Below are positions 1 through 64,000 of a stretch of 64,000 nt of DNA, one piece after another. Under the pieces are notes generated by a model. The model had not been told where the DNA came from. It saw nothing but the letters and a program-made list of their open reading frames with translations, and did no database searches. Position numbers and translations under genes: made by a program. The stretch's first letter is position 1; each line of letters starts with the position of its first letter. Source of the DNA: Ulva prolifera (lineage: Eukaryota; Chlorophyta; Ulvophyceae; Ulvales; Ulvaceae); NCBI GenBank assembly GCA_023078555.1, contig CM041202.1, forward strand, positions 682,001 through 746,000, in the 5' to 3' direction.

Positions 1-18
1 GGAGAGGGGAGGGCGCAC

Positions 19-1150
19 TTTCGATGTAGCCGCTCTCGTCGGCCCAGACGCCCACGGCCGGCCCGAGGCCGTCGCCCTGGAAGGTGGTGCGTGTGATGTA
101 GTGCTGGGCCTGCCAACGGTGGGGCCCGACGAGCGGCGCGAGGCCGGCAAGGGTTGCATACTGGTACTGCCTTGGGTTGGGGGCGGTGGAGTCATATTTC
201 ATCCGCATGTAGAGGTTGTCCAGCCACATGCTGCAAGGCAGGTCCCTTGATTTGGGGAGAGCTGATCAAGCAGATTGCAGAGGAAGGATATCATGGCCAG
301 AGACCACATGGCACACCAGATGGTACAGTGTGTCTGAACTATTACACCCAGCTCTACATGAAATGCGGCGTACCTGACGGATACATGCCACACTGGGTGC
401 TACCATGGGATAGATGCATGGGGGGGGGGGGGGGGGGGGGGGTGCAGATCGTATGGAAGGCCATGCATTCACACCTAGGCTGAGCTCGTGTGACCGCGGC
501 AGAACCTCCTACTGGTAGCACTTGTGTCCATGACACCGATGACTCAAGGCGTGGACTTTAAGTGCACCATGAACACTGCGTGCATGCACCGACTGCAGGC
601 ACCAACATATGCTGTTATGGGGGGGTCGAAAGGCGCACTGCTTGACGAGGATGGGCAGGGAGTCCTCATAGGTGAGCACGAGGCACTGCCCCGTCTGCAG
701 CGGCAGCAGCGGCGCGCCCTCCAGGGTGGCCGCAAGGGCCTCCACCTCCGCACCGGCCCCGGCAGAGCAGTTCCCCTGCAGCGGCACGCCCCGTCGCCCC
801 GTCAGGCCGCGCCACATCCACAGGAATCGGCAAGTCCATATGGAAGAGGGGGGGGGGGGGGGATCAGCAGTTGCTTGGTGACGGATCAAGGAGGTGGTCA
901 CGAATCAGAAGCCCGCGGCTGAGGGGGGCCCAGGGATGGAGGCGGTGCGTACCCGGATGGAGGCAGTGCCGCGGATATCGGGCAGGGGGCTGGCGCAGCC
1001 ATCAGGGCAGATGGAGGTCTCCCGCAGGGGCAGGGTGGTGAGGTCGAGGTGGGCGGTGATGACGATGTGACGCCAGCCCTGCAGCACCGCGTCCCGTAGC
1101 GCCACTGGCGTCGACGCAAACGCGACGCCGTCTCGCTGCACCTGGCTCAT
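19..1150 (-). CDS. Receptor-like pseudokinase gene copy A, 5' part (three exons, continues off the left edge)
   Basis: This is the N-terminal ectodomain of a membrane receptor-like pseudokinase. Exons on the minus strand are 1150-953, 775-639 and 230-19. They join in phase (66 codons; 45 codons plus 2 nt; then 1 nt plus 70 codons plus 1 nt) and match copies B and C exon for exon. Exon 1 carries the motif HIVITAHLDLTTLPLRE. Exon 3 carries MWLDNLYMRMKY and a beta-helix-like rung ending YIE before donor GTGCGCC at position 18. Donors are GTACGC, GTGCGCC and GTGCGCC, and acceptors are CAG. The start is uncertain. The ATG at 1150 is in frame, but a CAG just after it could be the acceptor of an unseen upstream exon carrying a signal peptide. 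The transmembrane and kinase exons lie beyond position 1. Confidence 0.75.
420..442. repeat. G homopolymer (23 nt) in an intron of copy A
   Basis: An unbroken G run on the + strand, which is a C run on the transcribed sense strand. It lies in the intron between the exons ending at 639 and starting at 230. A second run of 15 G at 848-862 lies in the preceding intron. Confidence 0.95.
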
Positions 1151-4100
1151 GGCTCAGGGGAGCTGCTTGATCGGGGCTGGGTTGAGAGTTCGTGGCTGTG
1201 GGGGAGCTGCCTGTATGCATGGAAGCCTATTCGGGGGTATACTAGCCAAGCCAGATTATCACACGTAGGTTGTTGATAGCATTGGCGGAGGACCACATGG
1301 CGAGGGGGGGGAACATGTCGGTGTGAAACAGATGGACAAATGGTCATGGTCCCTCAGACAGCCCCACATAAGTCGCACAACGCACAAGGCACTAAGCAAG
1401 GTTTGTACAAACCTATTCGTATTAATACTAATTACTGCATGACCTCGCCACGACATCTTGAAGATGTCTCGAAGGAGGAGGGGGCAGGGGGTCTGTTGCT
1501 GCCAGTGGTTGAACTGCACCTAAGCCCACTGGATGGCAGGTGGCCCCTCCATCGATGCAATTCCGATCGGAATTGTGAAACTCTGCTTCAGGATATACGG
1601 CTAAGTAAAATCCAGATTTACTTTACATGACTTGCACTGCAAGACACTCCTGTACATAGCATTGTCGAAGCCCCACAGGGACCACCAAACGCAGCTCCAA
1701 ACCCTCGGATAACACAAGTGGCATGTGCTCGATTTGTGATGTGTTAATGCTTTCCTGTGCATGCCTACAGTGCTACCTTCCCCTCCATCCGATGCAGTAC
1801 TAGTATTCCTCGGGGCTGGGTATCAGATGACCACATGCCTGAGGCCTAGCCGGCACCTAGGAGTTGTTTTTGGAGGACCAACACTGAGTGAGTGTAGCAT
1901 GCATGTGAGGTACATGCGGTGTTGGTGTGTGGCATGTCACATTTTGAGCCTGCTGTGGCACCTGGGCTGCATTGAAGCACCCAGATCTAGAGGTCTTGCC
2001 GGTCAAGCAGTCCATGATGTTCATGTAATACAGCACCAAACAGTGAACTTTCTACCTCAGCTGATCAGTTAGTACATGCAGTCGACACCAGCCACTGCGC
2101 GCATCGCCTGGGCACAGCTTTTGGGCCGGCTGCTGCGATGAGGCACAGATGCTGACTTTCGGGGCGGCTGCGACAGACTTCACAGGTCAGTACGAAGCCG
2201 CTTTGGTCAATATGAACCCGCTGGGAATGTGTGCGCTCGCAGCAGTAATGCTACTCAGGTGTACGCTTAGGTACGTGGTGTCGGCAGGATTGCACTGAAA
2301 GCAGACTGAGCACGGTCTTGAAAGCAATCTCGTCGAGGTGACGCTTGCTGTGGGCAGGTGTAGACGATGGTGCTCGCTGCGCGGAGAGGCATACTTCTCC
2401 TCTTATCCTGCGGTGGTCAGCTGGACGTCCACTCAGTCGACTGAATGCTCGAGGACGGCACGCATCGGCATGGGCCAGTCAGTGAATGCAAACACGCAGA
2501 TGCAGAGACGCAGCTATGCAGCCAAGTGCCCAGTTGCGCAAGCCAGCGTCATGAGTTGACTTTATGCACGTACGTGTCGCTCGCCACGATGGCCGCCTGA
2601 CGTCGCGCGATAACAGCTCCTCACCGCGACCGATAGCATATAATCCTAGGCATGAGACAAGAATAGATATTGCAGCCATAAGATATGATCATGCACCGAC
2701 ACTGGCGCGGAATCGAGGTGTCAGCGCACCTCGACGAAGACCGCATGTGACTTTGACCACGAAGCAACGACCGTCTGTTCTAGGCACGATTCAAACTGCA
2801 TATGCAACCTCAGCGCTGTCGGCAACTTCCCTACTTCTATGGTTCATGTGTATATTGGGCTGTTATCTGCTAGCTGGGAGGGTGCAGAATGATGCAGCAG
2901 ACCTAAGTTGGCTTCATGCAGGCTGAGCAGCTGCAGTTTGGACGGTGTCGGTGACTTGACCCGTCAACGGCTACACGATTTCTTCCGCAGTATCGTTCGT
3001 AGATGCTCTGCGGCCGCGCATGCCCGGTTTGTTGCGGGGTTCGACACCATTCATAGGTGGGCGCGAAGGCTCTGCAGAGCTGTGTAGCAGAATCGGCGTC
3101 GACTGTATCTCCGAGATACCGTTGAGTTCAGGTGAACTGCACTGTTGGAAGCGTTTACACAAGAGTGAACGGGCACAGTCAAACACAGCAATCTCCTCCA
3201 AGCTGCATTCTTTTTTCAGTCCTGCCGCTGAACACATCTGAAGTTGTAGGCCTGCTTGGAGGGACCACCACTGCTTAGACGTGATAATGCCAATCCGCAA
3301 AATCACAGGATCAATTGTCGCTGATGTACTGCTTGAGATTGACGAGCAGTCGTGTGTGCCCCACGTTGCGGTCCGCAGGTTGCCTCAGGCGCACGCTTGG
3401 CAGCACTTGACTGCATACGTCGGCAGCTGCAGCACCTGCCGACGTACAGACTCCAAGAACAGACGATGAGAAGGAAACTCAGCGTAGTATCAAATGTATG
3501 CTCATCCAAAAAATCCAAGGATTCGGCTGTCATCCACCAGCTCCAACCTGCTCTTCTGGCCAGACCTGGGCCCAGATGTGGGCCTGACATCAGCGCCATG
3601 GTCACATGATTCGCCAGATCGACCTGGAGGAACAGACTTAGAATCATTGTGTTCACTGTCTTTGACGATGGCCCTGTGATGGGTAATCGGAAGTATCAGA
3701 GGAAAGAATACCCCCTGTTCACTTGCTTCTTCCACACGGCATACTCCGATGGCAGTGGCAGGAAGTGTGGCACCATGTGGATCACATCGGACCTGAAATG
3801 GTCTGCTGCAAGTACCATGCCCAGCGCCTCACATGCTGAGCGCCACACGAATCACCAACAACTGCTACCATTAGCCTGATGCACGCTGCAGTGGCAGACA
3901 TGGCAGCCTGCCTCACCATTTTCGTCCCTATGACACACCACAGCCGGCCCGAGGAACCACAGCCTTTCTGCACTGTGGCGGCTTGCGTCGGGCCATCAGG
4001 TGACCACCGGTCATGTGAGGACACCAGGTGCGCACCGGGATTGAGGAGGTAGGAAGTGGAGCACTGGTGGGGATTTCTCCAGGCAGGACTGTGGATGGTA

Positions 4101-4869
4101 ACAACGCCTGCTACTGGAGCTGTGCAGGTGCTGAAGGAGGTGCAGTGACCTGGGATGCCTGGGATGGCGGCCAGCTGCGTGGCACGTGTTGTTCGACGTG
4201 CGATAAGAACTTTAGGGCAGCACAAGGTCTGGGCGCCATTTGCGAGAAGCGGGAAAACTGCTCAGCTGTTCGGGGCCAGTAAGGTGTCCTTAACACGTTT
4301 CCAGCATCAGTGACTCGATTGAATGCTAGAAGAAACTGTCGTGATTGAAAGACCCACATCGAAGACACGCTTTGAGTCCTTGTAAAAAACGTGTGCAGAT
4401 GCCAGGGAAAAGCTTCCCAAACAAGCATAACAGCAGCATGCTGCTTCGACTTACCCGCGAATGTTATCGTTTGAGCGACGTTTCATCGGTGTGATGGTGG
4501 CCACGGTGGGCACTCGGGTCGACACCGCTGCGCGTCCCCTCGTCACCTGATCTACCAAGAGTTCAGGGAATTCACCGATTCGAACCCGCCTTGAAATATC
4601 AGCCACAGCAACTGGAGAACTACACAATTTCGGCCTACACCCGGTTGGCGTTTGCGTGTAAGATCTAAAGCAATTTCAGCTACAAGTACAGTCTGGCAGC
4701 TACAAGCACTGGTGGCACGGTCATATATAGCCCTTTGTAGTGGCCCTGCACGTGTGCAGCTGCCAGATGACGGCGCCGTGTGCTTCTGCCCCTTGTGTCG
4801 GCACTGCAGCGGCGCTGTGGCCACCAGCTGCGCGCCAGCACCCCCTGGCCACTGACGCCAGCTATCACA
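1151..4869. repeat. Spacer copy 1 of the tandem duplication
   Basis: No intact gene is seen here apart from the decayed gene listed at 3502-4430. The stretch aligns in order with 10868-13340 plus 40612-42404, with 47972-51842, and with 57286-61177. Shared anchors are CAAACCCTCGGAT near 1703, CGAGGACGGCACGC near 2450, GACGTCGCGCGATA near 2599 and GCGCACCTCGACGAAG near 2724. Divergence is substantial, with many indels. The right end (about 4550-4700) resembles the DNA just upstream of SECA1. Confidence 0.7.
3502..4430 (-). pseudogene. Decayed copy 1 of the second spacer gene (unknown membrane protein)
   Basis: Fragments match the better copy at 59016-60456. A QVTAPPSAPAQLQ stretch lies near 4111-4150, a segment reading VEEASEQ near 3715-3735, and a terminal-exon-like piece starting VDLANHVTMAL follows a CAG acceptor near 3630. 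The pieces are in different frames and lack the stop position of the 59-kb copy, so this one is probably dead. The function of the family is not recognised. Confidence 0.35.
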
Positions 4870-7800
4870 TCACCCTGCCGTGGTGGTGTTGCTGGCCACG
4901 ATGTCATGGCATGCGTTGCAGAAGTCCAGCATGGAGGCGCGGCGTGCGGGGTCGCGCTGCAGTAAGCCCAGCACAGGGGCGGCAAAGATGCCGAGGCGGA
5001 AGCGCGCCTCCTCGCACAGGCGGTCTCCCTCCCACGGCAATGGCTCCTGCCCCAGCAGCTGCGCCACAACCTGCACCGCAGCCCCCCCCACTGCACCAAT
5101 GACTCATCGGATGCCTGATAAGGGACTTGGTATCGGTCAGCGCACATTGCAGTGGCATCTTTCGACAGTGACCATCGCGTTGGCATCGTTTGTCCCTGGC
5201 CGCCATACATATCACATGTAACATATGCACGGCAACATGCATATTGTACATGCATGTTGCCGTGCCAAATGTAGTTATGTTTATAAACTGGGGATGTATT
5301 CGCTTTACCATCGGCATTTTCACAATCGGCATATGTGAACCCAGTTGCCTGCAGTCGTCAATGTCCCAAAGTGATACCCGCAAAGCTAGCAAAATCCACA
5401 TGACTATGCTGTACAAACTGCTTTGACGCAAGGAGCGCACCTGTTCCTGTGTAGCCATAGAGCAGTCAAAGGCGCTCTGGCCGGTCAGCAGTTCGAATGC
5501 GACCACTCCGAGCGCCCATGCGTCCAGCGATGGCGTGGCCGTGACACCCGGCGCGCCCTCCGCGACGGCAGCCATGGCCTCCGGAGCGGCGTACGTCACC
5601 GCGGCAGGCGGCGCGAGGGTTGAGCCGAACGCGACTGCCCGGTCAAAGTCAACCAGCGTCCAGTGGTTCTGCTCGCGGAGGTGGATGATGTGCTCCGGCT
5701 TCAAGGCGCCGTGGACGTACCCCGCGGCGTGAAGCTCCCGCAAGCGATTTGCAACATGAGTGATCACCTGTAGTCACATCCAGCCTCAGCCTCAAGTTGG
5801 TTCTGGCGTGGTAGCGCAGAGTACGGCACAAAGCTACTGAATTACCAGGGCGCTGCAAATAGAAAGATCCGCTACTTGTGCCATTGTATTTTATTGCTGG
5901 CGTCGATTCCCGAGGGAGTGGGCGTAGTCGTGCTCTGCTTACGAGGTGGGGAGGGCGGCGCACGGAGGCAGTCTGGAAGATGTCCGGCGTGGCACGCTGC
6001 CGCCACTCCGAGAGGCTCTCGCCGCGAGGCATCGCAATGCATGGCGGAAGCGGCTGGCCCCAGCGGTCGGCGATCGCCAGGTTCTCGTCATCGGGCATGA
6101 AGGGGTCGTGCACGGCGTGAATCTGCGGCAGCAAGCCAGCGAGAGCCGGGACGTCACGCAGTGCGAGTTCTGCGTCAAAGGAGGCTCGTATGGGGAAAAA
6201 CTTTATGATGCAGGGCTGCCGTGAGAATGCGCCCACGGCGTACGCGACCACCGACTGGCCTGCAGCAGCGGCACCGTGTGTACAGTGTGTACAACCGTGA
6301 CGTGTACAGCACTTGCATGCTGCGAGCTATTGCGGTGAGCACAATTCCTCACTGCGTGAAGAAGCAAGAAGTTTTTACAAGTAGTGGCTGAGCATATGTA
6401 GATATGTGGCTTCATCCGATGAGTCAGTGTAAAGTTCAGTAAATCTGAATTTACTGAGCCGTATCCTATTGGACATTGACAACTCCGAATTAACGGGACC
6501 ACATATGCCCAGAACACACCCGATCGACTAAAGCAGTCACCACGACCAGTCGCCACGACTAGTGTTTGTTCCGTCATCAAAGGGTTCGGGAGCAAGCGAG
6601 GCATGGGTGTCGGGACGTGGTCCATTCGCAGATGCACATGTGTTTGCGTGGATGAAGGGCAACTGTTGACGAACAGTTTAAGAACGACGATCAACACACA
6701 GATGACGACCATGAGCACCACGATATACCATGATGCCAATGCAGGCGTGCGCCCAAGCAGGCTCTCCTATCATTGATCGCGAACACATCATGCATATGAT
6801 GTGGTGCACCGACGGCGATATGTCGGCACCAGCGCAGGCGCACCACCGCGGCGGCGCTCGCCGGGGCCGGCCAGCTGGAACTGCTCCTGCAGCGTCGTGT
6901 CCAGGCCGATCGAGTCCAGCTGAGCCTCAACAAAGGCCAACAGCTCCGGCAACCCCGCCTCGGGGGGCAGCTCCGGCCTGTCCATATGCATGGCGGCCGG
7001 CCCCTCAGCCACGTGGGCCGCGGCGCCTGATTTCGCGCTGCCCGTCCCGAGCCTTGCGTAGCCCCCCTGGAACCGAGAACCTTGTGACACACGCTAAGGT
7101 GGATGCTGGCAAAGATCTTTGCCACTCTAGCGGACGGCCATATCTTGCATGCATACAAGCAGGAAGCTTCCCCCACGGGCGAGTCATAGCGCTGGCCATG
7201 GGTGGTAAAGGCTGCTTCACCAGGTTGCTATGCTACTGTTTCCAAACCATGTGGCTCTGTTCACTGTGCAACAGCAGCTCTCTGAACAGAATTACACTCA
7301 GTAAGGCTTTCGTTCCAGATCTGCGAGGTGCTTTTATAATATGTGATCGAGAGAAGTTTTGCCGGTGGGGCATCCCAATGACCGTGTCACCAGCAAGGAA
7401 TATTACATATATATGTTGGGCGATGGCATCTAGCGCACCTGTGCACTGCCAGCAAGCTTAAGCCAGCTGCCCTGGCTGCCATGCGACCGCTGTAGCTTAT
7501 TGCTCGGCAGGCTCGATGTGTCAGAGGCCATCCCCGACATCCTGATGTCCGCAACCTCCTTCGCCGTAGGCCGCGACAAACTCAGCGGTTTCCTGCCATG
7601 GCCTTGGAGCTTCCGCCGCCGCCGGGACAGCCACAGCGCGCAGCATGCCGCGACGGCAGCCAGCAGGAGCACCGCGCCTATGGTTCCCCCGATGATGGCC
7701 GCGGTCGGCACGCCATCATCGGACGCCATGGAGGACGCCGAGGCGGGCCCGGGGGCAGAGACCTGCCTGGCGTCATCCGGCTGCCGCAGCGAGGACTCTG

Positions 7801-8060
7801 CGTCCGGGGCAGGGTGTGCTGGCTGCGGTGCGAGCTCGACAGAGAGTTCCTGCACAAGAGCATTGTCAGGTCAGTCCTGAAACATTGGAATAATGAACTG
7901 TTTCTGTACGATGGATATGGTTGGAACCACGTTGTTGGTTTCGTGAGATGTGCACCACCAGTCACGGGCAACTGTGGACATCTGACATGCATGTGCTCGC
8001 CGCCGCTCCATGAAGTTGTGGTGAATTCCGCAATCTTGCATCATTGGGTTGATTAAATAT

Positions 8061-8095
<35 letters not shown>

Positions 8096-10867
8096 CGCAC
8101 ATTGATGATATTGACAAACCATGGGTCAGTGCGCTGCAGGATGGCTTCAGTTGGGTCGGCCGGGGCCTCAGGAACCGCCGCCAGCGGCCGCGGGGTCACC
8201 TCCGCGCCGTCGTCTTCGAAGCGGATGCGCATATCCTCCGCGTCCGCATCCGCATAAAACACGGACGAGTCTGCGACGTAGAAGGGCGCCATGGGGAGCT
8301 GCGGGGTGGCCGCGAAGGTGCAGCCGGAGATGACGACGCGGGCGTCGCCCCAGGCGCGGACGTAGGCGGAGCCGTTGAAGGGTGCGGGCTCAAGGAAGGT
8401 GGAGTTGACGATCGTCACGGACACGCTAGGAGCGGCGGCGGTGACGGCGGCGGAGCAGTCTGGGCAGAGATCCGCAAACGCGTCCCCTCCGAGGTTAGCG
8501 AATGTGCAATCTGCAGCACGGCTGCTTCCATGATGCAGATGCGCGGGTGGCCCACTGCTGGCTTACACATGCGACACAAGACAGTCCGGTGCACCGGCGG
8601 ACCTCAGGCACCACTGCGGGACCACATGCAGATCGAACAGAGACTGTGGTTGTTGCGGATAGGGAAAAGTGGGGTATGTGGGGCGCACTCTCGATGTACC
8701 CGCTCTCGGAGGCCCAGACGCCCACAGTCGGCCCGAGGCCGTCGCCCTGGAATGTCGAGCGCGTTATGTAGTGCTGGCCGTGCCCGCGATTAGGCCTGGC
8801 GAGAGGCGAGAGGCCGGCGAACGTCGCGATCTGCCGCTGCCTCGGGTAGGGTGCTGCGGGGATGTACTTCATCCGCATGTAGAGGTTGTCCAGCCACATG
8901 CTGCATGGCAGGGCCCTTGCTTTACGGCAGCTGATCATGCAGGTTCAAGTTTTAGAGGACTCAGGCAGTGGCAAGAAGCCGGTGAAGCCGGTGAGAGGCT
9001 TCGGCGGCATGACAGGCATCGCACTGTGTGTCAAGTCTGAACCTCACTTGTCAGCCTCATTGGAACGTCTGCAGCGGTGAGGCATGGCGCCCGACTGAAA
9101 CATGACACGCTCAGTCATGAGTTTTACTTGACCATGATATTCCCAACTGTGGGAAACGGATCAGGGCAGTGGTGGGGAGGCGTGCATTGGCTTCGCAAGG
9201 TTCTGAAGTGTCACGGAGTCACTGACATTGTGGAGCTGCATCTCATGTGTGGAAGCACTGTACGATACAGCCACAGAGGCATTGCGTGCGGTGCAATCAC
9301 TGTGGATATCTGTGAATATTCTGCGCTCTGCAGATGAGCATGTGCACCCCTGGAGAGGCTAGCATAGCGCAGCATCCCACAGGGGTCCCCACGTCTGCGT
9401 ATGTACGGCGCACTGATCCCAGCACACCCCAGCAAACCAAAGCACACGCTGTTGATTCCTTGTTGTTCTAGAACAACGCGCATGCCGTATGGCGCAAGCT
9501 TGCGCCATACGGACAGGTGCGCAAGTGAAATGTGCCTGGTAGCCATAATCAAAGCGGCAATCTTCAAGCAATACGCACAGCTGCTACATCTGACAGCACA
9601 CTCTCAAGGATATCGTGCGTCATTCCCGTCGTTCATGCATTAGCGGGCGCCATGCATGCAGGCATGTTGCTACGCCATGCATGCACGCTGCAGGTGACCG
9701 CAGCACAGGCTTTCAGCAGTCGCCTTCTGATCATGACACGCCGTGGGCATCCATGGCCCAGAGGCCAAGTGGTCATGGCTGCTATGTGAATGTGGCCAGC
9801 TTTGGGAGTTCGGCTGACCCGCTGGCATGCATTGGTACCAGTGTGTGGACCATGCATGTGGTATGGTGGCGGGAAGGCCCGGGGCAGATATGGGGGGGCG
9901 AGCACTGCTTGACGAGGATGGGAAGGGAGTCCTCGTAGGTGAGCACGAGGCACTGCCCCGTCTGCAGCGGCAGCAGCGGCGCGCCCTCCAGGGTGGCCGC
10001 AAGGGCCTCCACCTCCGCACCGGCCCCCGCAGAGCAGTTCCCCTGCAGCGGCACGCCCCGTCAGCATGAATCACATGTGACTCGGTAGGAACATCGTCAG
10101 CTTTTGTGGCTACAGGATGGTGATGTACATGCTGCTACGTTCCCATGCATACATGGATGCTCACAGGGGCAGGGAGGCCGGCGCCGCCCACAGCCACAGC
10201 AGTGTTCTGACAGGCGTGCTGCAGGGGAACAGCAGGCAGGTACCCATCCGAGCTGAAAATGATGCACACATGGGGGTGTCACAATTCACTGACAACCGCA
10301 GCGAAGTACTATAGTACACGATGGCCCCCAAGTTTCGCATGTTTTTACAATCCAGTCATGCACTCAACAAGGCTGCAGGGCTGGTGAACACCAGCCAAGC
10401 CAACGCAGTCGAGTCATCGGAACTGCAGTTGTACTGGTTTGCCGGTCACCAATAGCTCCACAACTGTGCTAGCTGTGGGGCGTGCCGCCCATAGCACGCT
10501 ACATCAGCAGTGTGCAGACACGTTCTCTGACAGGGGCAGCAGCCAAACATTCCTGGCCCGGCGCATGGGGGGACGTGATGCATGCGGCTCCTCAGATCCG
10601 AGATGATTACCAAGAAGAGGCCCCGCGGCGGGAGGCGCCGGTGACGGGGCTGCAAGCGATTCACACCCGGATGGAGGCAGTGCTGCCGTGGATATCGGGC
10701 AGGGGGCTGGCGCAGCCGAGGGGGCAGGTGGAGGTTTCGCGCAGGGGCAGGGTGGTGAGGTCGAGGTGGGCGGTGATGACGATGTGGCGCGAGCCCTGCA
10801 GCACCGCGTCCCGCAGCGCCACCGCCGTCGACGCAAACACGACGCCGTCTCGCTGCACCAGGGTCAT
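4870..10867 (-). CDS. Receptor-like pseudokinase gene copy B (nine exons, 805 aa)
   Basis: Predicted single-pass membrane protein with an outer beta-helix domain and an inner kinase fold. Exons: 10867-10667, 10042-9906, 8900-8689, 8510-8101, 7849-7439, 7066-6844, 6259-5964, 5767-5441, 5070-4870. All phases agree and total 806 codons with stop. Residues 1-320 contain beta-helix rungs (ITRSTFQGDG, IENCTFANLGG, VTIVNSTF, VVISGCTF), as in pectin-lyase-fold proteins. Residues 370-394 form the TM helix, followed by RRRRK. The kinase region keeps the beta3 Lys (K551), the alphaC Glu (E562), an APE-like AAPEA and subdomain IX DAWALGVVAFELL. The HRD motif is HGA (649-651), so the catalytic Asp is missing, and DFG is DFD (670-672). 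Catalysis is therefore unlikely, and a scaffold or signalling pseudokinase role is inferred. The ligand is unknown. A signal peptide exon may lie upstream of 10867. Confidence 0.85.
5227..5265. repeat. Perfect inverted repeat (16-bp arms, 7-nt loop)
   Basis: The left arm is GCACGGCAACATGCAT at 5227-5242 and its exact complement is at 5250-5265, separated by ATTGTAC. It lies in the intron between the last two exons of pseudokinase gene B and would form a strong hairpin in the pre-mRNA. Confidence 0.9.
8064..8095. repeat. G homopolymer (32 nt) directly after a 5' splice site of gene B
   Basis: On the sense (minus) strand this reads as 32 C immediately after the donor GTGCG that closes the exon ending at 8101. 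Confidence 0.95.
9485..9512. repeat. 28-bp perfect palindrome
   Basis: The half-site CCGTATGGCGCAAG is followed without a loop by its complement. A second perfect palindrome of 16 bp (GTTGTTCTAGAACAAC) lies just to the left, near 9462-9477. Both are in the intron between exons 2 and 3 of gene B. Confidence 0.85.
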
Positions 10868-12959
10868 GGCTCAGGGGGGCGCTCGCTTGGGGGCCGGGTT
10901 GAGGGTCAGGGGCTGTGCGGGAGCTGCCTGCATGCATGGCAGCTTGGTCAGCCCCTCCGAGTCCTCATCTGAGTGTTGACATGTTTGGTTGAAGACCACA
11001 GCTGTAGTCTAGGCTAAGGCCATGCCGAGGCGCCTCTAAGGAACAAGCGTGCATGGAAATGCCCGCCCAGACTACCCAGACAACTGCACTCAACTCACAT
11101 GGCGCTGAGGAAGCAATGCGATCACGCATGCATGGCTGGTTCGGGTTAACCCAATTGAGTCAACGGAGAATAGATTGCATGTCCTCCCAACTGTGACCGT
11201 CCAGAACAGAAGGGGGCCAGATCTGTGTAAGCTCCTGCTGTAGCCGTCAACACATCCACCTGCACTGTCACAGCCCACAGGCACACCCTGGTACCCATTG
11301 GCCATCACACGCAATTGTAGTTAACTACAAACCCTCGGATCTGGAAGGGCACATGTGTACACGGCCTGTAAACAGTAATACAAAAAGGCCTCAAACACGT
11401 GCTTGCATTTAGACGAGTTTTACTGTTGCCGTCGGATGCCTATTGCGCAACCTCTCCACCGTGACGGCAGTCCTTGTGGCACATGTGTGCATGTACGGTT
11501 GCAGATCATGCTGTGCCTGAGGCACCTGGGAGACCTAGGTGTGCTCGATGCAGCAGTGTTGAAACAGTGGAGCTCCATGGAGCATGAACGTGATCACGCG
11601 TGAGACACATGAGGTGTCGGCGCTGGACATGTGCAATTTACGCCTGCAGCTGCGGCGTGCACCGCTCTGCATTGGGGTGTCTGGCAGGTTTTGCCATTCA
11701 GCGCACGTCAGCCACTGCACGCATCGCCCTCACAGATGTCAGGCCAGGTGTTGCCATGAGGCACACTCGCTGCCTTTTGTGGCGGTTGTGAGTCACGAAT
11801 GGTGATATTGTCGCAGGTCAGCACAACGTCGTGCGGACCTCAGCTGGACGGAGCTGGGAATTCCGACCCGGGTCAAGTCACTCGTGTAGTACACAAGTGG
11901 AACGTGCGCGTACGCCATGCCGCTCAGATGTGTTTTCCGTCGGCAGGTTGCACCAAAATCATCCACAGCATTTCCATGGCGGCTCTTTTGTCGATGAGCT
12001 GTTCGCCATGGGCAGGTGTTGCAACGTTTTTCCCGATGTGCGCGAAGCGGCGATATCGCGAGCGACGTCACATGTGAATGATCGAGGATGGCACGCCTTG
12101 GCAAGAAAAAGGCATTCTACTCGAGCAAGGTGATTCCAACAACTCCAATCAGCTCAGTCAAGTGCTTTGTTGCGCGAGCCAGCGTCCAGAGATGTCTTCA
12201 GGCATGACCGCAGCGCTGATCACAAAGACAGCTGCCTGACGTCGCGCGATACTAGCGCCTTGCCGACACCGAAGGCTCACAGCTCAAGACAGATGACATG
12301 CCAAAGCGCCGATTGTTCAATGTATATATGGTTGGCAAGCGCACCTCGACGAAGGCCGCATGAGACCCGAAACCAGCTGAGGAGCACTTCTGTCTGTTCA
12401 AGGAGCGCTAAAAACTAAATGTAACATCTCAGCGCGATCGTAATGGAACTGAGTAAATTATGCTAGCATTGGTCAGGTTGGAGAGTGCAGAATGATGCAG
12501 CGGCCCTGTGTGGCCATAATTATAATGCAGGCTTAGCAGCTGCAGGTTGGACGGCGTCGATGATCTATCCTGGAGACGGTGTACAGCCGCAGTGTCGTTT
12601 TTGGATACGTCGTGGCGGTTCATGGTGCCAGTTTGCTGTCGACACAATTAACTGGTGTGCGCGGAGGCCAGTGGTTCTGCAGCACGAATCGGCATCATCT
12701 TCACAACGAGTTCAGATGTCCAAAACTGAATCTTCAGTCAGTCAGCCTATTGATGACAGATTGGCTAGCAACCGTGCATGGAATTTATGTGGTTCGCAGT
12801 GTGCCACAGGCCAAGTCAAGATCTTCTGCCGGCGAGTAGATGCCGGGAACAGACCGTCAGAAGAAGATGCACTTTCGTCACCAGTCCACTTCCAAGGTCA
12901 AAGGACTCGGCTGTCGCTCACCAGCCCCGTCGCGATTGTAGAGTTCACTCCACCAGCTG

Positions 12960-13320
12960 CAATCTGTCCTCCAGCTGCTCGATCCTCTTGCCAACACAGC
13001 AGCACCATGGTCACCGCATTCGTGAGATCAACATGCACGAATAAAGCAGCATTCAACATCATTGACCATGAATGACATTCGACGACGGCTCTGTGATGCA
13101 TCGTGTCCGCTGGAAGCAAGCTATGATTACAGGAGCTACTATTACAGGCCAACTGTCTTGGCCAGACACCAAATTGATAGCGAAGCAGCTGTGCAGTAGC
13201 TCTTGCGTCTTCCAGACAGCTGTCTCCAGTGACAGCGGCAACAAGTGTGAGAACATGTGGGTCAAATCTGGGCTGACACAGCTCCAAGCAGCGTGCCATG
13301 CCCATGCGGTGCGCAAACCA
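12960..13320 (-). pseudogene. Copy 2 of the second spacer gene, 3' pieces, cut off by the transposon
   Basis: Minus-strand segments TLVAAVTGDSCLEDARATAQ (about 13180-13270) and VDLTNAVTMVLL (about 12985-13045) match the copy at 59016-59310. The acceptor and the final reading frame of the terminal exon are changed relative to that copy. Its upstream exon lies at 41205-41440, on the other side of the 27-kb insertion, so this gene copy is physically split. The function is not recognised. Confidence 0.4.
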
Positions 13321-13336
13321 GGACACCAGGCAACTT

Positions 13337-13340
13337 CAAG
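13337..13340. repeat. Left target-site duplication CAAG
   Basis: Pairs with CAAG at 40612-40615. The unoccupied paralogous site at 59376-59379 has one CAAG in the same surroundings (GACACCAGGCAAC on the left, CTGATGCATGC on the right). Confidence 0.9.
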
Positions 13341-13527
13341 CGGTGCCGGAAAAGCTAATGGGGCCTTTCAGTTAGGTGAATCGAGTGGCCTACCCCCCAG
13401 ACCATCAGCCCGAATGCACGGCAAACAAGCCCCACACACACACACGTACACTGTGCGACTCTCATCGAAAATTCAGAAAATCTGCGGGGTGGAGGGCCCA
13501 CCTGCCAGATGCGTTTGTCCTGCCCCT
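13341..13527 (+). repeat. Left terminal region of the transposon (187 bp)
   Basis: It starts exactly at the inverted-repeat terminus. The whole 187 bp recurs, apparently without change, at 16753-16939 and at every 3,850 bp after that inside the array. It includes a short CA microsatellite. Confidence 0.9.
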
Positions 13528-14579
13528 CACAGTGACTACAGCCATATTGCCTCACCTGGGTGAGCCAGATCCGTGGGTGAGTCAAGGGCGGGTGAGCAAC
13601 TGCCTAGATTCGCCACAATGGCTCGTTTCGGGCTTTAATTGGCTTCTTGGTGTGCAACGGGTCATATTGTGTATTGGTGACTCGATGCAAGTGGAATTTG
13701 CGTGTGTTGTGGTGTGTTTGGTACAATGTTGTATGCTGGTTGCTCACCCCGGAAGGTGAGCTGCCTGAGTGGGTGAGCATTCCCTGCGTGAGCCATTGCC
13801 AGACAGTGTGAAATGGACCATGGATTGAGCTGAACTGGCATGAAGATGTGAAGCATTTCATAACGGTTGGTCTTTGGTGATTTGTCGTGCTCTTTCGAGG
13901 CCCTCATGCACTTTATGGTCGTGTTGTGGCGCACCGTCTTGGGTGAGCCGCTGGTACAGGTGCGCGTATGCCGGGTGTTGTGATGCTGAGCCTAGCACAG
14001 CCTCGATGTATCAGATAGGTGCTACCGGTCATCGCGGCGTACAGCTAGTAGGCCTTACCTCGACTGACTGTTCCGTCGTCTCGGATTGTCCAAGTTCCCC
14101 GTGTGTGTGGTTATGCGCTTTGATAGGACCTGCTACCTAAACTCATTTTTGAAGTTGGATTCTGTAGTTTACGACCGGGTTTTAAACTATTGGATGTGGA
14201 GTTCAATGGACTATGGCCGCAACTGGTACCGTGCTGCTGTGCTGGATGCAAGCATTTAAACAGCCTGGGTCGTGGTGCTAGCCTACTCCAGTGTCAAATG
14301 TCACACGGTCGACTGCAGCAGATACCAGAGTAGCTAATTACAATACACTTCGCCACTTGCCAGGACCGTGATCTTTGCAGGCGACGCTCCACTGAGCTCG
14401 TCGGGATTGATGTGGGCCTTCGCCACATGTGCTGTCATGGGACAGACACTTGTATGCGGGTGGCATGTCTGAACAATTTGCGATAAGGATCTTCAAACTT
14501 CCTTTGCTACGCTGCTGATATCGTGTAATCTGTAGACGTATATTCCTACGGTGCCGCTTTCGAGGATGGGACTGGGTTT
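13528..14579. other. Unique left part of the transposon, no gene seen
   Basis: This stretch is present once and lies between the 187-bp left end and the zinc-finger ORF. It could hold a promoter and 5' leader, but I see no recognisable motif or convincing coding frame. The word GGGTGAG/GGTGAGC recurs several times at 13557-13795. Confidence 0.5.
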
Positions 14580-15128
14580 ATGGCGCCCAAGCGCGAAGCC
14601 CCTGCTTCCTTCATAGCATTACCACATGGTTGGTATTTTTGTAATAAATGCGACAAGTGGTCTCAGTCTTCTGATCACTTGGCGCGGCATCGTACGTCAA
14701 GGGATCACAAGCAAGCTTGTCGCCGAGTGGCAAGAAAAAAACAAGAACTCTTCCCTCCGCCAGATATAGTGACGCCCGTGGGATGTTCCCGCTCTGTGCC
14801 TCTCCCGAAGAAGCCTGCGGTTGGGTCTGTGCCTTCTCATGACCGAGGAAATCCCGTCGTAAGTGCTGAGACGACTGGACGTGGCACAGTCAACGAGTTT
14901 GCTGCTTCCTTCTCACATGACAACTCTATAGACAATGACCTCTTCGGGACAGGTGATTGGTCTGGTGCACCAGACTCAATTGTGGACCAGGGCCCGCTGT
15001 TGCCCAAGTACCCCATCGTCGCTCCCTCTCCTGTAACGGATGCTGACGAGAGGGATGAGCCATACTCATGGGAGAGAGAGGATTCGCAGCTTTCATCAGC
15101 TAGATGCAGAGCTCAAGTATTTACATAG
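14580..15128 (+). CDS. Zinc-finger protein ORF of the transposon (182 aa)
   Basis: The ORF starts at a true ATG and has one C2H2-type finger: C22-x2-C25 followed by H33 and H37 or H43, in YFCNKCDKWSQSSDHLARH. A basic stretch (CRRVARKKQ) and a Ser/Pro/Asp-rich tail follow. Such fingers are common DNA-binding parts of transposon proteins, so terminal-repeat binding is a reasonable inference. The last 14 codons run into the first array unit at 15087, so the true C terminus may come from splicing and the stop at 15126-15128 may be accidental. It is present only once, unlike everything in the array. Confidence 0.6.
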   Translation: MAPKREAPASFIALPHGWYFCNKCDKWSQSSDHLARHRTSRDHKQACRRVARKKQELFPPPDIVTPVGCSRSVPLPKKPAVGSVPSHDRGNPVVSAETTGRGTVNEFAASFSHDNSIDNDLFGTGDWSGAPDSIVDQGPLLPKYPIVAPSPVTDADERDEPYSWEREDSQLSSARCRAQVFT

Positions 15129-15160
15129 AGAGCAGAGTACATTTTCTGTGCGCCTCTGCC

Positions 15161-15808
15161 TCAACTACTTTCCCCCAGCTTCATGACAGTGGGCTCACCG
15201 TTGTCACCTGTCAGATAGTGTGTGTATGCTGCAGTGCATACCACTTTGCAAGCTGCACCTGCCATCTGACATTTGATGTACTCATGCCACTGATCTTTGT
15301 CTTTATGGTGCAATCGCATAAGGCTCCACCCTGAATTCATCACAATCCTGTCTTTCCTCGCATCCGCGTCATTTCTTGTGCAGTTTTTCTCATTGAAATG
15401 CTGCGGCCCATCCAACTCAAAGCTTGTGCACCTGTCGCCATGCATCACGGTTGCGTCGATGCTCATGCGTGTGTTATGTGGCACGCAGTGCCAGTCCCAA
15501 AAGATTGCGGCCGAGCTGTCAATCTTCAGAACTTCGTCCGCAAAACACTTGACGTATTTCGAGTATCTCGCGCACTGCGGCTGGTGGGCGGGGCATAGGA
15601 ATCTCGATCGCCGCGAGTCCTTTTGAACCGTTCGTAGCTTCATGACTTTGTAGCAGCTGCGAAACCCGCAGTCACAACGATAGCAGGTTACAGGATTATG
15701 CTTATTTTCTTTGAATCTGTCTCTGCATCTTGCTTGAAGCTTCTCTGTCATCTGCATGTCTTCATTGCCCCGGCCCGAAACACAGTTACGATCCGATCTG
15801 AGCCGCAT
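15161..15808 (-). CDS. Vsr/PD-(D/E)XK-like nuclease, array copy 1 (215 aa)
   Basis: Predicted DNA endonuclease. The core reads SIDAT (D118), then SFELDGPQHF (E131, D133, H137), then RKDRIV (K152, D153) and GWSLMRLHH (160-168). This order (D, ExDG, charged helix, GW..xRLH) is typical of Vsr/DUF559-type nucleases of the PD-(D/E)XK fold, a group that also contains phage homing endonucleases. The N-terminal part has possible zinc ligands C42-x2-C45, C47, C72-x2-H75 and C79. The start is a true ATG at 15808. The gene runs opposite to the transposase halves and ends 26 bp from the C half. In units 2-7 it lies inside the gap between the transposase halves. The substrate is unknown. An intron-homing or recombination role is only an inference. 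Confidence 0.75.
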   Translation of the reverse strand: MRLRSDRNCVSGRGNEDMQMTEKLQARCRDRFKENKHNPVTCYRCDCGFRSCYKVMKLRTVQKDSRRSRFLCPAHQPQCARYSKYVKCFADEVLKIDSSAAIFWDWHCVPHNTRMSIDATVMHGDRCTSFELDGPQHFNEKNCTRNDADARKDRIVMNSGWSLMRLHHKDKDQWHEYIKCQMAGAACKVVCTAAYTHYLTGDNGEPTVMKLGESS

Positions 15809-15834
15809 GCCTGCATGATTTAACGTTTTTCAAA

Positions 15835-16503
15835 ATGCTGCAGAAATGTGGGGGCGAGAGACCTGGTGGTTTCGTTGCCACCGAATTCCAAGAATGGTTT
15901 AGGCTGAAGGCACTCCCGGGAATACAGAAAGCAGCAAGAGAGAACTTTCTGCAGTACAAGGGACCAAAATGGTTCAACTGGAGCTCGTATGCCTCGTTGT
16001 GTGCAGCTGTAGGCCATGTCCACAGTGGGAACAGCCCATTTTTCATGATCTCTCAAGACTGCGACCCGCGCCATTCTATGAAGTATTGGTGGTCCAAGAT
16101 AGACGCCGGCAAGGCGCTCGCTGGCACCATCATTGACCGCAGAGACATACAAGCTGGGCAACCGGGTCATATCCCCATTGACAAGGTAAAAAATTATGTC
16201 CCCACTGCCCCTAAGGTCCCCGACAGTTTGCAGTTTGCTATCGAGAGCGTGTTCGCTCAAGTCAAGACCAGATACTACACTCTGCTGCATGGGTTGCATC
16301 ACATCACTCCTGCTGACATGGTGTGGGCATTGGAAAAGGCCTTTGATGAGGTGGCCACACCAGAGACTGTCAAGAGCTGCTTCCAGCACTGCGAGGAGAA
16401 CATGCGTATCTTTTGTGGCAAAGAAGACGAGTCTGTGTGGTTGGGAGGGGTGCAGTACCATTGCACCCATGGCAACTGGTTGCCAAAGGTTAGGAGAGGT
16501 TGA
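15835..16503 (+). CDS. DDE transposase C-terminal half, array copy 1 (orphan: no N half upstream)
   Basis: The ORF has 222 codons and carries the second and third catalytic residues of a Tc1/mariner-IS630-type transposase. FFMISQDCDPRHSMK (D75) resembles the family's QDNDPKH motif, and VPDSLQFAIESVFAQVK (E137) resembles SPDLNPIENxWxxLK. The spacing D-x61-E is longer than the usual 34. The ATG at 15835 may not be a real start, because ATGCTGCAG reads well as a splice acceptor (CAG before AAA at 15844), preceded by TTTAAC and a T-rich stretch. In this first unit the upstream neighbour is the zinc-finger ORF rather than the transposase N half, so this copy cannot make a complete triad by itself. 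Confidence 0.7.
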   Translation: MLQKCGGERPGGFVATEFQEWFRLKALPGIQKAARENFLQYKGPKWFNWSSYASLCAAVGHVHSGNSPFFMISQDCDPRHSMKYWWSKIDAGKALAGTIIDRRDIQAGQPGHIPIDKVKNYVPTAPKVPDSLQFAIESVFAQVKTRYYTLLHGLHHITPADMVWALEKAFDEVATPETVKSCFQHCEENMRIFCGKEDESVWLGGVQYHCTHGNWLPKVRRG

Positions 16504-16752
16504 GCATGTGCTTTTTTTCGAACAGCTTTGCCTTCAGATTGAACTGCATTGGTTTTTCTGCTTTTTTTGGGACCCGTGTTGGTACACTCTGCATTTCTGG
16601 CTCCTTGTAACGCAGGAGCTGAGACAACATGTGCATGCCCTCCACAGTATATGCTATGCACTACTGTATGTGTTAGCATGATTGCGTTGTGCTTTCTGCA
16701 AAATCAAGTCAACTGTTGTACACATATGCACATGCATAGTCATGCGTAAACA
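16504..16752. other. 249-bp segment between the transposase stop and the miniature element
   Basis: AT-richer than its surroundings, with T runs just after the stop codon. It is probably the 3' untranslated region of the transposase and is repeated in each unit. No terminal repeat is seen at its right edge apart from that of the miniature element. Confidence 0.4.
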
Positions 16753-17511
16753 CGGTGCCGGAAAAGCTAATGGGGCCTTTCAGTTAGGTGAATCGAGTGG
16801 CCTACCCCCCAGACCATCAGCCCGAATGCACGGCAAACAAGCCCCACACACACACACGTACACTGTGCGACTCTCATCGAAAATTCAGAAAATCTGCGGG
16901 GTGGAGGGCCCACCTGCCAGATGCGTTTGTCCTGCCCCTAGAGCAGAACCAAAGGCACCTTGTGGTGGGCAGGCCTACTGAGACCGCAACCAGCCCCGAT
17001 CACACAGATCGGCTGGTATCCCGCTGAAAATCTCCCAGTGTAAAGACAACCCACCGGCCTGTGAATCCACAAACTCCCGCCGGTACCGGTCTCTGTACCA
17101 GCCTAGTGGCGTTGCAGACTTCCAGACCTCGCGGCCACCACGACAGCGTTCAGAAATCACAGCAGCACCACTCGGATGTGTTGGAATCTAATTCTGGCAA
17201 GCGCACCATCCATGAGTAGCTCGAGAACGTGTGCTGCTACGGCAGTCAACATGCCGTGCCGGCCCACTCACTGCACCATATGCCCCATGCGAGCATCACG
17301 AGACTCACAAAAACGCCCTCTATTCAACCAGGCCGTCCACGCCTGCTCTCGTGCACTGTAAATGCCTGTGGTTCTGGTCGTCGCACTTCCATGCATACAT
17401 GCACATATATAGAGTGTGTGCGGGTGCGCTGCTTGTGCAGCCTCTGCCCACCTCTGATACTGCTTATGGTGATGTTTATGTTGAAAGGCCCCATTAGCGT
17501 TTTGAGCACCG
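16753..17511 (+). mobile_element. 759-bp miniature element with both terminal repeats, array copy 1
   Basis: It begins with the same 187 bp as the outer left end and finishes with the same right terminal repeat that ends the whole insertion. It therefore has the form of a non-autonomous derivative. No convincing ORF lies inside. The flanks (GTAAACA on the left, TATTCAG on the right) do not form a target duplication, so it did not simply jump into this place, or its flanks have since been rearranged. In the last unit its right end is the right end of the complete insertion. Confidence 0.75.
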
Positions 17512-17793
17512 TATTCAGAATTCTAAAATCTAGACCAAGAGTCCGTTGCAGATTCTGCCTGCTCATGCGCCTCGGGGATGTTGTGCATTGTGCGATTCGG
17601 TGATCAGGTGGCGCCGCACCCGGCGCAAACCCGGCCGCATGGCCACCCTGCCACTGCGCCTGTGCACAACCACTGATGACGTAACAGCTGTGCCACGTAC
17701 ATCAACACCGTCGGCATTCTATCCCACGCCGGCGTCTTTCAAAACGATTGAAGACTATAAGCATGATGCACGTACAATGTTCTTGCGTTTGAT
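17512..17793 (+). other. Leader upstream of the transposase N half
   Basis: An ATG at 17639 opens a frame reading MATLPLRLCTTTDD and later AFYPTPASFKTIEDYKHDA. This looks protein-like and could be a first coding exon of the transposase in another frame. Joining it to the next ORF would need an intron or frameshift near 17780-17900. Confidence 0.35.
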
Positions 17794-18930
17794 GTGTTCA
17801 GAGCGCAAATTGAGCCAACTGTCGCCATGTCCATACCTCCTATTCCACGAGATACGCGCGGGACGTGTCACTTCACTTCGGAAACATGCGAGCGTGCGTG
17901 CGGATGTTTCTTTCATGCTTATGCAGCCATACATGGGACGGATCCTGACAAGTGCGGCCTGCCAACACTTAGCCGGGGCTGCCAGGGCGACCCGGTGGTG
18001 TCGGAGGCACACAAACAGTTTATGTTCCAATATTGTCGAGGTGGGCGTATCATTGGCCAAGACCGCAGCTGCAGCAGAAAAGCATTCGTACATCTTCTTC
18101 ACGATCACTGGGACACATATTCTCAGAATCGGAAATGCCCTCGGAAGAGCCGGAAGAAAAATGTAAGTCTCAGTGATGAGGAGGGACACGAGCTGGCAAG
18201 GTTGTTGGGGACTCCAGTCAACAACAACGGCAGCTTCGAGAGGTACCAGAACATAGATGAAGCCATGAAAAAAAACTCGCGTGTGAAGCAACTGGTGGAA
18301 AAATCAGATGCCACGTGCAGCATGCTACATGCATGGCTTACCGAGCTGGTTCCAGCTCTGCGGTACTCTGCAGATGACTGCGCGCCCATACTCCCAGCCA
18401 GCACACTCAAGAGACGCCGCCACTGCGCCGACGTGCGTCGGGGGGATGCAGTGTGGTTTCACCGTGAGCCCACCTACTCCTCCCGTCGGGTCAGCAGGCC
18501 TGATGGCACCATGGAGAAGGTGCCTGTCGAATGGAAGGAGGAGTGGTTTGGCAACCACACCTTCATGCTTGATGCGACATCGGTCTGCAACAAGGAGGGC
18601 GAGGCGCATGAATCTTATGGGAAGGTGTACAGCCTGACTGATGAAGTGTTCCCACCCAGGCTAGTGAGAGCAGACATGCCGATCAGCCAATCCACCTCCA
18701 TCATGGTGTACTGCGTCATACACAAGCACCTTGGCGTCGTGGTTGGGCCTGATATCATGTTCACAGGCACCAAGCTTCCACAGTCCAAGATAGATAAGGA
18801 GGAACAATTTGCAGATGCTGGTGTCAAGACATGGTGTGCCATTGTGTCATGTAGCCTACACATTGCCCCGTGCACCAGCAGTTGTGAGAACACTGCAGTT
18901 TTATATGTTCAGGTGGACCAAGATGAATGA
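17794..18930 (+). CDS. DDE transposase N-terminal half, unit 1
   Basis: This frame of 378 codons opens with GTG. The first ATG is at 17827, and the frame is open back to 17767, so an upstream exon is likely. It is rich in Cys and His at first (HFTSETCERACGCFF), then basic (RKCPRKSRKKN), then predicted helical DNA-binding-like sequence. The first catalytic Asp is in NHTFMLDATSV (D260). SIMVYCVIHKHLGVVVG matches the strand that follows it in DDE_3-type transposases. The last codons, from VDQDE to the stop, are probably intronic: CAG/GTGGAC at 18912/18913 is a phase-0 donor that pairs with the phase-0 acceptor before 19694. The intron of 781 nt would hold the antisense nuclease. About 184 residues would separate D1 and D2. 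DNA-binding domain type not recognised. Confidence 0.7.
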   Translation: MFRAQIEPTVAMSIPPIPRDTRGTCHFTSETCERACGCFFHAYAAIHGTDPDKCGLPTLSRGCQGDPVVSEAHKQFMFQYCRGGRIIGQDRSCSRKAFVHLLHDHWDTYSQNRKCPRKSRKKNVSLSDEEGHELARLLGTPVNNNGSFERYQNIDEAMKKNSRVKQLVEKSDATCSMLHAWLTELVPALRYSADDCAPILPASTLKRRRHCADVRRGDAVWFHREPTYSSRRVSRPDGTMEKVPVEWKEEWFGNHTFMLDATSVCNKEGEAHESYGKVYSLTDEVFPPRLVRADMPISQSTSIMVYCVIHKHLGVVVGPDIMFTGTKLPQSKIDKEEQFADAGVKTWCAIVSCSLHIAPCTSSCENTAVLYVQVDQDE

Positions 18931-19010
18931 TGCTGGCAGCTTTCATCAGCTAGATGCAGAGCTCAAGTATTTACATAGAGAGCAGAGTACATTTTCTGTG
19001 CGCCTCTGCC

Positions 19011-19658
19011 TCAACTACTTTCCCCCAGCTTCATGACAGTGGGCTCACCGTTGTCACCTGTCAGATAGTGTGTGTATGCTGCAGTGCATACCACTTTGCA
19101 AGCTGCACCTGCCATCTGACATTTGATGTACTCATGCCACTGATCTTTGTCTTTATGGTGCAATCGCATAAGGCTCCACCCTGAATTCATCACAATCCTG
19201 TCTTTCCTCGCATCCGCGTCATTTCTTGTGCAGTTTTTCTCATTGAAATGCTGCGGCCCATCCAACTCAAAGCTTGTGCACCTGTCGCCATGCATCACGG
19301 TTGCGTCGATGCTCATGCGTGTGTTATGTGGCACGCAGTGCCAGTCCCAAAAGATTGCGGCCGAGCTGTCAATCTTCAGAACTTCGTCCGCAAAACACTT
19401 GACGTATTTCGAGTATCTCGCGCACTGCGGCTGGTGGGCGGGGCATAGGAATCTCGATCGCCGCGAGTCCTTTTGAACCGTTCGTAGCTTCATGACTTTG
19501 TAGCAGCTGCGAAACCCGCAGTCACAACGATAGCAGGTTACAGGATTATGCTTATTTTCTTTGAATCTGTCTCTGCATCTTGCTTGAAGCTTCTCTGTCA
19601 TCTGCATGTCTTCATTGCCCCGGCCCGAAACACAGTTACGATCCGATCTGAGCCGCAT
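19011..19658 (-). CDS. Vsr-like nuclease, array copy 2
   Basis: Same translation as the copy at 15161. Here it lies between the N half ending at 18912/18930 and the C half starting at 19685/19694, antisense to both. Confidence 0.75.
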   Translation of the reverse strand: MRLRSDRNCVSGRGNEDMQMTEKLQARCRDRFKENKHNPVTCYRCDCGFRSCYKVMKLRTVQKDSRRSRFLCPAHQPQCARYSKYVKCFADEVLKIDSSAAIFWDWHCVPHNTRMSIDATVMHGDRCTSFELDGPQHFNEKNCTRNDADARKDRIVMNSGWSLMRLHHKDKDQWHEYIKCQMAGAACKVVCTAAYTHYLTGDNGEPTVMKLGESS

Positions 19659-19684
19659 GCCTGCATGATTTAACGTTTTTCAAA

Positions 19685-20353
19685 ATGCTGCAGAAATGTG
19701 GGGGCGAGAGACCTGGTGGTTTCGTTGCCACCGAATTCCAAGAATGGTTTAGGCTGAAGGCACTCCCGGGAATACAGAAAGCAGCAAGAGAGAACTTTCT
19801 GCAGTACAAGGGACCAAAATGGTTCAACTGGAGCTCGTATGCCTCGTTGTGTGCAGCTGTAGGCCATGTCCACAGTGGGAACAGCCCATTTTTCATGATC
19901 TCTCAAGACTGCGACCCGCGCCATTCTATGAAGTATTGGTGGTCCAAGATAGACGCCGGCAAGGCGCTCGCTGGCACCATCATTGACCGCAGAGACATAC
20001 AAGCTGGGCAACCGGGTCATATCCCCATTGACAAGGTAAAAAATTATGTCCCCACTGCCCCTAAGGTCCCCGACAGTTTGCAGTTTGCTATCGAGAGCGT
20101 GTTCGCTCAAGTCAAGACCAGATACTACACTCTGCTGCATGGGTTGCATCACATCACTCCTGCTGACATGGTGTGGGCATTGGAAAAGGCCTTTGATGAG
20201 GTGGCCACACCAGAGACTGTCAAGAGCTGCTTCCAGCACTGCGAGGAGAACATGCGTATCTTTTGTGGCAAAGAAGACGAGTCTGTGTGGTTGGGAGGGG
20301 TGCAGTACCATTGCACCCATGGCAACTGGTTGCCAAAGGTTAGGAGAGGTTGA
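19685..20353 (+). CDS. DDE transposase C half, completing the N half at 17794
   Basis: Same 222 codons as at 15835. With the proposed splice 18912/19694 it completes the first intact D-D-E triad in the array (D260 of the N half, then D75 and E137 of this frame). Confidence 0.7.
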   Translation: MLQKCGGERPGGFVATEFQEWFRLKALPGIQKAARENFLQYKGPKWFNWSSYASLCAAVGHVHSGNSPFFMISQDCDPRHSMKYWWSKIDAGKALAGTIIDRRDIQAGQPGHIPIDKVKNYVPTAPKVPDSLQFAIESVFAQVKTRYYTLLHGLHHITPADMVWALEKAFDEVATPETVKSCFQHCEENMRIFCGKEDESVWLGGVQYHCTHGNWLPKVRRG

Positions 20354-20602
20354 GCATGTGCTTTTTTTCGAACAGCTTTGCCTTCAGATTGAACTGCATT
20401 GGTTTTTCTGCTTTTTTTGGGACCCGTGTTGGTACACTCTGCATTTCTGGCTCCTTGTAACGCAGGAGCTGAGACAACATGTGCATGCCCTCCACAGTAT
20501 ATGCTATGCACTACTGTATGTGTTAGCATGATTGCGTTGTGCTTTCTGCAAAATCAAGTCAACTGTTGTACACATATGCACATGCATAGTCATGCGTAAA
20601 CA

Positions 20603-21361
20603 CGGTGCCGGAAAAGCTAATGGGGCCTTTCAGTTAGGTGAATCGAGTGGCCTACCCCCCAGACCATCAGCCCGAATGCACGGCAAACAAGCCCCACACA
20701 CACACACGTACACTGTGCGACTCTCATCGAAAATTCAGAAAATCTGCGGGGTGGAGGGCCCACCTGCCAGATGCGTTTGTCCTGCCCCTAGAGCAGAACC
20801 AAAGGCACCTTGTGGTGGGCAGGCCTACTGAGACCGCAACCAGCCCCGATCACACAGATCGGCTGGTATCCCGCTGAAAATCTCCCAGTGTAAAGACAAC
20901 CCACCGGCCTGTGAATCCACAAACTCCCGCCGGTACCGGTCTCTGTACCAGCCTAGTGGCGTTGCAGACTTCCAGACCTCGCGGCCACCACGACAGCGTT
21001 CAGAAATCACAGCAGCACCACTCGGATGTGTTGGAATCTAATTCTGGCAAGCGCACCATCCATGAGTAGCTCGAGAACGTGTGCTGCTACGGCAGTCAAC
21101 ATGCCGTGCCGGCCCACTCACTGCACCATATGCCCCATGCGAGCATCACGAGACTCACAAAAACGCCCTCTATTCAACCAGGCCGTCCACGCCTGCTCTC
21201 GTGCACTGTAAATGCCTGTGGTTCTGGTCGTCGCACTTCCATGCATACATGCACATATATAGAGTGTGTGCGGGTGCGCTGCTTGTGCAGCCTCTGCCCA
21301 CCTCTGATACTGCTTATGGTGATGTTTATGTTGAAAGGCCCCATTAGCGTTTTGAGCACCG
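20603..21361 (+). mobile_element. Miniature element, array copy 2
   Basis: Repeat of 16753-17511 at +3,850. Confidence 0.75.
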
Positions 21362-21643
21362 TATTCAGAATTCTAAAATCTAGACCAAGAGTCCGTTGCA
21401 GATTCTGCCTGCTCATGCGCCTCGGGGATGTTGTGCATTGTGCGATTCGGTGATCAGGTGGCGCCGCACCCGGCGCAAACCCGGCCGCATGGCCACCCTG
21501 CCACTGCGCCTGTGCACAACCACTGATGACGTAACAGCTGTGCCACGTACATCAACACCGTCGGCATTCTATCCCACGCCGGCGTCTTTCAAAACGATTG
21601 AAGACTATAAGCATGATGCACGTACAATGTTCTTGCGTTTGAT

Positions 21644-24203
21644 GTGTTCAGAGCGCAAATTGAGCCAACTGTCGCCATGTCCATACCTCCTATTCCACGA
21701 GATACGCGCGGGACGTGTCACTTCACTTCGGAAACATGCGAGCGTGCGTGCGGATGTTTCTTTCATGCTTATGCAGCCATACATGGGACGGATCCTGACA
21801 AGTGCGGCCTGCCAACACTTAGCCGGGGCTGCCAGGGCGACCCGGTGGTGTCGGAGGCACACAAACAGTTTATGTTCCAATATTGTCGAGGTGGGCGTAT
21901 CATTGGCCAAGACCGCAGCTGCAGCAGAAAAGCATTCGTACATCTTCTTCACGATCACTGGGACACATATTCTCAGAATCGGAAATGCCCTCGGAAGAGC
22001 CGGAAGAAAAATGTAAGTCTCAGTGATGAGGAGGGACACGAGCTGGCAAGGTTGTTGGGGACTCCAGTCAACAACAACGGCAGCTTCGAGAGGTACCAGA
22101 ACATAGATGAAGCCATGAAAAAAAACTCGCGTGTGAAGCAACTGGTGGAAAAATCAGATGCCACGTGCAGCATGCTACATGCATGGCTTACCGAGCTGGT
22201 TCCAGCTCTGCGGTACTCTGCAGATGACTGCGCGCCCATACTCCCAGCCAGCACACTCAAGAGACGCCGCCACTGCGCCGACGTGCGTCGGGGGGATGCA
22301 GTGTGGTTTCACCGTGAGCCCACCTACTCCTCCCGTCGGGTCAGCAGGCCTGATGGCACCATGGAGAAGGTGCCTGTCGAATGGAAGGAGGAGTGGTTTG
22401 GCAACCACACCTTCATGCTTGATGCGACATCGGTCTGCAACAAGGAGGGCGAGGCGCATGAATCTTATGGGAAGGTGTACAGCCTGACTGATGAAGTGTT
22501 CCCACCCAGGCTAGTGAGAGCAGACATGCCGATCAGCCAATCCACCTCCATCATGGTGTACTGCGTCATACACAAGCACCTTGGCGTCGTGGTTGGGCCT
22601 GATATCATGTTCACAGGCACCAAGCTTCCACAGTCCAAGATAGATAAGGAGGAACAATTTGCAGATGCTGGTGTCAAGACATGGTGTGCCATTGTGTCAT
22701 GTAGCCTACACATTGCCCCGTGCACCAGCAGTTGTGAGAACACTGCAGTTTTATATGTTCAGGTGGACCAAGATGAATGATGCTGGCAGCTTTCATCAGC
22801 TAGATGCAGAGCTCAAGTATTTACATAGAGAGCAGAGTACATTTTCTGTGCGCCTCTGCCTCAACTACTTTCCCCCAGCTTCATGACAGTGGGCTCACCG
22901 TTGTCACCTGTCAGATAGTGTGTGTATGCTGCAGTGCATACCACTTTGCAAGCTGCACCTGCCATCTGACATTTGATGTACTCATGCCACTGATCTTTGT
23001 CTTTATGGTGCAATCGCATAAGGCTCCACCCTGAATTCATCACAATCCTGTCTTTCCTCGCATCCGCGTCATTTCTTGTGCAGTTTTTCTCATTGAAATG
23101 CTGCGGCCCATCCAACTCAAAGCTTGTGCACCTGTCGCCATGCATCACGGTTGCGTCGATGCTCATGCGTGTGTTATGTGGCACGCAGTGCCAGTCCCAA
23201 AAGATTGCGGCCGAGCTGTCAATCTTCAGAACTTCGTCCGCAAAACACTTGACGTATTTCGAGTATCTCGCGCACTGCGGCTGGTGGGCGGGGCATAGGA
23301 ATCTCGATCGCCGCGAGTCCTTTTGAACCGTTCGTAGCTTCATGACTTTGTAGCAGCTGCGAAACCCGCAGTCACAACGATAGCAGGTTACAGGATTATG
23401 CTTATTTTCTTTGAATCTGTCTCTGCATCTTGCTTGAAGCTTCTCTGTCATCTGCATGTCTTCATTGCCCCGGCCCGAAACACAGTTACGATCCGATCTG
23501 AGCCGCATGCCTGCATGATTTAACGTTTTTCAAAATGCTGCAGAAATGTGGGGGCGAGAGACCTGGTGGTTTCGTTGCCACCGAATTCCAAGAATGGTTT
23601 AGGCTGAAGGCACTCCCGGGAATACAGAAAGCAGCAAGAGAGAACTTTCTGCAGTACAAGGGACCAAAATGGTTCAACTGGAGCTCGTATGCCTCGTTGT
23701 GTGCAGCTGTAGGCCATGTCCACAGTGGGAACAGCCCATTTTTCATGATCTCTCAAGACTGCGACCCGCGCCATTCTATGAAGTATTGGTGGTCCAAGAT
23801 AGACGCCGGCAAGGCGCTCGCTGGCACCATCATTGACCGCAGAGACATACAAGCTGGGCAACCGGGTCATATCCCCATTGACAAGGTAAAAAATTATGTC
23901 CCCACTGCCCCTAAGGTCCCCGACAGTTTGCAGTTTGCTATCGAGAGCGTGTTCGCTCAAGTCAAGACCAGATACTACACTCTGCTGCATGGGTTGCATC
24001 ACATCACTCCTGCTGACATGGTGTGGGCATTGGAAAAGGCCTTTGATGAGGTGGCCACACCAGAGACTGTCAAGAGCTGCTTCCAGCACTGCGAGGAGAA
24101 CATGCGTATCTTTTGTGGCAAAGAAGACGAGTCTGTGTGGTTGGGAGGGGTGCAGTACCATTGCACCCATGGCAACTGGTTGCCAAAGGTTAGGAGAGGT
24201 TGA
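21644..24203 (+). CDS. DDE transposase, array copy 2 (N half 21644-22780, C half 23535-24203)
   Basis: Same two frames as at 17794 and 19685. The proposed splice is 22762/23544, with the antisense nuclease in the intervening sequence. Confidence 0.65.
22861..23508 (-). CDS. Vsr-like nuclease, array copy 3
   Basis: Identical frame to 15161-15808, nested antisense in the transposase of 21644-24203. Confidence 0.75.
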   Translation of the reverse strand: MRLRSDRNCVSGRGNEDMQMTEKLQARCRDRFKENKHNPVTCYRCDCGFRSCYKVMKLRTVQKDSRRSRFLCPAHQPQCARYSKYVKCFADEVLKIDSSAAIFWDWHCVPHNTRMSIDATVMHGDRCTSFELDGPQHFNEKNCTRNDADARKDRIVMNSGWSLMRLHHKDKDQWHEYIKCQMAGAACKVVCTAAYTHYLTGDNGEPTVMKLGESS

Positions 24204-24452
24204 GCATGTGCTTTTTTTCGAACAGCTTTGCCTTCAGATTGAACTGCATTGGTTTTTCTGCTTTTTTTGGGACCCGTGTTGGTACACTCTGCATTTCTGG
24301 CTCCTTGTAACGCAGGAGCTGAGACAACATGTGCATGCCCTCCACAGTATATGCTATGCACTACTGTATGTGTTAGCATGATTGCGTTGTGCTTTCTGCA
24401 AAATCAAGTCAACTGTTGTACACATATGCACATGCATAGTCATGCGTAAACA

Positions 24453-25211
24453 CGGTGCCGGAAAAGCTAATGGGGCCTTTCAGTTAGGTGAATCGAGTGG
24501 CCTACCCCCCAGACCATCAGCCCGAATGCACGGCAAACAAGCCCCACACACACACACGTACACTGTGCGACTCTCATCGAAAATTCAGAAAATCTGCGGG
24601 GTGGAGGGCCCACCTGCCAGATGCGTTTGTCCTGCCCCTAGAGCAGAACCAAAGGCACCTTGTGGTGGGCAGGCCTACTGAGACCGCAACCAGCCCCGAT
24701 CACACAGATCGGCTGGTATCCCGCTGAAAATCTCCCAGTGTAAAGACAACCCACCGGCCTGTGAATCCACAAACTCCCGCCGGTACCGGTCTCTGTACCA
24801 GCCTAGTGGCGTTGCAGACTTCCAGACCTCGCGGCCACCACGACAGCGTTCAGAAATCACAGCAGCACCACTCGGATGTGTTGGAATCTAATTCTGGCAA
24901 GCGCACCATCCATGAGTAGCTCGAGAACGTGTGCTGCTACGGCAGTCAACATGCCGTGCCGGCCCACTCACTGCACCATATGCCCCATGCGAGCATCACG
25001 AGACTCACAAAAACGCCCTCTATTCAACCAGGCCGTCCACGCCTGCTCTCGTGCACTGTAAATGCCTGTGGTTCTGGTCGTCGCACTTCCATGCATACAT
25101 GCACATATATAGAGTGTGTGCGGGTGCGCTGCTTGTGCAGCCTCTGCCCACCTCTGATACTGCTTATGGTGATGTTTATGTTGAAAGGCCCCATTAGCGT
25201 TTTGAGCACCG
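24453..25211 (+). mobile_element. Miniature element, array copy 3
   Basis: Repeat of 16753-17511 at +7,700. Confidence 0.75.
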
Positions 25212-25493
25212 TATTCAGAATTCTAAAATCTAGACCAAGAGTCCGTTGCAGATTCTGCCTGCTCATGCGCCTCGGGGATGTTGTGCATTGTGCGATTCGG
25301 TGATCAGGTGGCGCCGCACCCGGCGCAAACCCGGCCGCATGGCCACCCTGCCACTGCGCCTGTGCACAACCACTGATGACGTAACAGCTGTGCCACGTAC
25401 ATCAACACCGTCGGCATTCTATCCCACGCCGGCGTCTTTCAAAACGATTGAAGACTATAAGCATGATGCACGTACAATGTTCTTGCGTTTGAT

Positions 25494-28053
25494 GTGTTCA
25501 GAGCGCAAATTGAGCCAACTGTCGCCATGTCCATACCTCCTATTCCACGAGATACGCGCGGGACGTGTCACTTCACTTCGGAAACATGCGAGCGTGCGTG
25601 CGGATGTTTCTTTCATGCTTATGCAGCCATACATGGGACGGATCCTGACAAGTGCGGCCTGCCAACACTTAGCCGGGGCTGCCAGGGCGACCCGGTGGTG
25701 TCGGAGGCACACAAACAGTTTATGTTCCAATATTGTCGAGGTGGGCGTATCATTGGCCAAGACCGCAGCTGCAGCAGAAAAGCATTCGTACATCTTCTTC
25801 ACGATCACTGGGACACATATTCTCAGAATCGGAAATGCCCTCGGAAGAGCCGGAAGAAAAATGTAAGTCTCAGTGATGAGGAGGGACACGAGCTGGCAAG
25901 GTTGTTGGGGACTCCAGTCAACAACAACGGCAGCTTCGAGAGGTACCAGAACATAGATGAAGCCATGAAAAAAAACTCGCGTGTGAAGCAACTGGTGGAA
26001 AAATCAGATGCCACGTGCAGCATGCTACATGCATGGCTTACCGAGCTGGTTCCAGCTCTGCGGTACTCTGCAGATGACTGCGCGCCCATACTCCCAGCCA
26101 GCACACTCAAGAGACGCCGCCACTGCGCCGACGTGCGTCGGGGGGATGCAGTGTGGTTTCACCGTGAGCCCACCTACTCCTCCCGTCGGGTCAGCAGGCC
26201 TGATGGCACCATGGAGAAGGTGCCTGTCGAATGGAAGGAGGAGTGGTTTGGCAACCACACCTTCATGCTTGATGCGACATCGGTCTGCAACAAGGAGGGC
26301 GAGGCGCATGAATCTTATGGGAAGGTGTACAGCCTGACTGATGAAGTGTTCCCACCCAGGCTAGTGAGAGCAGACATGCCGATCAGCCAATCCACCTCCA
26401 TCATGGTGTACTGCGTCATACACAAGCACCTTGGCGTCGTGGTTGGGCCTGATATCATGTTCACAGGCACCAAGCTTCCACAGTCCAAGATAGATAAGGA
26501 GGAACAATTTGCAGATGCTGGTGTCAAGACATGGTGTGCCATTGTGTCATGTAGCCTACACATTGCCCCGTGCACCAGCAGTTGTGAGAACACTGCAGTT
26601 TTATATGTTCAGGTGGACCAAGATGAATGATGCTGGCAGCTTTCATCAGCTAGATGCAGAGCTCAAGTATTTACATAGAGAGCAGAGTACATTTTCTGTG
26701 CGCCTCTGCCTCAACTACTTTCCCCCAGCTTCATGACAGTGGGCTCACCGTTGTCACCTGTCAGATAGTGTGTGTATGCTGCAGTGCATACCACTTTGCA
26801 AGCTGCACCTGCCATCTGACATTTGATGTACTCATGCCACTGATCTTTGTCTTTATGGTGCAATCGCATAAGGCTCCACCCTGAATTCATCACAATCCTG
26901 TCTTTCCTCGCATCCGCGTCATTTCTTGTGCAGTTTTTCTCATTGAAATGCTGCGGCCCATCCAACTCAAAGCTTGTGCACCTGTCGCCATGCATCACGG
27001 TTGCGTCGATGCTCATGCGTGTGTTATGTGGCACGCAGTGCCAGTCCCAAAAGATTGCGGCCGAGCTGTCAATCTTCAGAACTTCGTCCGCAAAACACTT
27101 GACGTATTTCGAGTATCTCGCGCACTGCGGCTGGTGGGCGGGGCATAGGAATCTCGATCGCCGCGAGTCCTTTTGAACCGTTCGTAGCTTCATGACTTTG
27201 TAGCAGCTGCGAAACCCGCAGTCACAACGATAGCAGGTTACAGGATTATGCTTATTTTCTTTGAATCTGTCTCTGCATCTTGCTTGAAGCTTCTCTGTCA
27301 TCTGCATGTCTTCATTGCCCCGGCCCGAAACACAGTTACGATCCGATCTGAGCCGCATGCCTGCATGATTTAACGTTTTTCAAAATGCTGCAGAAATGTG
27401 GGGGCGAGAGACCTGGTGGTTTCGTTGCCACCGAATTCCAAGAATGGTTTAGGCTGAAGGCACTCCCGGGAATACAGAAAGCAGCAAGAGAGAACTTTCT
27501 GCAGTACAAGGGACCAAAATGGTTCAACTGGAGCTCGTATGCCTCGTTGTGTGCAGCTGTAGGCCATGTCCACAGTGGGAACAGCCCATTTTTCATGATC
27601 TCTCAAGACTGCGACCCGCGCCATTCTATGAAGTATTGGTGGTCCAAGATAGACGCCGGCAAGGCGCTCGCTGGCACCATCATTGACCGCAGAGACATAC
27701 AAGCTGGGCAACCGGGTCATATCCCCATTGACAAGGTAAAAAATTATGTCCCCACTGCCCCTAAGGTCCCCGACAGTTTGCAGTTTGCTATCGAGAGCGT
27801 GTTCGCTCAAGTCAAGACCAGATACTACACTCTGCTGCATGGGTTGCATCACATCACTCCTGCTGACATGGTGTGGGCATTGGAAAAGGCCTTTGATGAG
27901 GTGGCCACACCAGAGACTGTCAAGAGCTGCTTCCAGCACTGCGAGGAGAACATGCGTATCTTTTGTGGCAAAGAAGACGAGTCTGTGTGGTTGGGAGGGG
28001 TGCAGTACCATTGCACCCATGGCAACTGGTTGCCAAAGGTTAGGAGAGGTTGA
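25494..28053 (+). CDS. DDE transposase, array copy 3 (25494-26630 and 27385-28053)
   Basis: Both halves are present with no change in reading frame relative to the first pair. Confidence 0.65.
26711..27358 (-). CDS. Vsr-like nuclease, array copy 4
   Basis: Same 215-codon frame, antisense between the halves of transposase copy 3. Confidence 0.75.
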   Translation of the reverse strand: MRLRSDRNCVSGRGNEDMQMTEKLQARCRDRFKENKHNPVTCYRCDCGFRSCYKVMKLRTVQKDSRRSRFLCPAHQPQCARYSKYVKCFADEVLKIDSSAAIFWDWHCVPHNTRMSIDATVMHGDRCTSFELDGPQHFNEKNCTRNDADARKDRIVMNSGWSLMRLHHKDKDQWHEYIKCQMAGAACKVVCTAAYTHYLTGDNGEPTVMKLGESS

Positions 28054-28302
28054 GCATGTGCTTTTTTTCGAACAGCTTTGCCTTCAGATTGAACTGCATT
28101 GGTTTTTCTGCTTTTTTTGGGACCCGTGTTGGTACACTCTGCATTTCTGGCTCCTTGTAACGCAGGAGCTGAGACAACATGTGCATGCCCTCCACAGTAT
28201 ATGCTATGCACTACTGTATGTGTTAGCATGATTGCGTTGTGCTTTCTGCAAAATCAAGTCAACTGTTGTACACATATGCACATGCATAGTCATGCGTAAA
28301 CA

Positions 28303-29061
28303 CGGTGCCGGAAAAGCTAATGGGGCCTTTCAGTTAGGTGAATCGAGTGGCCTACCCCCCAGACCATCAGCCCGAATGCACGGCAAACAAGCCCCACACA
28401 CACACACGTACACTGTGCGACTCTCATCGAAAATTCAGAAAATCTGCGGGGTGGAGGGCCCACCTGCCAGATGCGTTTGTCCTGCCCCTAGAGCAGAACC
28501 AAAGGCACCTTGTGGTGGGCAGGCCTACTGAGACCGCAACCAGCCCCGATCACACAGATCGGCTGGTATCCCGCTGAAAATCTCCCAGTGTAAAGACAAC
28601 CCACCGGCCTGTGAATCCACAAACTCCCGCCGGTACCGGTCTCTGTACCAGCCTAGTGGCGTTGCAGACTTCCAGACCTCGCGGCCACCACGACAGCGTT
28701 CAGAAATCACAGCAGCACCACTCGGATGTGTTGGAATCTAATTCTGGCAAGCGCACCATCCATGAGTAGCTCGAGAACGTGTGCTGCTACGGCAGTCAAC
28801 ATGCCGTGCCGGCCCACTCACTGCACCATATGCCCCATGCGAGCATCACGAGACTCACAAAAACGCCCTCTATTCAACCAGGCCGTCCACGCCTGCTCTC
28901 GTGCACTGTAAATGCCTGTGGTTCTGGTCGTCGCACTTCCATGCATACATGCACATATATAGAGTGTGTGCGGGTGCGCTGCTTGTGCAGCCTCTGCCCA
29001 CCTCTGATACTGCTTATGGTGATGTTTATGTTGAAAGGCCCCATTAGCGTTTTGAGCACCG
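28303..29061 (+). mobile_element. Miniature element, array copy 4
   Basis: Repeat of 16753-17511 at +11,550. Confidence 0.75.
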
Positions 29062-29343
29062 TATTCAGAATTCTAAAATCTAGACCAAGAGTCCGTTGCA
29101 GATTCTGCCTGCTCATGCGCCTCGGGGATGTTGTGCATTGTGCGATTCGGTGATCAGGTGGCGCCGCACCCGGCGCAAACCCGGCCGCATGGCCACCCTG
29201 CCACTGCGCCTGTGCACAACCACTGATGACGTAACAGCTGTGCCACGTACATCAACACCGTCGGCATTCTATCCCACGCCGGCGTCTTTCAAAACGATTG
29301 AAGACTATAAGCATGATGCACGTACAATGTTCTTGCGTTTGAT

Positions 29344-31903
29344 GTGTTCAGAGCGCAAATTGAGCCAACTGTCGCCATGTCCATACCTCCTATTCCACGA
29401 GATACGCGCGGGACGTGTCACTTCACTTCGGAAACATGCGAGCGTGCGTGCGGATGTTTCTTTCATGCTTATGCAGCCATACATGGGACGGATCCTGACA
29501 AGTGCGGCCTGCCAACACTTAGCCGGGGCTGCCAGGGCGACCCGGTGGTGTCGGAGGCACACAAACAGTTTATGTTCCAATATTGTCGAGGTGGGCGTAT
29601 CATTGGCCAAGACCGCAGCTGCAGCAGAAAAGCATTCGTACATCTTCTTCACGATCACTGGGACACATATTCTCAGAATCGGAAATGCCCTCGGAAGAGC
29701 CGGAAGAAAAATGTAAGTCTCAGTGATGAGGAGGGACACGAGCTGGCAAGGTTGTTGGGGACTCCAGTCAACAACAACGGCAGCTTCGAGAGGTACCAGA
29801 ACATAGATGAAGCCATGAAAAAAAACTCGCGTGTGAAGCAACTGGTGGAAAAATCAGATGCCACGTGCAGCATGCTACATGCATGGCTTACCGAGCTGGT
29901 TCCAGCTCTGCGGTACTCTGCAGATGACTGCGCGCCCATACTCCCAGCCAGCACACTCAAGAGACGCCGCCACTGCGCCGACGTGCGTCGGGGGGATGCA
30001 GTGTGGTTTCACCGTGAGCCCACCTACTCCTCCCGTCGGGTCAGCAGGCCTGATGGCACCATGGAGAAGGTGCCTGTCGAATGGAAGGAGGAGTGGTTTG
30101 GCAACCACACCTTCATGCTTGATGCGACATCGGTCTGCAACAAGGAGGGCGAGGCGCATGAATCTTATGGGAAGGTGTACAGCCTGACTGATGAAGTGTT
30201 CCCACCCAGGCTAGTGAGAGCAGACATGCCGATCAGCCAATCCACCTCCATCATGGTGTACTGCGTCATACACAAGCACCTTGGCGTCGTGGTTGGGCCT
30301 GATATCATGTTCACAGGCACCAAGCTTCCACAGTCCAAGATAGATAAGGAGGAACAATTTGCAGATGCTGGTGTCAAGACATGGTGTGCCATTGTGTCAT
30401 GTAGCCTACACATTGCCCCGTGCACCAGCAGTTGTGAGAACACTGCAGTTTTATATGTTCAGGTGGACCAAGATGAATGATGCTGGCAGCTTTCATCAGC
30501 TAGATGCAGAGCTCAAGTATTTACATAGAGAGCAGAGTACATTTTCTGTGCGCCTCTGCCTCAACTACTTTCCCCCAGCTTCATGACAGTGGGCTCACCG
30601 TTGTCACCTGTCAGATAGTGTGTGTATGCTGCAGTGCATACCACTTTGCAAGCTGCACCTGCCATCTGACATTTGATGTACTCATGCCACTGATCTTTGT
30701 CTTTATGGTGCAATCGCATAAGGCTCCACCCTGAATTCATCACAATCCTGTCTTTCCTCGCATCCGCGTCATTTCTTGTGCAGTTTTTCTCATTGAAATG
30801 CTGCGGCCCATCCAACTCAAAGCTTGTGCACCTGTCGCCATGCATCACGGTTGCGTCGATGCTCATGCGTGTGTTATGTGGCACGCAGTGCCAGTCCCAA
30901 AAGATTGCGGCCGAGCTGTCAATCTTCAGAACTTCGTCCGCAAAACACTTGACGTATTTCGAGTATCTCGCGCACTGCGGCTGGTGGGCGGGGCATAGGA
31001 ATCTCGATCGCCGCGAGTCCTTTTGAACCGTTCGTAGCTTCATGACTTTGTAGCAGCTGCGAAACCCGCAGTCACAACGATAGCAGGTTACAGGATTATG
31101 CTTATTTTCTTTGAATCTGTCTCTGCATCTTGCTTGAAGCTTCTCTGTCATCTGCATGTCTTCATTGCCCCGGCCCGAAACACAGTTACGATCCGATCTG
31201 AGCCGCATGCCTGCATGATTTAACGTTTTTCAAAATGCTGCAGAAATGTGGGGGCGAGAGACCTGGTGGTTTCGTTGCCACCGAATTCCAAGAATGGTTT
31301 AGGCTGAAGGCACTCCCGGGAATACAGAAAGCAGCAAGAGAGAACTTTCTGCAGTACAAGGGACCAAAATGGTTCAACTGGAGCTCGTATGCCTCGTTGT
31401 GTGCAGCTGTAGGCCATGTCCACAGTGGGAACAGCCCATTTTTCATGATCTCTCAAGACTGCGACCCGCGCCATTCTATGAAGTATTGGTGGTCCAAGAT
31501 AGACGCCGGCAAGGCGCTCGCTGGCACCATCATTGACCGCAGAGACATACAAGCTGGGCAACCGGGTCATATCCCCATTGACAAGGTAAAAAATTATGTC
31601 CCCACTGCCCCTAAGGTCCCCGACAGTTTGCAGTTTGCTATCGAGAGCGTGTTCGCTCAAGTCAAGACCAGATACTACACTCTGCTGCATGGGTTGCATC
31701 ACATCACTCCTGCTGACATGGTGTGGGCATTGGAAAAGGCCTTTGATGAGGTGGCCACACCAGAGACTGTCAAGAGCTGCTTCCAGCACTGCGAGGAGAA
31801 CATGCGTATCTTTTGTGGCAAAGAAGACGAGTCTGTGTGGTTGGGAGGGGTGCAGTACCATTGCACCCATGGCAACTGGTTGCCAAAGGTTAGGAGAGGT
31901 TGA
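29344..31903 (+). CDS. DDE transposase, array copy 4 (29344-30480 and 31235-31903)
   Basis: Both halves intact, same frames as the first pair. Confidence 0.65.
30561..31208 (-). CDS. Vsr-like nuclease, array copy 5
   Basis: Same 215-codon frame, antisense between the halves of transposase copy 4. Confidence 0.75.
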   Translation of the reverse strand: MRLRSDRNCVSGRGNEDMQMTEKLQARCRDRFKENKHNPVTCYRCDCGFRSCYKVMKLRTVQKDSRRSRFLCPAHQPQCARYSKYVKCFADEVLKIDSSAAIFWDWHCVPHNTRMSIDATVMHGDRCTSFELDGPQHFNEKNCTRNDADARKDRIVMNSGWSLMRLHHKDKDQWHEYIKCQMAGAACKVVCTAAYTHYLTGDNGEPTVMKLGESS

Positions 31904-32152
31904 GCATGTGCTTTTTTTCGAACAGCTTTGCCTTCAGATTGAACTGCATTGGTTTTTCTGCTTTTTTTGGGACCCGTGTTGGTACACTCTGCATTTCTGG
32001 CTCCTTGTAACGCAGGAGCTGAGACAACATGTGCATGCCCTCCACAGTATATGCTATGCACTACTGTATGTGTTAGCATGATTGCGTTGTGCTTTCTGCA
32101 AAATCAAGTCAACTGTTGTACACATATGCACATGCATAGTCATGCGTAAACA

Positions 32153-32911
32153 CGGTGCCGGAAAAGCTAATGGGGCCTTTCAGTTAGGTGAATCGAGTGG
32201 CCTACCCCCCAGACCATCAGCCCGAATGCACGGCAAACAAGCCCCACACACACACACGTACACTGTGCGACTCTCATCGAAAATTCAGAAAATCTGCGGG
32301 GTGGAGGGCCCACCTGCCAGATGCGTTTGTCCTGCCCCTAGAGCAGAACCAAAGGCACCTTGTGGTGGGCAGGCCTACTGAGACCGCAACCAGCCCCGAT
32401 CACACAGATCGGCTGGTATCCCGCTGAAAATCTCCCAGTGTAAAGACAACCCACCGGCCTGTGAATCCACAAACTCCCGCCGGTACCGGTCTCTGTACCA
32501 GCCTAGTGGCGTTGCAGACTTCCAGACCTCGCGGCCACCACGACAGCGTTCAGAAATCACAGCAGCACCACTCGGATGTGTTGGAATCTAATTCTGGCAA
32601 GCGCACCATCCATGAGTAGCTCGAGAACGTGTGCTGCTACGGCAGTCAACATGCCGTGCCGGCCCACTCACTGCACCATATGCCCCATGCGAGCATCACG
32701 AGACTCACAAAAACGCCCTCTATTCAACCAGGCCGTCCACGCCTGCTCTCGTGCACTGTAAATGCCTGTGGTTCTGGTCGTCGCACTTCCATGCATACAT
32801 GCACATATATAGAGTGTGTGCGGGTGCGCTGCTTGTGCAGCCTCTGCCCACCTCTGATACTGCTTATGGTGATGTTTATGTTGAAAGGCCCCATTAGCGT
32901 TTTGAGCACCG
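32153..32911 (+). mobile_element. Miniature element, array copy 5
   Basis: Repeat of 16753-17511 at +15,400. Confidence 0.75.
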
Positions 32912-33193
32912 TATTCAGAATTCTAAAATCTAGACCAAGAGTCCGTTGCAGATTCTGCCTGCTCATGCGCCTCGGGGATGTTGTGCATTGTGCGATTCGG
33001 TGATCAGGTGGCGCCGCACCCGGCGCAAACCCGGCCGCATGGCCACCCTGCCACTGCGCCTGTGCACAACCACTGATGACGTAACAGCTGTGCCACGTAC
33101 ATCAACACCGTCGGCATTCTATCCCACGCCGGCGTCTTTCAAAACGATTGAAGACTATAAGCATGATGCACGTACAATGTTCTTGCGTTTGAT

Positions 33194-35753
33194 GTGTTCA
33201 GAGCGCAAATTGAGCCAACTGTCGCCATGTCCATACCTCCTATTCCACGAGATACGCGCGGGACGTGTCACTTCACTTCGGAAACATGCGAGCGTGCGTG
33301 CGGATGTTTCTTTCATGCTTATGCAGCCATACATGGGACGGATCCTGACAAGTGCGGCCTGCCAACACTTAGCCGGGGCTGCCAGGGCGACCCGGTGGTG
33401 TCGGAGGCACACAAACAGTTTATGTTCCAATATTGTCGAGGTGGGCGTATCATTGGCCAAGACCGCAGCTGCAGCAGAAAAGCATTCGTACATCTTCTTC
33501 ACGATCACTGGGACACATATTCTCAGAATCGGAAATGCCCTCGGAAGAGCCGGAAGAAAAATGTAAGTCTCAGTGATGAGGAGGGACACGAGCTGGCAAG
33601 GTTGTTGGGGACTCCAGTCAACAACAACGGCAGCTTCGAGAGGTACCAGAACATAGATGAAGCCATGAAAAAAAACTCGCGTGTGAAGCAACTGGTGGAA
33701 AAATCAGATGCCACGTGCAGCATGCTACATGCATGGCTTACCGAGCTGGTTCCAGCTCTGCGGTACTCTGCAGATGACTGCGCGCCCATACTCCCAGCCA
33801 GCACACTCAAGAGACGCCGCCACTGCGCCGACGTGCGTCGGGGGGATGCAGTGTGGTTTCACCGTGAGCCCACCTACTCCTCCCGTCGGGTCAGCAGGCC
33901 TGATGGCACCATGGAGAAGGTGCCTGTCGAATGGAAGGAGGAGTGGTTTGGCAACCACACCTTCATGCTTGATGCGACATCGGTCTGCAACAAGGAGGGC
34001 GAGGCGCATGAATCTTATGGGAAGGTGTACAGCCTGACTGATGAAGTGTTCCCACCCAGGCTAGTGAGAGCAGACATGCCGATCAGCCAATCCACCTCCA
34101 TCATGGTGTACTGCGTCATACACAAGCACCTTGGCGTCGTGGTTGGGCCTGATATCATGTTCACAGGCACCAAGCTTCCACAGTCCAAGATAGATAAGGA
34201 GGAACAATTTGCAGATGCTGGTGTCAAGACATGGTGTGCCATTGTGTCATGTAGCCTACACATTGCCCCGTGCACCAGCAGTTGTGAGAACACTGCAGTT
34301 TTATATGTTCAGGTGGACCAAGATGAATGATGCTGGCAGCTTTCATCAGCTAGATGCAGAGCTCAAGTATTTACATAGAGAGCAGAGTACATTTTCTGTG
34401 CGCCTCTGCCTCAACTACTTTCCCCCAGCTTCATGACAGTGGGCTCACCGTTGTCACCTGTCAGATAGTGTGTGTATGCTGCAGTGCATACCACTTTGCA
34501 AGCTGCACCTGCCATCTGACATTTGATGTACTCATGCCACTGATCTTTGTCTTTATGGTGCAATCGCATAAGGCTCCACCCTGAATTCATCACAATCCTG
34601 TCTTTCCTCGCATCCGCGTCATTTCTTGTGCAGTTTTTCTCATTGAAATGCTGCGGCCCATCCAACTCAAAGCTTGTGCACCTGTCGCCATGCATCACGG
34701 TTGCGTCGATGCTCATGCGTGTGTTATGTGGCACGCAGTGCCAGTCCCAAAAGATTGCGGCCGAGCTGTCAATCTTCAGAACTTCGTCCGCAAAACACTT
34801 GACGTATTTCGAGTATCTCGCGCACTGCGGCTGGTGGGCGGGGCATAGGAATCTCGATCGCCGCGAGTCCTTTTGAACCGTTCGTAGCTTCATGACTTTG
34901 TAGCAGCTGCGAAACCCGCAGTCACAACGATAGCAGGTTACAGGATTATGCTTATTTTCTTTGAATCTGTCTCTGCATCTTGCTTGAAGCTTCTCTGTCA
35001 TCTGCATGTCTTCATTGCCCCGGCCCGAAACACAGTTACGATCCGATCTGAGCCGCATGCCTGCATGATTTAACGTTTTTCAAAATGCTGCAGAAATGTG
35101 GGGGCGAGAGACCTGGTGGTTTCGTTGCCACCGAATTCCAAGAATGGTTTAGGCTGAAGGCACTCCCGGGAATACAGAAAGCAGCAAGAGAGAACTTTCT
35201 GCAGTACAAGGGACCAAAATGGTTCAACTGGAGCTCGTATGCCTCGTTGTGTGCAGCTGTAGGCCATGTCCACAGTGGGAACAGCCCATTTTTCATGATC
35301 TCTCAAGACTGCGACCCGCGCCATTCTATGAAGTATTGGTGGTCCAAGATAGACGCCGGCAAGGCGCTCGCTGGCACCATCATTGACCGCAGAGACATAC
35401 AAGCTGGGCAACCGGGTCATATCCCCATTGACAAGGTAAAAAATTATGTCCCCACTGCCCCTAAGGTCCCCGACAGTTTGCAGTTTGCTATCGAGAGCGT
35501 GTTCGCTCAAGTCAAGACCAGATACTACACTCTGCTGCATGGGTTGCATCACATCACTCCTGCTGACATGGTGTGGGCATTGGAAAAGGCCTTTGATGAG
35601 GTGGCCACACCAGAGACTGTCAAGAGCTGCTTCCAGCACTGCGAGGAGAACATGCGTATCTTTTGTGGCAAAGAAGACGAGTCTGTGTGGTTGGGAGGGG
35701 TGCAGTACCATTGCACCCATGGCAACTGGTTGCCAAAGGTTAGGAGAGGTTGA
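33194..35753 (+). CDS. DDE transposase, array copy 5 (33194-34330 and 35085-35753)
   Basis: Both halves intact, same frames as the first pair. Confidence 0.65.
34411..35058 (-). CDS. Vsr-like nuclease, array copy 6
   Basis: Same 215-codon frame, antisense between the halves of transposase copy 5. Confidence 0.75.
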   Translation of the reverse strand: MRLRSDRNCVSGRGNEDMQMTEKLQARCRDRFKENKHNPVTCYRCDCGFRSCYKVMKLRTVQKDSRRSRFLCPAHQPQCARYSKYVKCFADEVLKIDSSAAIFWDWHCVPHNTRMSIDATVMHGDRCTSFELDGPQHFNEKNCTRNDADARKDRIVMNSGWSLMRLHHKDKDQWHEYIKCQMAGAACKVVCTAAYTHYLTGDNGEPTVMKLGESS

Positions 35754-36002
35754 GCATGTGCTTTTTTTCGAACAGCTTTGCCTTCAGATTGAACTGCATT
35801 GGTTTTTCTGCTTTTTTTGGGACCCGTGTTGGTACACTCTGCATTTCTGGCTCCTTGTAACGCAGGAGCTGAGACAACATGTGCATGCCCTCCACAGTAT
35901 ATGCTATGCACTACTGTATGTGTTAGCATGATTGCGTTGTGCTTTCTGCAAAATCAAGTCAACTGTTGTACACATATGCACATGCATAGTCATGCGTAAA
36001 CA

Positions 36003-36761
36003 CGGTGCCGGAAAAGCTAATGGGGCCTTTCAGTTAGGTGAATCGAGTGGCCTACCCCCCAGACCATCAGCCCGAATGCACGGCAAACAAGCCCCACACA
36101 CACACACGTACACTGTGCGACTCTCATCGAAAATTCAGAAAATCTGCGGGGTGGAGGGCCCACCTGCCAGATGCGTTTGTCCTGCCCCTAGAGCAGAACC
36201 AAAGGCACCTTGTGGTGGGCAGGCCTACTGAGACCGCAACCAGCCCCGATCACACAGATCGGCTGGTATCCCGCTGAAAATCTCCCAGTGTAAAGACAAC
36301 CCACCGGCCTGTGAATCCACAAACTCCCGCCGGTACCGGTCTCTGTACCAGCCTAGTGGCGTTGCAGACTTCCAGACCTCGCGGCCACCACGACAGCGTT
36401 CAGAAATCACAGCAGCACCACTCGGATGTGTTGGAATCTAATTCTGGCAAGCGCACCATCCATGAGTAGCTCGAGAACGTGTGCTGCTACGGCAGTCAAC
36501 ATGCCGTGCCGGCCCACTCACTGCACCATATGCCCCATGCGAGCATCACGAGACTCACAAAAACGCCCTCTATTCAACCAGGCCGTCCACGCCTGCTCTC
36601 GTGCACTGTAAATGCCTGTGGTTCTGGTCGTCGCACTTCCATGCATACATGCACATATATAGAGTGTGTGCGGGTGCGCTGCTTGTGCAGCCTCTGCCCA
36701 CCTCTGATACTGCTTATGGTGATGTTTATGTTGAAAGGCCCCATTAGCGTTTTGAGCACCG
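36003..36761 (+). mobile_element. Miniature element, array copy 6
   Basis: Repeat of 16753-17511 at +19,250. Confidence 0.75.
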
Positions 36762-37043
36762 TATTCAGAATTCTAAAATCTAGACCAAGAGTCCGTTGCA
36801 GATTCTGCCTGCTCATGCGCCTCGGGGATGTTGTGCATTGTGCGATTCGGTGATCAGGTGGCGCCGCACCCGGCGCAAACCCGGCCGCATGGCCACCCTG
36901 CCACTGCGCCTGTGCACAACCACTGATGACGTAACAGCTGTGCCACGTACATCAACACCGTCGGCATTCTATCCCACGCCGGCGTCTTTCAAAACGATTG
37001 AAGACTATAAGCATGATGCACGTACAATGTTCTTGCGTTTGAT

Positions 37044-39603
37044 GTGTTCAGAGCGCAAATTGAGCCAACTGTCGCCATGTCCATACCTCCTATTCCACGA
37101 GATACGCGCGGGACGTGTCACTTCACTTCGGAAACATGCGAGCGTGCGTGCGGATGTTTCTTTCATGCTTATGCAGCCATACATGGGACGGATCCTGACA
37201 AGTGCGGCCTGCCAACACTTAGCCGGGGCTGCCAGGGCGACCCGGTGGTGTCGGAGGCACACAAACAGTTTATGTTCCAATATTGTCGAGGTGGGCGTAT
37301 CATTGGCCAAGACCGCAGCTGCAGCAGAAAAGCATTCGTACATCTTCTTCACGATCACTGGGACACATATTCTCAGAATCGGAAATGCCCTCGGAAGAGC
37401 CGGAAGAAAAATGTAAGTCTCAGTGATGAGGAGGGACACGAGCTGGCAAGGTTGTTGGGGACTCCAGTCAACAACAACGGCAGCTTCGAGAGGTACCAGA
37501 ACATAGATGAAGCCATGAAAAAAAACTCGCGTGTGAAGCAACTGGTGGAAAAATCAGATGCCACGTGCAGCATGCTACATGCATGGCTTACCGAGCTGGT
37601 TCCAGCTCTGCGGTACTCTGCAGATGACTGCGCGCCCATACTCCCAGCCAGCACACTCAAGAGACGCCGCCACTGCGCCGACGTGCGTCGGGGGGATGCA
37701 GTGTGGTTTCACCGTGAGCCCACCTACTCCTCCCGTCGGGTCAGCAGGCCTGATGGCACCATGGAGAAGGTGCCTGTCGAATGGAAGGAGGAGTGGTTTG
37801 GCAACCACACCTTCATGCTTGATGCGACATCGGTCTGCAACAAGGAGGGCGAGGCGCATGAATCTTATGGGAAGGTGTACAGCCTGACTGATGAAGTGTT
37901 CCCACCCAGGCTAGTGAGAGCAGACATGCCGATCAGCCAATCCACCTCCATCATGGTGTACTGCGTCATACACAAGCACCTTGGCGTCGTGGTTGGGCCT
38001 GATATCATGTTCACAGGCACCAAGCTTCCACAGTCCAAGATAGATAAGGAGGAACAATTTGCAGATGCTGGTGTCAAGACATGGTGTGCCATTGTGTCAT
38101 GTAGCCTACACATTGCCCCGTGCACCAGCAGTTGTGAGAACACTGCAGTTTTATATGTTCAGGTGGACCAAGATGAATGATGCTGGCAGCTTTCATCAGC
38201 TAGATGCAGAGCTCAAGTATTTACATAGAGAGCAGAGTACATTTTCTGTGCGCCTCTGCCTCAACTACTTTCCCCCAGCTTCATGACAGTGGGCTCACCG
38301 TTGTCACCTGTCAGATAGTGTGTGTATGCTGCAGTGCATACCACTTTGCAAGCTGCACCTGCCATCTGACATTTGATGTACTCATGCCACTGATCTTTGT
38401 CTTTATGGTGCAATCGCATAAGGCTCCACCCTGAATTCATCACAATCCTGTCTTTCCTCGCATCCGCGTCATTTCTTGTGCAGTTTTTCTCATTGAAATG
38501 CTGCGGCCCATCCAACTCAAAGCTTGTGCACCTGTCGCCATGCATCACGGTTGCGTCGATGCTCATGCGTGTGTTATGTGGCACGCAGTGCCAGTCCCAA
38601 AAGATTGCGGCCGAGCTGTCAATCTTCAGAACTTCGTCCGCAAAACACTTGACGTATTTCGAGTATCTCGCGCACTGCGGCTGGTGGGCGGGGCATAGGA
38701 ATCTCGATCGCCGCGAGTCCTTTTGAACCGTTCGTAGCTTCATGACTTTGTAGCAGCTGCGAAACCCGCAGTCACAACGATAGCAGGTTACAGGATTATG
38801 CTTATTTTCTTTGAATCTGTCTCTGCATCTTGCTTGAAGCTTCTCTGTCATCTGCATGTCTTCATTGCCCCGGCCCGAAACACAGTTACGATCCGATCTG
38901 AGCCGCATGCCTGCATGATTTAACGTTTTTCAAAATGCTGCAGAAATGTGGGGGCGAGAGACCTGGTGGTTTCGTTGCCACCGAATTCCAAGAATGGTTT
39001 AGGCTGAAGGCACTCCCGGGAATACAGAAAGCAGCAAGAGAGAACTTTCTGCAGTACAAGGGACCAAAATGGTTCAACTGGAGCTCGTATGCCTCGTTGT
39101 GTGCAGCTGTAGGCCATGTCCACAGTGGGAACAGCCCATTTTTCATGATCTCTCAAGACTGCGACCCGCGCCATTCTATGAAGTATTGGTGGTCCAAGAT
39201 AGACGCCGGCAAGGCGCTCGCTGGCACCATCATTGACCGCAGAGACATACAAGCTGGGCAACCGGGTCATATCCCCATTGACAAGGTAAAAAATTATGTC
39301 CCCACTGCCCCTAAGGTCCCCGACAGTTTGCAGTTTGCTATCGAGAGCGTGTTCGCTCAAGTCAAGACCAGATACTACACTCTGCTGCATGGGTTGCATC
39401 ACATCACTCCTGCTGACATGGTGTGGGCATTGGAAAAGGCCTTTGATGAGGTGGCCACACCAGAGACTGTCAAGAGCTGCTTCCAGCACTGCGAGGAGAA
39501 CATGCGTATCTTTTGTGGCAAAGAAGACGAGTCTGTGTGGTTGGGAGGGGTGCAGTACCATTGCACCCATGGCAACTGGTTGCCAAAGGTTAGGAGAGGT
39601 TGA
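37044..39603 (+). CDS. DDE transposase, array copy 6 (37044-38180 and 38935-39603)
   Basis: This is the last complete pair of halves. Its C half is in the partial seventh unit, upstream of the terminal miniature element. Confidence 0.65.
38261..38908 (-). CDS. Vsr-like nuclease, array copy 7
   Basis: Same 215-codon frame, antisense between the halves of transposase copy 6. Confidence 0.75.
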   Translation of the reverse strand: MRLRSDRNCVSGRGNEDMQMTEKLQARCRDRFKENKHNPVTCYRCDCGFRSCYKVMKLRTVQKDSRRSRFLCPAHQPQCARYSKYVKCFADEVLKIDSSAAIFWDWHCVPHNTRMSIDATVMHGDRCTSFELDGPQHFNEKNCTRNDADARKDRIVMNSGWSLMRLHHKDKDQWHEYIKCQMAGAACKVVCTAAYTHYLTGDNGEPTVMKLGESS

Positions 39604-39852
39604 GCATGTGCTTTTTTTCGAACAGCTTTGCCTTCAGATTGAACTGCATTGGTTTTTCTGCTTTTTTTGGGACCCGTGTTGGTACACTCTGCATTTCTGG
39701 CTCCTTGTAACGCAGGAGCTGAGACAACATGTGCATGCCCTCCACAGTATATGCTATGCACTACTGTATGTGTTAGCATGATTGCGTTGTGCTTTCTGCA
39801 AAATCAAGTCAACTGTTGTACACATATGCACATGCATAGTCATGCGTAAACA

Positions 39853-40611
39853 CGGTGCCGGAAAAGCTAATGGGGCCTTTCAGTTAGGTGAATCGAGTGG
39901 CCTACCCCCCAGACCATCAGCCCGAATGCACGGCAAACAAGCCCCACACACACACACGTACACTGTGCGACTCTCATCGAAAATTCAGAAAATCTGCGGG
40001 GTGGAGGGCCCACCTGCCAGATGCGTTTGTCCTGCCCCTAGAGCAGAACCAAAGGCACCTTGTGGTGGGCAGGCCTACTGAGACCGCAACCAGCCCCGAT
40101 CACACAGATCGGCTGGTATCCCGCTGAAAATCTCCCAGTGTAAAGACAACCCACCGGCCTGTGAATCCACAAACTCCCGCCGGTACCGGTCTCTGTACCA
40201 GCCTAGTGGCGTTGCAGACTTCCAGACCTCGCGGCCACCACGACAGCGTTCAGAAATCACAGCAGCACCACTCGGATGTGTTGGAATCTAATTCTGGCAA
40301 GCGCACCATCCATGAGTAGCTCGAGAACGTGTGCTGCTACGGCAGTCAACATGCCGTGCCGGCCCACTCACTGCACCATATGCCCCATGCGAGCATCACG
40401 AGACTCACAAAAACGCCCTCTATTCAACCAGGCCGTCCACGCCTGCTCTCGTGCACTGTAAATGCCTGTGGTTCTGGTCGTCGCACTTCCATGCATACAT
40501 GCACATATATAGAGTGTGTGCGGGTGCGCTGCTTGTGCAGCCTCTGCCCACCTCTGATACTGCTTATGGTGATGTTTATGTTGAAAGGCCCCATTAGCGT
40601 TTTGAGCACCG
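39853..40611 (+). mobile_element. Miniature element, array copy 7, forming the right end of the insertion
   Basis: Its right terminus (GAGCACCG at 40604-40611) is followed directly by host CAAG. In all other units the same terminus is followed by TATTCAG, the transposase leader. Confidence 0.8.
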
Positions 40612-40615
40612 CAAG
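40612..40615. repeat. Right target-site duplication CAAG
   Basis: Partner of 13337-13340. The following CTGATGCATGC matches 59380-59390 at the empty paralogous site. Confidence 0.9.
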
Positions 40616-40797
40616 CTGATGCATGCTTCAGCGCCATACAGCACCGCCGGCCCGTCACACTCGCACCAAGGCGTGTGTGCTATCGTGTGTGACATCTTCA
40701 GATTTACCTGCCTCGCCCCAATGGTCCTCAGATAACACATGAGGTTGGGGTCCGATTTTCAAAACAGTTCACAGTACTGTGGACTATGGACTGTGGA

Positions 40798-40825
40798 CCC
40801 CTCCGTAGGACATCCTACGGAGGGG
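40798..40825. repeat. Hairpin: 13-bp perfect arms, 2-nt loop
   Basis: CCCCTCCGTAGGA and its complement are separated by CA. It is 187 bp right of the transposon end. Its function is unknown. Confidence 0.85.
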
Positions 40826-40889
40826 AACACGTATCCACGGTCCATACAACTTCCGTGATATACGAGTTCCGTGGTACACAACACGGCAG

Positions 40890-41176
40890 TGTGTTGGGTT
40901 TGGCCCTGTCGTACGGCGGCGGGCGTTGTGGTGCTGGTGGTTGTGATGTTGTGTGTCGGCCGTGGGGGTTTGTGCGTGCGCGTGTGTGGGTTTGGGTTTG
41001 TGGGTGTGTGGGTCTGTGCGTGTGTGTGCTGGTGTGTGGGTGTGTGCTTGGCGGTCTGCGGATCTGTGTCGCTTGCTGCGCCGGTGATGGGTGCGATGTT
41101 CGTGGGTGTCTTGGTGTTTGCTTCGTCTGCTTGCTCCTTTCGCGGTGCTGCCCGACTTGCTGCCTTTGTCCTTGTA
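40890..41176 (+). mobile_element. 5'-truncated non-LTR retrotransposon, 3' UTR only (287 bp)
   Basis: A GT-rich sequence starting TGTGTTGGGTTTGGCCCTGT, the same as at about 56379, and ending TTTGTCCTTGTAA. It is flanked by ACACAACACGGCAG (40876-40889) and ACACAACACGACAG (41177-41190), a 14-bp target duplication with one mismatch. The paralog at about 59577-59600 (ACAACACAACAGCGACAGC) lacks it. The GT-rich frames are not taken as coding. Confidence 0.8.
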
Positions 41177-41204
41177 ACACAACACGACAGTGACAGCAGG
41201 CTGG

Positions 41205-41440
41205 CACCACGGTGGTGCCATGCATGCGGAGGCGTGCCTGATCGACGGGCCACTCTGGAGGGGGGCTGTAGACGTGGGCGAGCCCCGGGCGCAGTTTGTA
41301 CCGGAACATTCTGGGCGCATAGGAGGTGACGAGGAGGCGGGAGCCAGCCTGGCGCTCAAGGCGCCACCACCGGCCCTGCAGCTGCAGGAAGGGCTGCCCG
41401 TTGCCATCGCACCACCAGTTCAACAAGTTGTGCTCCCACT
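41205..41440 (-). pseudogene. Exon of the second spacer gene, copy 2, separated from its other exons
   Basis: The minus-strand frame reads GNGQPFLQLQGRWWRLERQ, then AGSRLLVTSY, then PGLAHVYSPPPEWPVDQARL. It is clearly related to the exon at about 59640-59820 at the protein level, which suggests past selection on the protein. The downstream exons lie at 12960-13320, across the transposon. No partner for the first (transmembrane) exon was found to the right. Confidence 0.45.
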
Positions 41441-42404
41441 GCCCTTGCATGCCTGCACCACGCTCGTGGCCTGTGTCACATGCATGTGGCTGCTGGCGTG
41501 TGTGTGGCCTGAGCTTCGTTGCGCTGAACGCACATATGTTACATATGATGTGTATTTACAACGGACAGAGGCCGGGCATGCCACCAGCTCCCGGAATCCA
41601 CTGTCAAACCCACTCACTCCTTCATGGCACTATAGCTACACCAGGCACGAGCGCGGGCACCACAGCCCTATCGGCAACACCTGCCAAAGATGGAAGCTGC
41701 ATACCGAGCACATAAGCATTCCCTTTGCACAACGCCACACTCAACCGGCGTCTGCATTATTATATATGTACTTACAAAGGAAAGACGTCAGGCATGATCG
41801 CAAGTACCACACTTGTACAGGAGGCAAACATTCCAAGCTAGCTTCACGCCCGGCGGAGGGCCTGCACATATGTCTGTATGTACGCCTCTTTGGATGGAAC
41901 CGGCGCCTTGACCGTCATGCCTTGGACGTGATATCATGGCCTTGATACAGTTGATCCCAGATTGGGCGCAGCTTGGCATGCAGAAGTCACTGCGGGGCAC
42001 CGCGGCCTTCACAGCAGCCCTGGCCGCCTCTCTGTTGCGAATGCATGAATAGGAAGCATGATTGCATGGCCACATCAACTGCACCATCGCCCGCTCCGAA
42101 TCCGAGACAGAGCACGTCTTGTACAAGGCTTCCAACCCACAACGCCATCAGCCGTGTCGCCCCATCATCTTCGATCTGTCAAAAATTCAGAGAACCCGCC
42201 CTGATCGACACATCAACCACAGCAGCTTCAGATCTTCGCGATGTAGATTCGCGTGCGGGCATCTTGCAGCTACAAGCATGCCCACGGCTCTTTGCAACGG
42301 CACTGCGCAGCTGGGTGGATCGGCCGCATATGTTCGTACGTCTGCGTCTCCTTGGCCACCAGCGGCGCACCAGCACCCCATGGCCACTGACGGCAGCCGC
42401 CACG

Positions 42405-45400
42405 TCACCCTGCTGTGGTGGTGTTGCTCGCCACAATATCATAGCATGCGTTGCAGAAGTCCAGCATGGAGACGCGGCGTGTGGGGTCGCGCTGCAGCAG
42501 GCCCAGCACGGGCTTGGCAAAGATACCAAGGTGCGTGCAAGTCTCCTCGCACAGCCGTTCTCCCTCCCATGGCAGCGGCTCTCGCCCCAGGAGCTGCGCC
42601 ACAACCTACAACACATCGCCCCGCATCACCACTGATGATTTGGGAGTTATTTACAATCAGTCAGCACATCGCAGTGGGGACCTTTGTCCCGGGCCTGACC
42701 ATATCATTGGCTTCCTTGTCCCCGGGCCACCCTGGCCATGGCCACCAACCTCGCCATACACAAACCCCCCGCTTACGATCATCATATGTGGTCCCCAGGA
42801 ACCTGGAGTTGTCAATGTCCCACAGGGACACAGCTGAACGAATCCAGATTAATGGCACTGTACCCAAGCTGCTTTGACGCAAGGAGCGCACCTGTTCCTG
42901 CGTGGCCATGGAGCAGTCAAAGGCGCTCTGGCCGGTCAGCAGTTCGAATGCGACCACTCCGAGCGCCCATGCGTCCAGCGATGGCGTGGCCGTGACACCC
43001 GGCGCGCCCTCGGCGGCGGCAGCCATGGCCTCCGGAGCGGCGTACGTCACCGCGGCAGGCGGCGCGAGGGTCGAGCCGAACGCGACTGCCCGGTCAAAGT
43101 CAACCAGCGTCCAGCGGTTCTGCTCGCGGAGGTGGATGATGTGCTCCGGCTTCAAGGCGCCATGGACGTACCCCGCGGCGTGAAGCTCCCGCAAGCGATT
43201 TGCAACATGAGTGATCACCTGTAGTCACATCCAGCCTCAGCCTCAAGTTGGTTCTGGCGTGGTAGCGCAGAGTACGGCACAAAAGCTACTGAATTACCAG
43301 GGCGCTGCAAATGGAACGCTCCGCTACTTGTGCCATTGTATTTTATTGCTGGCGTCGATTCCCGAGGGAGTGGGCGTACTCGTGCTCTGCTTACGAGGTG
43401 GGGAGGGGGGGCGCACGGAGGCAGTCTGGAAGATGTCCGGCGTGGCACGCTGCCGCCACTCCGAGAGGCTCTCGCCGCGTGGCATCGCAATGCATGGCGG
43501 AAGCGGCTGGCCCCAGCGGTCGGCGATCGCCAGGTTCTCGTCATCGGGCATGAAGGGGTCGTGCACGGCGTGAATCTGCGGCAGCAAGCCAGCGAGAGCC
43601 GGGACGTCACGCAGTGCGAGTTCTGCGTCGAAGGAGGCTCGTACGGGGAAAAACTTTATGATGCAGGGCTGCCGTGAGAATGCGCCCACGGCGTACGCGA
43701 CCACCGACTGGCCTGCAGCAGAGGCACGTGCACAGCACTTGCATGCTGCGGGCTATTGCGGTGAGCACAATTCCTCACTGCGTGAAGAAGTTTTTGCAAG
43801 TAGTGGCTGTGCATATGTAGACATGTGGCTTCATCAGTGTCGCCCAGAACACACCCGATCGCCTAAAGCAGTCACCACGACCAGTCGCCACGACTAGTGT
43901 TTGTTCCGTCATCAAAGCTTTACAAAAGAGAGTGAACGGGAGAAAACATACACTGAAACCGAACCGTCATCAAAGGGTTCGGGAGCAAGCGAGGCATGTG
44001 TGTCGGGACGCGGTCCATTCGCAGATGCACATGTGTTTGCGTCGACGTCGATGAAGGGCAACTAATCAGTACTGTTGACGAAGAATTGCAGAACGACGAT
44101 CAACACCCAGATGACGGCCAGGAGCACCACGATATATCATGACGCCAATGCAGGCGTGCGCCCAGGCAGGTTCTTATATCATCGATCGCGAAAACATGTG
44201 GTGCACCGACGGCGAACTGTCGGCACCAGCGCAGGCGCGCTGCGGCGCGGCGGAGGGGGGCGCACCACCGCAGCGGCGCTCGCCGGGGCCGGCCAGCTGG
44301 AACTGCTCCTGCAGCGTCGTGTCCGGGCCGATCGAGTCCAGCTGAGCCTCTACAAAGGCCAGCAGCTCCGGCAACCCCGCCTCGGGGGGCAGCTCCGGCC
44401 TGTCCATATGCATGGCGGCCGGCCCCTCAGCCACATGGGGCGTGGCGCCTGATTTCGCGCTGCCCGTCCCGAGCCTTGCGGAGCCCCCCTGGACCAGGGG
44501 ATCTTGTGACTCAGGCAAAGGAGGGTGCTGGATACGGTCGCGGCGGGCGCCCATGTCTTGCATGCATGAAAGCAAGAAGACGTCTGCGTGGATGAGTCAC
44601 ACCAATGCATGGGAGTGGCAGCCTCGCCAGATTGCTGTGCTGCCGCGGCGGATCCATGCCGCTCTATGCACTGTGCAAAAGCAGCTCTTTCATCCGAATT
44701 ACAATTTGTTTTTGTATCTGACCGCTTCTCCCAGTATACGTAATCGGGAAATGTTATCCCAGTGGTATCTGCAGCTGGCGGCGCACCCATAAACCAGCAC
44801 GCCAGCTGCCCTTGCTGCCATGCGGCCGCTTCAACTTGCCGCTCGGCAGTGTCGACATGGTGGAAGCCGTCGCGGTGATCCTGATGTCCGGGACCTCCTC
44901 CGCCGTAGGCCGCGCCGCAATTGGCTGTCTGCCGCTGAGGCCCCGGAGCTTCCGCCGCCGCCGGGACAGCCACAGCGCGCAGCACGCCGCGATGGCGGCC
45001 AGCAGCAACACCGCGGCTATGGTCCCCACAATGATGGCCGCGGTCGGCACACCATCGTCGGCGGCCCCGGCGGGCGCCGAGGCGGGGGCAGATATCCGCC
45101 TGGCGTTGTCGGGCTGCTGTAGCAAGGACTCTGCGGCCGGGGCAGGGTGTGCGGGCTGGGGTGTGAGCTCGACAGCGCGTTCCTGCACAATTGCGTTGGT
45201 CAGGTCAATACGGAATCATCAAACTGAGCTATCTCTAGAGATCTTAACGATGGCCGGCACCATGGAACTGGTTTCGGAAAACATGCACAACCGCTCACGA
45301 GCAATTGTCAGTAGTGGACACCCAATATGCATGGGCACGCCGCTGCTCCATACTGTTTTGGTCAATCTGCAGTCTTACATCAATGGGTCGACCGAAATCT

Positions 45401-47971
45401 GCGCGATAAGAGGGGGGGTGCAGTAGTCTCGGGGCGCACGTTGGTGATGTTTACAAACCACGGGTCGGTGCGCTGCAGTATAGCTTCAGTCGAGTTGGCC
45501 GGGGCCTCAGGCACTGCCGCCAGCGGCCGCGGGGTCACCTCCAGGCCGTCATTTTCAAATCGGATGCGCATGTCGCCCGCGTCCGCATCCGTGTAAATCA
45601 AGGACCAACCCGCAATGTGAAACGGCGCGTCGGGGAGCTCCGGGGTGGCGGCAAAGGTGCAGCCGGAGACGACGACGCGGGAGTCATCCCATGCTCGGAT
45701 GTAGGAGGAGCCAGGGTACGGCGAGGGCTCGAGGAAGGTGGAGTTGACGATCGTCACGGACACGTTGGCGGCGGCGACGGCGGCGGAGCAGTGGGTGCAG
45801 CCGTCCGCAAACGCGTCGCCGCCGAGGTTGGCAAACGTGCAGTCTGCAGCACTGGCAGGTACGGTCATAGAAGCATGCCCTTGGGCGGCCGGCTGCTGGG
45901 CCAGGAACGCCGTGGCGCAGAAGCTGATACAAATAAGATTCCCAGGCATACCCTGCAGGAACACGTGCAGATTCGGGGACAGACGCTAGACGCCATTGTG
46001 CCAGATGAGGGGGGGGAGGGGGGGAATGGTGGGGCGCACTCTCGATGTAGCCGCTCTCGTCGGCCCACACACCCACGGTCGGCCCGAGGCCATCGCCCTG
46101 GAATGTCGAGCGGGTGATGTAGTGCTGGCCGCGCCAGCGATCGGGCCCGACGAGCGGCGAGAGGCCGGCGAGGGTCGCGACCTGGTACCGCCTCGGGTGG
46201 GGGGCTGCGGGGGTGTACTTCATCCGCATGTAGAGGTTGTCTAGCCACATGCTGCAAGGCCGGACCCTTGCTCCACGGCAGCTGATGAAGCACATTGCGG
46301 GGCACCGAGGCAGTCGCACGAAGGCGGTGCAATCCGTGGCAGCGCACAGCATGTCAAGTTTGACCCTCAGACCATAACTTCATTATTGGCCATGCAGGCG
46401 AGAGACATGGCGCCCGACTGAGGCACGACGCACTTTGGGTTCAACGTGAAGTTCACTACCGTGGCATCCGGATATGGACAGCAGTGGGGAGAGGTGCATA
46501 GTGGGTCTGAAGTGGCATAGCATCACTGACGCTGTGGAGCTGCTTCTGACTGGTGGTATGTGGAAGTACTACAGGATACGACCACCGAGGCGTCGGGAAC
46601 GGTGAATACGCTGTACAGCATCCACGCGAATAGTTGTATATGTGGAATATGCATGGTAGCCACATGCGACAAGCTTCAAGGCATTCGCTAGGCTGCTACA
46701 TCTGACAGCATGCTTTAAAGCATAGCCTGTACCATCGCCGCCGCGGTGCGCGCTTCATGCATGAGGACGGCATGCTTGCATGCTGCTATGCCATGCATGC
46801 ACGCCGCAGGTGACCGCGGCACAGGCTCTTAGCAGTCGTCGTCTGATCATGGCACCCAGGACCCAAGAGGTCATGGCTGATATGTGGATGTGGCCAGCTT
46901 CCGGATTACGGATACCCCGCCGGCATGCATTGGCACCCGTGTGTGGACCGCCGGCATGCATTGGCACCCGTGTGTGGGCCAAGCGACTGTGACGGAATGA
47001 GTGAATGTCATTGGGAGGGCCGCACTGCTTGACGAGAATGGGCAGGGAGTCCTCGTAGGTGAGCACGAGGCACTGCCCGGCCTGCAGCGGCAGCAGCGGC
47101 GCGCCCTCCAGGGTGGCCGCAAGGGCCTCCACCTCCGAACCGGCCCCGGCAGAGCAATCCCCCTGCAGCCAAACTCCCCGTCAGCACGAGGCAGAGCTAC
47201 ACGAGAGGTCAACGGTCCTATGCACACCGCAACATTCTCATGCATGCATAAATTGTCACAGGGACAGAGAGGCCAGCGCCTCCCACAGCCATGGCAGTGA
47301 TTCGTTTGTTGAGAGACGTCCTGGTTACAGCAGGCACGTTAACATCTGAGCTGCAAACGGTGCACACGTGGCGGCGTCACAAACCTCTGTCAAGCGCTGC
47401 GAGATACAATTAAGAAAGTTGCCCGCAGATTGCTGGACAGGGTGCCCTGAGTTTCGCATGAGTTTACAATACAATCACTTGAATAATCAGGGTTGGGTGA
47501 ACGCCAGCCAACTTGAAGCCAATGCAGTTGATGCAGGTACATAACCGCTGTTTCACCTGGTTGCCGGCCATCAATAAATTCCGCAGCTGCACAGGCTATG
47601 GACCAGGCTGCCCATGGCACATCACATCAGCGATGTGCACGCACGCGAGACCTGGAACGGCTGAACATTCCTGACTCAGTGGCTTGGGGGGGAGGGGGGG
47701 GGGGATGTATTCAATCTCACGGAGATGATCAGACAGAAGAAGTCCCGCGGCCGAAGGCAGTGCTGGAGGTGATGCGCACCCGGATGGAGGCGGTGCCGCG
47801 GATTTCTGGTAGGGGGCTGGCACAGCCAACAGGGCAGATGGAGGTCTCCCGCAGGGGCAGGGTGGTGAGGTCGAGGTGGGCGGTGATGACGATGTGGCGC
47901 CAGCCCTGCAGCACCGCGTCCCGCAGCGCCACCGCCGTCGCCGCAAACGCGACGCCATCGCGCTGGCTCAT
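42405..47971 (-). CDS. Receptor-like pseudokinase gene copy C (nine exons, 795 aa)
   Basis: Paralog of copy B with the same architecture. Exons: 47971-47780, 47162-47026, 46251-46040, 45843-45440, 45182-44787, 44488-44266, 43712-43417, 43218-42892, 42605-42405. They sum to 796 codons with stop, and all phases agree. Exon lengths differ from B only in exons 1, 4 and 5, always by multiples of three. The beta-helix rungs, the TM segment (GTIAAVLLLAAIAACCALWL) and the RRRRK stop-transfer are present. Beta3 Lys (K541) and alphaC Glu (E552) are kept. The catalytic Asp is again Ala (HGA, 639-641) and DFG is DFD (660-662). The last intron ends in TAG. The retained open frame with the same loss of catalytic residues argues for a maintained pseudokinase. 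The N terminus is uncertain, as in B. Confidence 0.85.
46917..46976. repeat. Two tandem copies of a 30-bp repeat
   Basis: The unit CCGCCGGCATGCATTGGCAC followed by CCGTGTGTGG is repeated back to back in the intron between exons 2 and 3 of gene C. A single related copy is in the equivalent intron of gene B near 9820-9850. Confidence 0.75.
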
Positions 47972-49352
47972 GGCTCAGGGGGTGCCCGATCGGGAGGTAG
48001 GTCAAGGATCAGAGGCTGTGGGAGAGCTGCCTGCATGCATGGCGGCCTGTGTAGCCCCTCCTCATCTGGAGGTTGACAGGTTTGATGGGCAACGCACCAC
48101 AGCCCAAGGCCAAGCCGAGGCTTTGTGAGGAGAACACATGCATGGAAACTCCCATCGAGGCATCGGTGTAGCACTGCACACAGCTCACAAGACGCTGGGC
48201 AAGCAGCTATTTTTGTTGTTTTTGTCGTCTCCCGTTGCAACATGATTCTTTTGTAAAGCAAGGTGATCACGCATGGATGCATGGCTGTTTCGGCCAGACT
48301 TCATGATCAGGAGTCGGAGTCAGCGGAGAATAGGTTGCACGACATCTCCATCTCCAATGCAACCATCCGGATTCCGAATGTAGAGAGATCTCCTCGAGGG
48401 GGGTAATGTCTTCTCTGATGATCCTGATGCGTTGCAGCTCGACCCGCAATGAGATCCACCTGTGCTGTCACAGCCACAGATGGATGGCACAGGTTGCTTG
48501 CTTTGTCCTTGTAACACAGGCATTACCATCATGAGATGATCATGATACGAAACTACAAACCCTCAGACGACTCACATGGCATGTGGATAGTGAATCAAAC
48601 AGGCCACACAGAAGTTACGGCATGTTCTTAAATTTCGATGAAAAGAATTGTTACTGTCGGATGCCTACGGCGCAACCTCTCCACTGCGGTCCTTGTGGAA
48701 CATGGCATAGGGCTGCAGATCACGATGTGCCTTAGGCACCTGGGAGGCGTGCTCGGAGCACCAGCGCTGGAGAGGTGTCGGCGAGAGGCAAGAATCAGTT
48801 CGCGCCTTCACTGCAGCTGCGCAGCATGCATATGCGGCGCTGTGCATTTACAAACGAGTGCACAGTACCGCATCCTGCGCAGCTGTGCTGAATCGCGGCA
48901 TCTGCCAGGTCCTGCTATCGAGTGCACATCAGCCACTGCATGCATCAGCTCTCAGGCCGGCTGTTGCCATGACTCACACTTGCTGCCGTTCGCGGCGGGT
49001 GTGAGTCGAAGATTGTGACATTGTCGCAGGTCAGTACGACGTCGTGCGGACCTCGGCTGAATCCCGCTAACGCTGGGAACGTGCGCGCCCTCGCCGTCCT
49101 GCTCGCGTTTCTGTCGGGTCGCCAGGGTGCACCAAAAACATCCTCAATACTTATTATGGCAGCCCTCACGTCGATGTCTTGTTCGCTGTGTGTTGTCACC
49201 GCTGCGCGTGAAGCAGATAGCGACGTCTCTGCGTGCAGATAGCGACGTCTCTGCGTACAGTGTGAATGGTCGAGGACGGCACGCAATGGCCAGCGCAAGC
49301 CAATGGACTCGAGCAAGATCATCCCGAGAATCACATCAATGAACCAACGTGC

Positions 49353-49565
49353 TTAGTTGCGTGAACCAATGTCCGTAGATGCCTTCATGCATGTCAGAGT
49401 CGCTGCGCATGCTCTCGTGCACGCCCACTGCAGCTGCCTGACATCCCGCGATACCGGCGCTTCACCGATACCAAAGGCACGCTTAAGACAGGCGACATGA
49501 AAACCGACTGATGCCATTCTGTATATGAATGTCGAGCGCACCTCGACGAAGGCCGTATGCGACCC
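49353..49565 (-). other. Conserved minus-strand reading frame in the spacer (possible exon)
   Basis: The frame reads TAFVEVRSTFI, then APVSRDVRQL, then TCMKASTDIGSRN. The frame in the spacer at 58073-58280 reads AAFVEVRSTFI, KALVSRDVKQ and TCIKASLDGSSRN. Protein-level similarity with indels suggests a former or cryptic exon. No family is recognised. Confidence 0.3.
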
Positions 49566-50379
49566 GAAACCAGCTGGGGCACTGCCGTCTGCTCAGGGAG
49601 CGGTCCAAACATGACATGACATCTCAGCGCAATGCGAGCGTGATTGCGTATGGTATGCAATTATCGAACAGCTTGGAAAGTGCGGAATTGTGTGGTAGCT
49701 CTGCAGAGCTCTGTGCGGCATTGATGCATTAATGCACACGCACATGCTGGCCTACGCAGATCAGTCGCAGGTTGGACAGCGTGGATGATCTATCGCGGAA
49801 AAGGTCGCCCAGTTCCCAGCCGCCGTGTTGCGATGTCGTTCGTTTGTGAATCGTGGCAGTTCATGGGCCCGGCTTGTTGTCGACTCAATTCACTGGCGTG
49901 CGCGGTGACTCGGGTCATACCTCCGTGAGGTCACGCCACCCCACATGGGTGGGCATGTTACGCGCATATGACGACCGCCTGTAGGTGGATATGACGGCTG
50001 CCACGAGCAGTCACCGCAACTGCCCAGCCATGCAACGTGAAGACGAACGACTGCTGTCTGGCGTTCCACTACAAAGAGCTTGAAAAGCTTTCAAAGAGGC
50101 AGCGCTGCGATGCGTGCATGCCTGACTCGGCATGCCGCGGCCGTGACTCGGCATGCCGCGGCCGCATCCGCGCGCAGGAGCATCGATCTGGGACCCTCTG
50201 GTCCATATATGTGCGAACAGTCGAAAAGGGACCGTGCCATGATCACAGTGTGCCATGATCACAACATGGTCAGTTACCACGCAAGCACTGGTTGCAGCGC
50301 AAACAGCGTGCCACTGTGAAGCATCGGCGTGAAGCGCGCTGAACACAACAAACGCATTGATCGTGCCTAGCTCACATGA

Positions 50380-51030
50380 GACCGGTGCGCGCCGCTGCCC
50401 CGTTGATGGCACGTCATGCGGGCAAGGCAGTTTTAACGGGGCTGGCGGTCTCGTCCGATGACCTCACGCCGCTCACGGGCCACCCGGCCTGAGCGGCACT
50501 GCGTGCCCGCCCTGGCTGCCTTTTCGACGGTAGCTGCTGCGAATGCCCCCGGCCTTGCCAACAGTGTCCGCTTTGTGGCGGCGGTGGCTCTGGCCTGCCA
50601 TCCGCCTTGGGTGACCGGCCTTGCGCTCGGCGTGCCGCGCCTTGACGCTGCCCTTGCCGTGCATTTGCGCGTGGCCCGGCCGGCAGGCCATCGATGATCA
50701 GGGCGCGACACGGGGGGGGGGGGGGGGGGGGGGGGGGGGGAGGGGGGGGAGGTCGTGCAGGCCGGGCTGGGGTTTGGGGATTGGGGGTCTGGGTTTACGA
50801 GTGGGCGGGATGGTGTGCGGGTGCTGGGCGGGGTGGGGTTTGCTGGGGAAGGCTGGGGCCTCTCCGGGGGGGGGGGGGGGGGGGGGGGGGGGTTGTTGTT
50901 GGTGTCTCGTGTTGGGCTGCGTGTGCTTTCGGGGCTCTGGAGGCAGGCTGGTGGGCGGGGTGCGAGTGTGGGTGGGCGTGCGGGTGTGTTTGTGGGTGTG
51001 GGGTGTGAGGGCTTGTGTTACAAAGGAAAC
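50380..51030 (+). mobile_element. 5'-truncated LINE remnant
   Basis: 50380-50492 encodes the last residues of a LINE ORF2 (RAAAPLMARHAGKAVLTGLA, then TPLTGHPA and stop). This matches the longer copy ending at 56082. It is followed by a G-rich 3' region with homopolymers of 29 G (50712-50740) and 27 G (50866-50892). The right boundary is unclear. Confidence 0.6.
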
Positions 51031-51842
51031 AGCCGGAGGGGCCGGTAGCACCGCCAGGACCAAAAGGGCTTGTGTGTGGCTGTGTGGCTGTGGCCAGCGC
51101 AATGTACATTGCGTGGGTGTGCTGATGTGTGCTGCGTGTGGCTGGTTGCGTGGGTGTGCGGTTCCTCGCACGCTTTACAACGCACGCTGGCTCTGCCGAT
51201 GCTGTGGCCCGCAGCTGCGGCTCTGGGCGGAACGTCACTGCGTCCACGACTGACCCATTACCAGTTCACAAAGGCAGGGCTCTGGAGATTTCGTGCCTGC
51301 GATCCCGCGCTCATGCATGAGCGGTGCGGTGTTTTGAACAGTGTTGACACATGTACAGCAAAAACTCACAGCAACACCAAAGCCCTCTGCAGCACATTAA
51401 TGTGTGGGCACCATGTGAGAGCTGCTGGAAAGATGCACTGCTGTTGTGCCAGCAGGGTGCCCCTAGTTAGTTTACATGCTTCCAGCATCACCGACCCAAT
51501 TAGACACCAGTAGATACTGAGGTGATTGACACACCCACGGGAAGATCTTCTAGACACGCCTTGAGTCCTTGTCGACGTGTGCAGTCATTGATCAACGTGT
51601 GCAATCATTGTGAGCAGATGTAAGAGGGGCAGTTTGACAAACGAGCGTATTAGCAAGATGCTGCTTTGAGTTACCCGCGAACTCTGATTTTTGAGGCATC
51701 CCCCCAAGGTGTGACGGACGCCGCGGCAGATGCTCAGGTGGACGCCGCGACGCGCCCCCGCACTGGTGATCTGCCAAAAGTTCAGTCAACTTGCCTTGAT
51801 TGACATATCAGCCACAGCGCTTTGAGAACTACACATTGTAGG

Positions 51843-54190
51843 TCAGCTTTTGCGTGTCAGATGTTGCAACTGCAAGCACACCCATAGCCCTTGGCCCGTT
51901 GCAGTGGCCCTGTACATGTGCAGCTGCCGGCTGACGTGTGGATCTGCCCACACTGTGGCCACCAGCGGCGCGCCAGCACCCCCTGGCCACTGATGGCAGC
52001 CGCCACGTCCCCCTGCTGTGGTGGTGTTGCTCGCCACCATGTCATGGCATTCGTTGCAGAAGTTCAGCATGGAGGCGCGGCGTGCGCGGCCACGCTGCAG
52101 TAGGCCCAGCACGGGCTTGGCAAATTTAAAGATGCCGAGCCGGAAGCGCGTCTCTCCGCACAGCCACTCACCCTCCCACGGCAACAGCTCCCGCCCCAGC
52201 AGCTGCGCCACAACCTGCACCGCACGCCCCACATCACCACTGCAGTCATGATACCTTATCAGTCAACACATCGCAGTACTGCGACTTGTGACGTCAGCGA
52301 CTGATGATCAGTCTTCCCTGGCAACCATATGCACGTCGCCCATGCATAGTCGGCAGATGTGGGCCCTGCTGCCTGGCGTTGTCAATGTCCCAGATCTAGA
52401 TGGACACGGCAAAGTCAGATTAGGCTGACGCTGTTGTACTTCAAAAGTTGCTCGGACACAACCTTAAGGAGCGCACCTGTTCCTGCGTGGCAATAAAGCA
52501 GGCAAAGGCGCTCTGGTCGGTCAGGAGTTCAAATGCGACCACTCCAAGCGCCCAGGCGTCCAGCGATGGCGTGGCCTTGACGCCCGGCACGCCCTCGGCA
52601 GCGGCAGCCATGGCCTACGGAGCGGCGTACGTCACCGCGGCAAGCGGCGCGAGCGTCGAGCCGAATGCGACTGCCCGGTCAAAGCCCACCAGCGTCCAGC
52701 GGTTCTGCTCGCGGAGGTGGATGATGTGCTCCGGCTTCAAGGCGCCATGGACGCACCCCGCGGCATGAAGCTCCCGCAAGCAGTTTCCCACATGAGCGAC
52801 CACCTGTAGTCACATCCAGCCTCAACCTCTAACTTTTTCTGGCGTGGTAGTGCAGAGCATGGCACAAAAGCAAATGTAAACTCGGGCGCAGCAAATGGAA
52901 CCAAGTGTCTCGGCTCCTTGTGCCATTGCGCAGTACATCTGGCATCCATTCCCGAGGGAGCAGGCGCAGTTCATCTGTGCTTGCGAGGTGGGAAAGGGCG
53001 GCGCACGGAGGCAGTCTGGAAGATGTCCGGCGTGGCGCGCTGCCGCCACTTCGAGAGGCTCTCGTCACGTGGCATCGCAATGCACGGCGGCAGCCGGCCC
53101 CAGCGGTCGATGATTGCCAGAACCGGCTCTCGTCCTCGGGCTTGTAGGAGTCGTGGATCTGCGGCAGCAAGTCAGCGAGAGCCGGGTCGTCCCGCAGTGC
53201 GAGTGCCGCGTTGAAGGAGGCTCGTACGGCGAAGAACTTGATGACGAAGGGCTGCCGTGAGAATGCGCCCACGGCGTACGTGACCACCGACTGGCCTTCA
53301 GCAGAGGCACGTGCACTGTACTTGCATGCTACGGGCTGTTGTGGTGGGCACGGTCCCAGACAGCGTGAAGTAGTACTTGCGGGCAACGGCGGCGCATGTA
53401 GATGTGTAGCTTGGGTGTTGCCCAGTGCGAACAAGGTCACCTTAACGAGTCACATATTGATATGCACCTTCATCGAAGCTTGCGAAACAAGCGAGGCACA
53501 TATTTGTACATATGTGTGCAGGTGTTGGGACGCGGGCGCAGTGGTGTGTACGGCAATGAAGGACAACGGCCAACTGCAGAACGACGATAGACACACAGAC
53601 AATGACCATGTGGAGCGCGGACGCAATTGTTCACCCACAAACCGGCGGTCCTTATATCGTTGATCGTAAAAGGACCAGCGGTCAGGCAGCAGTGAAGGCG
53701 CGCTGCGGCGCGGCGGAGGGGGGCGCACCACCGCAGCGGCGCTCGCCGGGGCCGGCCAGCTGGAACTGCTCCTGCAGCGTCGTGTCCGGGCTAATCGACT
53801 CCAGCTGGGCCTTGACGAAGGCCAGCACTTCCGGCAGACTGCCCCGTGTTGTACATCCAGCCCAGCGTGCGGTGCGCCTCCTCGTCTCCCGGCAACGCAG
53901 CGCGCCGCATGTGCCGCACGGCCTCGAGGTTGCTCGTCTTGGTGCCCTCGCCATCCATGTGCCGAAAGCCGAGCAGCAGCGACGCGCGCGCCACCTGCTG
54001 GTCCAGGAGGGTGTTGACCTGCCGCTGCCGCACGCGCGCCGTGCGTCCGACGGCGCCGAGCATGCTGCCGCCGCCGCCGTCCGGCGCCGGGGGCTCCTGC
54101 TGCGTGCGGGGGCAGGCTGCCGCATACTCGCTCAGGCCCGCGGTCGGATCTGTCTCCGCGCCGACACTTCCTCCAGGGTCCTGCAGCATG
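51843..54190 (-). pseudogene. Pseudokinase gene copy D, degenerate, with a Sel1-like N-terminal region
   Basis: The kinase exons match B and C: exon 6 3' part ending 53729, exon 7 at 53295-53007, exon 8 at 52803-52477, exon 9 from 52214. It is broken in several ways. Exon 7 is 289 instead of 296 nt, a frameshift. Exon 8 has TAG just after YAAP, at the APE motif (52615-52617). The alphaC Glu is Ala (FNAAL). DFD has become GFD. The normal stop is lost, so the last frame runs on to 51843. Exons 1-5 are absent. Instead, 54190-53830 encodes a Gly/Pro-rich linker and a Sel1-like repeat (LLLGFRHMDGEG, then AVRHMRRAALPGDEEAHRTL, then GWMYNTG) that meets the kinase part in a different frame. A gene fusion followed by decay is inferred. 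Confidence 0.7.
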
Positions 54191-54202
54191 CATTCGATGT
54201 GA

Positions 54203-54786
54203 TGGGCGAGGGATGCTGCATGCGCGGCAGGGCCCCGGGGCGACGCGGAACGGTGGGGTGGGCAGCCATCAGCAGCGTTGACAGCTGAATCCCCTAATTT
54301 GAACCCTCAGCTGAGGCATGCGACACGCTCTAATGTCTCTATGTCTGCACCGCTGCGACATGGGCCGGTGGTCTGCGCCAATGTCCTTGTAGGACCTCCT
54401 CATCTGGAGGTTGGCAGGTTTGGTTGAAGACCGCGCCCAGCTAGGCCATGCCGAGGCCCCCTGGCAAACACCGGTCGTGTGCCACAGGCATGGAGAAACC
54501 CGTCCGGGCTGCTCCGACAACTGAACAAACTGGTTCGACATCTCACAACTTTCAATGTGTTGAGCATGCAAGGTGATCCTTCATGGGTTCATTCATGGCT
54601 GTTCTCTTTCAAGTCGACAGGGAATAGATTGCACGGTGTCCTCGCTGTGACCATCCGAAAGGGGGCAACTTTAATGGTCCTGATGCAAGTGCATCTCAGC
54701 CAGTCAACACATCCACCTGGGCGCGGCCCTGTCGTGCATGCGGGTGCAGCTGCGGGTGTTGCGGCGTTGGGGGTTGTGTTGTTGTG
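54203..54786. other. Between pseudogene D and the LINE cluster, no gene seen
   Basis: Fragments such as CTCCTCATCTGGAGGTTGACAG (54396-54417) match the spacer start at 48056, so this is a diverged spacer piece. Confidence 0.5.
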
Positions 54787-57050
54787 TGTGTTACAAGTAC
54801 AAAGCAAGCGAGGCAGGTAGCACCGCAAGCAAGAACCAGGGGAACCGCAAACCACGCAGTAAGCCACACGAAGCGCACACCAAAACACCCACGCAACGGC
54901 AGCACTCGCGCCGGACACAGCCACACAGCCACACAGCGTGCGGCTCCGGCTCGGGGAAGTCCTCCTGCCCCTTCTCAGCGGCGACGATGACACATCCTCT
55001 GAATGCCCCTGTGGCCGCAGTGATGCGCCTGGTACGCACTCGCTGATCTGCAAGTCGCTGTGGGGTACCGTCGTGGCCCGCCACAATCTCGTCATGGAGA
55101 CATGGCGCCGCATCATGGCACGCGGCGGAATCGCGTCAGCGGTCGAGCCTCACATGAGCAGGATCCCCCGCTGCCTCCGCCCCGGCATTGGGCTCGCCCG
55201 CAACGTCCCGGACAGCACGGACGCAGCTTCCCTGTCACTCACCACCAAATCCTCACCCAACCAGGCCTCGGTCGCGCCCGCTCCTCCTCATGGCGCCCAG
55301 GCCCCGTCCCCCACCATCCCGCAGCCTGCTCCAGCATGCCCCGACAGCGCGACGCTGTCCCCCACGGCCGTCCACCTCGCAACCTCCCCCGCCCCCGCCG
55401 CGGTTGCGCCCGCTCTCTCCCATGGCGCCCAGGCACCCTCTTCCCTCACGTACGCGGCTGTCCTTGCGTCCTCCTGTGCTGCCACAACGGCGACCGGTGC
55501 CGACGCCCCCGCTGGTGCGGCCGCCCCCCACACCGCGCAGGCGGTGCCGCAAGCACCGCAGCAGTCGGTCCAAGCACCAGCTGCCCCGTCGCAGGCTGTG
55601 CCCCGGTACCGCAGACCCGCACAGCGGGGCGACATCCTCGCGTTCTTCCCGGGCGCGCCGGTCATCGGCGACGTGTGCGTCACCCACCCGCTGGCTTCCT
55701 CGAACGTCAGCGCCGCGGCGCTCCGCGACGGTGCCTCGGCAGAGGCCGCCGACCGGCGCGCAAACGCGAAAAGTACGGCCGGGCCGGCGCGGGCGCGTTC
55801 ACGCTGGTCCCGCTGACGCATGAGACGTACGGCCGTGTTGGCCCGGCCGCCTTTGCATTCCTCAACAGGCTTGCTGATGTGGCTGCAGGGTCTGGCGCGG
55901 CCTCTCGGCGGCGTTTCCTGGAGAACGCAATGCGCGATCTCTCGACGACGCTCTGTCGTGCAGTGGCGCGCCAGGTGCGCGCCGCAGCTCCGCTGATGGC
56001 ACGTCACGCGGGCAAGGCAGTTTTGGCGGGACTCACAGTCACGTCTGATGACCTCTCGCCGCTTACAGGCCATCCGGCCTGAGCGTGGGGTGCCCCTTGG
56101 GCGCCCCGTCCGCTTGACGCCACCGACCTGTGGCCTCTGACTCCAGCTAGGCCGGGTCCGATGGGTGTGCGGGATGCCTTCGTTGGCATGTGCGGGGACT
56201 GCGGAGACGGCTTGGGCGATGCATGTCCTGGGTGCGGTGCGGCGTGGGCCGGCGAGGCTGCGCGGCGGTGTGCCGGGCTGCCGTGGTATGCTGTTGCTTG
56301 GTGGGGTGGGGGTGGGTCTTGGGGCCAGGGCGGCCCCCGGCAATCGGGCGGCCATGCTGGGCGGCCTCAGGCAGCAGTGTGTTGGGTTTGGCCCTGTCGT
56401 ACGGCGGCGGGCGTTGTGGTGCTGGTGGTTGTGATGTTGTGTGTCGGCCGTGGGGTTTGTGCGTGCGTGTGTGGGTTTGGGTTTGTGGGTGTGTGGGTGT
56501 GTGCTTGGCGGTCTACGGATCTGTGTCTTTTGCTGCGCCGGTGCTGGGGGGTTTTTTTTTTTGGGCGTGGTGGGTGTCGCGTGCGTGGGTGTCTATGTGT
56601 TTGCTTCGTTTGTTTGCTTCTTTGACGGTGCTGCCCGCCTTGCTGCCTTTGTCCTTGTAACACAGCCACACAGCCACACAGTCACACAGCCACACAGCCA
56701 CACACACGCCCACACCCACACGCCCACACCCACACGCCCACCCCCATCCAAACCCGCCCACCAGCCAGGTGCACGAGACCCGGAAGCACAAGCAGCCAAG
56801 GCCGCCCAGCAAACAAACAGCGAGACCGCAACAAAGACCCCTAACCCGGGAAGGCCCCCGCCTCCCCCAGCACAACCCCCCAAGCCCAGCCCTCGCACAC
56901 CAACCCGCCCGCCAGCAAACCCACACCCGTAACCCCCAAAGTCCAGCCCAGCCCGCCCAAACTACCCGGCTGCGTCCCAACGGCAGGCCACAAGCAGGCG
57001 CACGGGGAAGACATCAGAGAAACGCGGCACACCTAAGCCGCCATCACAAC
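54787..57050 (-). mobile_element. Antisense LINE 3' region, split by a second LINE
   Basis: The left piece (54787-54936) begins with the complement of the LINE 3' tail (GTGTTACAAG) and continues into CACAC-rich sequence. The right piece (about 56661-57050) is the complement of the G-rich LINE 3' region seen at 50760-51000. The two pieces are separated by the sense LINE 54937-56660. Confidence 0.6.
54937..56660 (+). mobile_element. 5'-truncated LINE with ORF2 C terminus, inserted into an older LINE
   Basis: 54938-55816 encodes a C-terminal RT-protein region: CPCGRSDAPGTHSLICKSLW (Cys/His motif), a long Pro/Ala linker, and RGDILAFFPGAPVIGDVCVT. A 1-nt frameshift near 55770 then leads into the frame KYGRAGAGAFTLVPLTHETY ending at 56082. 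A GT-rich 3' UTR follows, ending TTTGTCCTTGTAA. It is flanked by 21-bp near-duplicates, CACAGCCACACAGCCACACAG (54916-54936) and CACAGCCACACAGTCACACAG (56661-56681). The reverse transcriptase core is absent and the ORF is broken, so it is not autonomous. Family placement rests on these motifs only. Confidence 0.75.
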
Positions 57051-57059
57051 AAAGCGGAC

Positions 57060-57285
57060 GAGGCTGCGAGGCTGTGTTGTTGTGTGTGGGCCGTGGGGTC
57101 TGTGCGTGCGTGTGTGGGTGTGTGGGTGTGTGCATGGCGGTCTGCGGGTCTGTGTCGTTTGCTGCGCGCGTGTTGGGTGTTCTGGGCGTGGTGGGTGTTG
57201 CGTGCGTGGGTGTCTGGGTGTTTACTTCGTCTGCTTACTTCTTTCGCGATGCTGCCCGCCTTGCTGCCTTTGTCCTTGTAACACA
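57060..57285 (+). mobile_element. LINE 3' UTR fragment
   Basis: GT-rich sequence ending GCTGCCTTTGTCCTTGTAAC, the same 3' end as at 41176 and 56660. Confidence 0.6.
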
Positions 57286-59015
57286 TGGCGCCATGCGCAT
57301 GTAAATACTGGAAATAGAACGCCAAGACAAGCACATGGAATATTCCGGATTGGTGATTGTTGAATCTTCGCTGTCAGATGCCTATGGCGCTACCGCTGCG
57401 GTCCTTGTGTTACAAGAACAAAGCAAGCAAGGCAGGTAGCAGCGCGTGCGAGCAACAACCAGGGGAAGCGTGCGCGCACACCACGCAACAAGCCACACGC
57501 AGCACAGCGTGCCTGGAGCATCAGCGTCGAGGTAGTGAAGCATAAATGTGAGACATATGCGGCGTCAGCGGGAGGCATGTAACATTCTGCCCCTGCGGCT
57601 GAGGCATTGCACATGTGCTACTGGCATCTGGCAGGGCTTGCTGGTCAGTGCACATCAGCCGCTGCATGCATCGGTCTCACAGAGTTCACAGCTGAGCCCA
57701 GGCCGGCTGTTGCCATGAGGCACACTTGCTGCCTTTCGTGGGGGTTGTCAGTGTCAAATTGTGACACGTTCGCCGGTCAGCACGACGTCGTGCAGCCCTC
57801 AGCTGGACGCCCCTGCGTACGTGCGAGTACGCCGTGCTGCTCAAATGTCTCTTGCGTAGGCAGATTGCACCAAAAGCATCCTCAGCATTTCATGACAGCC
57901 CTCTTGTCGATGTTCTCTTCGCTGTGGATAGGTGTTGTTACCAATGCGTGCGAAGCGGAGAGAGACGTCTCTGCGTCATTTGTGAATGGTCGAGGACGGC
58001 ACGCCATGGGAAGGGCAAGTCAGTAGACTCGAGCAAGACAATTTTGAACATCGCATCAATTCAGTCCAGTGCTTAGTTGCGTGAGCTACCGTCCAGAGAT
58101 GCCTTGATGCATGTCTGTGTCGCTGCTCTTCGAAGAATTCGCGACCACTGCTTGACGTCGCGCGATACTAGCGCCTTGTCGAAACCGACGGCATATAGCT
58201 CAAGACAGGTGAAATGGCAACAGATCCATACCAGTGTGTGTATGAATGTCGAGCGCACCTCGACAAAGGCCGCATGTGACCCGAAACCAGCTGCCTGGCA
58301 CTACAGTCTGTTCAGAGAGGGGTCCCAACTACATATGAAATCGCAGCGCAATCAGATTGTCATTGCGTACGTCATTCTTCCATTGCTCAGCCTGGAGAGT
58401 GCGGAACGGTGCAGCGGCCCTGTGTGGCCTCACTGCAGCTGCAGGCAGAGCAGCCGCAGGCTGATCGGCGTCTATGACCAATCCTGTAGATGGCAGTGTT
58501 CGTTAATACATCGTGGCAATTCATGGGCCTAGTTTGTTATCGACATAATTCACTGGTGTGCGTGGTCGCTCTGCAACAGGAATCATCTTCAACATGAACT
58601 CAGATGTCCTCTACTGTACACTTCAGTCCGCCACCCTGCCGCTGAACAATGGCTTTGACCTCAATGGAACCAGCAGCCTGGAATGTGGGAGGGGACCGCC
58701 GCTTTTGGACGTGAAGATGAACGATTCGCAAACGTTTCGATCTCTACCGAGAGGATTCCATCCACTCTCCTCTGGCACTCGAATCGGCAAGCAGTACATT
58801 ACACAAGAGAAAAATAAACGGGAGAAGACAAACACCACAAATTGGCTAGCAGTCATACATGCAATGCGATGCGGTCCGCAGTGTGCCTCAGGCCCAGTCT
58901 TCGTAGCACCTGGCGAGCAGATTCCGGGAACAGACACTCAGACGGACTTGCACTGTCTTCAATCAGTCTGTCTATATTTCAGATGACAGGGCTCGGCTAT
59001 ACGCTACCGTAGACT
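57286..59015. repeat. Spacer copy 4
   Basis: Aligns with the other spacers (GATGCCTATGGCGC near 57377, CGACGTCGTGC near 57782, GTCGAGGACGGCACGC near 57988, GACGTCGCGCGATA near 58154, CATAATTCACTGGTGTGCG near 58544). An antisense LINE tail (GTGTTACAAGAACAAAGCAA) sits at about 57409-57510. A possible conserved exon frame is at 58073-58280. No intact gene is seen. Confidence 0.65.
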
Positions 59016-60456
59016 TCACTCCACCAGCTGCAATCTGTCCTCCAGCTGCTCTTCTTGGCCAAACAGCAGCGCCATGGTCACCTGATTCGTCAGATCAACC
59101 TGCAAGAAGAAATGCAGCACTCAATGTCATCCACCTTCGATGATGGCTCGGTGATAGGCAGTTTCCGTGGGAAGCATGCTTTCGTTACGTGCCAACTGCC
59201 ATGGCCAGCCACCAGATTGATAGCGAAAGAGCTGTGCAAAAGCCCTTGCTTCTTCCACATGGCTGCCTCCGGCGACAGCGGCAACGAGTGTGACACCATG
59301 TGGGTCAAACACCTGGGCCGACGCAGCTCCAAGCAATATGCCACGCGGGGCGCAGTCCAGGACACCAGGCAACATCAAGCTGATGCATGCGACAGGCGCA
59401 CACAGCACAGCCGGCATGATACACTTGCATCAAGACGCGTGTGCTGGCGTGTGTGAAATCTGCCACGCTAGCGGCCTCGCTACCATGGTCTCCAAAGCAT
59501 GCATGACCTCGGAGCCGTCAGAATGCCTATGGAGCTGGCCACATAACCACGAGTTCATACAGCGTCCGTGATAGATACAACACAACAGCGACAGCAGGCG
59601 GGCGGGCGGTGGCGCCACGCATGCGGATGCGTGCCTCATCGACGGGCCACTCTTGAGGGGGGCTGTACACGTAGGCAAGCCCAGGCCGCAGCTTGTTCTG
59701 GGTGTCGTAAAACGTGACGAGGAGGCGGGAGCCGGCCTGGCGCTCGAGGCGCCACCACCGGCCCTTCAGCTGCAGGAAGGGCTGCCCGTTGCCATCGTAC
59801 CGCCAGTTGTGCTCCCACTGCCCTTGCATGCCTGCACCACGCTCGTGGCCATGTGTCACAAGGAAAATGTGGCAAGGCGGGCAGCACCGCGAACGAAGCA
59901 AGCAGATCGTGGCCGTTTGTCACATGTGGCTGCTGGCATGTGTGCGGCCTGCACTTCGTTGATCCAGAGCCTTGATGCGCTGTATGTACATCTGTGTGTA
60001 TTTGTGTAAGCATGCTTGCATAGCCATGCTCCTTGTGACATTGACAGGTCCGAATCCGAGACAGAACGAGGCGTTCACGCCATGATGTGTCCATCAGGTG
60101 CCCGGTGGAGTGAAGACACCTGGCGAGCATCAGGAAGGAGGCCTAGGATTACGTGGAAGTGGAGCACCTATGGGGATCTCTCCAGGTAGGACTGTGGACG
60201 GAAACGTTGCCTGCTGCTGGAGCTGCGCAGGTGCTGAAGGAGGTGCAGTGACCTGGGCCGCCTGGGGTGGTGGTAAGCTGCGGGCAGCACGCAGAGCCGC
60301 TGAGTCGTCGTCCCTGAAGCCGTACACAAATCCCAGCGCAACAAGTGCCGCCAGACCGGCGCCGACTATCACCTGGCCCCCATCGTCATCGCCCTGCATG
60401 TTGCTTGTACCAGTGCGAGCAAGGCTGGTGCTCATTGTTGTGCTTGACCAGATCAT
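59016..60456 (-). CDS. Second spacer gene, best copy: unknown single-pass membrane protein
   Basis: Tentative model on the minus strand. The first exon (ATG at 60456, 60435 or 60399, to 60153) encodes a TM segment (GGQVIVGAGLAALVALGFVY) and a Pro/Gln-rich linker. A second exon at about 59820-59640 encodes GNGQPFLQLKGRWWRLERQ and AYVYSPPQEWPVDEARIRM. A third, at about 59320-59200 after a CAG acceptor, encodes DPHGVTLVAAV and HVEEARAFAQLFRYQ. The last exon (59099-59016) follows CTTCTTGCAG and encodes VDLTNQVTMALLFGQEEQLE up to a stop. Related exons occur in the other spacers, which supports coding origin. Exon borders 2 and 3 are not settled and no family is recognised. It is divergent to SECA1 and about 720 bp from it. 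Confidence 0.4.
59376..59379. other. Empty paralogous target site (CAAG) of the transposon
   Basis: GACACCAGGCAACATCAAG continuing into CTGATGCATGC is uninterrupted here. In spacer 2 the same sequence is split at CAAG by 27,271 bp. Confidence 0.9.
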
Positions 60457-61177
60457 GGAGTATTTCACACGTTGCGTAAAGGGTATTCGACTGACTAAAT
60501 AGGCTGTCATGCTTTTGTACACTGTATGCGTGCTGGTCGCGCACCTGTCTAAATGGGCTCTGCCTTGGACCTGGTCCGAAGGCCTCATCAAAGAACGGCG
60601 GTGGGGGAGGAGGTGGCGGAGGAGGAGCAGAGTATTCGTCTGTCTGGTTGTATCTTTGGTACTTGTCGTCCGACGTGCGATAAGCTGTGGCAGCACAATG
60701 TCTGGGCGCTTTGTGCGAGCTGCCGGAAAGCTTCACAGCTTTTGTCAACCAGCAAGATGCACCTAGCATGATTGCAGAATCATCCACAAGAAGAATGCGA
60801 CCAAAGATGTCGGCGATGAAAAGACCTACGGCGAGGAAACGCCGTGCGTCCTGGTGATCAAATGTGTGCAAGCATTATGAGCAGATGCTAGACCAAGTGT
60901 GTCCCAAATAAATGTAACATCAACATGCGCACTTCATCTACGTTGTCGGCATATCTACTTGCGCTTTCAACCTTTGAAACGCTCTCCTGCAGTTGACTGG
61001 CAAAGGTGTGATGGAGGTCCCCGGTAGACATTCAGGGCGACGCCGCGACGCGACCCTGCGTTGTTCGACCTGCGAAAGATTCTGTGAACCCGGCCTGATT
61101 GACATATGAGCCGCAGTGACTCTAGATCTTCACGATGTAGGTTCGCCTTCGCGAGTCAGGTCTTGCAGCTAAGCACA
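60457..61177. promoter_or_regulatory. Intergenic region upstream of SECA1
   Basis: No gene is seen. It should contain the SECA1 promoter and the 5' end of the divergent spacer gene. The last ~190 bp (60990-61177) is homologous to the sequence just right of the other spacers (about 4550-4700, 42170-42275, 51710-51880). The homology stops near CTTGCAGCTA, a few bases before the SECA1 start. Confidence 0.5.
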
Positions 61178-64000
61178 ATGCGTATTCTGCGGAGTAGAAC
61201 GCCCGGCCAGGGCCTGGCGCCCACGTCAATCCGGGGCCTGTCAGCATCCCACAGTATTGCCAGCACTAAGCTTGTGAGATGTTCAGAGAGGAGAGCTGTG
61301 GTGGCACCTCGTGACCGAGTGGTTCGCCCGCAGGCGCTCCTTGGTGGCTTGGGCAAGTTGTTGCGCGGCGACCCAGCGAAGAAAACGCAGGAACGGCTGC
61401 AGCCCATCGTCGATCAAGTCAACGCCCTGGAGTCTGGTATGCAGTCAAAGACAGATGAAGAGCTGCGTGAGCTGACAAAGGACCTGCAGAAGCGTGCTCA
61501 GTCCGGCACATCGCTGGACAGCCTGCTGCCAGAAGCCTTTGCGGTACGTGGAACCTTCTTTGTGTCATCCCGAACACAGGCGCCTTGCGTAATTGCATTG
61601 ACAGTTCCATTTCTGTAAAATTTGAATGATTGAAACCACTTGGCGAGGGATGCGGACATTGTGACACATGTGGTCGCATCATCCGTCGCGTCCGCTATGC
61701 CACACCCGGCACTCAATCACGCCACGACGGCTGAATTCAGAAGGATGCTGATCCTTATGTGTTGTCCACCTCAGCAGAGCGCGTACACATCTCCCAGAAG
61801 TGCAACCGCATGGATTCGTTTCGTTTCGCGCTTCTGACACCGCTGCAACTTCGCCAAGGCAAACCCGGCCAAGCATTCGCCATATGTAGATTGTTGCTCA
61901 TCACGCTATACAGTGCCACGCGGGTGTGCGGTGCAGTCCCCACGCTATGTCAGGCCTATTTTCAGCCACAGGTTGGCCCTTGGCCCTTGGCTCTTCCCAG
62001 GACACACACCAGGCCCATTCCACGGCAACACCTTTGCCTTTCCACATTTGTGCAGTGACATGGGCCTGCATCTGGTAGCTCCCCGTATGTGACATGTTTC
62101 ATGTGGTGAATCTCAAGATCTCCTGGAGTTCATGCTCTGTGCAGTGCTGCGAGTGCATGGTGTGTTTCTGGCATGACGTGTGCACACAAATACTCGATCA
62201 AGAATTCACTATGTCAAGGCCTACCTTTGCATATCGCGTCTGTTGGGTGTTGCATGTTCGTAGGCGTCCCCTTTGTGCTGCTTGTGCTCATATTTCGACT
62301 TGGCTGACCTTGCGATTTATGCACAGCAGAAGCACCCAAAGAGCAACGTCCAAAGGTCCTTCGACTATGCATGTGCCGTCAAGCCCAGGACGTTGTAGTC
62401 TCTGCTTGTAACAGGACGTTGTGTATGGCAATATCCTCCGCAGCCTGTGTACTACATTGCAAGACACGCACAGTGAGAACTGTCAATTAACTCGCAGCCC
62501 ATCACACCACTGGCCTGATAACCTCCCCGTTCCCATCAGCTCTCCCAACCCCAGCGTTACTGCAGCAGTCTCCACGCATTGCTGAGTACGACTCTGGTTC
62601 TGTGTCAATGCGAGCCTCAGACCTGCCGACGTCCACACACAACCACGGACACTCTCGCAGAGCCTGCCGCACAGCCGCCACGCCCGACAAGCACACACCT
62701 CGTGACCCAACCCTCTGACGCAAGCATGCGCCCGCCCATCACCCTCGCACTCGATCGTCTGCCGCCCACAGTCACCACTGCCTCTTGCATCCCCTTTCCT
62801 GCAGCAGTTCGGCACACCACATCACATTGGGCAGAACGGACTCTGGAGGCGGCAGCGTCCATGTGGCGGCGGTCACACCCGACCATGCACACGCATGCAC
62901 TGAGATCACTACCATCTCAGCTGGAATCTGTGCATTCGCGCCTCGTGTCTGCGCATTTGGCCACCCGCCTGTGGCCACCCGCCTGTGGCCACCCGCCTGT
63001 GGCCACCCGCCTGTGGCGTCCGCATGTACTCTACTGCACGGAACGCAGTCCTGTTTTGTTTTTTTTTTTTTTTTTTTGTAGACCGCAAATCCACGCCACA
63101 GCGCCGAGAGCCCGTGCATCCCCACACCCCCGCCTGACGATGCGCGGCGGGCACGGCACTGACACCGGCGGGGTGCAGGTGGCGCGGGAGGCGTCGGTGC
63201 GCGCGCTCGGCCTGCGCCCCTTCGACGTCCAGATCATGGGCGGCCTCGTGCTGCACGAGGGCAGCGTCGCCGAGATGCGCACCGGCGAGGGCAAGACGCT
63301 CGTCGCGGTGCTGCCGGCCTTCCTCAACGCCCTCGCCGGCCGCGGTGTGCACGTCGTGACGGTGAACGACTACCTCGCGCGCCGCGACAGCGAGTGGGTT
63401 GGCCAGGTCCACAAGTTCCTCGGCCTCGACGTCGGCCTCATCCAGGCCGTGCGCCCCCCCCCCCCCTCCCCGTCTCGTCTCGCTTTCTCGCCCTGTTGTT
63501 TTGTAGCAGTAGCAGTAGCATGCGTTTCTTTGCTTTGCATATTCAATGCAGGCATATGAGCTCCCTTGTCTCTTCCCCGACTGCTCAGAGCTGTCTTCGT
63601 GTACCTCCCACGTCCACCCTCGCCCCATCATGCTGGGCTGAAGCAGCGTGCCGGTCACAGGATTGAACTGAGACAGACAGCGCGGCTCCGCGGCAGAGAT
63701 CCTTCTCTCGACGCGCTCTCGTGTCGCCACCCCTCTTCACATATCTTCTCTGGTGTGGTGCAGGGCATGGAGGCGGAGGAGCGGCGGGCGGCGTACGCGG
63801 CGGACGTGACGTACGTCACAAACAGCGAGCTCGGCTTCGACTACCTCCGCGACAACCTCGCGCAAGAGGGCGGCGAGCTCGTGCTGCAGCGCGCCTTCAA
63901 CTTCTGCATCATCGATGAGGTGCAAACCCCCAGCCGCCCCCCCCCCCCCCCCCCCCCCCCCCAAAACCCTGCCCTCCCTCTAGTCCGCGCCCTCTGCGTG
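61178..64000 (+). CDS. SECA1: Chloroplast preprotein translocase ATPase SecA, 5' part (three exons, continues off the right edge)
   Basis: SecA drives protein transport across the thylakoid membrane through SecY/E. Exons: 61178-61543 (122 codons), 63179-63448 (90) and 63764-63919 (52), all phase 0. Donors are GTACGT, GTGCGC and GTGCAA; acceptors are CAG. Residues 1-50 look like a chloroplast transit peptide (basic, Ser/Thr/Ala-rich, start [11 protein letters not shown]). Then come the SecA preprotein ATPase N-terminal helices ([10 protein letters not shown]), Gln of DVQIMGG, Walker A MRTGEGKT (155-162), [15 protein letters not shown], and [20 protein letters not shown]. The third exon ends in FCIIDE, the first half of the DEVD Walker B motif. 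The upstream in-frame ATG at 61106 would add 24 residues but lies in duplicated spacer DNA. The rest of the protein is outside the window. Confidence 0.95.
62961..63016. repeat. Minisatellite in SECA1 intron 1: four copies of a 14-bp unit
   Basis: CCACCCGCCTGTGG is repeated four times without change. Confidence 0.95.
63937..63962. repeat. C homopolymer (26 nt) in SECA1 intron 3
   Basis: It starts 17 nt after the donor at 63920. A 13-C run at 63454-63466 follows the donor of intron 2 in the same way. Confidence 0.95.

Follow-up and report, generated by a model that had tools for sequence, protein, structure and literature searches.

A candidate composite-like DNA transposon and its tandem multimers in the genome of the alga Ulva prolifera

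Introduction

Composite-like DNA transposons termed KolobokP have been described from seven animal phyla by Kojima and Bao (2022; PMC9587614), whose account covers 228 families and sets out a plan in which an internal region (INT) lies between two directly repeated terminal modules (LTDR-INT-LTDR), together with solo modules, monomers and multimers of the same design. In the literature searched, KolobokP was the sole published match to the architecture reported below, and the matches listed in those searches, judged by titles and the opening parts of abstracts, included no such element in algae. Being reported from one animal lineage, the LTDR architecture could have been an oddity.

Here we describe an array of identical repeat units in a stretch of 64,000 nucleotides from contig CM041202.1 of Ulva prolifera (hereafter the window), and compare it with further copies in the same genome. 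We consider it probable, at roughly 85%, that the array belongs to a composite-like DNA transposon having a mobile module of ~759 bp and an internal region with two genes, and that its arrays grow in place.

Results

A single insertion with a target duplication and an unoccupied paralogous site

Comparison of ends, flanks and a paralogous site showed that window positions 13341-40611 constitute a single insertion. Its left outer end, CGGTGCCGGAAAAGCTAATGGGGCCTTTCA (13341-13370), matches its inverted partner (40582-40611) at 26 of 30 positions, with four mismatches, and the target-site duplication CAAG, to which no strand is assigned, stands on the left at 13337..13340 and on the right at 40612..40615. 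When joined, the flanks align with a paralogous spacer at 59271-59470 (154 of 219 alignment columns match), which carries one CAAG (59376..59379, likewise unstranded) at the junction point and matches closely around it. An earlier sequence-only reading had claimed inverted outer ends (26 of 30) flanked by CAAG, a pre-insertion state preserved in the spacer at 59376, and one insertion between two ends in place of a satellite grown beside a transposon. All of this holds; against the satellite stand the CAAG on both outer sides, the unoccupied site and two other arrays (below) that lie between 4-bp duplications.

The surroundings are themselves repetitive. Window positions 1-13341 and 41168-59860 hold several diverged copies of a tandem segment of ~9-10 kb (matches mostly 74-94% identical), and it is a spacer within this cluster that the array interrupts. 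Homopolymer stretches of G or C, each 26-38 bases long, occur at 8064-8095, 50712-50749, 50866-50892 and 63937-63962.

Organization of the array

The array is composed of segments A (187 bp), R (572 bp), N (1,424 bp), B (1,667 bp) and U (1,558 bp) in the order A-U-B, six successive A-R-N-B blocks, and a final A-R, every common part being identical. The left inverted end opens segment A and the right one closes segment R; together A and R form a 759-bp module, a terminal direct repeat that carries inverted ends of its own (LTDR), present in seven complete and one truncated copy in the window, while N and B form the 3,091-bp INT between modules. As assembled, the six complete 3,850-bp units (16753-39852) show no pairwise differences, and the 759-bp tail of the array is identical to the start of a unit. 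Since each unit holds both ends (for example, left at 16753 and right at 17511), what is repeated is a 759-bp LTDR plus a 3,091-bp INT. The figure of 6.6 tandem copies in the sequence-only reading was a fair description of six complete INTs and 1,667 of the 3,091 bp of a seventh, the number of units resting on the assembly.

The LTDR and INT parts of the array lie on the forward strand. The left 187 bp (segment A, 13341..13527) alone remain of the first LTDR, identical to 16753-16939 over 187 bp, and INT 1 is represented by its right 1,667 bp (15086..16752, identical to 18936-20602). LTDR 2 (16753..17511, 759 bp, CGGTGC...GCACCG), delimited by comparison of ends and identity, is followed by INT 2 (17512..20602, 3,091 bp), which according to unit comparison recurs identically at 21362-24452, 25212-28302, 29062-32152, 32912-36002 and 36762-39852. 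LTDRs 3 to 7 occupy 20603..21361, 24453..25211, 28303..29061, 32153..32911 and 36003..36761, and LTDR 8 (39853..40611) closes the array. No gene was found in the LTDR.

Segment U (13528..15085, forward strand) is the left portion of a dispersed repeat that is unrelated. Beginning with CACAGTGAC, it lies at the A|R border and is joined to INT segment B at GCAGC; an 88% identical copy at locus L030 has the same start base and diverges from the window after GCAGC. Copies of this repeat were noted at 13528-15085 of the window, 4142-5680 of L030 and C1:5977866-5980380; its ORF is C2H2-like, the Pfam match being below cut-off, and 15 of the 20 matches listed span its start alone (40-211 bp). The repeat is another uncharacterised mobile element.

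Predicted genes of the internal region

The sequence-only reading had assigned a transposase and a nuclease to the units, and each complete unit does carry a putative three-exon transposase and a nuclease of PD-(D/E)XK-like appearance. In INT 2 the putative transposase is encoded on the forward strand by exon 1 (17827..18833), with a candidate first catalytic D in HTFMLDAT, exon 2 (18913..18997), with AG/GT borders, and exon 3 (19694..20353), with a DxDxRH motif and a PDxxQFxIE-like motif. The exons join in frame to encode 583 residues, and their borders and phases, including those of exon 2, also hold in family 2 of the element. The nuclease gene (19011..19658, reverse strand) lies antisense inside transposase intron 2; on C9, two copies of much greater divergence also have a nuclease antisense beside exon 3.

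Searches of public contigs with the putative transposase retrieved at least 12 proteins related to exon 1, one being the window's own and the others 34-70% identical, and at least 19 related to exon 3 (41-94% identical). In alignments of these relatives the D of the FMLDA stretch (exon 1) and the DxDxRH motif (exon 3) are invariant, and a downstream E nearly so; on these grounds we designate the 583-residue protein a putative DDE transposase, one not convincingly matching any known family. Pfam, NCBIfam and PDB yielded stray matches and no convincing transposase match, and among 32 sequences scanned none had a convincing Pfam match. The stray matches included the rve_3 integrase core, at E 0.096 in one of 20 members, a PDB chain named radical SAM protein (E 0.0063) and, from E 0.011, Pfam families without relation to transposases; of two PDB profile searches, one gave a single stray match and the other none. 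Nothing useful came from Pfam on window positions 1-4000, from Rfam, or from viral and prokaryote contigs.

The predicted nuclease has 215 residues and a stretch reading SIDA...FE.DG..HF. Four Pfam families, DUF559, MTES_1575, RAP and DUF2726, which we take to be PD-(D/E)XK types, were touched by three to four of eight members, all below cut-off; five further families, each touched by a single member, appear to be chance matches, and no His-Me finger family was matched by the eight members in Pfam. As judged by comparing sequences, the predicted coding frames are shown to be under purifying selection: dN/dS between families 1 and 2 was 0.14 for exon 1, 0.16 for exon 3 and 0.22 for the nuclease, and the family-2 frames are free of stops.

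Solo modules, monomers and arrays in the host genome

The host genome (88.9 Mb, 44 contigs) was searched and the best candidates scored, so that copy counts are lower bounds. Thirty-eight places in it match the chlorophyll-binding family PF00504, some being exons of a single gene, and for one of them the PDB matches are chlorophyll a-b binding proteins (best, LHCI-2 of entry 9vfj); the placement of the host as a chlorophyll a/b alga is based on these matches. It contains solo LTDRs, monomers (LTDR-INT-LTDR) and arrays ((LTDR-INT)n-LTDR), each with one 4-bp duplication. The sequence-only reading had proposed a genome search for single-unit relatives and a count of units per locus. Three such monomers were found: L009 (4,609 bp, CAAG), its LTDRs identical to those of the window and its INT one substitution away; L010 (4,627 bp, GTGG); and one at L013/L014 (4,621 bp, CTTG) from a family ~72-76% identical in DNA. 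The genome also holds two further arrays. One, at C2:11262626-11269110 (L027/L028), has four LTDRs, three INTs of 1,151 bp and the duplication CCAG; the other, of a non-autonomous family, spans 48,295 bp at C3:3609936-3658230 with the duplication CCTA and has at least 31 located INTs (27+2+2), at least one of them truncated, L031, L032 and L035 having been read and the middle reconstructed from matches alone. Solo modules occur at L013/L014, L015, L016, L020, L022, L023 and L026.

Given monomers, solo modules and arrays, LTDR-INT-LTDR is the basic element, and the array in the window is a multimer of it, which we infer to have been originally (LTDR-INT)7-LTDR. The earlier view, in which a single cut-and-paste element has the array as its body, is not supported in that form; the element is the monomer, as in L009, and the array its multimer.

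Both ends were found in 13 of 23 insertions examined, and all 13 (seven solo modules, three monomers, three arrays) have an exact 4-bp duplication, such as CAAG, GTGG, CATG or CCTA; the other ten, with one or both ends missing, rearranged or undetected by the scan, were not counted (L011/L012, L017, L018, L019, L021, L024, L025, L029, L036, L037). The sequence TAGTGG directly precedes the left end in L010, L011 and L015, and a truncated piece in L025, which hints at a target preference.

Ten aligned LTDRs begin CGG, finish CCG and measure 752-777 bp, though identity falls below 50%. Eight of these modules are 65-100% identical; L036, with ends located by eye, and L037 are at 42-49%, about the level of unrelated DNA. 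The L037 module measures 759 bp by an end scan that gives chance pairs too: of 21 pairs in 54,000 positions, two were real LTDRs. The LTDR of L016 has 795 bp. The recurrence of multimers is suggested by old INT-LTDR-INT pieces, which occur at L017, L021 and L036. The piece at 3879-8072 of L036 (C9:2392001-2402000, reversed) has no outer LTDRs, and 381 identical bases are common to its two overlapping internal parts; it might be what is left of an array, or else a circle that recombined.

Variation within and between arrays

In family 3, no differences were found within an array (three INTs and four LTDRs read on C2; seven INTs and four LTDRs on C3), and 22 of 1151 INT positions and 10 of 758 LTDR positions differ between the C2 and C3 arrays. 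Because units are identical within an array and different between arrays, the probable course, as far as such comparisons indicate, is growth of each array in place through unequal recombination.

The C3 array also contains 15 INT-INT junctions that have no LTDR and read GTGAACA-CG-TGTTCTC, against none for a reversed-pattern control. They account for all 15 spacings of 1,153 bp on C3; the pattern detects intact INT ends only, and junctions with lost bases would escape it. In family 1 the corresponding pattern found no LTDR-less junctions. As the LTDR starts and ends with CG, a cut with 2-nt self-complementary overhangs would leave exactly CG. Since LTDR-less units occur in runs, the 15 junctions may derive from one event copied by amplification, and a deletion from CG to CG across an LTDR would give the same product as excision. 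With its LTDR-less runs and truncated units, the C3 array is a record of growth and module loss.

Discussion

In the mechanism we propose, the transposase would pair the outer left with the outer right end and insert the element with a 4-bp stagger, after which units would be added as LTDRs (or INTs) recombine unequally, either between sister chromatids or within the chromosome. Such recombination between LTDRs would yield both multimers and solo LTDRs and leave the outer duplication unchanged. A single LTDR may also be cut out, with CG left behind. The array in the window would have reached (LTDR-INT)7-LTDR before a second repeat and a deletion broke its first unit. The nuclease might provoke recombination, and with it array growth, by cutting LTDR or INT DNA, a speculative step that we think rather less probable than not. 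A transposition of the 759-bp module into an array with its own duplication was considered and rejected, since no such duplication flanks the internal LTDRs of the arrays: the adjoining INT has AACA at its end and TATT or TGTT at its start.

The sequence-only reading had called the architecture non-standard; for KolobokP, the plan of solo module, monomer and multimer is already published (PMC9587614). It is conceivable, and to us somewhat unlikely, that the element belongs to the Kolobok superfamily (KolobokP), which would then have reached an alga, and forms no independent lineage. The resemblance extends to the LTDR-INT-LTDR plan, inverted ends on the LTDR itself, the occurrence of solo LTDRs, (LTDR-INT)n-LTDR multimers bearing a single target duplication (3-5 bp as the KolobokP criterion, 4 bp here), INT-INT junctions after LTDR loss, a constrained, near-constant LTDR length, and a sense transposase with an antisense nuclease (PMC9587614). 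Against such kinship, the ends are CG..CG in place of RR..YY; the inverted ends have 30 bp (26 matching), compared with 11-18 bp; the LTDR measures ~759 bp, not ~450 or ~660 bp; the 15 junctions keep both INT ends and CG, whereas those of KolobokP lose 3-4 bp; the predicted nuclease has weak PD-(D/E)XK-type matches and none to the His-Me finger type described there; and the hosts reported are animals, not algae. An independent origin of the LTDR architecture here is possible. The architecture, then, is known, and its occurrence in this host with this protein pair appears to be new within the literature searched. A fuller proposal, joining an independent second origin, a new transposase superfamily of green-plastid algae, an intron-nested PD-(D/E)XK nuclease as its lasting partner, LTDR excision with a 2-bp CG scar, and transposition combined with nuclease-provoked array growth, falls a little short of even odds in our estimation.

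Arrays may, alternatively, have arisen when a circle of ~3,850 bp (LTDR-INT) recombined into a resident LTDR, without unequal crossover. We regard this course, too, as somewhat unlikely. It predicts the same products with duplications unchanged (model b of PMC9587614), and the longest contig of the relatives is 3.8-4.2 kb in 17 of 31 rows and longer in one of 31, some contigs being counted twice and one row being the window's own protein; such contigs of about one unit weakly hint at arrays or circles elsewhere. Collapsed tandem repeats would give identical-looking contigs, and no circle was seen. Monomer L010 differs from the window by two substitutions and three indels in the left LTDR, one substitution in the right LTDR, and 15 substitutions plus a 2-bp insertion in INT. 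As these differences form no one-sided cluster, there is no sign of recent circle integration; a mosaic origin of L010 was rejected on the same observation.

It is quite unlikely that a monomer was falsely expanded during assembly. All six units are identical, and their number and identity may in part be products of assembly, but three arrays have distinct unit types, truncated and LTDR-less units and array-specific substitutions, and older, diverged INT-LTDR-INT pieces exist. We give very little credence to an ordinary satellite or segmental duplication beside a transposon end: head-to-tail identity and duplicated flanks are what it would lead one to expect, but the CAAG on each outer side, the unoccupied paralogous site and the two other arrays likewise placed between 4-bp duplications refute it, barring an assembly error at each of the two junctions. 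An LTR retrotransposon or a rolling-circle (Helitron-like) multimer is just as improbable, for the LTR-like direct repeats, solo copies, tandem multimers and one relative touching an integrase-core model (E 0.096) are offset by the 30-bp inverted ends of the repeats, by a 4-bp duplication, which argues against a Helitron, and by the finding of no reverse transcriptase or Rep/helicase match in coding ORFs or relatives.

With this architecture present in an alga, beside a different-looking nuclease and a transposase of no convincingly matched family, one can test whether "paired direct repeats plus nuclease" is a recurrent route by which DNA transposons multiply in place. The 88.9-Mb genome lends itself to such work, since its monomers and arrays include young copies that are nearly identical and the scar is clear enough to assay. 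If the origin is indeed independent, convergence on paired LTDRs plus a nuclease would mean that the nuclease serves a function within a twofold strategy of replication.

Several other known systems share features with this element. By eye, the QDxDP[RK]H and PD...IE motifs of the putative transposase resemble, we presume, those of Tc1/mariner/IS630, and a 2-bp scar would suit the 2-nt cleavage stagger of that group. The duplication there is TA, in contrast to the 4 bp here of all 13 insertions for which both ends were found, and hhalign, run with a narrow profile built from five partial IS630 proteins, returned a probability of 0.2%, no better than the 0.4% of the IS21 and IS66 controls. Tandem LTR retrotransposons and TRIM arrays, as treated in the KolobokP paper (PMC9587614), similarly have head-to-tail units with common terminal repeats as well as solo repeats; here, unlike there, no reverse transcriptase was found and each repeat has long inverted ends. 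That paper also treats bacterial composite transposons and translocatable units of the IS26 type (PMC9587614), which likewise have directly repeated mobile modules around other genes, and in which single modules may move alone; there the transposase is encoded inside the module, whereas in this alga the putative transposase lies between modules.
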